This document shows positions 1 to 64,000 of a DNA stretch of 64,000 bases, piece after piece (position 1 is the stretch's first letter; each line of letters begins with the position of its first letter). The position numbers were made by a program, and so were the translations under genes. The stretch is from Actinomyces sp. UMB0138 (GTDB taxonomy: Bacteria; Bacillota; Negativicutes; Veillonellales; Veillonellaceae), in NCBI RefSeq assembly GCF_002849225.1, contig NZ_PKMC01000003.1, positions 248,001 to 312,000 of the forward strand, in the 5' to 3' direction. The notes below the pieces were generated by a model. It saw nothing but the letters and a program-made list of their open reading frames with translations, ran no database searches and was not told the origin of the DNA.

Positions 1-755
1 CCGCCATCTTCACGGCGCTCATCTTCCACAAGCAGGTATTGAGGGCGAGCAAAAAAGCCTGGTTCTACGGCTTTATTCTGGCGATCCTATACGTGGGCGC
101 GCAATACCTTGAATCGATCGGTCTAGCTACCGTAGATGCTTCCATTTCGGGCTTTATTACCGGCATGTACGCGGTGATGACCCCAATTTTGCTGCTGGTC
201 ATCTACCGACAGCCTCCCCGCCCAACCGTCATATACGCCTCTGTGGTTGCAACGCTGGGACTGGCGATCCTCTCGCTGCGCGGATTCTCTTTTGGCATCG
301 GCGAGATCTACACCCTTGCGGGCTCCATCTGCTATTCGCTGCATATCGTAATGCTCGGCCGTTTTTCGAAGCGGGCCGACTCCTCGACACTGGCATCTAC
401 CCAGCTCATCATGATGGGGCTGCTGTCGCTGGGGCTAGCGGCGCCGGGCGGCATCACTATCCCCCACACCGCCTTTTCCTGGTTCGCCCTGTTCTACATG
501 GCGCTACTGGGCGGCTCGCTGGCAATGCTGCTGCAAACCTGGGCACAATCACGTATTAGTCAGACCAGGGTGGCCATCATCATGACCACCGAACCGGTCT
601 TCGCAGCGATCACCGCAGTCATATTCGGCGGCGAATCAGTAACGATGCGTCTGCTTCTGGGCGGCGGGCTGATCGTAGCGGCGATTATCGCCTCGGAATT
701 ATCCTCGGCCCGCAAGGCAAAGAAGTACTCGGTTAGCTCGACGCCTAGTGCGTAA
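1..755 (+). CDS. EamA/DMT-family transporter, 5'-truncated by the window
   Basis: This is an inner-membrane drug/metabolite-type transporter; the substrate cannot be read from the sequence. The reading frame is open to the left edge (frame starting at base 3), so the true start lies outside the window; an internal TTG at 39 is not a convincing start. About seven to eight hydrophobic segments are visible in the 250 residues present, in the two-repeat pattern of EamA proteins, and the C-terminus ends in a basic tail. The last bases overlap the end of folE, which runs the other way, so the two genes are convergent and no terminator fits between them. Family assignment is fairly safe; any specific function would be a guess. 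Confidence 0.8.
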
Positions 756-1314
756 TTAGGCGCAATACCTCGGCACGAGTAGCCTGATTCCTTCGCATCT
801 GCCCGCGCAGTGCCGAGGTAACCGTTTTTGCCCCCGGCTTCTTGATGCCCCGCATCGTCATGCACAGGTGCTCGCCCTCTAGAACTACTGCCACCCCAGC
901 GGCATGCAGTTTGTCCGCAATGGCGTCTGCAATCTGAGCCGTAAGGCGTTCCTGCACCTGCGGCTTGCGGGCAAAGCCCTCGACGCAACGGGCGATCTTC
1001 GACAGCCCAGTGACCTTGCCGTGCGAGGGCAAATACGCCACGTTCGCCATGCCAAAGAACGGCAGCAGGTGGTGTTCGCACACTGAATAGAACGGGATAT
1101 CGCGGATCAGCACGATCTCGTCAGTGCCGACCTCGAACTGCTTTTCCAAATGGGCGCCCGGATCTTCGTGCAGACCCACCGACAGTTCGCGCCAGGCGCG
1201 CGCCACCCTGTCAGGGGTTTCCTCGAGTCCCGGCCGGGACGGGTCCTCGCCAATGGCACACAGCAGGTCATAAGCGGCCTGGCGGGCGCGCTCGTAATCG
1301 AAATTGTTACTCAT
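745..1314 (-). CDS. folE: GTP cyclohydrolase I
   Basis: FolE converts GTP to 7,8-dihydroneopterin triphosphate, the first step of folate synthesis, in the cytosol. The 189-residue length is normal. The zinc ligands are visible as C79 and H82 in [12 protein letters not shown] and C151 in EHLCMTMRG, followed by the family signature around [11 protein letters not shown]. The gene starts five bases after the stop of ftsH and is probably the last gene of the dacB-tilS-hpt-ftsH-folE run. In many actinobacteria folP, folB and folK follow; here the run ends against an unrelated convergent transporter, so the rest of the folate genes must lie elsewhere. Confidence 0.97.
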
Positions 1315-1319
1315 GGATT

Positions 1320-3338
1320 TTATTCGGTAGCGGAATCAATCTGCGGGGGAACGGGTTGGGACGGAGTCTGCGCATCCGCGTCGTTACCGATTGGGTCACC
1401 AAAGGTAGTACCCTCCACCGCGGCGTCCGCGTTGTAAGCCCACACGGCCCGCTCTGGCTGCTTGTGCACGTCGGCAAAGATCTCGTTTAGCTCGTTTTCG
1501 AGTACCGTTTCCTTTGCCAGCAGCCGTTCGGCGAGCCGGTCCAGCACGTGCCGGTTAGCGGACAGCACCTGCCACGCTTCCCTGTTGGCGCGTTCTAGCA
1601 GTGCCTGCACCTCGTGGTCGACGAGGGCGGCGAACTCGCCGGACATGCCCGAGCCCGAAGCCATCTCGCGGCCCAGGAACGGCTGGGTGTCCTCTGAGCC
1701 CAGCTTGATGGTGCCCACTTTGTCGGACATGCCGTAGTCGGTAACCATCTTGCGTGCCGTCTGGGTGGCCTTATCAATGTCGTTAGAGGCGCCCGTAGAC
1801 GGATCCTGGAAGATTAATTCCTCGGCGACTCGCCCGCCCATCGCGTAGACAAGTTCGTCGAGCAGCTGGTTGCGGGTCTTCGAATAGCGGTCCTCGTTCG
1901 GCATCACCATCGTGTATCCCAATGCGCGCCCACGCGGCAAGATAGTCACCTTGGTGACCGGATCGGTGTACCGCAACGCAGCGGCCGCAACCGCGTGCCC
2001 GCCCTCGTGATACGCAGTGACCAGCTTGTCGTGCGCCAGCATTACGCGCGTGCGCTTCTGCGGTCCCGCGATCACCCTGTCGATAGCTTCGTCGAGGGCG
2101 CGCTCGTCGATTAGGTCCGCATTAGAACGGGCCGTCAGCAGCGCGGCCTCGTTCAGAACGTTCGCCAGATCAGCACCGGCAAAGCCCGGGGTGCGCTTAG
2201 CAATCTGGCGCAGATCCACGGAATCCACCATGGGCTTGTTCTTGGCATGTACCTTCAAGATTTCGAAGCGGCCATTGATGTCGGGAGCCTCAACGGAAAT
2301 CTGCCGGTCGAACCTGCCCGGCCGCAGCAGCGCCGGATCCAGCACGTCCGGACGGTTAGTAGCGGCGATCATGATTACGTTCGTGTTCTCGTCAAAACCA
2401 TCCATCTCGACGAGCAGCTGGTTCAAAGTCTGTTCGCGTTCGTCATTGCCGCCGCCCATACCGGTGCCGCGGTGACGGCCCACCGCGTCGATCTCGTCAA
2501 CAAAGATAATCGCCGGAGCGTTCTGCTTAGCCTGATCAAACAGGTCACGCACACGCGAAGCGCCCACGCCCACGTACATTTCTACGAACTCGGAACCGGA
2601 CATGGTGTAGAAGGGCACCCCGGCCTCGCCAGCAACAGCCTTAGCAAGTAGAGTCTTACCGGTGCCCGGAGGGCCATACAGCAGCACGCCCTTCGGAATC
2701 TTGGCACCCAGCTGGTGGAACTTGCCCGGAGTGGACAAGAATTCGCGGATCTCTTGCAGTTCCTCAACGGCCTCGTCGACCCCCGCCACGTCAGTGAAAC
2801 GCACCTTCGGCGCATCGGCATCCTTCATGCGAGCCTTGGACTTGCCAAAGTTCATGATCTTGCCGGCCCCGCCCTGCATCCGCGAGGTGAGGAACCAGAA
2901 AATGCCCACAAACACGGCAATCATCAGCAACATCTGCACGATGCCCTGCCACCAAGACGGCACCGGGTACAGCGAGTTGTAGCCCTTGTCGAGCTTCGCA
3001 TCGGAAATGAGCTTCGCCAAATCCTTGGCCTGCCCATCGGTGTACTGGAACTGCACCTTCTTAGTCGGCTTCGGAGCAGACGCCAAGAACGACTTCTCTT
3101 CAGTGCGAACCTTCGGCTTGTATTCCTTCTTCAGATTCAGGGTAACCAGATGCGATCCATCATTGACCACGGCGCGAGCAACCGTGTCCCCCTTCAGCAG
3201 GTCCACGCCCTCGGACGTGTCGACCTCGGCAGGAGCAAAAAGACGCGTCGCCGCCCAAATAATCAACGCAATAATCAAAAACGGCAAAAACCATGCGAGA
3301 TAGTTACGCTTGGGCGCCTTTTTCTTAGCCGTCGCCAT
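1320..3338 (-). CDS. ftsH: ATP-dependent zinc metalloprotease FtsH
   Basis: Membrane-anchored AAA+ protease that degrades misassembled membrane proteins and some regulators. The 672 residues contain a first membrane segment (about 14-34), an extracytoplasmic region, a second membrane segment (about 131-150), an AAA module with Walker A GPPGTGKT (222-229) and Walker B IIFVDEID (277-284), the second region of homology near [17 protein letters not shown], and the zinc site HEGGH (444-448). The C-terminus ends in an acidic, low-complexity tail as is common in actinobacteria. It sits between hpt and folE, a conserved actinobacterial arrangement. The ATG start is followed directly by a lysine-rich cytoplasmic N-terminus and the first membrane segment. 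Confidence 0.97.
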
Positions 3339-3425
3339 TAATGGGATCCCTTCAAGTTGAGACTATGAACAAAAGCCTAGCGGGAAGTAGAACTGCCCCT
3401 ACCGGTTATGCGCTAGCGGTGAACA

Positions 3426-3995
3426 CTAAGCGTATACGTGCGGGGCCAAAGTGGCCACAAAGGGGAGGTTGCGGTACTGCTCCGCAAAATCGAGCCCATA
3501 CCCGACCACAAACTTATTTGGAATGTCGAAGCCGACGTAGCGCACGTCCAGGTCAGCCTTCATGGCTTCCTTCTTGCGCAGCGCAGCCGCGATCTGCACG
3601 GTAGCCGCACCCCTTGCCTTCAGGTTCGTGACCAGCCACGACAGGGTAAGACCGGAATCGATAATGTCCTCGACAATGAGCACGTCCCTACCCTGAATGT
3701 CAGAATCCAGGTCCTTCAGAATACGCACCACGCCAGAAGACTTAGTGCCGGAACCGTAAGAGGATACGGCCATCCAATCCATCAGAGTTTCGGTGTGCAT
3801 CTTGCGCAGCAGATCAGCTACCACCATGACGGCGCCCTTCAGGACTCCCACCACGATCGGGCGCTTGCCCTGGTAATCCTTGTCGATTTCCGCTGCCATT
3901 TCGGCTAGCCGAGCCTGCATCTGTTCTTCGGAGATAAGAATTTCTTCTAGGTCCGTGCCCATATCTTTTGCATCCACTCTCCTAATAATAGGCAT
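3426..3995 (-). CDS. hpt: Hypoxanthine phosphoribosyltransferase
   Basis: Purine salvage enzyme that joins hypoxanthine or guanine to PRPP to give IMP or GMP in the cytosol. The 189-residue length is normal. The PRPP-binding loop is visible as VLIVEDIIDSGLTL (EDIIDSG at 109-115), with the flexible-loop region SSYGSGTKSSG near 78-88. The gene follows tilS by about 44 bases and precedes ftsH by about 87 bases, matching the conserved tilS-hpt-ftsH order. No terminator is visible between hpt and ftsH, so co-transcription is likely. Confidence 0.95.
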   Translation of the reverse strand: MPIIRRVDAKDMGTDLEEILISEEQMQARLAEMAAEIDKDYQGKRPIVVGVLKGAVMVVADLLRKMHTETLMDWMAVSSYGSGTKSSGVVRILKDLDSDIQGRDVLIVEDIIDSGLTLSWLVTNLKARGAATVQIAAALRKKEAMKADLDVRYVGFDIPNKFVVGYGLDFAEQYRNLPFVATLAPHVYA

Positions 3996-4039
3996 AAATA
4001 CCTACCAGTGGGCCCGAGCAGTACCGGACTAGAACAAGA

Positions 4040-5119
4040 TCACCTTTCTGAAGTGGCCCGCAGCCACATCCGGCCCGTCTTTGCCTCGCGCAATGCCTGC
4101 CCTGCCGGCAGATCTACCGGGCCCTGGCCGTGCCAGTTGCTGACGAGGGCGTCGAGCGCCTGCAGGTGCGTGGCGGTAAGTTCCGTAAGACCCACCCGGG
4201 CGCCCGCTAGGCGAAGCACGCGTCTGCGCAGGGCTGGTAGGTGGCTGGCCAGCGCGTTTGCTTGTAGAAGTATCTGCCCGTCCTCGTCGGTCGCTACCTC
4301 GGCGAGGATGGTCTGGGCCATCGCTTCCAGGGCCTCGTCGTCTTGCCGGGCCAGGAGGGCGGATTTGGCTAGTGCGGGCGCGGCGTCTTTGCCCAGCGCT
4401 TGGGCTAGGGCGGGCAGGGCGCGCTCTCGCAAGGCAGCCCGGCGCAGCGCCTGCCCGTCGGCAGTTTTCCACGGCCCGTCCGCCTTGTTGGACGGATCCA
4501 CGACGTATTGGAGCCCAAGCCCGTTGCAGCAGGCTTCCGTGTCTGCCCGCCGCAACCCTAGAAGGGGGCGAATCCGCGAGTGCACGTGGCCGCCCTCGAA
4601 GCCCTGGCGCATGCCCGCCAACGAATGGGTGCCGGAGCCGCGCGCTAACGAGAGGAGGACGCCCTCGGCCTGGTCGTCTAGGGTGTGGCCGAGCCAGATG
4701 GGCGCGCCCGCGGCAGAAAGTTCGGCTGCCGCTCGGGCTAGTCCTTCGTAGCGGGCGTCGCGGGCGGCAGCTTCGGGGCCTCCGGCAGAGCCGACCTGCA
4801 CCTGCTCGCGCACTGCCTTGTCGGCTCCCAACCAGGTAAGTTTGCGTACTACTTCTTCGGCCTCGGCGGTGGATTCGGGGCGGATACCGTGGTCGACGGT
4901 GATCGTGTACACGTCGTGCCCGGCTCGTGAACCGGCGTCAATCAGGCAGGTGGCAAGCGCTAGCGAGTCGGCGCCTCCGGAACAGCCCACGACAATGGGT
5001 AGCGAGGGGGCGAGCGCGTCGAAGGTAGCTACTGCCCGCCGCAGCGCCAATGACACAGGCCGCACCTGGGCGGACGGAGTGGCTCCTACAAGTTCGCTTG
5101 CCTTCTTCATTCCCCTCAC
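4040..5119 (-). CDS. tilS: tRNA(Ile)-lysidine synthetase
   Basis: TilS attaches lysine to C34 of the CAU-anticodon tRNA-Ile so that it reads AUA; the reaction uses ATP. The PP-loop motif SGGADS is at residues 47-52 of 359, and the N-terminal ATPase domain is well preserved (VDHGIRPES, LGHTLDDQAEGVLL). The C-terminal part is shorter than in E. coli TilS, which is usual for actinobacteria. The start used here is a GTG that overlaps the dacB stop by four bases (GTGA), suggesting translational coupling; an ATG three codons downstream is an alternative but has a purine-rich run placed too close to serve as a good ribosome site. Confidence 0.93.
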   Translation of the reverse strand: MRGMKKASELVGATPSAQVRPVSLALRRAVATFDALAPSLPIVVGCSGGADSLALATCLIDAGSRAGHDVYTITVDHGIRPESTAEAEEVVRKLTWLGADKAVREQVQVGSAGGPEAAARDARYEGLARAAAELSAAGAPIWLGHTLDDQAEGVLLSLARGSGTHSLAGMRQGFEGGHVHSRIRPLLGLRRADTEACCNGLGLQYVVDPSNKADGPWKTADGQALRRAALRERALPALAQALGKDAAPALAKSALLARQDDEALEAMAQTILAEVATDEDGQILLQANALASHLPALRRRVLRLAGARVGLTELTATHLQALDALVSNWHGQGPVDLPAGQALREAKTGRMWLRATSER

Positions 5120-6591
5120 TTCAGTTCTGCGAATTCGGTAGCTACCGAATCGATGGCCTCAACTACCCCGCCGGCTGCCTCGTCGTCGTAGCCGTTTACA
5201 ATGATCGAAAATGCCAGTGGACGCCCCGAAGCGGTGTGTACGTAGCCGCTAAGGGAGCGGGCCGAATCGAGCGTGCCAGTCTTGGAGCGCACATTTCCGG
5301 TGCCCGCACCCGAAACCATCCGATTGTGCAGGGTGCCGTCCAGCCCAGCCACGGGCAGCATCGACGGCAGTGACCGCAAGGTGGGGTTCTTTGATACGGC
5401 CGCCTGCTGGAGCACCTTGGCCAGGGCGTGCGGGGAGATCTTCCCCTTGTCTGACAGTCCGGAGCAATCCCGCAGGAGGACCTCGGAGGGATCCACTCCC
5501 AGCTTGCCCACCGCCTCGCGCACCATGGTGACGGCGCTTTCGAAGCTGGGTTCCTTGCCCGCGTATACCAGCGCTGCTCGGCAAACCGTTTCAGCCATCG
5601 TGTTGTCGGAAGGCTTCAAGGTGTGGCGCAGCACATCGGTAACGGGAGCGCTGCTTACCTGGCCCACGACCGTGGCCGCTTTGGCGGCCTTGCCAGGGGT
5701 AGGCCCGTTCACGCTGATGCCCTGGGCGGCTAATTTTTCTTTGAAGGCAGCTGCTGCCCGTTGCGCCGGATCAGTCTGCAAGTCATTCTTGGAGGAATCC
5801 TGGCCCGCGTTCATGCCAAGACCTTGGATCTTGGTAACAAACTGCATGTACCCGTCCCAGTCCGCGTTGACCTGATCGGTACCGAAAGCAGAAGTGTCAT
5901 AGGTCAGCTTCACAGAGCCGATGCCCTGTTTATTCAGCGCCTGCGCGGTCTGGGCCGCCAAATCTGCCAGTCCAGCCCGCCCGTTGACGACGGCGGGATT
6001 CGATGAGCCCGCCGCGAGCATTTCGTCGCCGCCCGCTACCAAGGTCACCGTGTCCCCGGCAAAGACCGCCTTAGTTTTGAACGTGGTGTCTGCCGGCAAC
6101 GTCTGCAGAGCAGCCACCGCCGAAAGCACCTTCGTTGAAGAAGCAGGGGTGAGCGGAGTACCTGCGGCCACATTTGCCAATTCCTTGCCAGTGGCCACGT
6201 CCAGAACAGACACGCCCACGCGCAGGGAGGGCTCGACCTCGCCCTTGTCCTGGTCCGCATTCGGCTTCTCTTGGGCGTCCTCGGCATCGGCCTGCGCTTT
6301 AGCCGCGGCCCGCGCGTCGGTAGCCGCCTTCTTGATCTTTCCCGACAGGGAAGCTGCGATCTGTTGGACCTGCTCCGAGTTCGGTAACTCCCCCTTGGCC
6401 GCATCGGCCTGAGCCGGCGTCGGTTCGGCAGCCACGGCGGCAGCGGTAGGAACTGGTTGCGGCGATGGCGGCGCTGGTGAAAGCGTAAACACGCCCGGAA
6501 CTACGTCGTAAGCGTCCAGGGCGCCGTAGGTGATTGAACCGCCCACTAGCAGAAGCGTGCCAATAGTGGCTGCCGCTACTGTCTTTCGCAT
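5116..6591 (-). CDS. dacB: D-alanyl-D-alanine carboxypeptidase/endopeptidase, PBP4 family (peptidase S13)
   Basis: Low-molecular-weight penicillin-binding protein that trims or opens peptidoglycan cross-links outside the membrane. An N-terminal signal or anchor segment (about 5-25) is followed by a proline- and alanine-rich, then charged, linker of about 95 residues. The serine-hydrolase motifs are all present: SSTK (151-154, S151 nucleophile), SDN (328-330) and KTG (437-439). The order dacB-tilS-hpt-ftsH with divergent ppa is the standard actinobacterial context and supports the call. It is the first gene of a minus-strand run and its stop overlaps the tilS start. Confidence 0.94.
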   Translation of the reverse strand: MRKTVAAATIGTLLLVGGSITYGALDAYDVVPGVFTLSPAPPSPQPVPTAAAVAAEPTPAQADAAKGELPNSEQVQQIAASLSGKIKKAATDARAAAKAQADAEDAQEKPNADQDKGEVEPSLRVGVSVLDVATGKELANVAAGTPLTPASSTKVLSAVAALQTLPADTTFKTKAVFAGDTVTLVAGGDEMLAAGSSNPAVVNGRAGLADLAAQTAQALNKQGIGSVKLTYDTSAFGTDQVNADWDGYMQFVTKIQGLGMNAGQDSSKNDLQTDPAQRAAAAFKEKLAAQGISVNGPTPGKAAKAATVVGQVSSAPVTDVLRHTLKPSDNTMAETVCRAALVYAGKEPSFESAVTMVREAVGKLGVDPSEVLLRDCSGLSDKGKISPHALAKVLQQAAVSKNPTLRSLPSMLPVAGLDGTLHNRMVSGAGTGNVRSKTGTLDSARSLSGYVHTASGRPLAFSIIVNGYDDEAAGGVVEAIDSVATEFAELK

Positions 6592-6692
6592 CTATTCCGC
6601 CTCACAGTCCTGTTTTGTGTAACGACCAGTCTAACTGTACCGGTACCATTGGGTTATTATCGCATCGACCCAACTGTTGAAAGGGCTCTTAA
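6592..6692. promoter_or_regulatory. Divergent dacB/ppa promoter region
   Basis: This 101-base gap separates the divergent dacB and ppa starts. A -10-like TATTAT at 6655-6660 lies about 33 bases before the ppa ATG, and ppa has a GAAAGGG ribosome site just upstream of its start. A perfect ten-base palindrome, GTACCGGTAC, sits at 6637-6646 between the two presumed promoters and could be a shared operator; no regulator is known from the sequence. Confidence 0.4.
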
Positions 6693-7229
6693 ATGGAGTT
6701 TGATGTAACCATCGAAATCCCGAAAGGGAATAGGAACAAGTACGAGGTCGACCACGAAACTGGTCGCATCCGCTTGGACCGTATGCTGTTCACTTCTACC
6801 CGTTACCCAGACGATTACGGGTTTATCGACGGCACGCTAGGCGAGGACGGCGACCCGCTCGACGTTCTGGTGCTTCTTGAAGAGCCAACTTTCCCCGGCT
6901 GCGTCATCCGCTGCCGTGCCTTGGGAATGTTCCGCATGCGCGACGAGAAGGGCGGCGACGACAAGGTTGTTGCAGTTCCCACCGCTGATCAGCGCATGGC
7001 ATGGCGTACCGAGCTCGAGGACGTCTCTGAGTTCCACCGCCTGGAAATCCAGCACTTCTTCGAGGTGTACAAGGATCTAGAACCCGGCAAATCGGTCGAG
7101 GGCGCACACTGGGTTGGCCGCGAAGAGGCGGAAGAAGAAATTCGCGTCTCTATCAAGCGCGAACAGGATCGCATTGCTGCCGGCGGGCACGCAGTAAATC
7201 CGGTTCCGGTGATCGAGCCCGAGCAGTAA
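6693..7229 (+). CDS. ppa: Inorganic pyrophosphatase (family I)
   Basis: Cytosolic enzyme that hydrolyses pyrophosphate to two phosphates and so drives biosynthetic reactions forward. The 178-residue length is typical. The family I metal-binding signature DGDPLDVLV is intact, as are the upstream KYEVDHETG and DYGFIDGT stretches that line the active site. It is transcribed alone, divergently from dacB, and is followed by a strong hairpin terminator. Confidence 0.97.
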
Positions 7230-7250
7230 GCTTCACCTAAAAAGAGTTTT

Positions 7251-7273
7251 GGTCCACGCCGCCGGCGTGGACC
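7251..7273 (+). terminator. Intrinsic terminator after ppa
   Basis: A perfect ten-base-pair stem (GGTCCACGCC against GGCGTGGACC) with a three-base loop is followed by a T-rich stretch (ATTTCTTTT). It begins 21 bases after the ppa stop. Confidence 0.9.
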
Positions 7274-7354
7274 ATTTCTTTTCCCCGCCCACCGGCCGCC
7301 CTCAAGCTGGCGTCTTCGAGCTGGTGTCAAGGGAAGAGGCGTCTTAAATGGGGA

Positions 7355-7387
7355 GCCCCTTTGGGGCCGAGTGGCCGCCAAAGGGGC
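7355..7387 (-). terminator. Hairpin after the PfkB kinase gene
   Basis: A perfect ten-base-pair stem (GCCCCTTTGG against CCAAAGGGGC) encloses a smaller GGCC/GGCC stem. It lies 17 bases beyond the stop of the minus-strand kinase gene and is the likely terminator, although the run of Ts after it is short. Confidence 0.65.
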
Positions 7388-7403
7388 ATGAGATGGGAAA
7401 GTC

Positions 7404-8357
7404 CTACTTCAATTCCGGATGCCCGTCAGTTACCCGAGCTACGTCGGCGCGGTTCGGAGAGAAAGCGCCAAGCTTGGAAACGGTCAGGCCCGAGGTGACG
7501 GTGGCGCGGTGCAGCGCGGAAAGCACATCCGCCCACTTTGCCTCGCGCAGCTTCCTGCGAGCCTGCCCACTACCGGCAAGACCGGCATCCAGCAGTGCCG
7601 AGATCAGCCCGGCCATGAAGGAATCACCGGCGCCCACGGTGTCACCCAGTTCCACATTCAACGGGTCAATGACCAGCATGTCGCGTTCGCCGGCTAGCCG
7701 TGCGTAAGCACCCCACGGGCCACGAGTCGTAATGACCATGGCGGGCCCCATGGCCAGCCAGGAGCGCATGACATCTTCCACCGCGCGGTCAGGGTATAGC
7801 CAGGAAATATCCTCGTCGGAGGCCTTCACAATGTCGCAGAAGGAAATGATCTCTTCAATCCGGCTGCGCACCTGTTCCGGGCTACCCATCACGGACGGCC
7901 TAATGTTCGGATCGTAGGAAACAGTCCCGGTAAGAGCCGCTTCCTTCACCAGCCGCAGCACCTTCTTGCCACCCGGTTCCACCGTTGCCGCAAACGAGCC
8001 GGTGTGCAGGTGATCGTAAGTGTCGGTACGAGCCTGTTCCGGCAGGTCCCACAACAGATCGAACTCGTAGGTAGCGCGCCCCTCAGAATCGACGTGCGCG
8101 TAGGCCACGGTGGTGTGATCTGCACCCGAAGTACCTGGCAAGACATGCACGTCGCCCTCGGCTAGCGCCTTGGCCAGCTGCTGGCCCCGCTCGTCCTCGC
8201 CCCACCACGAGGCCAAGGTCGTGTCATGGCCCAGCTGGGCGATTCCGCGGGCCACATTCAGCAGCGATCCGCCCACGTATTCCTTTGCGGAACCGTCGCG
8301 TTCGATGCGGTCCATCAGGGCCTCTCCGACGCACAGCACGCGCGGACTTGCAGTCAT
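7404..8357 (-). CDS. PfkB-family carbohydrate kinase (fructokinase-like)
   Basis: Ribokinase-fold sugar kinase acting in the cytosol with ATP. The N-terminal GEALMD start and early glycine pair (YVGGSLLNVARG) are the sugar-binding region, and DTVGAGDSFMAGL near the C-terminus is the PfkB signature with the catalytic aspartate. The 317-residue length is typical. The closest functional class by eye is fructokinase, but the sugar cannot be fixed from sequence and no sugar transporter is adjacent. It is a single gene with its own ribosome site (AGGAGGAAAA just before the ATG). Confidence 0.85.
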   Translation of the reverse strand: MTASPRVLCVGEALMDRIERDGSAKEYVGGSLLNVARGIAQLGHDTTLASWWGEDERGQQLAKALAEGDVHVLPGTSGADHTTVAYAHVDSEGRATYEFDLLWDLPEQARTDTYDHLHTGSFAATVEPGGKKVLRLVKEAALTGTVSYDPNIRPSVMGSPEQVRSRIEEIISFCDIVKASDEDISWLYPDRAVEDVMRSWLAMGPAMVITTRGPWGAYARLAGERDMLVIDPLNVELGDTVGAGDSFMAGLISALLDAGLAGSGQARRKLREAKWADVLSALHRATVTSGLTVSKLGAFSPNRADVARVTDGHPELK

Positions 8358-8392
8358 TTTTCCTCCTTAGCGGGCAAGACGATTTGTGGCGA

Positions 8393-9772
8393 CTACGCTG
8401 GGCGAACCCCAAGCGCCATCAAGTTGCCATAGTACAGGCCGGTTCGCCTCACTGTAGCTCCGGGATAAGGGGCTTCAATAATTTCCCCGCCCCCGGCATA
8501 AACCGCCACGTGGTAGACGCCGCTTGCATCGCCCCAGAATACCAAGTCACCAGCGCGAAGGTTATTGATTGAGACACCGCGTCCGGAATTTACGCCCCAC
8601 AGGTACTGCTGCTCGGCAGTACGCGGCAGGTCGACACCCACTTGAGCCCACGAAGTCATGGACAGGCCAGAGCAATCCAGGCCCGCATACCGTGCCGCAC
8701 CACCCCACACGTAGGGAACGCCAATCTGGCTAGCTGCTGCAGCTACCACGGCATTGCCGCCGCCACCCGAGGGAGCGGGAGCTGGGGCCGGGGCCGGTGC
8801 GGGAGCAGGTGCGGGAGCGGGTGCGGGTGCGGGAGTTTCGTCCTCGGCACTGGAATCGTTCGCCTGAGCCTGCGCCTGAGCTTGGGCCTGCGCCTGGGCT
8901 GCTGCCTGTCGCTGCGCTTCCGCCTGCTGAGCGGCCGCCGCTTCGGCAGCCTTGCGACGCGCTTCCTCTTGCGCCCGTTGAGTGGCCAGGGCGCGGCGGG
9001 CGGCTTCTGCCTCGCGGGCGCGCCGCTGGCGTTCTAGCTCTTCCTGCCTCTTGGTTTCCAGTTCCTTGGTAGTACCGCGGGCAGCAGCCAGCTGAGCAAT
9101 GAGCTCACTGCGGCGCTGCGCGGTGGAACGCTGGGCAGCTTCGGCGGCACTTGCAGCCTGCTGGGCAGCACTCGCGCGCGATTCCATTGCGGAGGCGGCG
9201 GCCTTCTGGGTGGCTTCCGCCTTCGTAGCGCGCTCTTCAATGACGTTGGCGACCTGCTGCATGGCCGAGAAGGTCTGCATCTTCTGATCGGCCTTACCAC
9301 CGAATAGTTCGATGGCAACGCGGCGCATTTCAATAGTTTCGAGCCCGTCGGCATTTAGGTAGGGCACCGCAGACGAGAGTGAACCGGACTGCCGGTAAAC
9401 GGTGGTGGCCACATCCCCTAGGGACTTGCGGGCTTCTTCTACCTTCTTCTTGGCTTGGTCGGCGTCCTTGCGGGCCTTATCTGCCGCCCTTGAAGCCGCA
9501 TCCGCCTTCACAGACGCCTGGGCGAAGCGTTCGCCTGCACGCTGAGCCGCAGTTAGTGCCTCTTCTGACTTGGCAGTGTTCTGTGCCAGCTTTACTTCGA
9601 TGTCAGCGACCGATCCTGCCGCCGCCTTTTCGGCCTGCTTTGCCCGGGCAATGTCGTCATCCGAGGGCGCAGCCAGGGCGAAGGTACCGCCTAGTCCGGA
9701 CAGCGCGATTCCGCCTATGATCAGGCTGCTTACAAGTGCGCGCCCGCGCAAAGAGAATTTCTTTGAACTCAC
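8393..9772 (-). CDS. Secreted coiled-coil NlpC/P60 peptidoglycan hydrolase
   Basis: Probable extracellular gamma-D-Glu-diaminopimelate (or lysine) endopeptidase of the RipA/CwlO type, used in cell separation and wall growth. Residues about 1-34 form a signal peptide ending AALA-like (LGGTFALAAP). A long Ala/Glu/Lys-rich coiled coil follows (about 38-300), then an Ala-Pro repeat linker (about 310-330) encoded by near-tandem GC-rich hexamers around 8770-8835. The C-terminal NlpC/P60 domain has the catalytic C367 in GLDCSGLS and H421 in GVYHVAVY. The 459-residue architecture matches actinobacterial coiled-coil NlpC/P60 proteins. It appears to be transcribed alone. Confidence 0.9.
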   Translation of the reverse strand: MSSKKFSLRGRALVSSLIIGGIALSGLGGTFALAAPSDDDIARAKQAEKAAAGSVADIEVKLAQNTAKSEEALTAAQRAGERFAQASVKADAASRAADKARKDADQAKKKVEEARKSLGDVATTVYRQSGSLSSAVPYLNADGLETIEMRRVAIELFGGKADQKMQTFSAMQQVANVIEERATKAEATQKAAASAMESRASAAQQAASAAEAAQRSTAQRRSELIAQLAAARGTTKELETKRQEELERQRRAREAEAARRALATQRAQEEARRKAAEAAAAQQAEAQRQAAAQAQAQAQAQAQANDSSAEDETPAPAPAPAPAPAPAPAPAPAPSGGGGNAVVAAAASQIGVPYVWGGAARYAGLDCSGLSMTSWAQVGVDLPRTAEQQYLWGVNSGRGVSINNLRAGDLVFWGDASGVYHVAVYAGGGEIIEAPYPGATVRRTGLYYGNLMALGVRPA

Positions 9773-10062
9773 GTTTCGTCTCCTGAAAAAGGGTGTTGTT
9801 GCAGCCCAGAATGGTGCGACTCATTAGACACACTAGCCACACGTTACACAGCAACAACAATTTTCACAGTAACAACATACACTGGCTGGCCAAGCTTTGG
9901 CTAGCTTTTATAAGTCAACTTCCACTCAACACGCCGAGGAGGGGGAACTCTTCCTTAATTTGCACAGACACCTCTTCCGCAGCATCACCCCAAAAATTCA
10001 TGCGTAAATCCCACAGCTCGGACATTTTCCGAATTGGACTTGCCATCCCCGATCACGGTCGG
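9773..10062. other. Intergenic region between the NlpC/P60 gene and the metY leader
   Basis: This gap holds the divergent promoters of the NlpC/P60 gene (minus) and the metY operon (plus). On the plus strand a -10-like TATAAG is at 9909-9914, which could start a longer leader, and TTGCCA at 10040-10045 is a possible -35 for a later start. A short hairpin CGGA/TCCG lies near 10020-10033. No convincing gene is visible; the plus-strand frame that crosses it has an asparagine- and histidine-rich translation with no family resemblance. Confidence 0.4.
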
Positions 10063-10141
10063 TGTATGGTTTTGGCATGTTTACACGAATGTTCAGCTGA
10101 CTGCGCGTCAGCCAAAGCTCAAGAAGCCATACATCGTGTCT
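10063..10141 (+). promoter_or_regulatory. Structured 5' leader of the metY-metX operon (putative attenuator/riboswitch)
   Basis: Several mutually compatible or competing helices can be drawn: TGTATGG (10063-10069) with CCATACA (10127-10133), TTTGG (10071-10075) with CCAAA (10112-10116), GCTGAC (10096-10101) with GTCAGC (10107-10112), and an alternative ACACGA (10083-10088) with TCGTGT (10134-10139). They lead into an intrinsic terminator just downstream. A TATGGT at 10065-10070 could be a -10 placing the transcript start near an ATG at 10077, giving a seven-codon frame (MFTRMFS) with two Met codons. A second frame from 10066 is cysteine-rich at its start. The core bases of SAM-I or SAM-IV riboswitches were not recognised, so the class is unknown. 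Confidence 0.5.
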
Positions 10142-10185
10142 GCCGTGCAGTCCTCAAGGGGCCTTGCACGGCTTTTCTGTATTTT
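10142..10185 (+). terminator. Intrinsic terminator in the metY leader
   Basis: An eight-base-pair stem (GCCGTGCA 10142-10149 with TGCACGGC 10165-10172) is followed at once by a T-rich tract ending at 10185. It stands 41 bases before the metY start with no gene ahead of it in the same direction, so it is best read as the off-switch of an attenuator. Confidence 0.8.
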
Positions 10186-10226
10186 CATGGGGCCCCTAAT
10201 ACCATCTGAACCTATAAGGAACCCTC

Positions 10227-11525
10227 ATGTCTTGGAATTTTGAAACTAACCAGATCCACGCCGGCCAGCAGCCCGACCCCACCACCGGGGCGAGGGCGTT
10301 GCCGATCTACCAGACCACCTCTTACGTGTTCGAGTCCGCCCAGCAGGCGGCTGACCGCTTCGCCCTCAAAGATCAAGGCCCCATCTACTCGCGCCTGACG
10401 AACCCCACCTGGGATGTGGTCGAGGCACGACTGGCAACTCTGGAGGGCGGCGTCGGCGCCCTGCTCACGTCTTCTGGCGCGGGCGCAATCAGCCTGTCGA
10501 TTCTGACGATCGCCCAGGCCGGAGACAACATTGTGGCTTCGCCCTCGCTATATGGCGGCACCACGAACCTGTTCGTACACACCCTGCCCAAGTACGGTAT
10601 CGAGACCCGCCTGGTCGAAGATCCCCACGACATCGAATCGTGGAAGGCCCTCGCTGACGAACGCACCGTGGCTTTCTATGGGGAAACCATTCCCAACCCG
10701 GCCGGAGACATTCTGGATCTAGAACCGCTAGCCAAGGCGGCGCACGAAGTTGGCGTACCGCTAATCGTCGACAACACCGTGCCGACCCCGTACCTGCTGC
10801 GTCCGATCGAATGGGGTGCAGACATTGTGGTGCACTCGGCCACGAAGTACCTGGGCGGACACGGCACCTCCGTGCTAGGCGTCATCGTCGATTCGGGCAA
10901 CTTCGATTGGACCAAGGAACCGGAACGCTTCGTCCAGTTCAACCAGCCCGACCCGTCATACCACGGCCTCACCTACGGCCCCGACCTGGGCAATCAGGCC
11001 TTCATCCTGAAGGCACGCGCCCAGGGGTTGCGAGATCTAGGCTTCAGCGCCTCCCCGTTCAATGCCTTCCTAATTGAACAGGGCATCGAAACGCTCTCGC
11101 TGCGCATTGAACGGCACGTGGACAACGCCCTCAAGATCGCGCAGTACCTAGAAAAGCGCAAGAACGAGGGCCGCGGCGTGGACGCGATCAGCTACTCCGG
11201 CCTGGAGTCGAGCCCCTACTACGAGCTCGCCAAGAAGTACACCCCGCGCGGTGCGGGCGCCCTGGTCAGCTTCGACATCACCGGTGGCCGCGAGGTAGGC
11301 GAGAAGTTCGTCGACAACCTGCCGCTCTTCTCGAACCTGGCAAACATCGGCGACGTGCGTTCGCTAGTAGCCCACCCTGCCTCCACCACCCACTCGCAGT
11401 TGGAAGAGGAAGGGCTGAAGAAGGCCGGCATCACCGGCGGCACGATCCGACTTGCGGTTGGCATCGAAAACGTCGAAGACCTGATCGACGCCCTCGAAAC
11501 CGCGTTCAAGGCTGTGGGCCTGTGA
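10227..11525 (+). CDS. metY: O-acetylhomoserine aminocarboxypropyltransferase (sulfhydrylase)
   Basis: PLP enzyme that makes homocysteine from O-acetylhomoserine and sulfide, the direct-sulfhydrylation route to methionine. The 432-residue length is typical for the Cys/Met-metabolism PLP family. The PLP lysine is K207 in HSATKYLGGHG, and YSRLTNPTWDVVEARLA and SSGAGAIS near the N-terminus bind cofactor phosphate. It is followed without a gap by metX, which makes its substrate, so the pair forms a complete module from homoserine to homocysteine. The ribosome site is TAAGGA, eight bases ahead of the ATG. Expression is probably controlled by the leader terminator described upstream. Confidence 0.95.
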   Translation: MSWNFETNQIHAGQQPDPTTGARALPIYQTTSYVFESAQQAADRFALKDQGPIYSRLTNPTWDVVEARLATLEGGVGALLTSSGAGAISLSILTIAQAGDNIVASPSLYGGTTNLFVHTLPKYGIETRLVEDPHDIESWKALADERTVAFYGETIPNPAGDILDLEPLAKAAHEVGVPLIVDNTVPTPYLLRPIEWGADIVVHSATKYLGGHGTSVLGVIVDSGNFDWTKEPERFVQFNQPDPSYHGLTYGPDLGNQAFILKARAQGLRDLGFSASPFNAFLIEQGIETLSLRIERHVDNALKIAQYLEKRKNEGRGVDAISYSGLESSPYYELAKKYTPRGAGALVSFDITGGREVGEKFVDNLPLFSNLANIGDVRSLVAHPASTTHSQLEEEGLKKAGITGGTIRLAVGIENVEDLIDALETAFKAVGL

Positions 11526-12850
11526 GCAACGAGGCGTGTTGTAAGGGGTGGGATGACCTTCCACCCCTTACGGTGCTTGCCCAAAGAGCTGCCCGGCACG
11601 GTGCATCCGACCGGGCAGCTCCCGGCATTTCCAGAACCAACACTCCCCTCCCCTTTGCTTCTTTACTGAAACCCCCCAAAGGTGACTGGGCCAGCGCACC
11701 AGCAACTGATGCTTCCGCCGTTGCCAAGGGCGACGCTCTGCCTGTAACCGGGGCTTGGCGCGAGGACGAGGCTCGCGGCCCCCGCATGTACGCCGAATTA
11801 GGGCCGCTGCCTTTAGAGGGCGGCGGGAAGCTGCCCGCGGTTCGTCTTGCCTATGAAACGTGGGGCAAGTTAAACCCGGCCAGGAACAACGCCATTTTGA
11901 TCCTTCACGCTCTGACTGGGGATTCCCACGTCGCCGGCCCAGCCGGGCCGGGTCAACCCACTCCCGGCTGGTGGGCGCAGGCGGTGGGGCCGAAGCTCCC
12001 GCTCGATACCGACAAGTACTTCATCGTGGCACCAAACGTGCTGGGCGGGTGCATGGGTTCTACCGGTCCTTCCTCGCTAGCCCCGGATGGGCGCGAGTGG
12101 GGGTCGCGTTTCCCGCAGCTGTCCACGCGCGACATGGTCAGGGCGGAGGCCCGCTTGGCAGATCTGCTGGGCATTGACCAGTTCGCAGCTATCGTGGGCC
12201 CTTCTGCGGGCGGGCATCGGGCAGTCGAATGGGCTGTCACCTACCCGGAACGGACCCGCACGCTGATCTTGGTGGCAACGGCAGCATGCACCACCGCCGA
12301 GCAGGCGGCATGGGCCCACGCGCAGATTGCCGCCATCGAGCTGGATCCGCATTTCAACGGTGGCGACTACTACCACAGCGACGAAGGACCGGTGCGCGGG
12401 TTAGGGCTTGCGCGCGAGATCGCCCATACCACCTACCGCACCCCACTGGAACTGGACGAGCGATTCGGGCGAAACCGCCAGGGCGACGAGGAACCACTGG
12501 CCGGCGGTAGATTAGCGGTGCAGTCCTATTTGGACTACCACGCCCGCAAATTGGCGGCCCGCTTTGATGCGGGCAGCTACCGGATCCTCTCTAAGGCAAT
12601 GATCACCCACGACGTGGGCCGAGGACGGGGCGGCGTGGCCGAAGCGCTCGCTCGTTTTTCCGGACCAGCCTTAGTGGTTGGAGTAAATTCGGATCGGCTG
12701 TTCTACGCCCGCGACTGCGAAAAGATGGCGAAGGCACTTCCGGGTGGCCGCTTCGCCCAGATTCACACCCCCTTTGGCCACGACGGCTTCTTGATAGAAT
12801 TTGCCCAAGTCAATGCCATCCTCGCGGAGTTTATGGAAGAACTAGAATGA
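11522..12850 (+). CDS. metX: Homoserine O-acetyltransferase (start uncertain)
   Basis: Alpha/beta-hydrolase-fold enzyme that acetylates homoserine from acetyl-CoA. The conserved core runs from LAYETWGKLNPARNN through HALTGDSH, the nucleophile S228 in VGPSAGGH, to a C-terminal GHDGFLIE that carries the catalytic histidine. The outer start given is a GTG overlapping metY by four bases, which adds about 88 residues before the usual N-terminus. That extra stretch contains two perfect stem-loops, looks weaker in third-position GC and has no family match, so the real start may be the ATG at 11786, although no good ribosome site precedes it. The end is certain; the start is not. Confidence 0.9.
   Translation: MSNEACCKGWDDLPPLTVLAQRAARHGASDRAAPGISRTNTPLPFASLLKPPKGDWASAPATDASAVAKGDALPVTGAWREDEARGPRMYAELGPLPLEGGGKLPAVRLAYETWGKLNPARNNAILILHALTGDSHVAGPAGPGQPTPGWWAQAVGPKLPLDTDKYFIVAPNVLGGCMGSTGPSSLAPDGREWGSRFPQLSTRDMVRAEARLADLLGIDQFAAIVGPSAGGHRAVEWAVTYPERTRTLILVATAACTTAEQAAWAHAQIAAIELDPHFNGGDYYHSDEGPVRGLGLAREIAHTTYRTPLELDERFGRNRQGDEEPLAGGRLAVQSYLDYHARKLAARFDAGSYRILSKAMITHDVGRGRGGVAEALARFSGPALVVGVNSDRLFYARDCEKMAKALPGGRFAQIHTPFGHDGFLIEFAQVNAILAEFMEELE
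11541..11571 (+). other. Perfect stem-loop at the metY-metX junction (first)
   Basis: GTAAGGGGTGG at 11541-11551 pairs perfectly over 11 bases with CCACCCCTTAC at 11561-11571 around a nine-base loop. There is no T-run after it, so it is unlikely to be a simple terminator. It lies 16 bases after the metY stop and inside the longest possible metX reading frame. Confidence 0.7.
11586..11621 (+). other. Perfect stem-loop at the metY-metX junction (second)
   Basis: GAGCTGCCCGG at 11586-11596 pairs perfectly with CCGGGCAGCTC at 11611-11621 around a 14-base loop. It follows the first stem-loop by 14 bases; together they form a compact intercistronic RNA structure that may stabilise the mRNA or set the metY/metX ratio. 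Confidence 0.7.
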
Positions 12851-13983
12851 CCGATTTTCGCCCTCTGCCCACGGAAGTCCCCGATGAGGCACCGCCGCAA
12901 GGCAAGTGGGGCCCCGACATTTTAGGGCCCGGATTCGAGGCGCAAACGCTCTCTTTGCATGCCGATTCCGAGGGGCCCGTCATGGCTACCCTGGTCGCGC
13001 ACCGCGCCGAGGCCGATCCCCAGGCCATCGCGGGTACTCCTAAAGAACCGGGGTTCGTGGCGCTCTACATTCACGGGTGGAATGACTACTTTTTCCAGCG
13101 CGAGCAGGCCCGCCACGTGGCCGCTGCGGGGGGCGCTTTCTACGCGATCGACCTGCGCAAGTACGGCAGGTCGTGGCGGCTGTACCAGTCCTTCGGGTAT
13201 GTCGATTCGCTAGACACTTACGACGAGGATTTGGATGCGGCGCTGCGGCTGATTCGCTCGGAACACCCCCACCTGCCTTTACTCCTGATGGGCCACTCCA
13301 CCGGCGGATTGTCGGCGGCGCTGTGGGCGAACCGGCACCGCGACCAGGTTTCTGCCCTGCTCCTAAATTCGCCTTGGATCACCTGGCAGTACGACAACAC
13401 TTCGAAAACGGTGGTTACCCCACTGGTGCGCGCGTGGTCTTGGCGGGCCCCCCGCCAGGTGGTGCCCATGCCCGAGGGCGAAAACATCTACGCCCGCTCG
13501 CTGGCGGGTTGGGACAGCGAGGACGGGCCTCTTCCGGACTACTTGCGTCCGTGGAGGGAGGATCCTTCCGTGCGCGGCTGGAATCTGATCCCGCAGTGGA
13601 AGACGTCTAAATCTGCCCCCATCAGGCCGGGCTGGCTCCAGGCCATCCTAGCTGGGCACACGGAGATAGCTAAGGGATTGCAGCTTACTTGCCCGACCCT
13701 GGTGTGGGCATCTGTGGGATCTTTTGGCGGCAAATGGAACCTACTGGCCCGCCGCCGCGATGCCGTCTTGGATGCGGACAAGGTAGCTGCTACCGCGCAC
13801 AAGCTTTCTACCAACGTAACCTTGCGCCGGTTTGAATCGCTGCACGACGTAATCTTGTCTGACCCGGACGTGCGCCAGAGCGCGTGGGCTTCCTTCCACG
13901 CCTGGCTGCCTATGGCTCTGCCGCAGGCCGCCAACCCGCCCTCGATATTAGGCGAGGCGGCCTGCACCCAGATTTGCCCCTAG
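12847..13983 (+). CDS. Alpha/beta hydrolase, serine aminopeptidase S33/monoacylglycerol-lipase type
   Basis: A 378-residue hydrolase with the nucleophile elbow GHSTGG inside LLLMGHSTGGLSAALWANRH and an early HGWNDYF segment that supplies the oxyanion hole. The C-terminal HDVILSDPDVR is a good candidate for the catalytic histidine region. Proteins of this type act on acylglycerols or lysophospholipids, but the substrate is not certain. The ATG overlaps the metX stop by four bases (ATGA), so it is translated with the methionine operon although no link to methionine synthesis is evident. Its end overlaps the convergent gene by four bases. Confidence 0.8.
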   Translation: MTDFRPLPTEVPDEAPPQGKWGPDILGPGFEAQTLSLHADSEGPVMATLVAHRAEADPQAIAGTPKEPGFVALYIHGWNDYFFQREQARHVAAAGGAFYAIDLRKYGRSWRLYQSFGYVDSLDTYDEDLDAALRLIRSEHPHLPLLLMGHSTGGLSAALWANRHRDQVSALLLNSPWITWQYDNTSKTVVTPLVRAWSWRAPRQVVPMPEGENIYARSLAGWDSEDGPLPDYLRPWREDPSVRGWNLIPQWKTSKSAPIRPGWLQAILAGHTEIAKGLQLTCPTLVWASVGSFGGKWNLLARRRDAVLDADKVAATAHKLSTNVTLRRFESLHDVILSDPDVRQSAWASFHAWLPMALPQAANPPSILGEAACTQICP

Positions 13984-15179
13984 CGGGCCTTGGATTCGCG
14001 GTCAATCTCCTCATTTATCTCGAGGATTGCTTCGGCCAAAGACGGGCCTTCCGCGTGGCCTAGGCGGAAGTGTACCCAGCCGTCGGCGCTGATACCCAGC
14101 AGTTCTTCAATTGCCTGATCAGCATCGGTGGTCTGCTGGCCGCCGTTGTAGCTGATCTGCCCACCTGCCAGCAAAGTAGCTTCCTTGAACGAATCGGCTC
14201 CCACCGCCACGATTGGGGTGTCAGAACCCAGCACGGAAGCAATAGCTGCCAGCCCTTCGGCGTCGTGTCCAAGCACCGCCGGGACCTCTTTTTGCACGGC
14301 CTCGTGTTCGCCGGTAGTAGCCGGCGGTTCCTCTTCTTGCTTCTTGTCGAAGCCCTGGGCCACCACCGTGTCACCCACCGCGTAGACCTGCGGGTAATGG
14401 ATGCCACCAACAATGCGATCCTCCTGTTTCGGGGAACGCATCTGCTGTTCTTCCACCTTGGGGGCGGCCGGCTGCGCGGGTACATCCGATTCGTCCTGCT
14501 GCGGCTCGGGGGCCGTGGACCCGGGAGCGGATGGGCCTTCGATACGACCATCGTCTGTTGAATACTGCGACAGTCGAGGGCGGCGCGAATGCCGGGCGCG
14601 CATCAGTGCCGGGTTCGGCGACCAGTAGCTAGGCCCAACCGGTTGCACGTCTAGGAAGCGGCGCCCGTTCGCCATGGCGCGCATTGCGATCTCGTGTACC
14701 TCTAGGCCCGAGGAGAAGAGTACGTCCAGGGAGGGGCGCACAGAGGGGTCGATGTCCGCAGCAACAATGATCATGCGTGGGCCCGGCTTGGCATCCGGGG
14801 GCATGGATTCGCGGAACTCGGTCCAACCGGAACGGAAACGTTCGGCCCCACCGGGATACATGTGGGCAAGGTCCAGCCACCCCATCGAGGAGATGTCGCC
14901 CAACCTAGACAGTGCCGCAATAAGAGAAATGGCATCCAGACGGCCCAGCACTTCCACGGCCACTACCTGCCCGGACGCGTCCAGGGCGGTAAGGCGGTGC
15001 GGGCCGGAAACCTCGTCGGCCTCGTCATGATCCCAGGCAACGGGAAACAGGGGACGGGATATCACTTCTAGGACTTGTGCCCGCACGGACTCCAGAACAT
15101 CTGCACTAAATCCGCGTTCCACGGGACGACCGAACTGTGCTGGGACTAGCCGGCCCTGATCAAGTTCAAAAAGTGGCAT
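13980..15179 (-). CDS. Unknown protein, possibly a restriction-like nuclease fold with a modified-DNA reader (RAMA-like) C-terminus
   Basis: I do not recognise this protein with certainty. The first about 200 residues begin MPLFELDQGRLVPAQFG and contain LTALDASGQVVAVEVLGRLD, where the D...VEV spacing recalls a restriction-endonuclease-like core. The middle (about 215-320) is Pro/Gln/Glu-rich and probably unstructured. The last about 75 residues (GGQISYNGGQQ to GPSLAEAI) look like the RAMA domains found in modification-dependent restriction proteins. The start chosen is the ATG at 15179 because GGAGGA lies six bases upstream; a GTG eight codons earlier has no such site and would swallow it. 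Function and both domain calls are inference. Confidence 0.6.
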   Translation of the reverse strand: MPLFELDQGRLVPAQFGRPVERGFSADVLESVRAQVLEVISRPLFPVAWDHDEADEVSGPHRLTALDASGQVVAVEVLGRLDAISLIAALSRLGDISSMGWLDLAHMYPGGAERFRSGWTEFRESMPPDAKPGPRMIIVAADIDPSVRPSLDVLFSSGLEVHEIAMRAMANGRRFLDVQPVGPSYWSPNPALMRARHSRRPRLSQYSTDDGRIEGPSAPGSTAPEPQQDESDVPAQPAAPKVEEQQMRSPKQEDRIVGGIHYPQVYAVGDTVVAQGFDKKQEEEPPATTGEHEAVQKEVPAVLGHDAEGLAAIASVLGSDTPIVAVGADSFKEATLLAGGQISYNGGQQTTDADQAIEELLGISADGWVHFRLGHAEGPSLAEAILEINEEIDRESKAR

Positions 15180-15232
15180 TATCGTTCCTCCTGCTGCTGG
15201 CACACGTGTCTTCTATTCTTCCACGGATCAGC

Positions 15233-18121
15233 TCAGTTTAGTGCAGTTGTTTCGGGGTGTGCGCTTCCGTTTGCAAGCAGCGTAGCCAGGTGTATACCTT
15301 TGCGTCCCGCCAGTTGCAGCGCCTGCGTGCGGCAAGAGAATCCGTCGGCTAACAACACCGCATCGGGGTTCGCCCTCAGCGAGGGCAGCAGGTCGTTTTC
15401 TGCCACCTTTACCGACACGTCGTAGTGACCCTTTTCCATGCCGAAGTTTCCTGCCAGCCCGCAGCAGCCAGAAACCTCTATCACCTGGGCTCCAGCGCGG
15501 CGCAGCAGCTGCCGATCCCGCTGCCACCCCATCACCGAATAGTGGTGGCAGTGTGGCTGAGCAACCACCTTTAGGCCGTGCAAGTCAGGTAGCTTCCAGT
15601 TAGTTGGGCCTATGGGCGCGGGAGTGCTAAGCAGTTCTGCCAATGTGTAAACGTTCTTCGCCACCAGGTGCGCCCGCCTGTCCTGGTGCAGTAGTTCTGG
15701 AAGATCGTCGCGGAGGACGGCACTGCAGGACGGTTCCACCCCTACGATCGGGATCCCCGCTGCGGCCAGTGGGGCCAGGTTTTCTAGCAGCTGGCGGAGG
15801 CGCTTCTTTGCAGCGGGAAGCTGCCCCGTGGAAATCCAAGTCAGCCCGCAGCAGCTAGGGGGCGCGAGCAGCACCTTGTATCCGGCCTCGTGCAGAACCT
15901 TCACAGTGGCCTTTGCGCCCACCGAATCGAGTGTTTCACTGAAGGAGTCTGCCCAGAGTGCGACGTACCTATCCTGCGGGCGCGCTCCCGCGAGCGCCTG
16001 CTCTATTCCTACCCGCTTTGCCCATTTGCTGAATCGTTCAGTGACTAGGCGGGGTGCTTGCCGGCGCGTATCTAGGCCGGCAACTTTGAAGGCGATTTTA
16101 CGTAGCGGGGTGGCCATCGCGGCGTTTATGACTTTAGCGAGGCCGGGCAGGCGCGTTGCCAGCCCCACCCACCTTGGGAGGGCGCCCAGCAGGTAGTGGC
16201 TGGGTGGGCGAAGTCGCCCTCGGTAAATGCGGTAGTAGGCCTCGCTGCGATATTTTGCCATGTCCACCCCGGCTGGGCAGTCGGCGCTGCAGGCTTTGCA
16301 GGCCAGACACAGGTCGAGCACTTCCAGTACTTCTGGGGAAGCGAAGGATTCAATCAGGTTTCCGTTTGCCGCTTCTTCTAGGATGCGAGCCCGCCCGCGA
16401 GTGGAGTCCTTTTCGTTGCCGGTAGCAGCATAGGACGGGCACATGAATACGCCTTTGCTTTGGGCTCGACATTTGCCAATGCCGGTGCAGCGGTGCACTG
16501 CGGTGGTGAAGTCGCCGTGGTCGGCGCCGAAAGCATATCCGCCGCGAGCAGGAATGGCTTTTGCTGCTGGGCGGCGTAGGTGTGCATCTATCGGTTCGGG
16601 ATCTACCAGCACGCCGGGATTTAGTAACCCATCCGGGTCAAAGATGCCTTTTACCTGGCTAAATAGTGCTAGCGCCGAGGGCGAATACATGCGGGCGAGC
16701 AGTTCTGAGCGGGCCCTCCCGTCCCCGTGCTCGCCCGAGATGGAACCGCCGTGTCGGGCAACGATGTCCGCTGCTTCTTCTAAGAAGGCGCGGGTACGGG
16801 CGACGCCTTGCGGCTCGGTCAGGGGAAAGTCTAGGCGCACGTGCACGCAGCCGTCCCCGAAGTGCCCGTAGAGGAGGCCGTTGATGCCGCGCCTGTTCAT
16901 ACAGGTGGTGAAGTCTTCTAAGTAGTCGGCTAATTTTTGCGGAGGGACGGCAGCATCTTCAAAACCTGCCCACGCCTGCTCGCCGCCAGTTACGTTGCCA
17001 TGCTCGTCTCGGACAATTGGGGTGCGCCCGCCCAGGCCGGCCCCGTCGGCCCTGATGCGCCAGAGGGCGGCTGCGTCCTCGCCGGGAGGATAGATGGCTA
17101 CCTGATCCGTGTGCGCGGCGCCGGCTATTTTTTTCGCCAGTGCTAAAGATTGCGGCTCATCTGCTGCCGACACTTCGCACATTAGCCAGCCGCCGCCCTT
17201 GGGCAGTGCGGGAACCTGGCCGCGGTTTTGTTTGACTACCTCTACCAGGTTGCGGTCGAGCCCCTCGACAGAAAGAGGCCGAAACGCCAACACGGTGGGA
17301 ACGTCCCTGGCCGCTTCGATCATGTCCGCATAGCCCAACGCCATGAGCACCGGAGAAGCAGGTATGGGCACAAGTTTTACTTCTATTTCGAGTACAGTCA
17401 CCAGAGTGCCCTCGCTACCCGCCAAAAACCCGGCCAGATTCCGCCCCGATTCTGGTAGGGCCATATCCAATTGGTAACCCGAGACTTGCCTAGAGAATTT
17501 ACCGAATTCCTTGCGGATGGTGGCCAGGTTCTGGTCAATCAGCGCTTGCAAGTCTTCTCGCGGGGCGAGCGAGTCGTTTCGGGCAGTAAAGATATTGCCA
17601 ACCCCGTCCACGCACTCTAGCGACACAATGTTTACCGCCGTCCTGCCCCACGCTGTTGCATGCGGCCCGCAGGCGTTATTTCCTACCATTCCGCCGATAG
17701 TGCACCGGTTCTGGCTAGAGGGATCAGGCCCAAAACGCAATCCGTATTGGGCGGCACGCGCCTGCAACGTTGCTTCTACACATCCTGGTTGCACGCGGGC
17801 GGTGCACCGTTGCGGATCAATATCCAGCACCTGGTTCATGTGCTTGTTAAAGTCGATTACCACTCCGGGCCCTATGGCGTTGCCGGCACAGGAAGTGCCC
17901 GCTCCCCTGCTGGTCAATGGCAGTTTTGCTTTCAGGGCGGCTTTTATTCCAGCGATGGCTTCTTGCTTGTTGCGGGGAAAATAGACGGCTGCGGGAATAA
18001 CCCGGTAGATGCCGGCATCGGTCGAGTACATGCCGCGCGTAAGCCGACTAGTGTCCAATTGCGAGCGCATTTGGACTGGCAGATGCTGTGCCATTGCCTG
18101 CGCCGTCCCCGATGATCCCAT
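15233..18121 (-). CDS. FAD-binding/Fe-S dehydrogenase, YdiJ-like (D-2-hydroxyacid oxidation)
   Basis: A 962-residue fusion of a GlcD-like FAD oxidase with a GlpC-like iron-sulfur unit, the layout of E. coli YdiJ and related D-2-hydroxyglutarate or D-lactate dehydrogenases. The FAD region includes TSRGAGTSCAGNA and GMVGNNACGPHATAWGR. Two 4Fe-4S motifs follow near residues 550 (CTGIGKC) and 607 (CLACKACSADCP). The C-terminal part has two CCG elements (PSCCGLTW near 755 and SGCCGLAGNFGME near 885), which bind a further cluster in this family. It would pass electrons to the respiratory chain at the membrane face. The gene stands alone; the exact substrate cannot be told. Confidence 0.85.
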   Translation of the reverse strand: MGSSGTAQAMAQHLPVQMRSQLDTSRLTRGMYSTDAGIYRVIPAAVYFPRNKQEAIAGIKAALKAKLPLTSRGAGTSCAGNAIGPGVVIDFNKHMNQVLDIDPQRCTARVQPGCVEATLQARAAQYGLRFGPDPSSQNRCTIGGMVGNNACGPHATAWGRTAVNIVSLECVDGVGNIFTARNDSLAPREDLQALIDQNLATIRKEFGKFSRQVSGYQLDMALPESGRNLAGFLAGSEGTLVTVLEIEVKLVPIPASPVLMALGYADMIEAARDVPTVLAFRPLSVEGLDRNLVEVVKQNRGQVPALPKGGGWLMCEVSAADEPQSLALAKKIAGAAHTDQVAIYPPGEDAAALWRIRADGAGLGGRTPIVRDEHGNVTGGEQAWAGFEDAAVPPQKLADYLEDFTTCMNRRGINGLLYGHFGDGCVHVRLDFPLTEPQGVARTRAFLEEAADIVARHGGSISGEHGDGRARSELLARMYSPSALALFSQVKGIFDPDGLLNPGVLVDPEPIDAHLRRPAAKAIPARGGYAFGADHGDFTTAVHRCTGIGKCRAQSKGVFMCPSYAATGNEKDSTRGRARILEEAANGNLIESFASPEVLEVLDLCLACKACSADCPAGVDMAKYRSEAYYRIYRGRLRPPSHYLLGALPRWVGLATRLPGLAKVINAAMATPLRKIAFKVAGLDTRRQAPRLVTERFSKWAKRVGIEQALAGARPQDRYVALWADSFSETLDSVGAKATVKVLHEAGYKVLLAPPSCCGLTWISTGQLPAAKKRLRQLLENLAPLAAAGIPIVGVEPSCSAVLRDDLPELLHQDRRAHLVAKNVYTLAELLSTPAPIGPTNWKLPDLHGLKVVAQPHCHHYSVMGWQRDRQLLRRAGAQVIEVSGCCGLAGNFGMEKGHYDVSVKVAENDLLPSLRANPDAVLLADGFSCRTQALQLAGRKGIHLATLLANGSAHPETTALN

Positions 18122-18194
18122 GTTTCAATGCTCTCACTGTTTGTGGCCCCAATGTTGCACTACCAACCAGTTTTGTTCCACCTGCATCACCCGT

Positions 18195-18241
18195 ATTCTT
18201 CGAGAATGTAGTCGAGGGCGGCTTAAGCCGCCCTCGACTAC
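18195..18241. terminator. Two adjacent hairpins, one a perfect 34-base palindrome
   Basis: Bases 18208-18241 form a perfect palindrome with 17-base arms, each containing the overrepresented word CGAGGGCG (18213-18220 and, inverted, 18229-18236). Directly beside it, 18195-18207 can form ATTCT-TCG-AGAAT. The pair lies 17 bases beyond the stop of the FG-GAP gene and ahead of the next minus-strand gene, so it probably ends that transcript, though no long T-run follows. Confidence 0.65.
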
Positions 18242-18257
18242 ACCCACACAGGCCAAA

Positions 18258-21200
18258 TCAGTGCTCTCGCCTTAGCATGTATATTCCCGTCCCTACAGCA
18301 AGCAGCGTTAGCGCCATCGCACCAGCCAGTAACGCGACACTGCCCGAATGAGCTAGCTGCCCCTGTTTTACTATGACAGTACTCCCCACGCCTGGCCTTC
18401 TCTCCTGCGCATGAGTGTTCACAGCACCTAGCTTGTTGCCGCCGGTTTGCTTGGGAGCAGCATCATTCTTACTTTCGTCTGCCTGCTCTGCACCGGCGGG
18501 AAGATGGCCCTTACCTTCCTGATCGGTTTCTGCAGGTTTTTCGGCATCTGCCGGCTCCGAGCTTTCCGAAGAGTCAGAGGACTCCTCTTCCTCCCACGGG
18601 TTTATGCGCATTGCCAGCACATGCGCTGAATTGGCAAACCCTTCGCGGCCTTCGCCCTCTTCCGAAATGACCCCGTCCGCACCAATGGCAAGGGTTGGCC
18701 CCTCTAGCACGTTGCCTACAAAGGCGAGGGCGCGCCCGAAGCGTGCCTGCTCGCCGGGGGAGCGAATCACGCTCACCGATTCCGGCAGAGTGGTCGGAGT
18801 CTCTTTAAACACCGAAGTGTCAAAGAGGAAAACGCGTCCATCCTTTTCCATGGTGGGGGCACCGACCGCAATGAGCGCCTTCTTCTTCCCCGGGAGGGCA
18901 TCTACTGCCCAGCCGAAACCGCTGTTTTTTGCCGGACCGCGCACCACTCGTACGCCCTCATTTCGAGCACCATCTGCAACGGAAACGCTCACCTTCGTGC
19001 GTTGTCCCTTGTGCCCGTAAACAAGTAGCAGCCCGCCCTCGCTTTGGTGCATAATCTGGCCGCCATCGTAGCCAATGACAAAATCGTTGTAACCATCGGA
19101 GTTCACATCGCCAACGGGCGCCACCGAGGCTCCCGCGCCTAGCCGGTGCGACGCATCAGGAGACATGGTCAGCTCAAAGGAATTACCGGGGGCAACTTGC
19201 ACCTCCTTCTCGGTAGACCCGTAGACCAACCAAGCTTTGCCCGGATATATGCCACCGCCTTGCTCAGCTTGGAAGTCCGTCAACACCCAGTCGACCACAC
19301 CGTCACCGTTTACGTCGCCGACGGGAACGGACTGGCTAAGGAAATGCCCTTCGGGAGCAAAGACGGTTCTCACTACCGCGCCCTCGGGCGGGGTCATCTT
19401 TTTCATATCCACATTGGCCGCATGCTTCTTGCCCGCAAAAATGTAGAGGGCGCCCTTGTGCCCCTTCTCGCCCCTGGCTAGATTGGCGTCGCCTAGCGTT
19501 ACGGCAATGTCGGCCAATCCGTCCTCGTTCACATCGCCGGCCCTGGATATTTGCACCGGAGAGGAACCATATTCGGGCAGATCAATCCACCACCCCTGAT
19601 CCGGATGCAGGTTGTTCAGGTCCACTTTGGCAAGGTGAGGCCCGCCGTAGATGACCCAGGCTCGTGCCATCGTGTGCGAGTTGACCGCCAGGTCGGCGAT
19701 ACCATCACCATTCGTGTCGCCAAGGCAGGCTACCGACAATCCAACAGAAGAATCCGTGCCGGGGTCGGTTGTCTCTTTCGGACCGTTAAGCGCGATCGTG
19801 TCTGCTGCCGGCACGTCTTTGCCCTTGGTGCCACCGGGAATGATTTGCACTCCGCCAGTTACATTGGGAAGCCATCCATGGGTCGAGGTCGAGTCCAGAT
19901 AGAAGGGGTCAAATTTCCATTCCGAACGGGTAGGCATGCCAGCGATAATGTCTGCCTTGCCGTCACCGGTCACGTCGCATTGGCCCTTGACCAGCGACGA
20001 GCCAAGACCGGAAGAGAACTCTCCCTTCCAGATTTTCTTCTCTGGCGTATCTAGCGATTGCACGGCCGATTCGCGCTTTTCGGGCTCCGGCGCCGGATAT
20101 GGCGGGTCTATCTTTTGTTTCTTCGGTTCGCCCTGATGAGTCAGATCGATGGTCCACACGTCCACTTTGCCAGTGGAGTTCACTGTGAAGATACCGTTTA
20201 GAGTGTCTTCTCCGCGGCGGGGCATCACGCCCACTTCCACTCCTGCATCATCTTTTTCGTCACCACCGGCCAGCCACAGCTTGTATTTTTCGCCAATGCC
20301 GTCGATACCGAGCCCGTTGTTGTAGTTCTTGTTTAGGGCTTGCGCAGATATAACGAGGGCGCCCGTGTGTTCTTCGTCCACCGGTTTGCCTACCACCAGC
20401 GCACCGGGTTTGTCGCCGCCGTCCACCCAGGCGAGGGATGCCCCAAGGTGAGCGCGCAATGGTGCCCGCAGCAGGTACCCTACTGATTTCCCATCTGCCG
20501 TGACCGGGCTGTCATCAGTCGAGGTGACGTCTACCTTGACATCGTTATTTAGGTCAGTAATTAGTGCTACCGCCCCGGTTTCATTGTTGGCCAGGGGTGC
20601 GCCAATTGCCAAGTCGTCGTCTTCGTCCCCATTTAGGTCACCGGTAGAGGTGATGGCGGCCCCGAAACGAGCGTCTGCGTCCCCAGTTGCGGTCATGGTG
20701 ATCGCGCCTGAGCGCGGTTCTACAATTTGTACTTTTCCCACCTCAGACATTCCGAGCGCGAACGTGCCGTCACTTAGTGCAACTACCACTTCAATATTTG
20801 CGCCCAGATCGAGGGGCTTTCCTTGGCGCTCGCCGGTGGCATCGTAGAAGTAGAGCTTGTGTCCGGATGCTACTGCCAACCTATTTCCACTGCTGGCCAT
20901 GGCGCGGATGCCCGCGACCTCGACTTCTGCGGCCTTCTTCAGTCCGGCACTGTAGATGAAGATTTTATTTTTCGCTGCCACGGCAAGACGAGTCGAATCT
21001 GGTAGGCAGGCTGCTGCAAGGCCGTACCCTTCCGCCTCTTCTGAGACAGTCTTCACCGCATTCTGTTCTTCGATACTACGAGTTACTTCGTCATTGTCAG
21101 ACCCGTACGGAATATATGGAACCGCGTAGGTTTTACGCTTTTGCGGGTTGGTGAAAATCATGTCTGCCAGGTCGTCACCGGTAATATCGCACCCTACCGC

Positions 21201-21410
21201 GGGCACGTGACCAGCGTCGGGGTAGGTAACCCTATCGGTGCGGCGAGCCACGTCGTTGAAGCGGGTGCCGTCTACGGCTGACCACTTAGGCAGGTTTGAG
21301 TCTGCTCCGGTTGCAGGTTTCTCTGCAGCATTTGCCGCAGGGATAATGGTTGCGCAAAGGAGTGCGGCAGCGATGCCTGCGCTTCCCCTGCGGAATCTTG
21401 CAAATTCCAC
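18258..21410 (-). CDS. Large FG-GAP (integrin-alpha-like) repeat surface protein with LAxTG-like sorting signal
   Basis: A 1,050-residue secreted protein. A signal peptide (about 1-28, ending ANA-AEK) is followed by repeated FG-GAP/VCBS units recognisable by their calcium-loop pattern: GDLNGDEDDDLAIG, CDVTGDGKADIIAG, GDTNGDGIADLAV, GDVNEDGLADIAV, GDVNGDGVVDW and GDVNSDGYNDFVIG, as expected for a beta-propeller. An acidic Ser/Glu/Pro-rich stretch precedes LAHSG (1019-1023), a hydrophobic segment and the basic end RREH, which fits a class E sortase (LAxTG) signal. The GTG start is supported by AAAGGA a few bases upstream. A DtxR-like box stands just upstream, implying expression when iron is low. 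Its ligand is unknown. Confidence 0.88.
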   Translation of the reverse strand: MEFARFRRGSAGIAAALLCATIIPAANAAEKPATGADSNLPKWSAVDGTRFNDVARRTDRVTYPDAGHVPAVGCDITGDDLADMIFTNPQKRKTYAVPYIPYGSDNDEVTRSIEEQNAVKTVSEEAEGYGLAAACLPDSTRLAVAAKNKIFIYSAGLKKAAEVEVAGIRAMASSGNRLAVASGHKLYFYDATGERQGKPLDLGANIEVVVALSDGTFALGMSEVGKVQIVEPRSGAITMTATGDADARFGAAITSTGDLNGDEDDDLAIGAPLANNETGAVALITDLNNDVKVDVTSTDDSPVTADGKSVGYLLRAPLRAHLGASLAWVDGGDKPGALVVGKPVDEEHTGALVISAQALNKNYNNGLGIDGIGEKYKLWLAGGDEKDDAGVEVGVMPRRGEDTLNGIFTVNSTGKVDVWTIDLTHQGEPKKQKIDPPYPAPEPEKRESAVQSLDTPEKKIWKGEFSSGLGSSLVKGQCDVTGDGKADIIAGMPTRSEWKFDPFYLDSTSTHGWLPNVTGGVQIIPGGTKGKDVPAADTIALNGPKETTDPGTDSSVGLSVACLGDTNGDGIADLAVNSHTMARAWVIYGGPHLAKVDLNNLHPDQGWWIDLPEYGSSPVQISRAGDVNEDGLADIAVTLGDANLARGEKGHKGALYIFAGKKHAANVDMKKMTPPEGAVVRTVFAPEGHFLSQSVPVGDVNGDGVVDWVLTDFQAEQGGGIYPGKAWLVYGSTEKEVQVAPGNSFELTMSPDASHRLGAGASVAPVGDVNSDGYNDFVIGYDGGQIMHQSEGGLLLVYGHKGQRTKVSVSVADGARNEGVRVVRGPAKNSGFGWAVDALPGKKKALIAVGAPTMEKDGRVFLFDTSVFKETPTTLPESVSVIRSPGEQARFGRALAFVGNVLEGPTLAIGADGVISEEGEGREGFANSAHVLAMRINPWEEEESSDSSESSEPADAEKPAETDQEGKGHLPAGAEQADESKNDAAPKQTGGNKLGAVNTHAQERRPGVGSTVIVKQGQLAHSGSVALLAGAMALTLLAVGTGIYMLRREH

Positions 21411-21444
21411 GCAAGGTCCTTTCCAAGAAACAAATAAGACCTAC

Positions 21445-21463
21445 TTAGGGTAGCCTAAGCTAC
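21445..21463 (-). promoter_or_regulatory. DtxR/IdeR-type iron box upstream of the FG-GAP gene
   Basis: TTAGGGTAGCCTAAGCTAC matches the known 19-base DtxR consensus at 15 of 19 positions, including the TAG...CTAA core. It lies 35 bases upstream of the FG-GAP start, where a bound repressor would block transcription in iron-replete cells. Confidence 0.7.
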
Positions 21464-21530
21464 TACTTATTTGCATTTGGGGCACCTGCCGCAATGTTTG
21501 GTGTTGTGCCGCTAGGCTTGGCGCTTCTTC

Positions 21531-21614
21531 ACGAAACCAAGTCGAACACGCGAAACATGGCATTGTCGACCAAGGTTTACGAAACTAGACCAAGGCTCGC
21601 GAAAGCTGCCGAAA
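21531..21614. repeat. Helically spaced CGAAA boxes and ACCAAGG repeats
   Basis: CGAAA occurs at 21532, 21551, 21580, 21600 and 21610, that is at steps of 19, 29, 20 and 10 bases. Two ACCAAGG copies at 21569 and 21589 lie 20 bases apart, giving an imperfect 20-base tandem. The array is about 120-200 bases upstream of the FG-GAP start and may be an activator or repressor binding region. Confidence 0.4.
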
Positions 21615-21618
21615 GCAA

Positions 21619-21654
21619 AAAGGAGGGCGGCCCCGGCAAGGACCGCCCTCCTTT
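21619..21654 (-). terminator. Terminator after ppdK
   Basis: AAAGGAGGGCGG (21619-21630) pairs perfectly with CCGCCCTCCTTT (21643-21654) over 12 bases. The A/T ends make it active in either direction, and it lies 12 bases beyond the ppdK stop. Confidence 0.85.
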
Positions 21655-21665
21655 AGCGCTTTTAT

Positions 21666-24371
<2,706 letters not shown>

Positions 24372-24620
24372 CGTTAATTGGCCTCCATTGGTTCAATTTT
24401 GATGAAAAATGCAATTCGCTTCTTCCGGGTAGATTCTAGCAACTTTGGGACGTAAGACACTATTTTTGAAAACAAACAGTCTCACCTGCATAAACATCCC
24501 ATCCCAAACACATCCACTCTGTGATGTTCGTCCCACTCGATTCCTTACCGAACGGTAGTATGGCATGCTACGCAGTCGCGAATTTAGGTCACGTTTACAT
24601 AACAGCCCTATACTGAGGGC
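24372..24620. promoter_or_regulatory. Divergent ppdK/DUF3152 promoter region with a leaderless start
   Basis: This AT-richer gap serves ppdK (minus) and the DUF3152 gene (plus). TATACT at 24609-24614 is a near-consensus -10 whose end is only six bases from the ATG at 24621, so transcription should begin at or beside the start codon and give a leaderless mRNA. No other element stands out, and the minus-strand frame crossing the gap shows no family resemblance. Confidence 0.55.
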
Positions 24621-25553
24621 ATGTCGGAAGAGGTAGAAATAAGGCACTCCCCGCAGCGGCGAACTCCTCCCGCTCCTTACAGCGGTCTACGGCGTAGCGC
24701 CACTTCGCCGAAGCCTAAGCCGACTTCCCATAAAGCGCCCCCGCGCCCGGGCCGCGCTCCTCGCGCTCACTCGATTCCCCGCCTCCTCCCAATTGCGGCC
24801 GTGCTGACACTGGTGGCGGGCGTTGGCATTGGCGCGCTGGCGGGCAACCATTCCGGGGCGGCGCAAAAGAGGGCAGCCTCCGTCAACCCTCCGACCACTA
24901 TTTCGAAGAGCGTGAAGAAGGAAGCTCAGGACGGACCCAAAATGAGCCTCACGCCCTCGGATCACTTACAGGGAAATAAGGTCCCCACGGGTTGGAACGG
25001 CAAGGCCATCCCCGCGTCGGGTACGGGCGCCCACCCAGCGGTAACGGGTACTATCGCCGGCCTCAGCGCCGACCGCCAGATCACTTTTAGCGTCGAGGTC
25101 GAAGACGGACTCCCCATTGACAAGCAGGTGGCGGCCGACTCGATTTTTCAGATCTTGAACGACCCGCGCGGTTGGTCCCAAGGAGGGCAAGTATCGTTTA
25201 CGCGCACTGACAAGAACCCGCAGATGCGGATTGTGCTCGGCTCGCCCACCCTGATCGATTCCATTTGTGCCCCGCTAGATACAGATGGCGAATACAGCTG
25301 CAACAACGGCAACTTCGTCGCCCTCAACGCGAAACGGTGGACTGCCTCCGCTGACCTGTGGCGCAATGCGGGTAAGAGCGACGACGATTACAGAATCTAT
25401 CTAGTCTCGCATGAAGTAGGCCACTTTTTGGGTCATGGGCACGATTTTGAATGCCGCGAGGACGGGCTTGCCAAAGTGATGATGCAGCAGACCGGCGGCA
25501 TGGTCACCCAGTGCACTCCGAACGGGTGGGTAAACCCCACCGCGAAGCCGTAA
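24621..25553 (+). CDS. DUF3152 membrane-anchored or secreted protein with metzincin-like zinc motif
   Basis: An actinobacterial protein of the DUF3152 family, 310 residues. A proline- and arginine-rich cytoplasmic N-terminus (about 1-53) precedes one membrane or signal segment (about 55-76). The outer domain has HEVGHFLGHGH at 264-274, which fits HExxHxxGxxH exactly, followed by VMMQQTGG as a possible Met-turn, so a zinc peptidase activity is plausible though not shown for the family as far as I know. Four cysteines (216, 227, 278, 298) could form two disulfides. There is no ribosome site before the ATG; a -10 box six bases upstream suggests a leaderless message. Confidence 0.8.
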   Translation: MSEEVEIRHSPQRRTPPAPYSGLRRSATSPKPKPTSHKAPPRPGRAPRAHSIPRLLPIAAVLTLVAGVGIGALAGNHSGAAQKRAASVNPPTTISKSVKKEAQDGPKMSLTPSDHLQGNKVPTGWNGKAIPASGTGAHPAVTGTIAGLSADRQITFSVEVEDGLPIDKQVAADSIFQILNDPRGWSQGGQVSFTRTDKNPQMRIVLGSPTLIDSICAPLDTDGEYSCNNGNFVALNAKRWTASADLWRNAGKSDDDYRIYLVSHEVGHFLGHGHDFECREDGLAKVMMQQTGGMVTQCTPNGWVNPTAKP

Positions 25554-25554
25554 A

Positions 25555-25573
25555 CTAGGTCCACCTAACCTAA
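25555..25573 (-). promoter_or_regulatory. DtxR-type iron box ahead of the FTR1-P19 operon (distal)
   Basis: On the minus strand the 19 bases read TTAGGTTAGG followed by TGGACCTAG; 15 of 19 match the DtxR consensus, with a perfect left half. It lies about 175 bases upstream of the first gene of the iron operon and two bases after the DUF3152 stop. Confidence 0.6.
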
Positions 25574-25689
25574 TCTGAAAATTTAGGGGCGCCGGCGCAC
25601 AGACAGCTTATTTTCCGCAAAAATACGTTAAACTGCGCTAATTTGCTTTCTTGCGATCTGTAATTTGAAATGCCTATGATCACCCTTAG

Positions 25690-25708
25690 ATAGTGTTGCC
25701 TTACCTTA
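25690..25708 (-). promoter_or_regulatory. Second, weaker DtxR-like box near the iron operon start
   Basis: On the minus strand the site reads TAAGGTAAGGC and then AACACTAT, matching the DtxR consensus at about 13 of 19 positions. It is 40 bases ahead of the FTR1 start and so well placed to overlap the promoter. Confidence 0.4.
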
Positions 25709-25748
25709 TGGAGCACTGTTGATCCTATCTAATAAGAGGTGAAATCCT

Positions 25749-27335
25749 GTGAGCCCTACGCGGTCATCGAAGACGCAACTGCGCGGTCTTCTACTGCTAG
25801 TTTTTGTTGCTTTACTAGTATTCTCATTAGCTCCTAACTCGTTAGCCGACGAGGGCGGAAAGTGGACCCAGGTAGCAGAGCGAATAGGAACCAACCTAGA
25901 CAAGGCCCAGAAAGCCCTGGACAAGGGCGACAAGGACGGCGCCAAAGAGGCCATGCAGGAGGCCCGCTACGGCGAATTTGTTCGCACCGGCTTTGAGTCT
26001 GCCGTAAACGGCAAGATCTCGGGTGGAGACGCGTCCCATTCGGACATGGAGTTCGGCGCCCTCAGCCAGGCCATCAAGAAGGGCGACACCGCCGAGGCCA
26101 AGAGGATTATCGACGGTCTAAAATCCCACATCAGCGACAACGCGAGGGTGCTAGACGGCGGCACTGTCAAGACCAAGGACCTGCGCGTCAGCAACGGCAA
26201 GTGGGGCCAGGTGGCCACCACCATGAACGGCATCTTGGATCAGGCGGTAAAGGAGTCCAAGAAGGGCAATGCCGACACCGCTAAAGACAAGGTGAACGAG
26301 GCCTACTACGGCCACTACGAGACCACCGGCTTTGAAAAAATGACCGGCGCCCGCGTCAACGGCGCCCGCGTTTCCTCTATCGAGCTTGAATTCTCGCTGA
26401 TCAAGAAGGCTATTTCCGAAAAGAAGACCGACGAGGTAGCCCAGCGTATCGATCAGCTGAAGCCCCAGCTGATCGAAGATGCCAACAAGCTTGACGGCTT
26501 CGATGGTTCTGGCAAGTCCGCCGGCGGATCAACTTCCATCTTCCTTGGCTCGTTCCTAGTGATCCTGCGCGAAGGCATGGAAGCAATCCTGGTGGTAGCT
26601 GCCGTCATCGCCTATCTGGTGAAGGCCGGTCACGCCAACAAGACCAAGTACGTGTGGATGGGCGCGGCTATCGCGCTTTTGATGTCCATTGGCCTAGCAG
26701 TAGCCTTCTCAGAACTCGCCTCGCTGGCAGGCAAGAACCAGGAGCTGCTGGAAGGTCTAACCGCACTGGTTGCCGTGGCAATGCTGATCTGGGTCTCTAA
26801 CTGGATGTTGGGCAAATCCAACCAGAAGGCGTGGGACAAGTTCATCAAAGACAAGACGGACACTTCCCTTACCCGCGGCTCGCTCATATCGCTGGCATTC
26901 GTTGCCTTCTTGGCAGTGCTCCGCGAGGGCGCAGAAACCATCCTGTTCTACCAGCCCGTTATCGCCATGGCAGGCGACGACATGCACCTGGTGTGGATCG
27001 GCTTGGCAGTGGGCGTTGTCTGCCTAGTCATCATCTACGCCCTCATCCGCATCTTCAGCGTGCGCATCCCGTTGCGCCCGTTCTTCATCGTGACCTCCAT
27101 TTTCCTTGCGATCATGGCGTTCACCTTCACCGGCTCGGGCATCAAGGAACTGCAGGAGGCAGACGCCTTGCCTGCTACCCCGCTTGATGGCTGGCCCACC
27201 GTAGACCTCTTGGGAATTTACCCCAGAGTCGAGAACCTGCTTGCACAAGCTATAGTTCTCGTGATCATTGGCGGCCTGTTCGTGTATGCCTACCTCAAGC
27301 AGAGGCGTGCACGCGCGCTAGATGAAACAAAATAG
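25749..27335 (+). CDS. FTR1-family iron permease with duplicated extracytoplasmic domain
   Basis: High-affinity iron importer of the EfeU/FTR1 family in the cytoplasmic membrane. A signal peptide (about 1-33) leads to an extracytoplasmic region with an internal duplication (about 37-130 and 150-245; compare EARYGEFVRTGFE with NEAYYGHYETTGFE). The permease then has the two REGxE iron motifs, REGME at 274-278 and REGAE at 392-396, among about seven membrane segments. This is the long form that travels with P19, not the short EfeU of efeUOB. The GTG start has AGAGGTGA seven bases upstream. It is the first gene of an eight-gene plus-strand operon. Confidence 0.93.
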   Translation: MSPTRSSKTQLRGLLLLVFVALLVFSLAPNSLADEGGKWTQVAERIGTNLDKAQKALDKGDKDGAKEAMQEARYGEFVRTGFESAVNGKISGGDASHSDMEFGALSQAIKKGDTAEAKRIIDGLKSHISDNARVLDGGTVKTKDLRVSNGKWGQVATTMNGILDQAVKESKKGNADTAKDKVNEAYYGHYETTGFEKMTGARVNGARVSSIELEFSLIKKAISEKKTDEVAQRIDQLKPQLIEDANKLDGFDGSGKSAGGSTSIFLGSFLVILREGMEAILVVAAVIAYLVKAGHANKTKYVWMGAAIALLMSIGLAVAFSELASLAGKNQELLEGLTALVAVAMLIWVSNWMLGKSNQKAWDKFIKDKTDTSLTRGSLISLAFVAFLAVLREGAETILFYQPVIAMAGDDMHLVWIGLAVGVVCLVIIYALIRIFSVRIPLRPFFIVTSIFLAIMAFTFTGSGIKELQEADALPATPLDGWPTVDLLGIYPRVENLLAQAIVLVIIGGLFVYAYLKQRRARALDETK

Positions 27336-27364
27336 TACCGTCTCAATACAACATGGAGATATAA

Positions 27365-28015
27365 ATGAAAACCTCTCTGAAGCGTCTGACCGCGCTGGTG
27401 GCGGGGCTTGCTCTGGCGGGCTCGATGACCGCTTGCTCGGCAGGCCATGACAAGGGTGCCGACTCCGCTAAGGATTCCTCTACCTCGCAGAAGGCTGACG
27501 ACAAGGCTGACGAGGAGAAGGATGGAGGCGACGAGGGCGGCTTCAAGGAACAGCCGATCGGCGATGACGTCTACGAAGGCCCCATCAAGATCTCGGCCGT
27601 CTACTTCCAGCCCGTCGAAATGGAACCCAAGATGGGTGTCTCTGCTGCTGAAGCTTCCATGCACCTTGAAGCAGACATCGCAGCAGTCAAGGACAACAAG
27701 CTTGGCTACGGCGCAGGTGACTTCATTCCTGGCCTGACCGTCAAGTACGAGATCCTCGGCAAGGACGGCAACAAGGTTCAGGACGGCACTTTCATGCCCA
27801 TGAACGCCTCCGACGGCCCGCACTACGGCCTAAACCTGCCTAAGCTGGAGGCCGGCGACTACACCCTGCGCGTCAGCGTAGAATCGCCTGAGGCCAACGG
27901 CTGGATGCTGCACACCGACAAGGAAACTGGCGTTCCGGGCAGGTTCTGGACCAAGCCGATCGTTGCTGAGTTCAAGAATTGGCACTGGGATCCCGCGACC
28001 TCCCCGTGGTGGTAA
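27365..28015 (+). CDS. P19/Tp34-family iron-binding lipoprotein
   Basis: Extracytoplasmic metal-binding partner of FTR1 in the Campylobacter-type P19 system. A lipobox places the lipid anchor at C24 (GSMTAC). A charged Asp/Lys linker follows, then the immunoglobulin-like P19 domain (about 64-216). Candidate metal ligands seen are M86/M90 in VEMEPKMG, H100 and E102 in MHLEAD, H153 in GPHYG and H183 in MLHTD. The 216-residue length is normal. It sits 29 bases after FTR1, the usual pairing. The family binds copper and iron; its exact role in import is known mainly from P19 and FetP. Confidence 0.92.
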   Translation: MKTSLKRLTALVAGLALAGSMTACSAGHDKGADSAKDSSTSQKADDKADEEKDGGDEGGFKEQPIGDDVYEGPIKISAVYFQPVEMEPKMGVSAAEASMHLEADIAAVKDNKLGYGAGDFIPGLTVKYEILGKDGNKVQDGTFMPMNASDGPHYGLNLPKLEAGDYTLRVSVESPEANGWMLHTDKETGVPGRFWTKPIVAEFKNWHWDPATSPWW

Positions 28016-28041
28016 ATCAATCTAGATAGGTAGGAAAGATA

Positions 28042-29340
28042 GTGCTCGAACAACTGGTACAAGTAGTCGCTTCACTGCTACTCGTGTCCCTAACGTTGGG
28101 AGCACTGTCGCCTACCCTTGCACTGGCAAGTGGCGGGGACCCGGTTCGTCCGGGTTCCCGCCCTGTCTTGTGGGGCACGGTGCTGGGGGCCCTGTTGGGG
28201 CTGGCGATGGTCATTGTGCACCTGTATTCCATTATTCGTTTTGACCGGCAGCACCTAACGCTGACTACCTTGGAGCCGACTATTGGCTTGGGGCTGGTAA
28301 CGCTGGTGCTCATCTGGATCAATGGGCGGAAAACGCTGAAGGCGATGCCGCTTTCGCCCTCTGATAGGCCGGTCCGCCGCCCGTGGGCGCTGGCAGCCCA
28401 GCTGTGCGGTTCCCTGTGGGTTGTCCTAACAGTGTTCAGGGCCAGCCAGCAGGTTTACATGCAGGCACGCACCTTCGTTCCCGTGGGTGCCACTTTCTTT
28501 TCCACTCCCACTTTCTTGAACATTGTGGGCTACTGCCTGGGACTAGCGCTGGTGCTGGTGGCCGGACTGGGGGTCGCCCGCATGTGCCGCGTGCGTCCCA
28601 CCTTCGCGCTAATCATTACTACCCTGTTCATGCTGCTCGTTAGCTCCGGGCACGTGTTTTTGCTGCTGCGCCTGTTGTACTCGATCAGGGCGATCTACCT
28701 GGTTCCTGCCGGCGTAGCATTTTTGACTTTCCTGGTAAACCACGAACCGATGCTCACTTTCGCAGCCGTGGCTATTACCGTTTGCGCCGCCATCTACCTA
28801 TACGTACGAGGACGGGCACTAAAGATTTCCGGGCCGAACCCGGCTGCGAAGAGGCTCAAGAGGGCCCGCTCGCGCTCGATGCGCAGGGCAGGCTGGACCA
28901 ACGTAATTGCCATGGTCATCTCGCTGATCGTGCTGACTGTGGGCGCTCACTTTGCTAGCGGCGAGATCCAGCTGTCCCCTCCGGAGGCATTCCAGGAAGA
29001 GGGCACCAACGTGGTGATCCCGCTAAAGCAGATTGACGACGGACACCTGCACCGCTTCGAGTACCCGACCAAGGATGGCACCAAGGTACGCTTCATCGTC
29101 ATCAAGAAGGCCGGCAGCGCCTACGGCGTAGGCTTGGATGCCTGCGACATTTGCGGCGCCTCCGGCTACTACGAAAAAGATGGGCATGTCATTTGCAAGC
29201 TTTGCGAAGTAGCAATGAACATTGCGACCATCGGGTTCAAGGGCGGATGTAACCCCATCCCACTGGAGTACTCGGTGACTGAGGGCAAACTTACCGTCCC
29301 CAAGTCCGCCCTCGAAGGTTCGGTAAAGATTTTCAAGTAA
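28042..29340 (+). CDS. DUF2318 membrane Fe-S-type protein of the P19/FTR1 system
   Basis: A 432-residue membrane protein with about eight hydrophobic segments over the first 300 residues and an extracytoplasmic C-terminal DUF2318 domain. That domain has the cysteine-rich stretch DACDICGASGYYEKDGHVIC followed by KLCEVAMN and KGGCNPIPLEY, typical of a redox or metal site. The same family is encoded in the Campylobacter jejuni p19 locus. In this operon it is a natural candidate for moving electrons across or at the membrane for iron reduction, which is inference. Start is GTG with TAGGAAAG upstream. Confidence 0.88.
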   Translation: MLEQLVQVVASLLLVSLTLGALSPTLALASGGDPVRPGSRPVLWGTVLGALLGLAMVIVHLYSIIRFDRQHLTLTTLEPTIGLGLVTLVLIWINGRKTLKAMPLSPSDRPVRRPWALAAQLCGSLWVVLTVFRASQQVYMQARTFVPVGATFFSTPTFLNIVGYCLGLALVLVAGLGVARMCRVRPTFALIITTLFMLLVSSGHVFLLLRLLYSIRAIYLVPAGVAFLTFLVNHEPMLTFAAVAITVCAAIYLYVRGRALKISGPNPAAKRLKRARSRSMRRAGWTNVIAMVISLIVLTVGAHFASGEIQLSPPEAFQEEGTNVVIPLKQIDDGHLHRFEYPTKDGTKVRFIVIKKAGSAYGVGLDACDICGASGYYEKDGHVICKLCEVAMNIATIGFKGGCNPIPLEYSVTEGKLTVPKSALEGSVKIFK

Positions 29341-29350
29341 GGCGGAATAT

Positions 29351-30625
29351 ATGTTTTTGCGAATGATAAAAGGAGCCCTATTCCGCCAACGTGGGCGAAG
29401 GCTCATGATCATGGCAACGGTAGCTCTGGGCGCCTCGGTGGCTACCGCAATGCTGTCTGTCATGTTCGGCGTTGGCGACAAGGTCTCCCAGGAACTGAAG
29501 GCTTACGGCGCAAATATTGTGGTTCGCCCCAAGGGCGCCGCGGTGATTCAGGACTTGTACAACTTCAAGCAGAGTCAACGCCAGCAGTCCTACTTGAAGG
29601 AAGATTCTCTGGGCAACATCAAGACGATCTTCTGGACCTACAACATTTTGGATTTCGCTCCCCTGCTGGACACTGACGCGCAGGTTGGCGGTAACACTGT
29701 GCGCGTGGTTGGCACCTGGTTCAACAAGCACATGGATCTACCGTCGGGCGAAAAGTATGACACGGGCCTGGAAAATCTGCGGGGCTGGTGGAAGCTGCAG
29801 GGCAACTGGCCGGTGAAGGGAGACACCAGGGGCGCCATCGTAGGTGCGAAGGTGGCCAAGGATGCGAACATCAAGGTGGGTGATACTTTCACCATTTCCG
29901 AGGAAGGCGCTTCCGCTGCCGTGACCGCTCGCGCGATCGTAAATACCGGAGGCGAAGAGGACCGGCAGGTGTACGCCGACATTTCGGTGCCACAACAGTT
30001 GCTGAAGAAGCCCGGCGCCGTGGGGCAGGTAGAAGTTTCGGCGCTTACTACCCCTGACAACGAACTGGCCCGCAAGGCAGCGAAGGACCCCAAGTCCCTG
30101 TCAATTTCCGAGAAGGAAACCTGGTACTGCACCGCCTACGTCTCTTCCATCGCCTACCAGATTGAAGAGGCGATCCCCGACTCGGTAGCCAGGCCGGTGC
30201 GCGCGGTGGCCCAGTCGGAAGGCACAATACTAGAAAAGACCCAGTTGTTGATGGTCTTGGTGACGGTCCTGTCAATGGCAGGATCCGCCCTCGCCATTGC
30301 CAACCTAGTGACCGCTAACGTAATGGAACGCGCCCGCGAAATTGGGCTCCTAAAGGCCCTGGGCGCACGCGACCGCGCCGTGGCCGGGCTGCTACTTACC
30401 GAAATCGTTCTGATCGGCTTAGTCGGCGGGCTCGTCGGCTATGGGGCGGGAATCGGACTCGCCCAGCTGATCGGCCACCTGGTCTTCGGCTCGTCCATCA
30501 CGGTAATCCCCGCAGTGGCAGGCATCGTAGCCGCCCTCGTCCTACTGGTAGTGGTAGGCGGGTCCATCCCAGCAGTGCGCTTCCTGCTGAAGCTGCGTCC
30601 GACCGAAGTGCTCCACGGGAGGTAA
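29351..30625 (+). CDS. FtsX/MacB-like ABC transporter permease (first)
   Basis: A 424-residue permease with one N-terminal membrane segment (about 19-40), a large extracytoplasmic domain (about 45-295) and three C-terminal membrane segments, the MacB/FtsX topology. The conserved EIGLLKALGA cytoplasmic turn is present. Together with the next permease and ATPase it forms a heterodimeric type VII-like ABC system such as usually works on substrates outside the membrane rather than importing them. It belongs to the P19/FTR1 operon, where such permeases are a constant but poorly understood part. Confidence 0.9.
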   Translation: MFLRMIKGALFRQRGRRLMIMATVALGASVATAMLSVMFGVGDKVSQELKAYGANIVVRPKGAAVIQDLYNFKQSQRQQSYLKEDSLGNIKTIFWTYNILDFAPLLDTDAQVGGNTVRVVGTWFNKHMDLPSGEKYDTGLENLRGWWKLQGNWPVKGDTRGAIVGAKVAKDANIKVGDTFTISEEGASAAVTARAIVNTGGEEDRQVYADISVPQQLLKKPGAVGQVEVSALTTPDNELARKAAKDPKSLSISEKETWYCTAYVSSIAYQIEEAIPDSVARPVRAVAQSEGTILEKTQLLMVLVTVLSMAGSALAIANLVTANVMERAREIGLLKALGARDRAVAGLLLTEIVLIGLVGGLVGYGAGIGLAQLIGHLVFGSSITVIPAVAGIVAALVLLVVVGGSIPAVRFLLKLRPTEVLHGR

Positions 30626-30628
30626 ATC

Positions 30629-31843
30629 GTGAACAAACGCAAAATGTTTCTGCGCATGGTCATGGCCTCCATCGTGCGCCGCCGCTCGCGCGTGCTGGTA
30701 GCGATGCTGGCTGTAGCAATTGGCGCTACTACCCTGTCCGCCCTCGCCACGATTGCGGTGGACGTGCCCCGGCAGATGGCCCGGGAGATGCGCTCTTACG
30801 GCGCGAACATGGTGGTGCTGCCACAAGGCGAAGGCAAGACGCTGGACAAGAAAGTCGTCCAGGACGTGTCCAAGCAGGTGCCGGACGGCTCGCTGGTAGG
30901 CGCTGTGGGCTACGAATACCAGCCCATCACCATCAACGACCTCCCCTACGTGTCGGTGGGCGCAGACCTGAACGCGGTCCGCAAAATGTCCCCGTACTGG
31001 TACGTAGATGGTGCCTGGCCGAAGAAGGCCGGTAGCGTCCTTCTTGGCAAGCAGATTGCGAACGCAACAGAGGCAAAGCGCGGCTCGCAGATCGAACTGA
31101 CCAAGCTGGCTGAAAAGCAAAGCTCGCAGCCCAAGCAGCCCTCCCCCACCGCGAAGGACGGCAGCATCGACTATTCGAAGTCTGCCCCGGGAGCTGGCGG
31201 GAAGACGCAAAAGCTAACAGTTGAGGTGGCCGGCATCGTCGAAACTGGTGGCCCCGAAGACGGCTTCGTCTACATGTTCCCGCAGGACATGCAACAGTTG
31301 ACCGGGCACCCGTTTGCGCTTACCGTAGCCGAATTCTCGATTGCGGCTTCTTCGGATTCGCTGCAAAGCCTGTCGGAGAAGGTGTCCAAGAACGCCGACT
31401 ACACCGCCACCCCGGTAGCGCGACTGGCCCACTCGGATGCATCCGTGCTGGACATGCTGCGCTCGCTGATGGTCATCATCACGGTGATCGTGCTGGCACT
31501 GATCATGATCGGCGTGTCCACCACCATGATGGCGGTAGTGACTGAGCGGCGCAACGAAATTGGTTTGCGCAAGGCACTCGGCGCTGAAGATAAGTCCATT
31601 GTCACCGAATTCTTGGGCGAGGGCGTAGTCCTAGGCCTGGTCGGTGGCGTCGCCGGGGCGGCCCTAGGCTACGGCCTGGCACAGGTGATCTCGCTGAACG
31701 TTTTCCACCGCACTGTGGCCCTGCACTGGTCGGTCATCTTCGGCACGATCATCCTGTCCATCATCGTATCTACGCTGGCCAGCGCCATTCCTGTGCGCCG
31801 AGCCGTTGAAGTCGATCCCGCCCTGGTACTGCGCGGAGAGTAA
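30629..31843 (+). CDS. FtsX/MacB-like ABC transporter permease (second)
   Basis: Partner of the preceding permease, 404 residues, with the same one-plus-three membrane-segment layout and the EIGLRKALGA turn. Its extracytoplasmic domain includes a Ser/Gln/Pro-rich insert (about 160-190). Start is GTG with GGAGG seven bases upstream, only three bases after the previous stop, so the two are tightly coupled. It is followed by its ATPase. Confidence 0.9.
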   Translation: MNKRKMFLRMVMASIVRRRSRVLVAMLAVAIGATTLSALATIAVDVPRQMAREMRSYGANMVVLPQGEGKTLDKKVVQDVSKQVPDGSLVGAVGYEYQPITINDLPYVSVGADLNAVRKMSPYWYVDGAWPKKAGSVLLGKQIANATEAKRGSQIELTKLAEKQSSQPKQPSPTAKDGSIDYSKSAPGAGGKTQKLTVEVAGIVETGGPEDGFVYMFPQDMQQLTGHPFALTVAEFSIAASSDSLQSLSEKVSKNADYTATPVARLAHSDASVLDMLRSLMVIITVIVLALIMIGVSTTMMAVVTERRNEIGLRKALGAEDKSIVTEFLGEGVVLGLVGGVAGAALGYGLAQVISLNVFHRTVALHWSVIFGTIILSIIVSTLASAIPVRRAVEVDPALVLRGE

Positions 31844-31853
31844 GGAGTTCAAA

Positions 31854-32579
31854 GTGAGTGAAGACGCCCTCTTGCAGCTGCAAGGCGTATCGAAGATCTA
31901 CGGCGACCTGCACGCCCTGGACAACGTCGACCTGACTGTAAAGCAGGGAGACTGGTTGTCGATCGTAGGCCCGTCCGGGTCTGGCAAGACCACCATGATG
32001 AACATTATTGGGTGCATGGACACGGCCTCGAAGGGCCAGGTTACGCTGGATGGCCACGACATTTCCAAGGCCAGCAAACACGATCTGACGCAATTGCGGC
32101 GCGAAACCATCGGCCTAATTTTCCAGCAGTTCCACCTGATTGGGCACCTGACCGCCCTCGAAAATGTGATGGTGGCCCAGTACTACCATTCGCTGCCCGA
32201 CGAGAAGGAGGCGCTAGCCGCCCTTGATCGGGTGGGGCTGGCGGAGCGTGCCGGCCACCTGCCCTCGCAGCTGTCCGGTGGGGAGCAGCAGCGTGTTTGC
32301 GTTGCTAGAGCGCTGATAAACTACCCCAAGCTGGTGCTTGCGGATGAACCAACCGGCAACCTCGACGAAAAGAATGAGCGCATTGTGCTCGACATTTTCA
32401 AGCAGCTGCACAAGGACGGCACCACGCTGATCGTGGTGACACACGACACCACGGTGGCCAGCCAGGGTACCCGCGAAATTCGCTTGGACCACGGCAAGGT
32501 GGTGGGCGAAGCTAACCACAAGTTGGGCGAAGGCTTCGACCGCACCGGCATTGGGTCAATCCTCAAGGAGGCAAAGTGA
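31854..32579 (+). CDS. ABC transporter ATPase of the FtsX/MacB-like system
   Basis: A 241-residue LolD/MacB-type ATPase that powers the two permeases. Walker A is GPSGSGKTT, the signature is LSGGEQQRV and Walker B is LVLADEPTGNLDE. I chose the GTG at 31854 because AAGGAG lies seven bases before it and directly after the stop of the permease; an in-frame ATG 16 codons earlier lies inside the permease gene. Its end overlaps the FMN-binding gene by four bases. Confidence 0.93.
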   Translation: MSEDALLQLQGVSKIYGDLHALDNVDLTVKQGDWLSIVGPSGSGKTTMMNIIGCMDTASKGQVTLDGHDISKASKHDLTQLRRETIGLIFQQFHLIGHLTALENVMVAQYYHSLPDEKEALAALDRVGLAERAGHLPSQLSGGEQQRVCVARALINYPKLVLADEPTGNLDEKNERIVLDIFKQLHKDGTTLIVVTHDTTVASQGTREIRLDHGKVVGEANHKLGEGFDRTGIGSILKEAK

Positions 32580-33091
32580 GCGCAAAGAAGTCGCTGCAAC
32601 TGGCAGCGTTTGGCATGTTGGGGGCCGTAGTACTAAGTGCCTGCACCCCGCCACAGTTGGTGGACATGTCCAAGCCGCTAAAGGACGGCACTTTCGAGGG
32701 CGCCTCTAACCCCGACGAACAGGGCGCGGTTGGTACCGTGCAGATCACCGTCAAGGACGGGAAGATCACCGACACGAAATACCAGACCAAGACCGCAGAC
32801 GGGCAGGTCAAGGACAAGGAATACGGCAAGACCAAGGGCGGCGAGGTAGGTAACCAGGAATACTACGAACGCGCCCAGGCGGTGGTCCATTCCTACGACC
32901 AGTATTCGAAGAAGCTGACCGAGGTGGGCGACCCCACGAAGGTAGACGTCATCTCGGGAGCAACGGTAGCCCACAGTCAGTTCTTGCAGGCCGCGGTTCG
33001 AGCCATTTACAAGTCGCAGGGAGTCAAGGATGACGGAGCGGTAGACAGCATCGACGTCCCGTCGTTGAAGTTGGATGACGAAGACTACTAA
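32576..33091 (+). CDS. FMN-binding domain lipoprotein (flavinylation target)
   Basis: A 171-residue lipoprotein with lipobox LSAC (C23) and one FMN_bind domain. The flavinylation motif is SGAT at 127-130 within DVISGAT, in which ApbE attaches FMN through phosphate to the threonine. It overlaps both the ATPase before it and apbE after it, so enzyme and target are made together. In the known Campylobacter locus this position holds thioredoxin-like proteins instead. A role as an extracytoplasmic electron carrier for iron reduction is inferred from context. Confidence 0.9.
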   Translation: MSAKKSLQLAAFGMLGAVVLSACTPPQLVDMSKPLKDGTFEGASNPDEQGAVGTVQITVKDGKITDTKYQTKTADGQVKDKEYGKTKGGEVGNQEYYERAQAVVHSYDQYSKKLTEVGDPTKVDVISGATVAHSQFLQAAVRAIYKSQGVKDDGAVDSIDVPSLKLDDEDY

Positions 33092-33959
33092 GGCAGCTCT
33101 TTCAGACCGCAGCCGTTTTGCCGTCCCCACCATGGGGACGGTAGCTACAATTACCACCGCTACCCCGCTACCTGACTCGGTAAAGCAGAAGGTGGCGGGC
33201 GAATTGTTTCGCCTGGAACAGCTGCTGTCTAAGTTTTTACCCGATTCTGACATCTCGAAGTTGAACCGGGGCGGGTGGGTACAAGTCCACCCGATGACCG
33301 GCCGGGTACTGGTTGCCACCATGGACCTCGCTGCGCTCTCGCAGGGGGCCTTCTCTCCCCTGATCGGTCGGCTGGCCCAGTTATGGGACGTCAAAGCCTA
33401 CCTGGCCGCGTTAGCTGCCGGAACGACGCCTACTCTCCCCTCAGAGGACGCCATCGCTGCGGCCCGTGCAAGTTGCTCCACAGACCTTCTAGAACACGGC
33501 GGCGGACTCCGTTTCCGGCTTCGCGAAGGTAGCATGCTCGACCTCGGCGGGGTAGCAAAAGGGTACGCGGCAGATCGGGTCAGGGACCTGTGCGAACAGG
33601 AGGGAATAGAGCGGGCCCTGGTAGACATCGGCACCTCCTCTATAGCCACGCTGGGAGGCCCCTGGACTGTGGGGATCCGTGCAGGGGTCGACTCCATTTC
33701 GCAGGTGGTAGAGCTTTCCTCCCACACTTCGCTGTCGACCTCCGGAGACTACTTGCAGTGCTTGCCCGAGCTGGTATCGGGGCAGGTGGTGCACCACATC
33801 ATCGATCCGGCCACCGGGCGTCCCGCCGCGAGTGGCACCCGCCAGGTTAGCGTTACTTGCGCGGACGGGATGCGGGCCGAGGTCTGTTCCACGGCAGCGC
33901 TGGTGGGCAAGATGCCTCCTGCTCTATTCGAGGGCGTAACCGTAGTGGCCCGTTCCTAG
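33075..33959 (+). CDS. apbE: FAD:protein FMN transferase
   Basis: ApbE moves FMN from FAD onto a threonine of FMN-binding domains outside the membrane. The 294 residues contain PTMGTVATI near the N-terminus, LEQLLSKFLPDSDISKLN, and the central LDLGGVAKGYAADRV with its catalytic surroundings, plus HHIIDPATGRPA near the C-terminus. No clear signal peptide is seen from this start, which is odd because many bacterial ApbE proteins are exported or anchored; it could act inside with the target modified before export, or depend on another route. The start overlaps the previous gene by 17 bases. The end overlaps a convergent gene. Confidence 0.93.
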   Translation: MTKTTKAALSDRSRFAVPTMGTVATITTATPLPDSVKQKVAGELFRLEQLLSKFLPDSDISKLNRGGWVQVHPMTGRVLVATMDLAALSQGAFSPLIGRLAQLWDVKAYLAALAAGTTPTLPSEDAIAAARASCSTDLLEHGGGLRFRLREGSMLDLGGVAKGYAADRVRDLCEQEGIERALVDIGTSSIATLGGPWTVGIRAGVDSISQVVELSSHTSLSTSGDYLQCLPELVSGQVVHHIIDPATGRPAASGTRQVSVTCADGMRAEVCSTAALVGKMPPALFEGVTVVARS

Positions 33960-34720
33960 TCAGCAATCACGGCCACAGTGCATCCAGCAACACGCCCCAG
34001 GGTGAAGGGGCAACCGTATAGGCTGGCAAGACACTTCTCAGTGGCTACTTCAGCTACCGGCCCGAATGCGGCTACTCGACCGCGTGCCAAGGCCAGCACC
34101 GATCCGCCCAAGTAGAAGGCGTGGTTTGGGTCGTGGGTGGTAAGAACAATGGTTTTGCCCAGTTGCTGGTTCAGTTCGCGCAATTGTTTTAGCAGCATAT
34201 GGGCGCGGGCGGGATCTAGATGCGAGGTCGGTTCGTCTAGCACTATTACCTTGGTGTCCTGGGCTAGCGCACCTGCTAGGGAACAAAGTTGGCGTTCGCC
34301 TCCCGAAATCTGGGAGTAGCCTTTGTCTGCCAGGTGGGTGATCCCCATTGTTTGCAGACACTGCTGGGCCACCTCGCGGTCGGCTTTCGAGGGCGAAGCG
34401 AAGTACCCCTGCCTTCCAGTGCGGGCCATAGTGACCACCTCGAGCACCGAGAAGTTGAATGCGGCGCGCAGCTGCTGGGGCACATATGCCACCTGGTGGG
34501 CAATCTGCTTGGGGGTGAGCGCACTTGCTTCCTTGCCCTGCAATAAGACCTTGCCGCGACCCGGTTTCAGGGACCCTACTAACAGTTCCAAGAGGGTGGA
34601 TTTGCCGATGCCGTTTGGGCCTAGCAGGCTCAATATTTGCCCCGCCTCGATGCGGAAAGAAACATCGTGTAACACCTGGTGGGACCCGTAGGAGAAATCT
34701 AGGTGGGCAACCTCGATCAT
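33956..34720 (-). CDS. Siderophore/heme ABC transporter ATPase (FecE-like), system 1
   Basis: A 254-residue ATPase of the iron-chelate importer class. Walker A is GPNGIGKST, the signature reads ISGGERQL rather than LSGGQ, and Walker B is VIVLDEPTSHLDP. It overlaps its permease by four bases and completes a minus-strand three-gene importer with the binding protein and one permease gene, which would work as a homodimer. The ligand is not evident; iron chelate is most likely given the neighbours. Confidence 0.9.
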   Translation of the reverse strand: MIEVAHLDFSYGSHQVLHDVSFRIEAGQILSLLGPNGIGKSTLLELLVGSLKPGRGKVLLQGKEASALTPKQIAHQVAYVPQQLRAAFNFSVLEVVTMARTGRQGYFASPSKADREVAQQCLQTMGITHLADKGYSQISGGERQLCSLAGALAQDTKVIVLDEPTSHLDPARAHMLLKQLRELNQQLGKTIVLTTHDPNHAFYLGGSVLALARGRVAAFGPVAEVATEKCLASLYGCPFTLGRVAGCTVAVIAD

Positions 34721-35706
34721 TCGAAGCTCACCCGCCCTCGCACTATCAGGAATAGGAAAATGGGTACCCCCACGATGCCGGTAAGCACCCCTAGTGGCAG
34801 TTCCCCAGAGGTTAGAGTCCGAGCCAACAGATCGATTCCTAGCAGCATCGTGGCTCCCATGGACAGGGAGGCGGCAAATACTTTGCGCATGTCGTTACCT
34901 ACTATCATGCGAGCGAAGTGGGGCACCACTACCCCTACCCAGCCGACGATGCCGGCCACCGAAATTACGACGGCCGCTAGTACGGATGCGGCAAAAAGAA
35001 CGACGGCGCGTTCTGTAGTCACGTTGATGCCGATTGACCGGGCAAATCTGTCGTCAAAACTGATAGCGTTCAGCCGCCACAGGAACGCCGCTATCACTAC
35101 CCCGGCCACGGCGAGGGCGGGCAGGATAGACAGCAGCTGCGCAGTTGAGATGGCCGAGATGGAACCCATCAGCCAAAAGACAATCTGGGGCAGTTTTTCG
35201 TACGGGTCAGCAACGAATTTCAGGAATGACACAAGGGAGGCGAAGAAGGCACCTACCAGCATGCCCGACAGGATCAACGTGACCGGTCCAGACCGGGAGG
35301 CATTAGCCAGTAAGAAGGTGAGCCCAACCGATACGATTGCCCACCCCACGGCACTGGCCTGGATCAGGATGGAGGAGGCTCCGAAGATGATGGCCAAGCC
35401 AGCCCCAAAGCCGGCTCCGTTAGCTACCCCGAGCGTGTAGGGCGAAGACAGCGGGTTGTGAAAGATGGCCTGGTATACGGCACCGGCCCCCGCGAGCGCC
35501 GCCCCCACTAGGATGGCAGCGCCGATGCGGGGCAGGCGAACCGTGTACAGCACAGTTGCCATCTGGGGGTCGGCTTTGCCTACCAATGCCGCTAATACCT
35601 GCGACAGCGGGATGGGGAAAGCCCCGATTGCCGCAGCTGCCAAGGCCAGCGCGACCGGCACTACTACGAATCCGATTGCGCTGGCCAGGCGGGTAGTTTT
35701 ACTCAC
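34717..35706 (-). CDS. FecCD-family ABC permease, system 1
   Basis: A 329-residue membrane permease with about nine to ten hydrophobic segments and the conserved NPLSSPYTLGVANGAGFGAG stretch of FecCD proteins near residues 93-112. It lies between the binding protein (eight-base overlap) and ATPase (four-base overlap), so the three are translationally coupled. It is the only permease here, so it presumably forms a homodimer. Confidence 0.92.
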   Translation of the reverse strand: MSKTTRLASAIGFVVVPVALALAAAAIGAFPIPLSQVLAALVGKADPQMATVLYTVRLPRIGAAILVGAALAGAGAVYQAIFHNPLSSPYTLGVANGAGFGAGLAIIFGASSILIQASAVGWAIVSVGLTFLLANASRSGPVTLILSGMLVGAFFASLVSFLKFVADPYEKLPQIVFWLMGSISAISTAQLLSILPALAVAGVVIAAFLWRLNAISFDDRFARSIGINVTTERAVVLFAASVLAAVVISVAGIVGWVGVVVPHFARMIVGNDMRKVFAASLSMGATMLLGIDLLARTLTSGELPLGVLTGIVGVPIFLFLIVRGRVSFE

Positions 35707-36808
35707 TGACTTTGCCCTTGAAGAGGACGCCGTAGAAGGTCTTGTAGAAGTCTTCCACCCTCTTCTGGACGTAGTCGGCGCTTACCAGGTTCGGGTAGAA
35801 CTTGTGGGCGAAGTAGGGTTCGCCCAGGGCCATCGAATCGGTATCGGGGTTACCCCACGGCTTGGTCCAGTATGGGGCCTTGATGACGTTGCCCTCCTTG
35901 ACCGCGCGCATCGCCTGCCACTTCGGCGCGGTGGTCACTTCCTTGTACACCTCCGGGTAGCGGTCCTGCACCACTACATAGTCGGGGTCCCAGGCAAGGG
36001 CCTGTTCGAAGTTGTACTGCTTGTACCCCTGGATGTCGTCGGCAGCCACGTTCTTTGCGCCTGCGCGCACCATCTGGGCGCCCACGTACTTGTCGTTGCC
36101 GTAGGTTTGTTCGCCCTCGTTAGCAACTAGCACCGTCTTGGGTTCGGCAACCTTGCCAACTTTGTCTTCTACATATTTGCGGGACTGCGTGGTGAAGTCC
36201 CACAGTTTCTTGGCCTTTTCTTCCTTACCGGTCAGCTTCCCCAAGGTCTTTACGGACCATTCCAGCCCGTCGGTGTAGGCCTTGTCTGAATTTGCCAGCC
36301 GCGGGTTCTGGGCTTCTTCCTGCTTGCCCTCGGCACGCAGGGACACCGTGGCGTAGGGGATCTTTAGGCCGTCGAGCTTCTTCAGGTCTGCGGGATTGGC
36401 TTGGGAGGCGACGATGACGATGTCAGGTTTCAGCGCTGCGACCTGCTCGACGTTCATGGAGTCGAGTTGCCCCGGAGTGGGCAGCTTCTCGATTCCCGGG
36501 AACACATCGACCATGTAGTCCCCAAGGTTGCGTTTCCACTTCTGTTCGATGCCTACTACCTGTTTTTGGGCTCCCAGCTGGGCAAGGATGTCCGCGCTGT
36601 GGTGTTGCAGCACAACCATGCGCTTCACGGGGACTTTGACCGACACCTGGTGGTCGGCCTGGTCGGTAAATTTCAGTTCCTTAGAGGCCTGCTGACTTTG
36701 GGAAGCAGACGTCTTCGCATCGGTATTTTTGGCCTGTTCTCCACAGCCGGCCAATGCCGGCACGAGCGCTAGCGGCAGCAGTGCAGCCAGGATTCTAGAG
36801 GTTCGCAT
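35699..36808 (-). CDS. Iron-siderophore ABC substrate-binding lipoprotein, system 1
   Basis: A 369-residue binding protein with lipobox LAGC (cysteine about 22) and the class III periplasmic-binding fold used for siderophores and heme. Typical elements are VKRMVVLQHHSADILAQLGAQKQVVGI near the start and DIVIVASQANPADLKKL in the first lobe. The paired HH near the N-terminal lobe is notable and could contact a metal or heme. It is the first gene of its operon. No strong DtxR box was found in the 185 bases upstream, in contrast with system 2. Confidence 0.9.
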   Translation of the reverse strand: MRTSRILAALLPLALVPALAGCGEQAKNTDAKTSASQSQQASKELKFTDQADHQVSVKVPVKRMVVLQHHSADILAQLGAQKQVVGIEQKWKRNLGDYMVDVFPGIEKLPTPGQLDSMNVEQVAALKPDIVIVASQANPADLKKLDGLKIPYATVSLRAEGKQEEAQNPRLANSDKAYTDGLEWSVKTLGKLTGKEEKAKKLWDFTTQSRKYVEDKVGKVAEPKTVLVANEGEQTYGNDKYVGAQMVRAGAKNVAADDIQGYKQYNFEQALAWDPDYVVVQDRYPEVYKEVTTAPKWQAMRAVKEGNVIKAPYWTKPWGNPDTDSMALGEPYFAHKFYPNLVSADYVQKRVEDFYKTFYGVLFKGKVSE

Positions 36809-36927
36809 TGGTATATCTACTTTCTATAAACATTCCGCAAATCCAGTGCGGTTCTTCATAAATTCAATCATAAATGGCAAATTAGCTACCCCTATCCCGC
36901 ATCTGCGGACTACCTCAGCCTAGAATA

Positions 36928-36972
36928 CTGGTCTATTGGTTTTCGCTTTTTCTGGATCTTGCGCTAGACCAG
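36928..36972 (+). promoter_or_regulatory. Inverted repeat upstream of pdxS, possible PdxR operator
   Basis: CTGGTCTA (36928-36935) and TAGACCAG (36965-36972) form a perfect eight-base inverted repeat with a 29-base spacer, ending 21 bases before the pdxS start. Such widely spaced half-sites are known for MocR/PdxR-type regulators of pdxST in Gram-positives. No regulator gene is present in the window. Confidence 0.45.
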
Positions 36973-36993
36973 AATTACCGCCAAGATTGAGTC

Positions 36994-37926
36994 ATGACGA
37001 AAAACAATGTCGCTAAGGGCGACGCAGAAAAAGAAGTTCGTACCGGTTCCCCTCTAGTCAAGCGCGGCTTGGCTGACATGCTGAAGGGCGGGGTGATCAT
37101 GGACGTGGTCACTCCCGAACAGGCTCGTATTGCCGAGGACGCAGGCGCAGTTGCCGTAATGGCTCTGGAACGCGTTCCTGCCGACATTCGCGCCCAGGGC
37201 GGCGTGGCCCGCATGTCCGATCCGGATCTGATTGACTCCATCATCGACGAAGTGTCCATTCCGGTCATGGCAAAGGCCCGCATCGGCCACTTTGTTGAAG
37301 CACAGGTCCTGGAGCACCTGGGCGTCGACTACATTGACGAGTCCGAAGTACTCTCCCCCGCCGACTACGCCCACCACATCGACAAGCACGATTTCAAGGT
37401 CCCCTTCGTCTGCGGTGCTACCAACCTGGGTGAGGCGATCCGTCGTATTGCCGAGGGCGCGGCCATGATCCGTTCCAAGGGCGAGGCCGGCACCGGCGAC
37501 GTGTCGGAGGCAACCACCCATATTCGCACCATTCGCGCGCAGATCGCGAAGCTGCAGGCCACCTACCAGGCCAACCCCGAGGAACTGTACGTTGCCGCTA
37601 AGGAACTGCAGGCTCCTTACGAGATCGTCGAGGAAGTGGCACGCGAGGGCAAGCTGCCCGTCGTCCTCTTCGTTGCGGGCGGTGTAGCCACCCCGGCAGA
37701 CGCGGCCATGATGATGCAGCTGGGCGCCGAGGGCGTGTTCGTCGGTTCCGGCATCTTCAAGTCCGGCAACCCCGAGGCACGCGCAAAGGCGATCGTGAAG
37801 GCCGTTGCCCAGTACGACGATCCGGCAGTAGTTGCCGACGTCTCTCGTGGCCTGGGCGAGGCCATGGTTGGCATCAACGTTGCCGACCTTCCTGCCCCGC
37901 ACCGCCTAGCGGAGCGCGGCTGGTAA
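36994..37926 (+). CDS. pdxS: Pyridoxal 5'-phosphate synthase lyase subunit
   Basis: PdxS builds PLP from ribose 5-phosphate, glyceraldehyde 3-phosphate and ammonia delivered by PdxT. The 310-residue TIM barrel is highly conserved: [59 protein letters not shown] [11 protein letters not shown] and VGSGIFKS. The product is the PLP cofactor used by, among others, the MetY encoded in this window. It runs straight into pdxT with a one-base overlap (TAATG). Confidence 0.97.
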
Positions 37927-38564
37927 TGAAGGCACAGGTATTGCCCGGAACCCGCCAGTCGGGTTCCGGGCCTACTATTGGAGTTTTGGCCCTGCAAGGC
38001 GGGGTTGCCGAGCACGCTCAGATGCTTTCTGACCTGGGCGCCACGGTGCGCCTGGTGCGGAAAGAAGCAGACCTGGAATCCCACCTGGATGGCATCGTGT
38101 TGCCCGGCGGGGAATCTTCTACCATTGACCGGCTGCTGAAGATCTTCAATATGAAGCAGCTGCTGGCCGACCTGTTGGCAGACGGCCTGCCCTGCCTGGC
38201 TACGTGTGCCGGCATGATTTTGGTGTCCAGGAAGGTGCTAGATGCCGCCCCTGGCCAGACCAGCCTGGGGGTATTGGATACGACCGTCTCTAGGAATGTC
38301 TACGGCTCGCAGACTGCCTCGGCAGAAGTAACCTTGGATACCACCTTGGGGCCCGTTCGAGGCGCCTTCATCAGGGCGCCGAAGATTGTGCGCGTGGGTG
38401 AGGACGTGCAGGTGCTCGCCAGGCGCATGCCCGAGCAGGGGGGCCTTGAAGAAGATGGCGACATTGTTGCCGTCCGTGGGAACAACATTGTGGCCCTGTC
38501 CTTCCACCCGGAACTAACCGGGGACGCCACCTTCCACACCGACCTGCTAAACCGTCTGGCCTAG
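37926..38564 (+). CDS. pdxT: Pyridoxal 5'-phosphate synthase glutaminase subunit
   Basis: Class I glutaminase that supplies ammonia to PdxS. The 212 residues show GVLALQGGVAEH, VLPGGESSTIDRL, the nucleophile cysteine in CLATCAGMI and the C-terminal SFHPELTGD with the catalytic His-Glu pair. The start overlaps the pdxS stop by one base and leaves an unusual 17-residue extension before the normal IGVLALQG start. The DNA for that extension is mostly a perfect stem-loop, so it may be kept for RNA structure rather than protein function. Confidence 0.95.
   Translation: MKAQVLPGTRQSGSGPTIGVLALQGGVAEHAQMLSDLGATVRLVRKEADLESHLDGIVLPGGESSTIDRLLKIFNMKQLLADLLADGLPCLATCAGMILVSRKVLDAAPGQTSLGVLDTTVSRNVYGSQTASAEVTLDTTLGPVRGAFIRAPKIVRVGEDVQVLARRMPEQGGLEEDGDIVAVRGNNIVALSFHPELTGDATFHTDLLNRLA
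37943..37971 (+). other. Perfect 12-bp stem-loop just inside pdxT
   Basis: GCCCGGAACCCG (37943-37954) pairs perfectly with CGGGTTCCGGGC (37960-37971) around the five-base loop CCAGT. It begins 17 bases after the start of the pdxT ATG and has no T-run after it. It could affect ribosome entry on pdxT or mRNA cleavage between the two genes. Confidence 0.75.
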
Positions 38565-38588
38565 CGGCCCTCCGCCCTCAGGCAGCTC

Positions 38589-39833
38589 TTAGTTGCAGCC
38601 TGGGGGCAACGGCCGCGAGTCGGCAGACCACCCCTTAGGCATGGGCCCGTCGTACCCGTCTGGCACATAGACGCAGGTGGGATCGCTAGCCAAGGGGTCG
38701 CCGGTAAGTGCGTATGCCGTTGACCTGGAACCGCCACAGAAGTGGTTGTACTTGCACACCCCGCACTTGCCGTGGAATGCCGAGGGCGTGCGCAGGTCGC
38801 GCATAACCTGGCTGTTGGCGTACAGGTCAGCCAAGGGGGTGTCTTTTACCGAGCCCACGTGAATGGGCAGGAACCCTGACGGGTAGACGCCCCCAACGTG
38901 GTCAATGAATACGAAGCCAGAGCCGGAATTGATAGCCAAGGGCGTGCGTGGCAGCCGCGGCTTGCGGGCGTGCGCCCCTATCAGCCGCGTCGTCTCCTCG
39001 CTCAGCCAGTGGTAGAGCTCGCCGCGCTCGGGCAAAGCCTCGCCCTTTTGCTGTGCTTCATCGCGCTGGAAGGCAACGCGGCGGTATTGGGGCGCCTCCG
39101 TGGTTTTGATGGCGATTCGGTCCGACACGTCATGCAACCAGTGCAGCACGTCCTCGCGTTCGGCCGGGCTGAGCATGTTCAGCTGGGATCCGCGCCCGGT
39201 GGGCACCAGGAAGAACACGTACCACATGAACGCTTCCAGCTCGATTGCCTTTGCCAGCATCGCTGGCGCCTCATGAATGTTGCCGCGGGTAAGCGTCGAG
39301 TTTATTTGCAGGCGGAACCCTACCTCGTTGATCATGCGGGTGGCTTCGACCGTCTTCTCGAAAGTACCCGTAATCCCCCTAAAGGCGTCGTGCGTTTCTG
39401 GGGTGGCCCCGTCCATAGACACCGACATGGCCTTGCCGCCCGCGTCACGCAGAGCCTGCAGCCGATCGCGGGTGAACAGCGGGGTCACCGAGGGCGAAAT
39501 CGATACGGACAGGCCCAAATCAGTGCCGTATTGGACAAGTTCCACTAGGTCTTTGCGTTCAAAGCAATCCCCGCCGGTGAACACCACTAGCGGCCGCGGC
39601 TTGTCATATGCCGCCAGCTGCTCCAGGAGGTTCTTCCCCTGCTCAGTGCTCAGCTGTCCGGGGGCAGCGTGCGGCTGCGCTTCGGCACGGCAGTGCTTGC
39701 AGACGAGGGCGCAGGCTCGCGTCACTTCCCAAATTGCGATAAATGGCTTTTTCGTTAAGTCGTGTCTGATTTGGCGAACCACCGGATGCTTACGCGTTCT
39801 TCCAGTTGAGAGGGTATGCGGGTGGGGCGCCAT
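38589..39833 (-). CDS. Radical SAM/SPASM protein, NirJ/AhbD-like
   Basis: A 414-residue radical SAM enzyme. The SAM-binding cluster motif CxxxCxxC is C41, C45 and C48 in RACALVCKHC, and the C-terminal SPASM-type cysteines include C357, C360, C366 and C387 (CGVCKYNHFCGG...PTC). The overall plan resembles the heme-d1/heme-b synthesis enzymes NirJ and AhbD and a related actinobacterial family of unknown role. There is no adjacent peptide precursor gene to suggest a RiPP function, nor other heme genes; the substrate is open. The ribosome site TAGGAGTG is clear. Confidence 0.85.
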   Translation of the reverse strand: MAPHPHTLSTGRTRKHPVVRQIRHDLTKKPFIAIWEVTRACALVCKHCRAEAQPHAAPGQLSTEQGKNLLEQLAAYDKPRPLVVFTGGDCFERKDLVELVQYGTDLGLSVSISPSVTPLFTRDRLQALRDAGGKAMSVSMDGATPETHDAFRGITGTFEKTVEATRMINEVGFRLQINSTLTRGNIHEAPAMLAKAIELEAFMWYVFFLVPTGRGSQLNMLSPAEREDVLHWLHDVSDRIAIKTTEAPQYRRVAFQRDEAQQKGEALPERGELYHWLSEETTRLIGAHARKPRLPRTPLAINSGSGFVFIDHVGGVYPSGFLPIHVGSVKDTPLADLYANSQVMRDLRTPSAFHGKCGVCKYNHFCGGSRSTAYALTGDPLASDPTCVYVPDGYDGPMPKGWSADSRPLPPGCN

Positions 39834-39889
39834 CGATCACTCCTAAATTTGGTTTTTTGACAGGTGCATTTTACCCGTCAGAAAACACG

Positions 39890-39917
39890 TGTGGGCGGGG
39901 CCTTCGCCCCGCCCACA
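39890..39917 (-). terminator. Terminator after clpC
   Basis: A 12-base-pair GC-rich stem (left arm 39890-39901, right arm 39906-39917) with the tetraloop CTTC lies 20 bases beyond the clpC stop. On the minus strand it is followed by a short T-rich stretch. Confidence 0.8.
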
Positions 39918-39937
39918 TTCTTATGTGCTTGTAACGC

Positions 39938-42463
<2,526 letters not shown>

Positions 42464-42552
42464 GAAACTCCCTTTTGGCGATTGCAAAAACTGCTTCCAT
42501 TATGGAGGCTTCGCGCGCCCCCTTGCGGCAATGTTCGCTGCCAGCACAGGTT

Positions 42553-42587
42553 AAAGGGCGCCCCTTTCGGTAGTGGGGACGCCCTTT
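42553..42587 (-). terminator. Hairpin after the GNAT gene
   Basis: AAAGGGCG-CCCC (42553-42564) pairs with GGGG-A-CGCCCTTT (42575-42587), leaving one bulged A. It lies 29 bases past the GNAT stop. The T-run is short, so efficiency is uncertain. Confidence 0.6.
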
Positions 42588-42616
42588 AGGTTGACTATTT
42601 AGTGCCGCTAGTTGGC

Positions 42617-43225
42617 TCAGACCAGCGCTTTGACTTTAGCTGGCCGGATCATGGCGTAGACCGTAATCCCGGGCAGCGTAGCCACGTCCGCCACCGTCTC
42701 GAAGCCAAAGCGTTTGTATAGCCGCTGGCTAGCGGGGGTGGTCGATTCCAGGAACGCCGGAGCCGGGTCAGAATCGATGATGCCCAACCGGTACTGCAAC
42801 AGCTTCGAGCCGATGCCCTGCCCACGCGCTTCGGGGGCCGCCCCGAGCGTGCGCAGGTACCAGTGCTTTTCCTGAGGGCGGAATGCTTCCACCTTGCTTT
42901 CGTGGAAGCGTTCGCGCCGCCCGCTTGGAGTAAAGCGTTCAAAAATGTCCAGCAGGGTGTTGCGAATCTTGTTCACCTTCCCGTCTGGAGACTGGGAGGT
43001 AAGGGCACCGATCACCTTGCCGGTTTCCTCGTCAATCGCCACGTCGAGTGTGGAGATGTAGCCGATTTTTAGGCCTAGCGTTACGTCTGCGGCCATAAGT
43101 TTGCGGCAGGCTTCTTCGCTGGGAAACATTGCCCTGCACGAGGGGTCGTTAGCGAAGGCATCTGCGAAAATCTGTGCGGCTTGTCTAATCTGTTCGTTAC
43201 TATTTGCTTCTTGGATGCGAACCAA
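42617..43225 (-). CDS. GNAT-family N-acetyltransferase
   Basis: A 202-residue acetyl-CoA-dependent acetyltransferase. The acetyl-CoA loop is visible as LGAAPEARGQGIGSKLLQ (RGQGIG), preceded by WYLRTLGA on the core strand. The acceptor could be a small molecule or a protein and cannot be predicted. The start is a TTG with AGGAA about 13 bases upstream, so the N-terminus is less certain than the domain. It stands alone between clpC and a divergent dtd. Confidence 0.85.
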   Translation of the reverse strand: MVRIQEANSNEQIRQAAQIFADAFANDPSCRAMFPSEEACRKLMAADVTLGLKIGYISTLDVAIDEETGKVIGALTSQSPDGKVNKIRNTLLDIFERFTPSGRRERFHESKVEAFRPQEKHWYLRTLGAAPEARGQGIGSKLLQYRLGIIDSDPAPAFLESTTPASQRLYKRFGFETVADVATLPGITVYAMIRPAKVKALV

Positions 43226-43593
43226 TTTCTGTTTATTCCTCGCATTTCTAAATTTATCCGCTCTTCTAAGTTAGCAAAATTAGACAAAAACGCAAGCTAT
43301 TGTAGGGCGAATCACGCGGGGCGGTTCTCTAGTTTCGGGCAAAATACTGCCGGGATGGGCAGCGAGTGGCAGCGTCCGCCGCAAATCATTGCAGATTACA
43401 GAAAACCCGATTATTGGTCGTTTTATCTGCGCTTTCAGGGGCGCAAAAATCAAAGAGTAAAAGGTTTTATTTTTTTCGTTTTAGCCATTTTCCTTTCGAG
43501 GCCAACGGGTTTTTCTATGTCGTCTTTTCAGGTACCCGCCCCGCCCACCCGCGCAGCTCAAATGGGGCACCGTATTCGCGTTACCATGGCTGT
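43226..43593. other. Intergenic region between the GNAT gene and dtd
   Basis: This 368-base gap is noticeably AT-richer than its surroundings, especially 43440-43500. It serves as the divergent promoter region. TACCAT at 43582-43587 is a possible -10 ending six bases before the dtd ATG, which would make dtd leaderless. The upstream reading frame that runs into dtd is rich in basic and aromatic residues and has no family match, so I see no extra gene. Confidence 0.4.
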
Positions 43594-44019
43594 ATGCGAG
43601 CACTCATCCAACGCGCAGAAGGCGCCAACGTAACGGTCGAAGGAAAGCAGCTGGGAGGCTTTACCGGGCAGGGATTGATGGTTCTGCTTGGTATCACCCA
43701 CGAAGATGGCAAGGAACAGATAGATAAGGTAGTTCGCAAGATCGCCGATCTTCGCATTTTCGAGGACGAAACTTCCGCCAGCGACAACGACGCTCCCATT
43801 CTGCTGATCAGCCAATTCACCCTGTATGGGGACACTCGCAAGGGGCGTCGTCCGTCCTGGTCGAAGGCTGCTCCTGGGCAGGTAGCTGAACCGATATACG
43901 AGGCTGTCGCGGCTGGCCTTAGAGAGCGCGGCCTGCACGTAGAGACCGGCCAGTTTGGCGCCCACATGAAGGTTTCCTTCACTAACGACGGACCCTACAC
44001 CGTACTGGTCGAGGCCTAG
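43594..44019 (+). CDS. dtd: D-aminoacyl-tRNA deacylase
   Basis: DTD removes D-amino acids (and glycine from mischarged tRNA-Ala) from tRNA and so protects translation. The 141 residues start MRALIQRAEGANVTV, the normal family N-terminus, and carry SQFTLYGDTRKGRRPSW and the cross-subunit Gly-Pro motif in NDGPYTVLVEA. Upstream in-frame codons exist but precede the family start by 76 residues and do not look coding. No ribosome site is seen before the ATG, consistent with a leaderless transcript. Confidence 0.95.
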   Translation: MRALIQRAEGANVTVEGKQLGGFTGQGLMVLLGITHEDGKEQIDKVVRKIADLRIFEDETSASDNDAPILLISQFTLYGDTRKGRRPSWSKAAPGQVAEPIYEAVAAGLRERGLHVETGQFGAHMKVSFTNDGPYTVLVEA

Positions 44020-44022
44020 TCC

Positions 44023-44811
44023 CTATACTCTGTGTCTGCCGATGGGCAGTACCAGGGGCGCCCCGGAGGTTGGGTCGGCGATCACCCGGGCATTGATGCC
44101 AAATACCTGCCGCATATTTGCGGCCGTCACTACTTCGGCCGGACTGCCGGCTGCAACAATTTTGCCCGCCCTCATGGCGATCAGCTGGTCGCAGTAGCGG
44201 GCGGCCATGTTCAGGTCGTGTAGCACCATCAAGATGGTGGTGCCGCGTTCCTGGTTGAGTTCTACCAGCAGGTCCAAAATGTCCAGCTGGTTAGCTACGT
44301 CTAGGTAGGTGGTGGGCTCATCCAGTAGCAGCACGTCGGTATCCTGAGCCAGGGCCATGGCGATCCACACGCGCTGGCGCTGCCCACCCGATAGTTCCTC
44401 TATGGGCCGGTTCGAAAATTCGGCGGTGCCCGTCGCCTCTAGGGCGTGGGCAATGATCTGATAGTCCTGCTTGCTGTAGCGGCCCCACAGCCCAAGGTGC
44501 GGGTGTCGCCCTCGCCCAACCAGGTCAGCTACCGTTATCCCTTCTGGAGCAACCGGAGACTGCGGCAGCAGCCCCAGTACCTTAGCCAATTCCTTGCCGG
44601 TAAAGTCGGAAAGGGACTTCCCGTCGAGCTCCACGCGACCACTGGCCGGGGCCAGCAGCCTAGAGAGGGCGCGCAGCAATGTTGATTTCCCGCACCCATT
44701 GGGGCCCACTATTGCGGTAATTTTTCCGGGTTCTACCTGCACAGAAAGGTCTGTAGCGACCGGCTGCGCCCCGTAGGTTAGCGTGAGAGTTTTTGCCTGC
44801 AGTGAAGCCAT
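44023..44811 (-). CDS. Siderophore ABC transporter ATPase (FecE-like), system 2
   Basis: A 262-residue ATPase with Walker A GPNGCGKST, signature LSGGQRQRV and Walker B VLLLDEPTTYLDV, typical for ferric-siderophore import. The start MASLQAKTLTLTYG overlaps the permease stop by one base (TAATG). A much longer reading frame continues upstream but encodes an arginine-rich translation of the permease gene in another frame and is not protein. It is the last gene of the system 2 operon. Confidence 0.95.
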   Translation of the reverse strand: MASLQAKTLTLTYGAQPVATDLSVQVEPGKITAIVGPNGCGKSTLLRALSRLLAPASGRVELDGKSLSDFTGKELAKVLGLLPQSPVAPEGITVADLVGRGRHPHLGLWGRYSKQDYQIIAHALEATGTAEFSNRPIEELSGGQRQRVWIAMALAQDTDVLLLDEPTTYLDVANQLDILDLLVELNQERGTTILMVLHDLNMAARYCDQLIAMRAGKIVAAGSPAEVVTAANMRQVFGINARVIADPTSGAPLVLPIGRHRV

Positions 44812-45839
44812 TACAGCGTCCTTCCTTCCCTGTTGGCGCGCACCAGCAGCACCACCAAGAAGGGTGCTCCCAGGGCCCCGGTTATGACTCCCACCGGGTA
44901 GGAGGTTCCGAACGCAAACTGACCCACAAAATCGGACAGCAGCACCAGAGCCGCCCCTACCAGTGCGGCGGGGAACAGCAGCGGACTCGCCGGCCCGAAT
45001 ATACGTCCGGCAATTGGTCCGGCCATGAACGCCACGAATGCCACGGGCCCGCACGCGGCCGTTGCCACCGCGATCATCGCGACCGCGCACCCAATGAGCA
45101 GTAGTCGTTTGCGCTCTACCGAAACGCCTAGGCTGGCTGCGGAGTCGTCGCCGAGCCGCAACACATCCAGATCCCGCGCGTTCATTCCGAGGGCGACTAG
45201 TCCCGCTACGCAGATGAGCGCCACGGGCATGACTCGTTCCCAGGTTGCCCCGTTTAGCGACCCCGACATCCATCTGGCGGCCTGGTTTAGGTCCCACGCG
45301 GCCGCCCTCGAGAGGGCATAGGTGACCACGGAATTGAGCGCGGCCGCCATCCCAATGCCGATCAGGATGAGGCGGGTCCCCGCAAAGCCGTCGCGCAGCG
45401 ACAGGAAGTAGATCAGCCCGGCTACTGCCAGCCCTCCCAGGAGCGCCCACGCCGACACCGCCATCGCGGAGAGGTCGAAAAACAGGATCGCAACAACGCC
45501 GGCGGCGCTTGCCCCCGCGGAAATTCCGATTACATCCGGGGAGGCCAGTTGGTTTCGCAGCAGAGTTTGGAAGGTGGTGCCAGCGGCCCCGAAGCATGCT
45601 CCGGCCACCACGGCGAGGGCGGCGCGCGGCAACCGTAGTTCCCCTACCGTGTAGGAGGCTCCCGGCACGTCGCGGCCGGCGATGACGCCCGCTACTTCGG
45701 CGGGGCTGTAGTAAGTCTGCCCGAACAGTAGTGAGGCCACGAATAGGCCGCCCACAATGGTGGCGAGGAGCGCCATTAGGCAGAGGCGGCGGCGCCGTAG
45801 GCGGGCGGAGCGCCTGCTGAGCTGTGTTGCCATTCCCAT
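44811..45839 (-). CDS. FecCD-family ABC permease (second subunit), system 2
   Basis: A 342-residue permease with a basic N-terminus (MGMATQLSRRSARLRRRR) and about ten membrane segments, carrying the FecCD stretch NQLASPDVIGISAGASA. It pairs with the permease encoded just upstream to form a heterodimeric channel. The ATG at 45839 overlaps the stop of that gene by one base, which decides the start over a longer upstream frame. Confidence 0.94.
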   Translation of the reverse strand: MGMATQLSRRSARLRRRRLCLMALLATIVGGLFVASLLFGQTYYSPAEVAGVIAGRDVPGASYTVGELRLPRAALAVVAGACFGAAGTTFQTLLRNQLASPDVIGISAGASAAGVVAILFFDLSAMAVSAWALLGGLAVAGLIYFLSLRDGFAGTRLILIGIGMAAALNSVVTYALSRAAAWDLNQAARWMSGSLNGATWERVMPVALICVAGLVALGMNARDLDVLRLGDDSAASLGVSVERKRLLLIGCAVAMIAVATAACGPVAFVAFMAGPIAGRIFGPASPLLFPAALVGAALVLLSDFVGQFAFGTSYPVGVITGALGAPFLVVLLVRANREGRTL

Positions 45840-46870
45840 TACAGCGCCTGACCCTTCTGCCTGCGCACAATCCAAATGAAGAAGGGAGCTCCCAGTAGCG
45901 GCGTAATGATGCCTACGGCGATCTGCTCGGGACGGGCAACCACGCGTCCTACCACGTCTGCGGCCAGTAGCAGCCCGGCTCCTCCCAGTGCCGCAAACGG
46001 CAGCAGCCACCGGTGGTCCGGGCCGAGCAGCAGCCGAAATAGGTGGGGCACGATCAAGCCCACGAAGGCGATAGGCCCGGCCAGGGCGGTAGCTACCCCA
46101 CACAGCACCACTGCCGCAATTGAGGAAAGTGCGCGGGTGCGAGCTACGTCCTCGCCCAATCCTCTGGCCAGATCATCGCCCAAGGCCATTGCGTTCAGCC
46201 CACGCGCGCAGGCAGTGGCCATTGCGAAGGCTACTACGAGGGCGGGGATGGCCCAGCTCATGCGGGTCCAATCGGCCCGGCCGAGCCCGCCAATCTGCCA
46301 GAAGCGGTAGGAGTCTAGCGCCTGCGCCCTGGGCAGCAAGATGGCGTTCGCGAATGACACTAGTGCCGCGCCGGTAGCCGCGCCGGCGAGGGCGAGTTTC
46401 AGGGGCGAGGGGCCGCCGCGCCCCAGGGAACCAATTGCGTATACTGCGCCAGCGGCCACGCCGGCCCCGATAATGGCCAGTAGCATCTGCACGTTAGGGC
46501 TGGTAATGCCGAAGAAGGCGAGGCCGGCCACCACCGCGAAGGAGGCTCCGGGCAGGACCCCGAAGATGCCTGGGTCTGCCAGTGGGTTGCGGGTTACTGC
46601 CTGCATTAGTGCGCCCGCTACGGCCAAGGAGGCCCCTACTAGCAGTCCGAGCAGGCAGCGGGGCAGGCGGGTGGAGGCGACGGCTTGGCCCACGCCCTCT
46701 TGCTTTCCTAGCAGTGCCGCCCACACGTCAGCCGGGCTGACGTTGCGCACTCCTAGGGTGATTTCTAATAAGCAGAGCCCTGCTAGCGCTACCAGCCCAA
46801 CGCCTAGTAGCGCCCACCGCTTCTTGCCCTCTACCACCCGCTTTGGCGTGCTGTTACTTGAGGGCGCCAT
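45839..46870 (-). CDS. FecCD-family ABC permease (first subunit), system 2
   Basis: A 343-residue permease with a Ser/Lys-rich N-terminus and about nine to ten membrane segments; RNPLADPGIFGVLPGASFAV is the FecCD hallmark. Its start overlaps the end of the binding-protein gene by 17 bases. With the following permease and ATPase it makes a complete importer. Confidence 0.94.
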   Translation of the reverse strand: MAPSSNSTPKRVVEGKKRWALLGVGLVALAGLCLLEITLGVRNVSPADVWAALLGKQEGVGQAVASTRLPRCLLGLLVGASLAVAGALMQAVTRNPLADPGIFGVLPGASFAVVAGLAFFGITSPNVQMLLAIIGAGVAAGAVYAIGSLGRGGPSPLKLALAGAATGAALVSFANAILLPRAQALDSYRFWQIGGLGRADWTRMSWAIPALVVAFAMATACARGLNAMALGDDLARGLGEDVARTRALSSIAAVVLCGVATALAGPIAFVGLIVPHLFRLLLGPDHRWLLPFAALGGAGLLLAADVVGRVVARPEQIAVGIITPLLGAPFFIWIVRRQKGQAL

Positions 46871-47882
46871 CTAGCAGGTCAAGGAACTTGCCGAATCCCC
46901 ACTGCAGTCCGAGCGGAGACGGATTTGCTGCCGCTCCCAGATCGTCATTCTTCAGCACGGCTACGTGCCCGGCCTTCACCGCGGGAATGCGCCCTACTAG
47001 CGGGTGCTTTTGCATGTCGGCTACTAGCGAGGTCGGGTCGTCCTGCGGCCCGTAGGTGACTATCAAGTCCACGTCAGAGAACATTTCTGGCTTGTCCGAG
47101 GAAACCTCCTTATAGAAGCTGTCGGTGTTGCCCGAATACTTCTTCACAATGTCCGGTACGCCCATTCCGGCTTTTTCGAGGATGTCTGCACGCGGGTCGC
47201 CACTGACGTAGAAGCCCACCTTAGATAGGTCCGAGCCGTTCGTGCCGAAGGCTGTAAACAGCACCTTCTTGCCTTTCAAGTTCGGGTGCTTGGCCATCTG
47301 CTGGTCCACTTCCTTGTCCAGGTCGGCCAACAGCTGTTTGCCTTCCTTTTCCATTCCTAGCGCTTTCGAGTCCATGGTGACCATCTGCTTCATAGTGGTA
47401 TTCCACGGCTTGTTCGGGTAGGCAACTGTGGGGGCAATCTTGGACAGCTTTTCGTAGTCTTCTTTTGTAAGCCCGGAGTAGGCGGCCAGGATCACGTCCG
47501 GCTTCGTATCGGCAACCTTTTCGAATTGGATGCCGTCGGTTTCGTCAAAGAGGACGGGCTTTTCCCCGCCCAGTTCTTCGACTTTTTGTTTTACCCAGGT
47601 GACCATGCCGTCCCCGTCGGCGTCACCGAAGGCGGCCTTGGGCATTCCTACCGGTTGAATGCCGAGGGCGAGGGGTACTTCCTGGTTGTTCCAGCCCACC
47701 GTTGCTACCCGTTTTGGCTTGCCGGTGATTTTGGTGGTGCCGAGCGCGTGGGTAATCGAAACGGTCTGGCCTTCCCCTTCGTTTTTTCCCGAGGACGCAG
47801 CGTCATTTTCCGCTGGCGAACAGGCAGTTAGGGCGAGGGCGGCGCTGGCTGCGAGGGCAGCTAAAATACGTAGCTTTTTCAT
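46854..47882 (-). CDS. Iron-siderophore ABC substrate-binding lipoprotein, system 2
   Basis: A 342-residue lipoprotein beginning MKKLRILAALAASAALALTAC, a typical signal peptide with the lipid anchor on C21. The class III binding-protein fold is recognisable from KPKRVATVGWNNQEVPLALGIQPVGM and DVILAAYSGLTKEDYEKLSKIAPTVAYP, as in the FepB/FecB-like iron-siderophore group. The start was taken at the ATG at 47882; an earlier ATG adds only four residues, and a still longer frame runs into the iron box. A DtxR-like box lies 29 bases upstream. Confidence 0.93.
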   Translation of the reverse strand: MKKLRILAALAASAALALTACSPAENDAASSGKNEGEGQTVSITHALGTTKITGKPKRVATVGWNNQEVPLALGIQPVGMPKAAFGDADGDGMVTWVKQKVEELGGEKPVLFDETDGIQFEKVADTKPDVILAAYSGLTKEDYEKLSKIAPTVAYPNKPWNTTMKQMVTMDSKALGMEKEGKQLLADLDKEVDQQMAKHPNLKGKKVLFTAFGTNGSDLSKVGFYVSGDPRADILEKAGMGVPDIVKKYSGNTDSFYKEVSSDKPEMFSDVDLIVTYGPQDDPTSLVADMQKHPLVGRIPAVKAGHVAVLKNDDLGAAANPSPLGLQWGFGKFLDLLDGALK

Positions 47883-47910
47883 TCTCACATTCACATTCGT
47901 AGCTGAATAC

Positions 47911-47929
47911 TTAGGCCAACCTATCCTAG
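47911..47929 (-). promoter_or_regulatory. DtxR-type iron box ahead of siderophore system 2
   Basis: On the minus strand the site reads CTAGGATAGGTTGGCCTAA, 14 of 19 matches to the DtxR consensus with good TAGG/CCTAA ends. It stands 29 bases before the binding-protein start, the right place for a repressor. Confidence 0.6.
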
Positions 47930-48007
47930 CGCTACGACAGTGGCTACTCCAGAGCGCGGCTCGCTCCTGGGTGAATTGATTGAAATATTGCCCGGATACT
48001 AACTGCC

Positions 48008-48034
48008 GCGCGGGGCAGCACCTGCACCCCGCGC
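48008..48034 (-). terminator. Hairpin after ygfZ
   Basis: GCGCGGGG (48008-48015) pairs with CCCCGCGC (48027-48034) around an 11-base loop, 14 bases beyond the ygfZ stop. The T-run is on the plus-strand side, so it may act better against transcription coming from the other direction. Confidence 0.5.
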
Positions 48035-48047
48035 GCAATTGTTTTGG

Positions 48048-49244
48048 TTAGGCCAGCCCCAGGCCCGCCTTTTGGCCTCCGGTCAGGCCCGCGGTTGAGC
48101 CTCGCAGCCCTGCCCCTGGGCGTTCGGTCGGAGACACGTCCGCTTTGCCGGCCGGGTCCACGATGTCGCTTAGTAGCCCGGCTACTCCGCCCACATCTAC
48201 CTGCCCGCTCTTGGCAGACCGTTTCACTAGGGCCAGCCCAATGGGTCCGTCCTCGCAGTGGCGGGCAACAGAGGTGAGGGTTCCTACCTTCTTGTCCCCT
48301 ACCTTTATTTCGGTACCCACCTGGGGTAGCTCGTCGGCAGAGCCATCGAGCGAGACAAAGGCGAGGCGGCGCGGCGGGCGCCCTAGATTCACAATGCGCG
48401 CCACCGATTCTTGCCCGCAGTAGCAGCCTTTGTGCAAGTGTACGGCTGTTCTTAGCCAGTCCAGCTCGTGGGGCAGGCAGCGGGCGTCTACCTCGCGCCC
48501 AAAGCGAGGCCGGTGGGCCAAAATCCGCATCGCTTCCCACGCGGCGATACCGGCAAGGGTCGGTTCGCCAACCTCGTAGCCCAGTTCGGTTTCCAGCGGG
48601 AACCCATCGTTGGCGTTCTTCAGCACGGCGGCTACGGCCTCTTCTAGGCTGGCGCGAGGGGCGAGCCAGATCGCAAACTGCAACGCGTCTTCAGGGGCGG
48701 GCCCGTAAGAGGCTCCCCCTTCGCATACTCCCGGCCACGGGTCTTCCCACACCAGTTCGCCAGCTAGGGCCCTCTGCAGCGGCCCACCCAGCGTGAATCC
48801 CATAGGGGCCAGATCGGTGGCGACCTCGACTTCGAGCCTGGACATAAAGCGCATTCGCAAGATGTAGTCGGCCATCTGCTCGGCACGGCCAGCGTCAGTT
48901 ATCAGGTAGGCCACGTCGTGGCGATCAATAATTGCGGCCGAAAAAGCAACGTGCCCGTTGGCATCCAGCAGCAACAGTTCCCGCGACTGCTCACCAATGT
49001 CCGTCACTATCTGCGTGCTCAGCGTTGTCAGCAGCGTAAGCCTGTCCGGGCCGCTTACTCGCACTACACCGAAGTGGGAGAGGTCGGTAAGGCCGGCGCC
49101 TACCTGCAACGCCCACTGTTCTGCTACCGGGTCCCCGTAGTAGGCGGCTACTGCCTGGTCGGGGCCTTGTCCGCATACTCGCCCTTTGGCAAGCGCCGAG
49201 GGCGCGGGCGCGCTGGCAGGTGCATATTCGGGCTCAATCTGCAT
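48048..49244 (-). CDS. ygfZ: YgfZ/GcvT-like folate-binding Fe-S maintenance protein
   Basis: A 398-residue protein of the YgfZ/IBA57 family, which uses folate to support repair or assembly of certain iron-sulfur enzymes. The diagnostic motif KGCYCGQESVAR (K-G-C-Y-x-G-Q-E) is present near residue 288, and LTDLSHFGVVRVSGPDRLTLL is the GcvT-like N-terminus. I chose the ATG at 49244 (MQIEPEY); the longer frame reads into the neighbouring gene. It overlaps the upstream nitrobindin-like gene by 11 bases, so the two are coupled. Confidence 0.9.
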   Translation of the reverse strand: MQIEPEYAPASAPAPSALAKGRVCGQGPDQAVAAYYGDPVAEQWALQVGAGLTDLSHFGVVRVSGPDRLTLLTTLSTQIVTDIGEQSRELLLLDANGHVAFSAAIIDRHDVAYLITDAGRAEQMADYILRMRFMSRLEVEVATDLAPMGFTLGGPLQRALAGELVWEDPWPGVCEGGASYGPAPEDALQFAIWLAPRASLEEAVAAVLKNANDGFPLETELGYEVGEPTLAGIAAWEAMRILAHRPRFGREVDARCLPHELDWLRTAVHLHKGCYCGQESVARIVNLGRPPRRLAFVSLDGSADELPQVGTEIKVGDKKVGTLTSVARHCEDGPIGLALVKRSAKSGQVDVGGVAGLLSDIVDPAGKADVSPTERPGAGLRGSTAGLTGGQKAGLGLA

Positions 49245-49791
49245 TTTCAACCTTCGCAAGACGGCCCGAGAAGTCCGTGCCACCCTGGTCGCCGCGGGCC
49301 ACGTCCTGCGTCCAGAACAATTCGCTGTTTACGAGCCCAAACATGCGCGACGCCTTTGCCGGGGCAGCCGTGTCGGAGGCCAGTTTGATCGAGATTCGGG
49401 GGCCGGAAGCCATACCATCCCAGGTGCCGCTTGCCATGGGGTGGCCCTTGCTCGACACTTCGATGCTGGCCTGCACGGGACCCGAACCGGAGTCCGCCAC
49501 GTTCCGCACCCTCCACCTGGCTTCTTCTTGCCAAAGCTGTTCGCCCTTTTCGAGGCCGCCTACGCCCTCGCGCGCCGTGGCGGTGACGGGAATATCGCCT
49601 TCCCTAGGCGTGGCTGCGTAAGTGGTGGTGGTTTGCAGCAATTCTTCGCCTTGAGCGGTGAACGTGATTTCTTGGATGATCATGTGGTCATCCCCATCTG
49701 GAACGACCTGCGAACCATAGCCGCGCCACGATCCGACTAGCCAGGCTAGCGGGTAGAGGGTGCGGGGCAAATCAGCATCAATAGTGAACAT
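49234..49791 (-). CDS. Nitrobindin/FABP-like heme-binding beta-barrel protein
   Basis: A 185-residue protein of the THAP4/nitrobindin-like family (formerly DUF1794). The signature GSWRGYG (GxWxGxG) lies near residues 21-27 and the rest alternates as short beta strands, as expected for a ten-stranded barrel. Characterised members bind ferric heme and handle nitric oxide or peroxynitrite; whether the heme histidine is kept here cannot be decided by eye. It is paired with ygfZ as in many actinobacteria, which suggests a shared role in protecting iron cofactors. Confidence 0.85.
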   Translation of the reverse strand: MFTIDADLPRTLYPLAWLVGSWRGYGSQVVPDGDDHMIIQEITFTAQGEELLQTTTTYAATPREGDIPVTATAREGVGGLEKGEQLWQEEARWRVRNVADSGSGPVQASIEVSSKGHPMASGTWDGMASGPRISIKLASDTAAPAKASRMFGLVNSELFWTQDVARGDQGGTDFSGRLAKVENAD

Positions 49792-49808
49792 GCCCCCACC
49801 TTACCGAT

Positions 49809-50663
49809 CTATGCGCCGGCTAGCCTAGCGAGGGCGTAGGCCGGGATGGACATTGCCAGCGGCATCATCAGTCCGGTAGCAATAAGGGCGCTGACTGGAA
49901 CCGGTTTTTTGTCTAGGGCGCGGAAGTCTGCAACGAAGCCCTGCACAAAGAATGCGCCGGCGGACAGGACGGCTCCAAAGATTGGAAACAGCAGGTAGGG
50001 GCTGGACCAGGTTGCTGGCAGCGACGGCAGGAATACTTTCGTGGTGGCGTTCAGGGCAGAAGAATTGGTGATTATCACTGCCACAATTAGGCCAACCACT
50101 ACCCCTGCTCCTAGGGATACGCCCAGTCGTTTTAGCCCGCGGCGGAAGAAGCCACCCACCGAGGCCACGATGATTACTAGCCCAACGGGCAGAGCCATCA
50201 GCTGCCACAGTGGGTCTTCCCCCAATGCCACCCAGGAGGCGCCCGCGGTGGCGATTGCCGCGCCGGTGGCCGAGCAGGCTACCGAGATTGACATGTGGGT
50301 GCGTTCCATCCCGCGCGAAATCTCGCCGATAAAGGTTGCTAGCAGTGCAAAAGAAAAGCACGCCGGCACCGAAGAGAAATCTTCGGTAAACATCAAAACA
50401 ATCAGAGTCACGAGCGACACGATCAGTGCCACGGCGGAGGAGACCAGTGGGGCGGGGGCGTGCGCCGCCCTCCCCCAGGGGATACAGAAGCCGGCGACCA
50501 TTGCCCCGACTATAGCGGCGAAGACCGGGAAGGGGCACAGCGCCCCGACGATCAGCGCCAACCCGGCGAAAGCGGTGGTCAGATAGAAGGCGGGCCGATT
50601 CGCAAGGACTTTCCCCCACGTCTCGGTAGTTCCTGCCGTTCTGGCCTTTTGCTGCTTTCTCAC
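49809..50663 (-). CDS. Unknown multi-pass membrane protein
   Basis: A 284-residue protein that I do not recognise. A charged N-terminus (about 1-25) is followed by about eight hydrophobic segments with small-residue-rich helices (for example AFAGLALIVGALCPFPVFAAIVGA split over two turns). No catalytic motif or transporter signature is seen. It lies 17 bases upstream of the nitrobindin-like gene on the same strand and may be co-transcribed with it and ygfZ. Confidence 0.7.
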   Translation of the reverse strand: MRKQQKARTAGTTETWGKVLANRPAFYLTTAFAGLALIVGALCPFPVFAAIVGAMVAGFCIPWGRAAHAPAPLVSSAVALIVSLVTLIVLMFTEDFSSVPACFSFALLATFIGEISRGMERTHMSISVACSATGAAIATAGASWVALGEDPLWQLMALPVGLVIIVASVGGFFRRGLKRLGVSLGAGVVVGLIVAVIITNSSALNATTKVFLPSLPATWSSPYLLFPIFGAVLSAGAFFVQGFVADFRALDKKPVPVSALIATGLMMPLAMSIPAYALARLAGA

Positions 50664-50879
50664 GCGCCTATAGTCTCATAAGTTCTGCAATTTTTTGCTT
50701 TCCTTCCCCGCTCGGCGCCTTTCGCTGGCGCTGCCCTTACTTTCCCCGGCCCTTTCTTTCTTTTCGAGGGCGAGGTATCTTCCCTGTTCGCGCCTTCGAT
50801 TTGCTCAACTAACTTTTCCGTAACAGCTAGGACCAGCGCGTATGCATAGGTGGCGGACAACCGTTACACTAAAGGTGGC

Positions 50880-50965
50880 GTCGGACCGTTTTGCCCCGGG
50901 CTCCACTTATAGCCGCTACGAGCGGCCTTCGCGCCGACAGGCGCATCTCGGTCCGACGTCTTTTT
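50880..50965 (+). ncRNA. Candidate small structured RNA with intrinsic terminator
   Basis: A closing stem of nine perfect pairs, GTCGGACCG (50880-50888) with CGGTCCGAC (50949-50957), encloses two hairpins: GCCGCT/AGCGGC (50912-50917, 50921-50926) and GCGCC/GGCGC (50931-50935, 50940-50944). A run of five Ts follows at 50961-50965. A -10-like TACACT at 50866-50871 would start transcription almost exactly at the first base of the closing stem. The size and multi-branch shape suggest a small RNA or a leader switch for pit; it does not fold as a tRNA and I do not recognise a known class. Confidence 0.55.
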
Positions 50966-50986
50966 CTATGCTCATGCGAACCTATA

Positions 50987-51013
50987 GCCCCGCCCCGAAA
51001 ACGGTAGCGGGGC
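50987..51013 (+). other. Second stem-loop with AAAA tetraloop
   Basis: GCCCCGC (50987-50993) pairs with GCGGGGC (51007-51013), and inside it CCG/CGG closes an AAAA loop. It follows the RNA candidate by 22 bases and precedes an A-rich stretch. Confidence 0.5.
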
Positions 51014-51231
51014 ATTCAGGCCCAAAAAACACAAAAATGAAAGTGGGGTTCGTCACAGATTGTTGCGACGCCTGATTTGTTAACCCCAAGGTAAACGGCT
51101 ATTTACCCGATGATAATTGCGCGACCACAAAAGCACTTCAAAACATTCATGGGACTATTTGAGATTTAACCCCTTAGATTCAAACTAGGCTTTTATTGCA
51201 ATACCGCGAACGAAATGGAGTTTAGGCCGAC

Positions 51232-51864
51232 ATGTTCAACCGCATTTTTAAACGGTCGAAGTCTTCGGACGATTCATTCTTTGCTCTAATGGCGCAGACC
51301 GCGTTGCGGCTGAAAGACGCAACTGAGCTGCTGGCACAGATCATTCACGCGAATCCCGAGGATCGCCCTCCTCTTCGCGACAAGCTGCACGACGTGGAGC
51401 ACGCCGCTGACGAGCTCACCCACCAGATTTCCCGCAAACTCAACCAGACTTTCGTCACTCCCCTAGACCGGGATGACATCCAGATGCTTGCCTACGCCCT
51501 AGACGATTGCGTGGATCAGGTGGACGAGGGCGGCGGCCTGATCGTCACCTACAACGTGGACGCCTTCCCCAAGCAGCTTTCCGTGCAGGTAGACGTGCTG
51601 CAGCGATGCGCAGAACTGACTGCAGACGCCATGCCCCGCCTGAACGGCCTTTCCGACTTGCGCGACTACTGGGTAGAAATCAACCGCCTGGAAAACGAGG
51701 GCGACGTTGCCTACAACAAGCTACTCGCCAAACTGTTCAACTCTGATCTAGATCCGATCGATATTATTAAGCTGAAGGACATCATCGATTCCTTGGAAGA
51801 AGGCATTGATTCCTTCGAGACTTTGGCAAACACGATCGAAACGATCGCGATCAAGGAGTCCTAA
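51232..51864 (+). CDS. DUF47/PhoU-like phosphate transport regulator
   Basis: A 210-residue all-helical protein of the DUF47 family, related in fold to PhoU and typically encoded with Pit transporters. It starts MFNRIFKRSKSSDDSFFALM and carries the acidic helical motif HDVEHAADELTHQ and YALDDCVDQVDEGG, which resemble metal-binding PhoU-like repeats. It sits three bases upstream of pit and probably gates or regulates it. The ribosome site is weak (GGAGTTT). Confidence 0.9.
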   Translation: MFNRIFKRSKSSDDSFFALMAQTALRLKDATELLAQIIHANPEDRPPLRDKLHDVEHAADELTHQISRKLNQTFVTPLDRDDIQMLAYALDDCVDQVDEGGGLIVTYNVDAFPKQLSVQVDVLQRCAELTADAMPRLNGLSDLRDYWVEINRLENEGDVAYNKLLAKLFNSDLDPIDIIKLKDIIDSLEEGIDSFETLANTIETIAIKES

Positions 51865-51867
51865 GCC

Positions 51868-52914
51868 GTGGAACTCACACTAGTCCTAGTCGCCCTGGTG
51901 GTAGTACTGGCACTAAGTTTCGACTTCACCAACGGTTTTCACGACGCTGCCAACGCGATCGCTACCTCGGTATCCACCCGCGCACTAACGCCGCGTGCTG
52001 CCCTAATCATGGCCGCGTCCATGAATATCGTGGGCGCGCTTTTAGGCACCGAAGTTGCCAAAACCATTGGTCAGGGCATTATCGACATCAGCCAGTACTC
52101 TGAAGCGGCAGATCCGAGCCTGCGCCTACACGGGCTGGTAATCATTCTGGCTGCCCTAATTGGTGCAATTACCTGGAACCTGATCACCTGGTGGTTCGGC
52201 CTGCCTTCCTCGTCCTCGCACGCCCTAATCGGCGGCCTGGTGGGCGCAGGTCTAGCCTCTGCCACCCAGGTGCAGTGGAGCGGCATTGTTGAAGAGGTCG
52301 TCATCCCCATGTTCGCCTCGCCACTGCTGGGCTTCGCAGTTTCCTACCTGGTAATGAAACTGGTTCTGGCCCTGTGCGCCAATCTGCAGTATCACCGTAC
52401 AATGCGCCATTTCCGCATCGCCCAAACCATTTCGGCCGGGGCAATGGCCCTAGGGCACGGCCTCCAGGACGCCCAGAAAACAATGGGCGTCATTGTTATG
52501 GCACTGATGGCCGGCGGCTACCACGGCATTGACACTAATGGCGAACTAACCATCCCTCTGTGGGTGAAGCTCGCCGCAGCACTAGCAATTTCTGCCGGCA
52601 CTTACTCTGGCGGTTGGCGAATCATGCGCACCCTCGGCCGCAAGGTCATCGAGCTAGACCCCGCGCACGGCTTCGTAGCCGAAACGGTTGCAGCCTCGGT
52701 ACTCTACCTTGCCGCCTATGTCTTCCACGCCCCCGTTTCCACCACGCACACCATCACCGCCGGCATTATGGGCGTTGGCGCAACCCGCCGCCTGTCGGCA
52801 GTGCGCTGGGGAATGGCCGGCAACATCGCCGTAGCGTGGGTACTAACCATGCCCGCCGCAGCACTGGTTGCAGGCCTGCTATACCTGCCCCTACACCTGC
52901 TGATTGGGGCCTAA
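51868..52914 (+). CDS. pit: Low-affinity inorganic phosphate transporter
   Basis: A 348-residue PiT-family carrier that imports metal-phosphate with protons. The two inverted PiT signatures are visible: FTNGFHDAANAIATSVSTRAL near the N-terminus and APVSTTHTITAGIMGVGA near the C-terminus, with SSSHALIGGLVGAG between them. About ten membrane segments are present. Start is GTG. It forms a two-gene unit with DUF47, ended by a strong terminator, and is convergent with pstB. Confidence 0.95.
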   Translation: MELTLVLVALVVVLALSFDFTNGFHDAANAIATSVSTRALTPRAALIMAASMNIVGALLGTEVAKTIGQGIIDISQYSEAADPSLRLHGLVIILAALIGAITWNLITWWFGLPSSSSHALIGGLVGAGLASATQVQWSGIVEEVVIPMFASPLLGFAVSYLVMKLVLALCANLQYHRTMRHFRIAQTISAGAMALGHGLQDAQKTMGVIVMALMAGGYHGIDTNGELTIPLWVKLAAALAISAGTYSGGWRIMRTLGRKVIELDPAHGFVAETVAASVLYLAAYVFHAPVSTTHTITAGIMGVGATRRLSAVRWGMAGNIAVAWVLTMPAAALVAGLLYLPLHLLIGA

Positions 52915-52945
52915 CCCAAAAGTTTGCGCTCGCGGTCCGGGCGCA

Positions 52946-52981
52946 AAAAGTGCACACAGCTTTTTGGCTGTGTGCACTTTT
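52946..52981. terminator. Bidirectional terminator between pit and pstB
   Basis: A perfect 15-base-pair stem (52946-52960 with 52967-52981) has As on one side and Ts on the other, so it can stop transcription from pit and from the pst operon. Confidence 0.93.
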
Positions 52982-52994
52982 CTTTGTCTTCTTT

Positions 52995-53780
52995 TTAGCC
53001 GAAGCGCCCGGACACGTAGTCTTCGGTTGCCTTGTTGGAGGGGTTCGAGAAGATCTTGTCGGTCTTGTCGATCTCTACCAGCACGCCGGGCTTGCCGGCA
53101 CCTTCCAGGTTGAAGAAGCCGGTGCGGTCAGAGACACGCGCCGCTTGCTGCATGTTGTGGGTGACGATGACGATCGTGTAGTTCTCTTTCAACTTGATCA
53201 TCAGGTCTTCGATCGCCAACGTCGAGATGGGGTCTAGTGCCGAACAGGGTTCGTCCATCAGCACTACCTTCGGGCGCACTGCCACTGTGCGGGCAATGCA
53301 CAGGCGCTGCTGCTGGCCGCCGGAGAGCGAAGAGCCGGGCCGGTCCAGCCTGTCCTTGACCTCGTCCCACAGGTTTGCGCTGCGCAGGGATTCTTCGACC
53401 AGCGCGTCTGCGTCAGACTTGGCTAGACGACGCGAGTTTAGCCGCACCCCCGCCAGCACGTTCTCGTAGATGGACATGGTGGGGAACGGATTTGCCCGCT
53501 GGAACACCATGCCTACTAGGCGGCGCACCTGTACCGGGTCCACGTCCTTGTCGTAAATGTTCTTGCCTTCAATTAGCACTTCGCCCTCGACGTGGGCGCC
53601 GGGGATCGCTTCATGCATGCGATCTAGAGTGCGAAGGAAAGTAGATTTACCGCACCCGGAAGGGCCGATCAGCGCGGTGATCGAGTTCGGCTCAATTTCC
53701 ATATTGACGCCGCGGACGGCTAGGAAATCGCCGTAGTAGATGTTTTCGTTGCGAACTTCAATGCGAGTAGACACTGCCAT
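52995..53780 (-). CDS. pstB: Phosphate ABC transporter ATPase
   Basis: ATP-hydrolysing subunit of the high-affinity phosphate importer, 261 residues. Walker [10 protein letters not shown], signature LSGGQQQRL and Walker [14 protein letters not shown] are intact, and the C-terminus [10 protein letters not shown] is the PstB hallmark. It is the last gene of pstSCAB; no phoU follows, and the DUF47 gene lies on the other strand beyond the terminator. Confidence 0.98.
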
Positions 53781-53795
53781 TTTCCTTTCGGGGTC

Positions 53796-54812
53796 TTAGT
53801 TGCGCCCCTTCGGGGCAACGGCCGTTGCAATTGCACGCGCAATAATGTTCAGGGCCATTACTAGGATGATTAGCGCGAGGGCGGCGGCCCAAGCACGCTG
53901 GTAGTTGATGTCGGCGATGCAAGTGCCACCGCCTTTACAGGGCACTAGGCCCTGCGAGTACTGCCGGTAGGCATACACCGGCAGCGTGGTCATCTGCCCC
54001 TTGAACGGGTCAAAGTTAATCCAGTTGACCAGGCCCGCGGTGAACAGCAGCGGGGCTGTTTCGCCAATGATGCGGGCGATTGCCAGCATGATCGACGTGG
54101 TGATGCCGCCAGCTGCGGTGCGCAGTACGACCTTCAGGATTACCCTCCACTTGGGCACGCCGAGGGCGAGTGCCGCCTCTCGTAATTCCTGCGGTACCAG
54201 CAGCAGCATTTCCTGACAGCCGCGCACCACGGTGGGGATCATGAGTACTGACAGTGCCACCGCACCTACGATGCCTGCCTGGTATCCGGGCTTTACTAGC
54301 AGCGCGAAGGCTGACAGGGCGAACAGGCCGGCGACGATCGAGGGGACGCCGGTCATGACGTCCACGAAGAACATGATTGCCCGAGCCAGCTTGTTGTTGC
54401 CGCCATATTCGGTAACGTACACGGCGGTGAATAGGCCAATTGGCGCCGATATGAGGGTTGCCAGGGCGGTGATGATCAGGGTACCAATGATGGCGTGGTA
54501 GATGCCGCCCGCATCCATGCCGCCCGAGACACCCTTCATGGACACTGCCACGAAGTAGGGGAAATCCCTGAGTAATCTGGCCCCGCCCCGAGCGACGGTA
54601 ATCCACAGCAGGGACACCAGTGGGATCATGGCCAGGATAAAGCAGATCGAAACCACTACGGTCGAGATCTTGTCTTTGATTGCCCTGCGTCGGTTCAGAC
54701 CCGGATCAGCAGGCGCGAACGGGTTATTCTTCGGGGCCTGCGGGCGGGCATCCGAGGACGAGGATGGGGCGAGCGCAGACGAGGAGCTGCGGGCCCTTGA
54801 CGTATCAGACAT
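53796..54812 (-). CDS. pstA: Phosphate ABC transporter permease PstA
   Basis: Membrane subunit of the high-affinity phosphate importer, 338 residues. The first about 45 residues are Ser/Ala/Pro-rich and probably unstructured. Six membrane segments follow, with the EAALALGVPKWRVILKVVLR coupling loop that contacts PstB. It follows pstC by nine bases. Confidence 0.96.
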   Translation of the reverse strand: MSDTSRARSSSSALAPSSSSDARPQAPKNNPFAPADPGLNRRRAIKDKISTVVVSICFILAMIPLVSLLWITVARGGARLLRDFPYFVAVSMKGVSGGMDAGGIYHAIIGTLIITALATLISAPIGLFTAVYVTEYGGNNKLARAIMFFVDVMTGVPSIVAGLFALSAFALLVKPGYQAGIVGAVALSVLMIPTVVRGCQEMLLLVPQELREAALALGVPKWRVILKVVLRTAAGGITTSIMLAIARIIGETAPLLFTAGLVNWINFDPFKGQMTTLPVYAYRQYSQGLVPCKGGGTCIADINYQRAWAAALALIILVMALNIIARAIATAVAPKGRN

Positions 54813-54821
54813 TGGATCCCC

Positions 54822-55802
54822 CTACTTTGTGCCTGTGCGGGCTAGAATCCAGCGCGCAAGCATGTTGACGATCATGGTGATGAAGAACAGGGCCAGACCG
54901 GTGGCGAAGAGGCCAGACAGGGCGAGGCCGGTAGATTCGGGCTGTTGCAACGCAATGTTGGCCGCAATGGTCGAGTGCTTGCCCGCTTCAAGAATGTGGA
55001 ACGAGTAGCTGGCGCCAACCGACAGCACCATTAGCACTGCCATGGTTTCGCCGAGCGCGCGTCCGAGCCCCAGCATGGATGCTGAGACGATGCCGGAGCG
55101 GCCGTGCGGCAGCACTGCCAGGCGAATCATTTCCCACCTGGTGGCACCAAGGGCCAGTGCTGCTTCTTCATGCAGCCCCGGGGTCTTTAGGAAAATTTCG
55201 CGGCTAATCGAGGTGACAATGGGAAGAATCATGACGGCTAGGATCACGGCGGCCGACGAGATGGTGCGCCCGGTCGGAGAGGCCACCCCGCCAAATAGGG
55301 GGAACCAACCGAAGTGGGCATTGAGCCACTTATTCAAAGGCACTAGCTTCGGCACTAGCCAGAGGGCGCCCCACAGGCCGTAGATTACCGAGGGGATAGC
55401 TGCCAGCAGATCCACCAGGTACCCCAGGGTTTGCGCCAGCTTCTTGGGCGCGTAGTGGCTGATGAAGAGGGCGATCCCGATTGCAACCGGCACAGCCATC
55501 AACATTGCCATGCCAGAACCTAGCAACGTACCGAATACCTGCGGCATCGTGAACTGCCAGATGTTTACGTGACTTGCCGACCCCATGGTGGTAAACACTT
55601 TGCCCTGCGCCAAGATCGCATCCTTGGCTTGCAGCAGCAAGAACACTGCTACCAACGCCAATGTGGCCAAAATGGTGATACCTGCCAGCAGGGCGATGGC
55701 GCGGAATACAGCGTTACCCGTTTTACCCGTTCCTTTGGAATCGGTCAGCAAGTTAGCTTCTGATCGCTTGACCGTCATGAACTTCCTACTTCCAACTCTC
55801 AT
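54822..55802 (-). CDS. pstC: Phosphate ABC transporter permease PstC
   Basis: Second membrane subunit, 326 residues, with six membrane segments and the coupling loop EAALALGATRWEMIRLAVLP. The long first extracytoplasmic loop is normal for PstC. It is separated from pstS by 50 bases that contain a perfect stem-loop, so pstS can be made in excess of the membrane subunits. Confidence 0.96.
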   Translation of the reverse strand: MRVGSRKFMTVKRSEANLLTDSKGTGKTGNAVFRAIALLAGITILATLALVAVFLLLQAKDAILAQGKVFTTMGSASHVNIWQFTMPQVFGTLLGSGMAMLMAVPVAIGIALFISHYAPKKLAQTLGYLVDLLAAIPSVIYGLWGALWLVPKLVPLNKWLNAHFGWFPLFGGVASPTGRTISSAAVILAVMILPIVTSISREIFLKTPGLHEEAALALGATRWEMIRLAVLPHGRSGIVSASMLGLGRALGETMAVLMVLSVGASYSFHILEAGKHSTIAANIALQQPESTGLALSGLFATGLALFFITMIVNMLARWILARTGTK

Positions 55803-55808
55803 GCGAAA

Positions 55809-55840
55809 GCGTTCGGTAGCGGTTTCCCACTACCGAACGC
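55809..55840 (-). terminator. Stem-loop between pstS and pstC
   Basis: GCGTTCGGTAG (55809-55819) pairs perfectly with CTACCGAACGC (55830-55840). It starts 13 bases after the pstS stop and, with only a short T stretch, probably acts as a partial terminator or mRNA stabiliser. Confidence 0.75.
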
Positions 55841-55852
55841 CTCGTTGCATAA

Positions 55853-56968
55853 TTAGCCGATCTTGATCTTGTCTAGGCTCTTCTGAACCTTCTGTCGCAT
55901 CTCGTCAGAAATCGGGGCAGAGCCTGCGCTCTCGGCAGCGGCCTTCTGGCCCTCCTTGGAGGAGACATACTCCATGAAGGCCTTTACTAGGTCGCCCTCT
56001 TCCTTTTCGTACTTGGAGCAGACGATCTCGTAAGAGATCATGATCAGCGGGTAGGCGCCCTCTTCCTTAGGAACGCGAACCACGTCCAGGGCCAGGTCGC
56101 CATCTGCGCGATCCTTGGCCGGCTCGGCGATGTCCGCAGCCTTGGCAGCGGTTTCCTGCGACGGAGCAGTGTAACCGTCACCGGACTTCAAAGAAGCAAT
56201 GCCCAGATCGTCGCCTGCCTTAGAGAAGTCGGCGTAGCCGATGGTGCCCTCGGTGGACTGTACTGCCTGGATCAGGCCAGAGGTCTTGTCACCGGTCTCG
56301 CCACCAGCAATTGGCCAGGTCTTGTCGGCTTCGTCAGTCCACACGTCCCCAGCGGCTTCGTGAAGGTAAGAGGTGAAGTTTTCGGTAGTACCGGACTTGT
56401 CAGAACGGTGAACCGGGGTGATTGCCAGATCGGGTAGCTTGGCATCCGGGTTGGCCTTGGCAATGGCCGGATCGTTCCAGTTCTTGATTTCGCCCTTGAA
56501 GATCTTGGCAACTACGTCAGGATCCAGGTTCAGCTTCTTGACGCCCTTGATGTTGAAGACGACGGCTACCGGGGAAATGTAGGTGGGCAGATCGAAAGCA
56601 TCGGCGCCACAGCGATCCTTGGCCTTCTTTACTTCGTCGCCCTCGAGGTATGCGTCGGAACCGGCCCACGCTACCTGCTTGCCAATGAACTGTTCAATGC
56701 CAGCGCCCGAGCCAACTGCACCGTAGGTGATCTGGGCATCGGGGTTGTTTTCCATGAAGGTCTGAGTCCAGGTGGTCATTGCCGACTCCTGTGAGGAAGC
56801 GCCCGCACCCTTCAGGGAACCGGATACGGATTCGCTCTGCTGCGAAGTCTTGTCATTGCCGTCCGCCTTTTCGCCAGTAGCGTTGTCGGAACCGCAAGCA
56901 GCTAGTGAGGTGACCGCGAAGGAAGCGGCTGCAGCCACACCCAGGAACTTGTAAAACTTCTGATTCAC
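55853..56968 (-). CDS. pstS: Phosphate-binding lipoprotein PstS
   Basis: Extracytoplasmic phosphate receptor of the Pst system, 371 residues, with lipobox LAAC (C25). Phosphate contacts can be seen in GAGASSQ near the N-terminal lobe, HRSDKSGTTENF in the middle and the preceding WAGSDAYL. Length and layout match actinobacterial PstS. It is first in pstSCAB and lies downstream of a four-repeat PHO box. Confidence 0.97.
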   Translation of the reverse strand: MNQKFYKFLGVAAAASFAVTSLAACGSDNATGEKADGNDKTSQQSESVSGSLKGAGASSQESAMTTWTQTFMENNPDAQITYGAVGSGAGIEQFIGKQVAWAGSDAYLEGDEVKKAKDRCGADAFDLPTYISPVAVVFNIKGVKKLNLDPDVVAKIFKGEIKNWNDPAIAKANPDAKLPDLAITPVHRSDKSGTTENFTSYLHEAAGDVWTDEADKTWPIAGGETGDKTSGLIQAVQSTEGTIGYADFSKAGDDLGIASLKSGDGYTAPSQETAAKAADIAEPAKDRADGDLALDVVRVPKEEGAYPLIMISYEIVCSKYEKEEGDLVKAFMEYVSSKEGQKAAAESAGSAPISDEMRQKVQKSLDKIKIG

Positions 56969-57039
56969 TTGTGATACTTCCTATTCTTCGTACCGAATGG
57001 GAGGGCCTAGGCCCTGACATGTACAAGGTACGGAAGTCA

Positions 57040-57079
57040 GGTGTAGATAAAGTTCAACCCAAGTGAACAGTTGGTGAAC
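57040..57079 (-). promoter_or_regulatory. PHO box (PhoP direct repeats) upstream of pstS
   Basis: On the minus strand four heptamers start exactly 11 bases apart: GTTCACC (57079), GTTCACT (57068), TTGAACT (57057) and CTACACC (57046). This matches the 11-base direct-repeat units bound by actinobacterial PhoP, and lies 72-111 bases ahead of the pstS start. Induction under phosphate limitation is expected. Confidence 0.8.
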
Positions 57080-57157
57080 AAACTCGATTTACAGTTGTGA
57101 CGTGCACATACGCTAACGGCGGTGAGTTAGAACACTCTAATGATTCGGTTTCTTACC

Positions 57158-58456
57158 TTACGCGCGCACCAGTTCGAGGGCGACTACCACCGGTCGGCAT
57201 TCCAGCTGCGCTTCCCGATCTACCGCAGCGGGAGCCGAGACTGCCTTGACAGGCTGAGCCTTCGACTTCTTCGCAGGCTTGGTGGTGCGCAGGGCCGACC
57301 CCTTGGTGGGGAGCGCTACCGGAGTTCCCTTCTTACCCGCCAGCAGCGCGGGCGACGGGCCCTTCTTCTTCGGCTTGGCCTCGTGCTCCAGTTCCGGGCC
57401 GCCCTCGTAAGCGACGGGCACTTCCCCACTGTCAGACAGCAGATGCGCCACGGGCGTGGGCAACGGATCGTCCTCGGCAAGAGGCACGAGCGCGATGTGG
57501 GCAACCAGCATTTGCGCGGTGTGCAGATACGGGTCTTCCTGCGGCAACTGCCGCGTAATAGCGTTCGGAGTGATCCCGGCTAGGGCTCCGACGAGGGCGG
57601 GCAAAGTAGGCCGGTGCACGCACACGCCCCTGGCCTGCCCGTCCGCCAGCCACTTCTTGGCCAGTTCGCGCACGGCAGTCCCGTCTGCCGCATGGGCAGC
57701 CTCGGTCAGATCCGCGAGCGCGGTAAGAGGCGCGCCAGTGAGGGTGGCAAAAGGAGCCACGGTCTGGAAGCAGCGCCGCCACGGCGAGGTCAGTACCTGG
57801 CCGATGCCATAGGCGGACAGGATCGGAACCAGGTTCTTGGTTTGCCCGACACCCTTGCGAGCGAGCGGGCGGGCCGATTCTTCGCCCTCCCACTTCTTGC
57901 GCCCTACCGCCTTGGCGTGGCGCATGATCAGCAGCGGCTGGGTTTGTGCGGTGCGGTTACGAATGTGCGCAACCGCCTCGTCGAGTAGACGCTGGTCCCC
58001 TCGCCGGGTAAGCATTTTGCGGGCTTTAGCAGGCTTCGCCCACTTGGTCTGATCGATTTCAGAGATGGGGGCACGCTTGGCGAGCGGACGGCCAACCATT
58101 GCCGGCTCACTGACATCTAGCTGGCCCAGCCAGTAGCGCACCTCTTTGGTGTGCCCGACGCCCAGCCGGTACCGCTGTGTCTGCAACGGCACGCCCAGGC
58201 GCACCGCAAAGCCGGTTTCCTCTTCGACCTCGCGGACAGCGGTAGCCACTATGTGTTCACCGCGTTCCATCTTGCCCTTCGGCCACGACCAATCGTCGTA
58301 GCGGGGCCGGTGCACGATCAGCACCTCAATGTCGGCCTCACTGCGCGGAATCTGCGTTCCCGGGATTGTCCTGCCACCTTGGCGCAACCGCCACACAATA
58401 GCTCCACCTGAACGCACAATACGGGAAACAGGCGGCCGAGGGCGGGGCCTTGACAT
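57158..58456 (-). CDS. NUDIX hydrolase fused to a histidine phosphatase (MutT1-like)
   Basis: A 432-residue two-domain enzyme. The NUDIX box G-x5-E-x7-REVxEExGF lies at residues 61-83 (GKMERGEHIV to EEETGF). A SixA/phosphoglycerate-mutase-type domain follows, with the phospho-acceptor motif RH at 179-180 in LLIMRHAKAV. The same fusion occurs in mycobacterial MutT1, which cleans oxidised guanine nucleotides and acts on diadenosine polyphosphates. The last about 100 residues are lysine-, proline- and alanine-rich with no domain seen. It lies between pstS and ppk1 on the same strand; a link to phosphate metabolism is contextual. Confidence 0.9.
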   Translation of the reverse strand: MSRPRPRPPVSRIVRSGGAIVWRLRQGGRTIPGTQIPRSEADIEVLIVHRPRYDDWSWPKGKMERGEHIVATAVREVEEETGFAVRLGVPLQTQRYRLGVGHTKEVRYWLGQLDVSEPAMVGRPLAKRAPISEIDQTKWAKPAKARKMLTRRGDQRLLDEAVAHIRNRTAQTQPLLIMRHAKAVGRKKWEGEESARPLARKGVGQTKNLVPILSAYGIGQVLTSPWRRCFQTVAPFATLTGAPLTALADLTEAAHAADGTAVRELAKKWLADGQARGVCVHRPTLPALVGALAGITPNAITRQLPQEDPYLHTAQMLVAHIALVPLAEDDPLPTPVAHLLSDSGEVPVAYEGGPELEHEAKPKKKGPSPALLAGKKGTPVALPTKGSALRTTKPAKKSKAQPVKAVSAPAAVDREAQLECRPVVVALELVRA

Positions 58457-58541
58457 TGGACCATCCTTTCATTACCGGCATGCCGGATAGCTAATTCTAG
58501 TTGTTAACCCTACCCGCCCTTGCCGGTGAATGCCGAAACGT

Positions 58542-61037
58542 CTACTTACGCCCCTTGACACGCTTGTTAGCCTGCTCCATCAAATACGTCTGAATATCCA
58601 GCAGCGGCTGGCCTTCTTTGTCTTCGATGTGCCGCTTCCAAGTCCCATCCGCCTGCAGGTGCCAGCTGGAAACCTTCTCGGAAGCCTCCAGCTCTACCAA
58701 GCCTGCCAAATGTTCGATCATGTCAGGATCAGTGATGCGGATTAGTTCTTCGACGCGCCTGTCCAGGTTACGGTGCATCAGGTCAGCCGAGCCGATCCAC
58801 ACTTCGGTGTCTCCACCGTTGCAGAAGGAATACACGCGCGAGTGTTCCAGATACCGCCCCAGAATGGAGCGGACGCGGATATTGTCAGAGACGCCCTCGA
58901 TCGGGGCACGCAATGCGCAAATACCGCGCACCACAATATCTACCGGGATGCCCTCCTGGGAAGCGTGGTAGAGGGCATCAATGATCGCTTCATCTACCAG
59001 CGAGTTCATCTTGAAGCGAATCCAAGCCGGCTTGCCCGCACGCTTGTTCTCTATTTCGCGGTTGATGCGCTCCAGTAGGCCCGGCCGAATGGAACGAGGC
59101 GCCACCAGCAGGCGGTGGAAGGTGGTCAGCGGCGCAAACCCGGACAGCTGATTGAACAGGCGGGTCAGATCCTGGGCTACGTCGCGGTCGCAAGTCAGCA
59201 ACCCCAGGTCCTCGTACCCGCGCGCCGTCTTGGGGTGGTAGTTACCGGTGCCCACATGGCAGTAGCGGCGCAAACCGTCAGATTCCTGGCGCACCACCAT
59301 CGACAGCTTGCAGTGAGTCTTCAACCCCACCATGCCGTAGACCACATGCACCCCGGCGCGTTCTAGTTTGCGGGCCCACCCAATGTTGGCCTCCTCATCG
59401 AAGCGGGCCTTAATCTCGACAATCGCCAGCACCTGCTTGCCAGCCTGGGCAGCGTCGATAAGTGCCTGCACGATCGGCGAATCGCCCGAGGTGCGATACA
59501 ACGTCTGCTTGATCGCCAGCACCCTCGGATCTTTAGCCGCCTGGGTAACAAATTGTTGCACCGAAGTGGAGAAGGAATCGTAGGGGTGGTGCAGCAGCAC
59601 GTCGCCGTTGCGGATCGACTCGAAAATGTCCGTAGGAGTGGCGGATTCGACCTCGGCAAGACCCGCGGCCGTAACCGGCAAAAATGGGGGGTACAGCAGA
59701 TCGCGAATGTCCAGGTCGTGCAGGATGTTCAGGCAAGTCAGATCCAGCGGCTCCGGCAACCGGAATACGTCTGCCATCGAGATCTCGAGTTTTACCACCA
59801 GGAAGTTCAGCACGAAATCGCTAATACCTTCCGACACTTCCAATCGCACCGCCGGCCCGAAACGGCGCTTCAACAGCTCCGTCTCCATAGCCTGCAGCAG
59901 GTTCTCGGCGTCGTCCTCTTCAACCTCCAGGTCCTCGTTACGAGTGACCCGGAAGGTGTGGTATTCCAACACTTCCATTCCGGGGAACAGGTGATCCAGG
60001 TGGTGACCAATAACGTCTTCAATAGTGACGAAGGTGGCGCCCTCGGCCGTATCCGATGCCTCTTCGGGCCGAATGCCATCTACTACCTGGTCAACCGAAA
60101 CAATACGCGGTAGCCCCTCAGGCACCTTCACGCGGGCAAAGTGCTGCTTGCCGGAAACGGGGTTGCGCAGCACAACCGCCAGGTTCAGGGACAGACCTGA
60201 GATATAGGGAAATGGGTGAGACGGATCCACTGCCAACGGGGTGAGCACCGGGAAAATCCGCTTGCGGAAGTAGCGGTGCAGCTGATGGCGCATTTCCTGG
60301 TCTAGGTCTTCATACTTGCACAGGTGTAGCCCTTCCCTGTCGAGGGCGGGCAATAAGGTTTCCTGCACAAAGTCGGCTTGGCGGCGGGTTAGCTTCTGTG
60401 CCCGGTCGGTAATGCCCGTCAGTACCTGCCGCGGGCTGAGGCCGGAGGCAGATGGGCGGGCGATGCCGGCGGCGATGCGACGCTTTAGCCCGGCTACGCG
60501 CACCATGTAGAACTCATCCAGGTTCGAGGTGACGATGGTGGTGAACCAGGCGCGCTCTAGCAGGGGCAGGCGAGTGTCTTCGGCCTGTTCCATTACGCGC
60601 AGGTTGAAGTCCATCCACGATAGTTCGCGATCGCCAAAGCGGCCCTCGGGCAAATTCACTTCCCTAGCGGGAGTCTTGGGTGGCTCCGGAACCTCCTCGG
60701 CCGGCGGGATGGGAGCGGGAGTGAGCGGGGTGGGCTCTGCCTGCTCGCTTTCTTCGGGCTCGTCCTCGAATTCGGAATCTTCGTGTTCGTGGCCGGGGAA
60801 CTGGGAAGGATCGGCGGTGAAGTCTTTCGATTCGGCCGATTCAAAGCCTGATTCGTTTACGGCATCCGGCTTGGCAGCGGCCTCATCCGCCTCGGCCTCT
60901 GCCGCTACTTCCTGGGCGGGGCTTCCTTCCCGTTCCTGCGGCTCTTCAGCGGGGACACCTCCGGCCTGGGCGGCAGGATGGGAAAGTGAGTCCTGGTTAT
61001 TAGTCTCGGGAATTTCCATACCGAAAGCGTTCCTCAT
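58542..61037 (-). CDS. ppk: Polyphosphate kinase 1
   Basis: PPK1 polymerises the terminal phosphate of ATP into polyphosphate. The core begins at [20 protein letters not shown] (about residue 132) and includes [32 protein letters not shown] with the catalytic histidine, and [22 protein letters not shown]. The first about 125 residues are an acidic Glu/Pro-rich extension not found in E. coli PPK1, making this 831-residue form longer than usual. Start ATG at 61037 has AAGGGG eight bases upstream. It follows the 222-residue unknown gene by nine bases. Confidence 0.96.
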
Positions 61038-61046
61038 ATTTACCCC

Positions 61047-61715
61047 TTAGTTAAGGTTGTGGTTTGCCGCGGCGGTTGCTGCGGCCTCAAAATCATCAGC
61101 GGTCTTGGTCAGAGCCGAAGCCCTCCGAGTCACCTGGTCTGCCAACTCGTCCTTATCAGACGTAATCCAATCCGGGCCCGCAGCACCGGCGGCCAAAATG
61201 TGCATTACCTGTGCGGCCACCGCCAGGCGTTCGCCTACCCAATGGAGCGGTTCTTCGACCTCGTCAGGAGCCCCCGCCAGCACCTGGTTGATCGCCCCGA
61301 AAGCCTGATCGAACGGAGGCGGGTTCTTCACGCCGTGCGCCCGCTGCGGCGCGGCCAACCCCTCGTTATAGCGCTGCTGGGTGGTTTCTCTGTCCCGCCT
61401 TGCCCATTCGCGCAGCAAGTACAGCCGCCAGAGGGCGCCAGGCAGCGTAGAGGCGGGCTGGCCCGACCACAGTTCGGCCACCAGATCAACATTGCCTGAT
61501 CCGGCTATCTGCCGCAGCCTGGGAACCAGCACCTCGGGGGTGGATATGGCATCGCCCAGCGTCATAGGCTTGTCAAAATGACCGTCAAAGGTGCCCAGCA
61601 ACAGTTGCGCGGTAGTGTGCGCAATGTCGGAACGCAGCGCCGGGTCAGCATCCCCCACAATGTTTTCGGCATCTTCGGGTTCAAGCATCGCCGGCCGACG
61701 AAAACGGGCAGACAT
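61047..61715 (-). CDS. Unknown alanine-rich helical protein upstream of ppk
   Basis: A 222-residue cytosolic-looking protein, mostly helical and rich in Ala, with no signal peptide or membrane segment. I do not recognise a family. Tryptophans in ELWSGQ, ALWRLYLLREWARRDRE and LHWVGERL are spaced in a way that suggests conserved helix packing. It has its own AGGAG ribosome site and is nine bases ahead of ppk, so they share a transcript; a part in polyphosphate control is possible only by proximity. Confidence 0.65.
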   Translation of the reverse strand: MSARFRRPAMLEPEDAENIVGDADPALRSDIAHTTAQLLLGTFDGHFDKPMTLGDAISTPEVLVPRLRQIAGSGNVDLVAELWSGQPASTLPGALWRLYLLREWARRDRETTQQRYNEGLAAPQRAHGVKNPPPFDQAFGAINQVLAGAPDEVEEPLHWVGERLAVAAQVMHILAAGAAGPDWITSDKDELADQVTRRASALTKTADDFEAAATAAANHNLN

Positions 61716-61962
61716 GGCACTCCTCCTAATATCAGACTCATTGTGAACTAATAAAGTAAATTTTAGTTGAATAAGCCCTCCCCTTCAGCGGCTATGGGCC
61801 ATCCCAATTGCGCCAGTGGGAAACATTTGCGCTGGCACCACCCCATCCTCGCGCATCCGCCGAAGGCGCCCAGGCGCCACCAGTGCAATAGAGAGCAATA
61901 TCTCGGCGATAAATTTCCCCGTTCCGCCCGGGTGCTGCTACGATTATGGGGCGCGCAAGCGC
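61716..61962. other. Divergent promoter region before tRNA-Lys
   Basis: Contains an AT-rich stretch around 61730-61770 (promoter of the minus-strand operon), a GGCGCC-CA-GGCGCC inverted repeat near 61866-61879 and a -10-like TACGAT at 61939-61944 that would start the tRNA transcript. No gene is visible. Confidence 0.4.
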
Positions 61963-62038
61963 GGGCCTATAGCTCAATTGGCAGAGCAACGGACTTTTAA
62001 TCCGTGGGTTCAGGGTTCGATTCCCTGTGGGCCCACCA
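61963..62038 (+). tRNA. tRNA-Lys (anticodon UUU), CCA encoded
   Basis: A full cloverleaf can be drawn: acceptor GGGCCTA with TGGGCCC (one G-T pair), D-arm AGCTCAATTGGCAGAGC, anticodon stem ACGGA/TCCGT with loop CTTTTAA giving UUU, variable loop, and T-arm CAGGG-TTCGATT-CCCTG. The discriminator is A and the CCA end is encoded. Confidence 0.97.
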
Positions 62039-62041
62039 TCA

Positions 62042-62069
62042 CCCCGGCAGCAGCCGGGGTTTTTATTTT
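62042..62069 (+). terminator. Intrinsic terminator after tRNA-Lys
   Basis: CCCCGGC (62042-62048) pairs with GCCGGGG (62053-62059) around AGCA and is followed by TTTTTATTTT. Confidence 0.93.
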
Positions 62070-62337
62070 CGCTTTGGCCTTGCCACGAAAAACACACTCG
62101 CAGCCCTAGAACTACGGTCCCAACAGGGAAAATATACAAAAGCGCAGGGAGTTACCTTTCCGGTAATCTACGCCACAGTCACGGGCGAATGTATTGACAA
62201 TATTCTTGTGCCGAAATAAAAAGTTTCGTAGGCCACAGTCACGTAAAACAGTAGCCGCCGCCATTGCTGTACTCATTTTCCAGGCATTGCACCTTTGTCA
62301 CACCCGCCCAACGAAGATGAAAAAACGTTCATTTTCA

Positions 62338-62404
62338 TTGCGGGCCAAAATACCCAAAACATACTATTTTTGTGTTGCACTGCTGCGACAAACCTAGTCG
62401 CAGC
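62338..62404 (+). promoter_or_regulatory. Promoter and leader stem-loop of the GlpQ-like gene
   Basis: TTGCGG (62338-62343) and TACTAT (62362-62367) with an 18-base spacer form a reasonable promoter. The transcript would begin near 62374, just ahead of a perfect eight-base stem GCTGCGAC/GTCGCAGC (62382-62389, 62397-62404). No T-run follows, so the stem may protect the mRNA. The remainder of the 426-base gap from 62039 holds the tRNA terminator and AT-rich DNA without a recognisable gene. Confidence 0.5.
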
Positions 62405-62464
62405 GGGCTCTTTCCACCACCGGTGGGAACCATATTCGCTAGGTTCAATGACGAAGGTTTTTCA

Positions 62465-63199
62465 ATGATTGAAAAGACAATATTTGCTCATAGAGGCGCA
62501 AACCGACTAGCCCCAGAAAACACCATGGCAGCCTTCCGCGCGGCTTTCGAGCACGGCGCGAAATGGATTGAAACCGACGTTGACATCGACAAAGATGGCA
62601 CTCCTATTATCTGCCACGACACCACCTTGGATCGCACCACCGACCACACCGGGCGTTTCTACGATCTGACTGACGAAGAAGTAGCAAAGGTCGATGCCGG
62701 CAGCTGGTTCAGCAAGGACTTCAAGGGCGAACACCTGCCCACCCTGCACGAGCTGGTGGATTTCCTAAACGAGACCGGCATGAACGCCAACATCGAATTG
62801 AAAGCTAACGAAGAGGGCAAGGAGCGCAGCGAGCTCCTAGTGAAGAAGGTTGCCGAAGAACTAGCCCGCGTTGAAAAATCGCAGATCATTGTCTCCTCCT
62901 TCTCGTTCCTACTGCTTTACAAGATCAAGCAGATCGCTCCCGAAACCGTAATTGGTGCGCTGTGGGAAACCTGCGCCCTGTACGACGACTGGCGTTCCGT
63001 CCTCGAAATGTTGGGGGCAGAATACGTTCACCCCGAGGACGCGGGTCTAACCAAGGAACGCATCCAGGAGTTCCGCGACTTCGGCGTCGGCGTGAACGTG
63101 TGGACCGTAAACGATCCAGCCCGCATCAACCAGCTATTCCACTGGGGAGCCACCGGCGTATTTACCGACATTTCCCACCAACTGACAGACCGCTACTAA
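62465..63199 (+). CDS. Glycerophosphodiester phosphodiesterase (GlpQ/UgpQ type)
   Basis: A 244-residue cytosolic enzyme that splits glycerophosphodiesters into an alcohol and glycerol 3-phosphate. The GDPD pattern is clear: AHRGANRLAPENTMAAF with the catalytic histidine and Glu, WIETDVDIDKDG with the metal ligands and HDTTLDRTTDHTG with the second histidine. No signal peptide is seen, so its substrate must be imported. I chose the ATG at 62465 (MIEKTIF) with GAAGG eight bases upstream; the longer frame upstream would have to start inside the leader hairpin. A transporter gene follows. Confidence 0.93.
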   Translation: MIEKTIFAHRGANRLAPENTMAAFRAAFEHGAKWIETDVDIDKDGTPIICHDTTLDRTTDHTGRFYDLTDEEVAKVDAGSWFSKDFKGEHLPTLHELVDFLNETGMNANIELKANEEGKERSELLVKKVAEELARVEKSQIIVSSFSFLLLYKIKQIAPETVIGALWETCALYDDWRSVLEMLGAEYVHPEDAGLTKERIQEFRDFGVGVNVWTVNDPARINQLFHWGATGVFTDISHQLTDRY

Positions 63200-63274
63200 G
63201 AGGCCTAGTCTGGGCTAACTAAGCCCCTTGTATCGCACGCAAATGGAATTGCGCGCTAAGTAAAAGGACTTACG

Positions 63275-64000
63275 ATGAATTCGAAAAAAATCCCTATCTT
63301 CCTGCGCAAGGGCAGGGTCGGCTCCTTCCTGACCGTGGTTATGGCCGGGCAGCTGGTCTACTCGACCTTCGAAGCCTTCAAAGGCTCATTGATGTTGCCA
63401 CTAACCCACGCGCTAGGAATCGGTGTTGACGATTTTGGCGTTCTAATGGGCTGGCTGGGAATCGCAATGTTCCTGTACGTGCCCGGTGGCTGGGTCAACA
63501 ACCGCTTCACCATCCGCTCCATTCTGATCTGGTGGTGCTCCTGGCGTCTGGTCACCTTCCTGATGCTCTACATGATCCCCAACCTAAGCTTCAAGATCAT
63601 GGTTGCGATCGCGATCTCTTGGGGCGTTTGGGACGCGATCGGCTGGCCAGCGGTGGTCAACGGCGTCACCTTTGTTTCCAAGGACGCGGACACAAAGGGG
63701 CGCGGCCTGGCAATGGGGCTACTAGAAACCATCCGCCGCGCCGCAGAGTTCCTGATGAACATCGTCATCATCGGCATTATCGCCGTCTTCCCGGCAGCAG
63801 CCAACAAGATCATGATCGGCTTCGGCATCGGCTACTCGCTGCTGCTAGTTCCGCTAATCCTGGCGATCTTGAAGTTTGTACCGAAGAACGCCATTGCCGA
63901 ATCTGAAGACATGGGCAAGAACGCCGCTGCGGCCGTTGGCCTACTGAAAGTGCTGCTTCGCCCGCGCGTGTGGCTGGCAGGCGTTGCCGGTCTGTGCCTG
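63275..64000 (+). CDS. MFS transporter, truncated by the window end
   Basis: The first 242 residues of a major-facilitator protein are present and the frame is open at the right edge. It starts MNSKKIPIFLRKGRVGSF behind AAAAGGA, then shows about six hydrophobic segments, with the loop WVNNRFTIRS after the second or third segment corresponding to the usual MFS A-motif area. It follows the cytosolic phosphodiesterase by 75 bases on the same strand, so import of glycerophosphodiesters or a related organophosphate is a reasonable guess. Confidence 0.8.
   Translation, partial: MNSKKIPIFLRKGRVGSFLTVVMAGQLVYSTFEAFKGSLMLPLTHALGIGVDDFGVLMGWLGIAMFLYVPGGWVNNRFTIRSILIWWCSWRLVTFLMLYMIPNLSFKIMVAIAISWGVWDAIGWPAVVNGVTFVSKDADTKGRGLAMGLLETIRRAAEFLMNIVIIGIIAVFPAAANKIMIGFGIGYSLLLVPLILAILKFVPKNAIAESEDMGKNAAAAVGLLKVLLRPRVWLAGVAGLCL

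Follow-up and report, generated by a model that had tools for sequence, protein, structure and literature searches.

The word in the window

The window, by which is meant the whole 64-kb stretch of DNA that was analysed, carries the 8-letter word CGAGGGCG in 79 exact copies between positions 1622 and 60348, 44 on the plus strand and 35 on the minus strand, against 5.8 expected (standard deviation 2.4, maximum 14, in 100 dinucleotide shuffles). Copies on the plus strand start at 1622, 2093, 4144, 7097, 9662, 10291, 13473, 14575, 16676, 18213, 18725, 20354, 23906, 25850, 26924, 27532, 31618, 32695, 33929, 34388, 35112, 37452, 37728, 38781, 39489, 39704, 41440, 45188, 45614, 46237, 46387, 47663, 47834, 49197, 49829, 50765, 51525, 51696, 53876, 54161, 57175, 57592, 58437 and 60341, and those on the minus strand, in plus-strand coordinates, at 2000, 3206, 4591, 4660, 8153, 10540, 11489, 13937, 16215, 18229, 19034, 19379, 21947, 23051, 24952, 29307, 30286, 30532, 30739, 32153, 34733, 36112, 40633, 41554, 42007, 42109, 42115, 44507, 45303, 49563, 53582, 56638, 57400, 58892 and 60038. 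The 7-letter core GAGGGCG, present on both strands from 41 to 61437, was counted 116 times (the 79 copies of CGAGGGCG included) where 18.2 are expected, and the further variants CGAGGACG, CGAGGTCG and CGAGGCCG occur 28, 17 and 18 times. In the word scan of the window CGAGGGCG ranks first in over-representation at both k=7 and k=8. An earlier note on this DNA had described the word as highly iterated, with about 100 cores where composition would give 15 to 20; these counts bear the description out and show it to have been an understatement, and the five 8-mer examples that it quoted read as claimed, as does an overlapping pair of copies in the same orientation at 42109..42122 on the minus strand (CGCCCTCGCCCTCG).

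Three of the 79 copies are clearly intergenic (18213, 18229 and 50765), and four further copies outside called genes fall within an ABC-transporter frame at 44023-45870. The copy at 50765..50772 on the plus strand stands singly, with no covering frame of at least 150 amino acids. Two intergenic dyads with the appearance of terminators had been proposed to contain inverted pairs of the word: the perfect dyad at 18208..18241 (GTAGTCGAGGGCGGCTTAAGCCGCCCTCGACTAC) does consist of two inverted exact 8-mers, and that at 21619..21654 (AAAGGAGGGCGG...CCGCCCTCCTTT) holds the inverted 7-letter core only (GGAGGGCG...CGCCCTCC). Among pairs of copies separated by 40 bp or less, 15 were convergent, 8 divergent and 11 in the same orientation outside called genes, and 89, 77 and 151, respectively, within genes. 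Inverted pairs, of which the window has two, show a mild excess on small numbers, far below the high numbers in Neisseriaceae.

Genome-wide occurrence and form

Genome-wide figures are those of G001, the nearest genome, from a member of the Actinomycetaceae; 98% of the 31-letter words sampled from the window recur in it. The whole of G001 contains 1,475 copies of CGAGGGCG (766 plus, 709 minus), against only 108 and 85 of the reversed word. In 380 kb of this genome it is the most over-represented 7-/8-mer, the 8-mer being found 228 times against 28.9 from an order-3 Markov model. Excess density comes to about one per kb, with 492 occurrences in the 380 kb against an expectation of 125. Copy density is higher in the window (1.23 per kb) than in the G001 samples (0.60 per kb), as is the codon null of the window.

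The full degenerate form is [C>A,T]GAGG[G,A>T>C]CG, in which positions 2-5 and 7-8 are strict and the first and sixth are loose. The repeated word of the earlier note is real, but the single fixed 8-mer that it described gives way to a word with two degenerate positions and dialects. CGAGGGCG is not palindromic, and the word is directional apart from the form CGACGTCG. The flanks carry little information, and since they share hardly any letters, copies of a mobile repeat can be rejected as the source. One-letter variants at the strict positions show no depletion, with the exception of position 7 variants and one at position 8. Spacing in the window is under-dispersed (variance/mean 0.40-0.46 in 2-kb bins), but is not more even than random in G001, G033, G091 and G071 (1.09-1.49), and even spacing was rejected as a general property. 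One G001 prophage is poorer in the word than expected (7 vs 13.2, P 0.048).

Coding phase and strand orientation

In the called genes of the window CGAGGGCG is found 72 times against 15.4 under a synonymous null with context, a 4.7-fold excess, and CGAGGNCG 135 times against 35.1; the same context-keeping null gives 36.3 for the 195 copies of CGAGGGCG in called genes of G001. Held constant under this null are the amino acid, the first base of the codon and the two bases that follow. CGAGGGCG exceeds its expected number in all six coding phases, several of them with small counts; the one exception to this generality is the variant CGAGGACG, absent from one phase (0 vs 0.4 expected). Outside called genes the dialect word reaches 3.9-11.9 times the Markov expectation in ten genomes (G001, G091, G006, G071, G184, G132, G033, G128, G025 and G185), 2.8 times in G039 and 2.2 times in G161. 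The earlier claim that copies lie in several frames and between genes is thereby extended to all six phases, and neither of the refutations that it had envisaged, an excess explained by codon-matched nulls and copies limited to a single frame, was found.

Orientation was counted in 48 stretches whose GC skew is clear. There is no replication-strand bias: copies of the G dialect divide into 411 leading and 375 lagging (0.523, CI 0.487-0.558), and those of the C dialect, taken without its palindromic form, into 259 and 257. Other words of like composition lean to the G-rich strand by 1.20 in G001. Polar words of the KOPS/AIMS type are strand-biased towards the terminus; no such bias was seen in the 48 skewed stretches, and a KOPS-like polarity was rejected on these counts. 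The balance asserted earlier, and the absence of a KOPS-type bias, are thus upheld, but a Chi-like role, which had been set aside on the same grounds, stays a rival when the enzyme considered is AdnAB.

Dialects and competence genes in related genomes

Conservation in relatives, proposed as a check on the word, is evident, with a conserved core and one dialect per lineage. Of 60 related genomes the G dialect occurs in 16, CGACGNCG (the C dialect) in 25 and neither in 19, and none of 24 genera contains both. In unbiased word scans the dialect word headed the list for 10 of 15 genome samples, and in a second set the word or a close form came first in 10 of 18. Arcanobacterium has the related word TGACGNCG, and Micrococcaceae-type genomes have CGACGNCG and GGACGCG, the former at 130 vs 59 in three named Micrococcaceae loci (strong in one Arthrobacter, weak in Kocuria), the latter at 30 vs 5.0 in G308. 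Among genomes in which the word is weak or missing, CGAGGCG was seen in G047 and G159 and a CGACGA-type word in G049, G016 has weak CGAGG-type words only, and the scan for replacement words in G068, G118, G148 and G031 found none above noise.

Competence genes, the presence of which had also been suggested as a check, were found as genes: comEA adjoins comEC in all 18 loci read, ComEC is present in 196 of 200 genomes (the remaining four being fragmented or incomplete), and all 18 genomes tested have pilus-type T2SSF genes, with scores above the cut-off in 16. In G001, unlike G028 and G057, comEC is divided between two reading frames. Being present in 196 of 200 genomes, ComEC is uninformative as a discriminator, and since G139 and G148 keep comEA-comEC and T2SSF though the word is missing, these genes and the word do not co-vary. 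In 12 of 18 genomes the AdnAB-like genes have a Tad-type gene pair as neighbour, but this pair was likewise rejected as a correlate, as G071, G132 and G033 carry the word without the pair. Transformation of Micrococcus luteus, which belongs to the family in which CGACGNCG and GGACGCG were found, involves comEA/EC and Flp pili, according to excerpts of two reports (PMC6370729, PMC8467076). No report on the transformability of Actinomycetaceae was found among the openly licensed papers listed on competence in Actinomyces, Schaalia, Trueperella and Rothia.

A predicted uptake word and its counterparts

On the best reading of these data, CGAGGGCG is predicted to mark self DNA throughout the genome in the manner of DNA uptake sequences, but in Gram-positive bacteria, a proposal that we regard as evenly poised between right and wrong; its main rival is a Chi word for AdnAB. 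The even split of orientations, the density of roughly one excess copy per kb, an excess at the level of DNA and not of codons, one dialect per lineage and the competence genes all fit an uptake word. A putative cell-surface DNA receptor, either a minor pilin of a Tad/Flp pilus or ComEA, would bind word-bearing double-stranded DNA in preference, entry would proceed via the pilus, ComEA and ComEC, and homologous recombination would then swap out resident alleles. Because word-bearing fragments would be taken up more often, the word would spread, and be maintained, by molecular drive, irrespective of strand and gene frame, wherever the protein sequence tolerates it, and lineages may each have drifted to a dialect of their own (CGAGGNCG, CGACGNCG, TGACGNCG, CGAGGCG, GGACGCG).

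A word-specific receptor would have counterparts in ComP of Neisseria and in ComN, predicted for Pasteurellaceae. Uptake sequences of Pasteurellaceae have no strand preference, a property in common with the word described here, and HIP1 of cyanobacteria, the palindromic 8-letter word GCGATCGC, is very frequent and frame-independent, with an unsettled function. The earlier note had likened the word to both; several features of the uptake type hold, but membership of HIP1 was rejected, since CGAGGGCG, though also a very frequent and frame-independent 8-letter word, is directional and not palindromic. The word resembles the DUS of Neisseriaceae in its many copies per genome, its rank as top repeat, its presence in coding and intergenic DNA and its dialects around a core; in excerpts of PMC3630211, DUS number about 900 to 6,000 copies per genome, are the most abundant repeat in N. 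meningitidis, lie in coding and intergenic DNA and form dialects conserved within species around a core. It differs from DUS in being shorter and more degenerate (six strict letters), in being rarely paired in terminators and in having Gram-positive hosts with Tad/Flp-type pilus genes. With the USS of Pasteurellaceae it shares a spacing of about 1 kb and two dialects in one family: spacing and dialects of USS are described in passages of PMC7811141 and PMC12616744, the former placing the uptake sequences of H. influenzae about 1,000 bp apart. USS have a 9-letter core with adjacent AT tracts, whereas the flanks here are nearly uninformative. Several points weigh against an uptake word: terminator pairing is rare, competence genes persist in genomes that lack the word, the comEC of G001 is split, spacing in four genome sets besides the window is no more even than chance, the excess is often small at more than 70% G+C, and its factor of about 4 to 12 falls short of that for the Haemophilus uptake sequence.

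Alternative functions

It is possible, though we doubt it, that the word serves AdnAB, the helicase-nuclease of actinobacteria, as its Chi: on reaching it while resecting a broken or incoming end, the enzyme would halt degradation and start RecA loading. Such a word would mark self DNA inside the cell and not, as an uptake word would, at the surface. Chi words are short, directional, non-palindromic, over-represented, species-specific, G-rich and spread over the chromosome, and the word is likewise short, non-palindromic, chromosome-wide and, in the G dialect, G-rich. Two neighbouring long PDDEXK_1 frames occur in all 18 genomes tested (1,011-1,406 aa, one of 2,597; 2 of 36 with an internal stop) and were called AdnAB-like by gene arrangement, not by a specific model. 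Against this, the 48 skewed stretches show no strand bias, whereas Chi in E. coli favours the leading strand roughly three to one, a bias that may not be universal, and G148 and G031, without a word above noise, retain AdnAB-like genes. Chi hotspots belong to RecBCD and AddAB; none is known for AdnAB. Streptomycetes, which possess AdnAB according to an excerpt of PMC4824097, have no excess of CGACGNCG (360 vs 382 expected), though CGAGGNCG is 1.38-fold. Whether and how AdnAB is controlled is called unclear in the accessible part of a 2026 paper (PMC13309787), which leaves room for an actinobacterial Chi.

It is unlikely that the word is instead the site of a chromosome-organising or nucleoid protein, or a HIP1-like word kept by selection or repair bias. 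Chromosome-wide spread and a defined degeneracy would suit any sequence-reading protein, and HIP1 is a precedent for such words without a settled function, but the organising words so far known either favour one strand (KOPS) or occur much less often (parS and others). A repair bias turning neighbours into the word has little support because the one-letter variants described above are mostly not depleted, and the poverty of the G001 prophage in the word fits self-marking better.

Most improbable of all is that codon usage, codon-pair context or base composition generates the word as a by-product, since, although the word split as C, GAS, GNC, G resembles preferred Glu/Asp codons followed by GNC, the two phases best tolerated by proteins hold 220 of 267 genic copies of CGAGGGCG, the excess is just 1.25- to 1.5-fold in G039 and G161 (at least 70% G+C), and CGACGNCG reaches merely 1.3- to 1.4-fold in Cellulomonadaceae-type loci, a 3.2- to 6-fold excess remains in mid-G+C genomes when amino acid, codon usage and two context bases are kept, exactly one dialect per mid-G+C genome is concerned (the other stands at 0.5-1.04), and the remaining four phases and the DNA outside genes are enriched in the word as well. 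A codon artefact is thus largely refuted for mid-G+C genomes by synonymous nulls made progressively stricter; above 70% G+C, where the excess is often small, the rejection is not complete.

Concluding remarks

No earlier description of such a word was recognised among the openly licensed papers listed on uptake sequences, on AdnAB with Chi and on competence in Actinomyces, Schaalia, Trueperella and Rothia, and among the matches listed for papers containing the letters CGAGGGCG all were unrelated. An excerpt of PMC7811141 describes two Gram-negative families as taking up DNA with a strong preference for particular sequences. It is probable that order-wide self-DNA words with the core GA(G/C)G-(N)-CG divide Actinomycetaceae, Micrococcaceae and their relatives into dialect groups, and that they are either an uptake-sequence system without precedent beyond Neisseriaceae and Pasteurellaceae or in any Gram-positive bacterium, which a Tad/Flp-pilus competence machine would read, or, should they act within the cell, the first Chi of AdnAB. 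As Chi words they would answer whether and how AdnAB is controlled. As uptake words they would mean that Gram-positive actinobacteria share such self-recognition, with a different pilus, and the dialects would show where gene exchange between actinobacteria meets barriers.

A repeated word in the window and its nearest relative

Counted over both strands, the eight-letter word CGAGGGCG occurs 79 times against 5.8 expected from dinucleotide shuffles in the window and its core GAGGGCG 116 times against a shuffle expectation of 18.2, and this word and core are the most over-represented at k=8 and at k=7. The positions at which an earlier note had placed the word are correct, save that the terminator-like dyad at 21619-21654 holds only the seven-letter core; the gene between this dyad and the one at 18208-18241 encodes a 1,050-amino-acid protein with FG-GAP repeats (window 18258-21410). 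Also over-represented in the window are the palindrome GATCATGATC (6 against 0.1 expected, strands summed, equal to three sites) and ATCATGAT (10 against 0.8), the latter present too in several Streptomyces loci. For the polyphosphate kinase of the window the best matches with a name come from the Actinomycetaceae (Schaalia cardiffensis and a MAG, 71% each; the nearest records may be absent). Of the 31-letter words sampled from the window 98% recur in G001, the nearest genome compared, a single contig of 2,217,156 bases from which 380 kb was analysed in 20-kb stretches. The whole of G001 carries 1,475 copies of CGAGGGCG and 193 of the same word read backwards. The word is scarce in its prophage head module near 0.30 Mb (terminase, portal, protease, capsid; locus L084, 3563-13513).

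A codon effect as the cause in G001 is ruled out by excess in all six coding phases (8.0, 6.4, 4.8, 2.9, 11.6 and 6.5 over 40 synonymous shuffles, window and G001 samples pooled, with fewer than 10 copies in three phases), by excess outside genes, and by a stricter, context-keeping synonymous null that additionally fixes the first codon base and the following two bases (CGAGGGCG: window 72 against 15.4; G001 195 against 36.3). Outside the called genes of the G001 samples CGAGGNCG occurs 58 times against 9.8, some of these copies really being coding because the simple codon-score caller, approximate throughout, assigns just 80% of G001 as coding (window: 49 genes, 90%). Tolerance, measured on one-letter neighbours of CGAGGGCG in the 380 kb of G001, is limited to letter 1 (observed/expected C 11.9, A 5.3, T 5.0, G 1.6) and letter 6 (G 11.9, A 11.2, T 4.7, C 2.4), substitutions at the remaining six positions giving 0.4 to 2.2 times expectation, and the word can therefore be written [C>A,T]GAGG[G,A>T>C]CG; in the window and G001 samples the flanking sequence holds little information.

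Dialects within the family

Elsewhere in the family the fourth letter of the word changes. Measured against the context-keeping null, CGAGGNCG (the G dialect) is in 3.5- to 6.0-fold excess in G091, G006, G071, G184 and G132, with CGACGNCG (the C dialect) at 0.5-1.04, and CGACGNCG is in 3.2- to 5.4-fold excess in G033, G128 and G025 and 2.8-fold in G185, with CGAGGNCG at 0.70-0.99. In a survey of 24 genera represented by 60 genomes (11-380 kb of each, samples outside G001 being 11-100 kb; family and genus labels as assigned by the analysis tool), the G dialect was found in 16 and the C dialect in 25 at z >= 3, and neither in 19, some of which may be misses because many were sampled at just 11-20 kb. 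By genus the figures are 7, 12 and 5, with both dialects in none. In a ComEC and HolA tree the G genera (g24, g20, g16, g10, g12, g1, g6) lie largely apart from the C genera, and carriers and non-carriers occur together within seven genera. Above 70% G+C the excess ranges from none (G193, 1.1) through 1.25-1.5 (G039, G161) to 3.0 (G185), and dialect assignments there stand on weaker ground.

An unbiased scan against a context-keeping null covered all 7-mers and 8-mers, together with 8-mers in which one letter was left open; its first rank went to the dialect word or to a near variant of it in all ten clear-dialect genomes scanned. A prior scan with fewer word forms had placed the dialect word itself top in 10 of 15 genome samples. 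Among eight weak or word-less genomes, CGAGGCG was found in two (G047, G159), a CGACGA-type word in G049 and weak CGAGG-type words in G016, and the scan gave no word above noise in G068, G118, G148 and G031. A second over-represented word, CAATANCG (CAATATCG/CGATATTG 26 against 3.1), accompanies the dialect word in G184 (L110, L149-L151).

Related words in wider relatives

Among 16 groups of named loci CGACGNCG is top-ranked in five and second or third in two. It ranks first in loci of Micrococcaceae (130 against 59), Trueperella (3.8-fold), Actinomyces (1.8-fold), and Cellulosimicrobium/Isoptericola and Oerskovia with allies (1.4-fold each), and reaches 1.3-fold in Jiangella-type loci. There is no excess in Streptomyces (360 against 382), Demequina or Kineosporia/Kineococcus loci, z is below 2.3 in Bifidobacterium, Sediminihabitans/Luteimicrobium and Timonella/Jonesia loci, and the word is too rare for scoring in Mobiluncus and Arcanobacterium loci; TGACGNCG occurs 47 times against 10.0 in two loci, one from Arcanobacterium and one from a MAG. 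Of the Micrococcaceae taken one by one, Arthrobacter koreensis shows a strong CGACGNCG excess (49 against 13.9) and Kocuria polaris a weak one. Three genomes placed in the Micrococcaceae by protein identity carry GGACGCG (G308, 30 against 5.0, with CGACGNCG not in excess), GACGNCGT (G362, 16 against 4.1) and weak CGACGNCG (G371, 22 against 8.7). In Demequina loci L053 and L061, ACGATGC/GACGATG is in excess (44 against 10.1; 31 against 7.1), weaker under synonymous nulls, and is possibly a further word of the same kind.

A possible uptake word or Chi

Machinery for DNA uptake is widespread: ComEC was found in 196 of 200 genomes, comEA adjoins comEC in all 18 loci read, including those of word-less G139 and G148, and comEA is present in 58 of 58 stretches, which were picked around comEC. 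T2SSF pilus-type proteins occur in 18 of 18 genomes (above cut-off in 16), with Tad/Flp-type gene order, read by eye, in four loci. A pilus operon of G001 that looks Tad-type by eye (C1 1585698-1594116; L174, L165, L188) encodes two T2SSF proteins, a 58-residue Flp-like protein and more small pilin-like proteins, and adjoins AdnAB-like genes, as does a T2SSF pair in 12 of 18 genomes. The comEC of G001 (L103, 6659-8096; C1 862,659-864,096) is split over two reading frames of 136 and 315 residues, through loss in this strain or else through a fault in the assembly, and is a single frame in the relatives G028 (494 residues) and G057 (476). Two papers describe transformation of the actinobacterium Micrococcus luteus through ComEA, ComEC and Flp pili (PMC6370729; PMC8467076).

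The favoured explanation, on the pattern of the word and the gene content, is that it is a DNA-uptake-type word, a reading to which we would give an even chance. Counted in its favour are this machinery, a density of about one excess copy per kb, the dialects around a conserved core, the related words found in the Micrococcaceae, to which M. luteus belongs, and the even split between strands (411:375 and 259:257, counted over 48 stretches whose GC skew is clear), which upholds the balanced orientation claimed earlier for the word; counted against it are the rare pairing of the word in terminators, the absence of co-variation with competence genes and the split comEC of G001. It seems rather unlikely that the word would instead be the Chi sequence of AdnAB, the actinobacterial helicase-nuclease, since strand bias is lacking and two genomes have AdnAB-like genes yet no word, although AdnAB-like pairs of adjoining long PDDEXK_1 frames occur in all 18 genomes tested and published work leaves open whether a Chi controls AdnAB (PMC4824097; PMC13309787). 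Whether an uptake word or a Chi, the sequence would mark self DNA.
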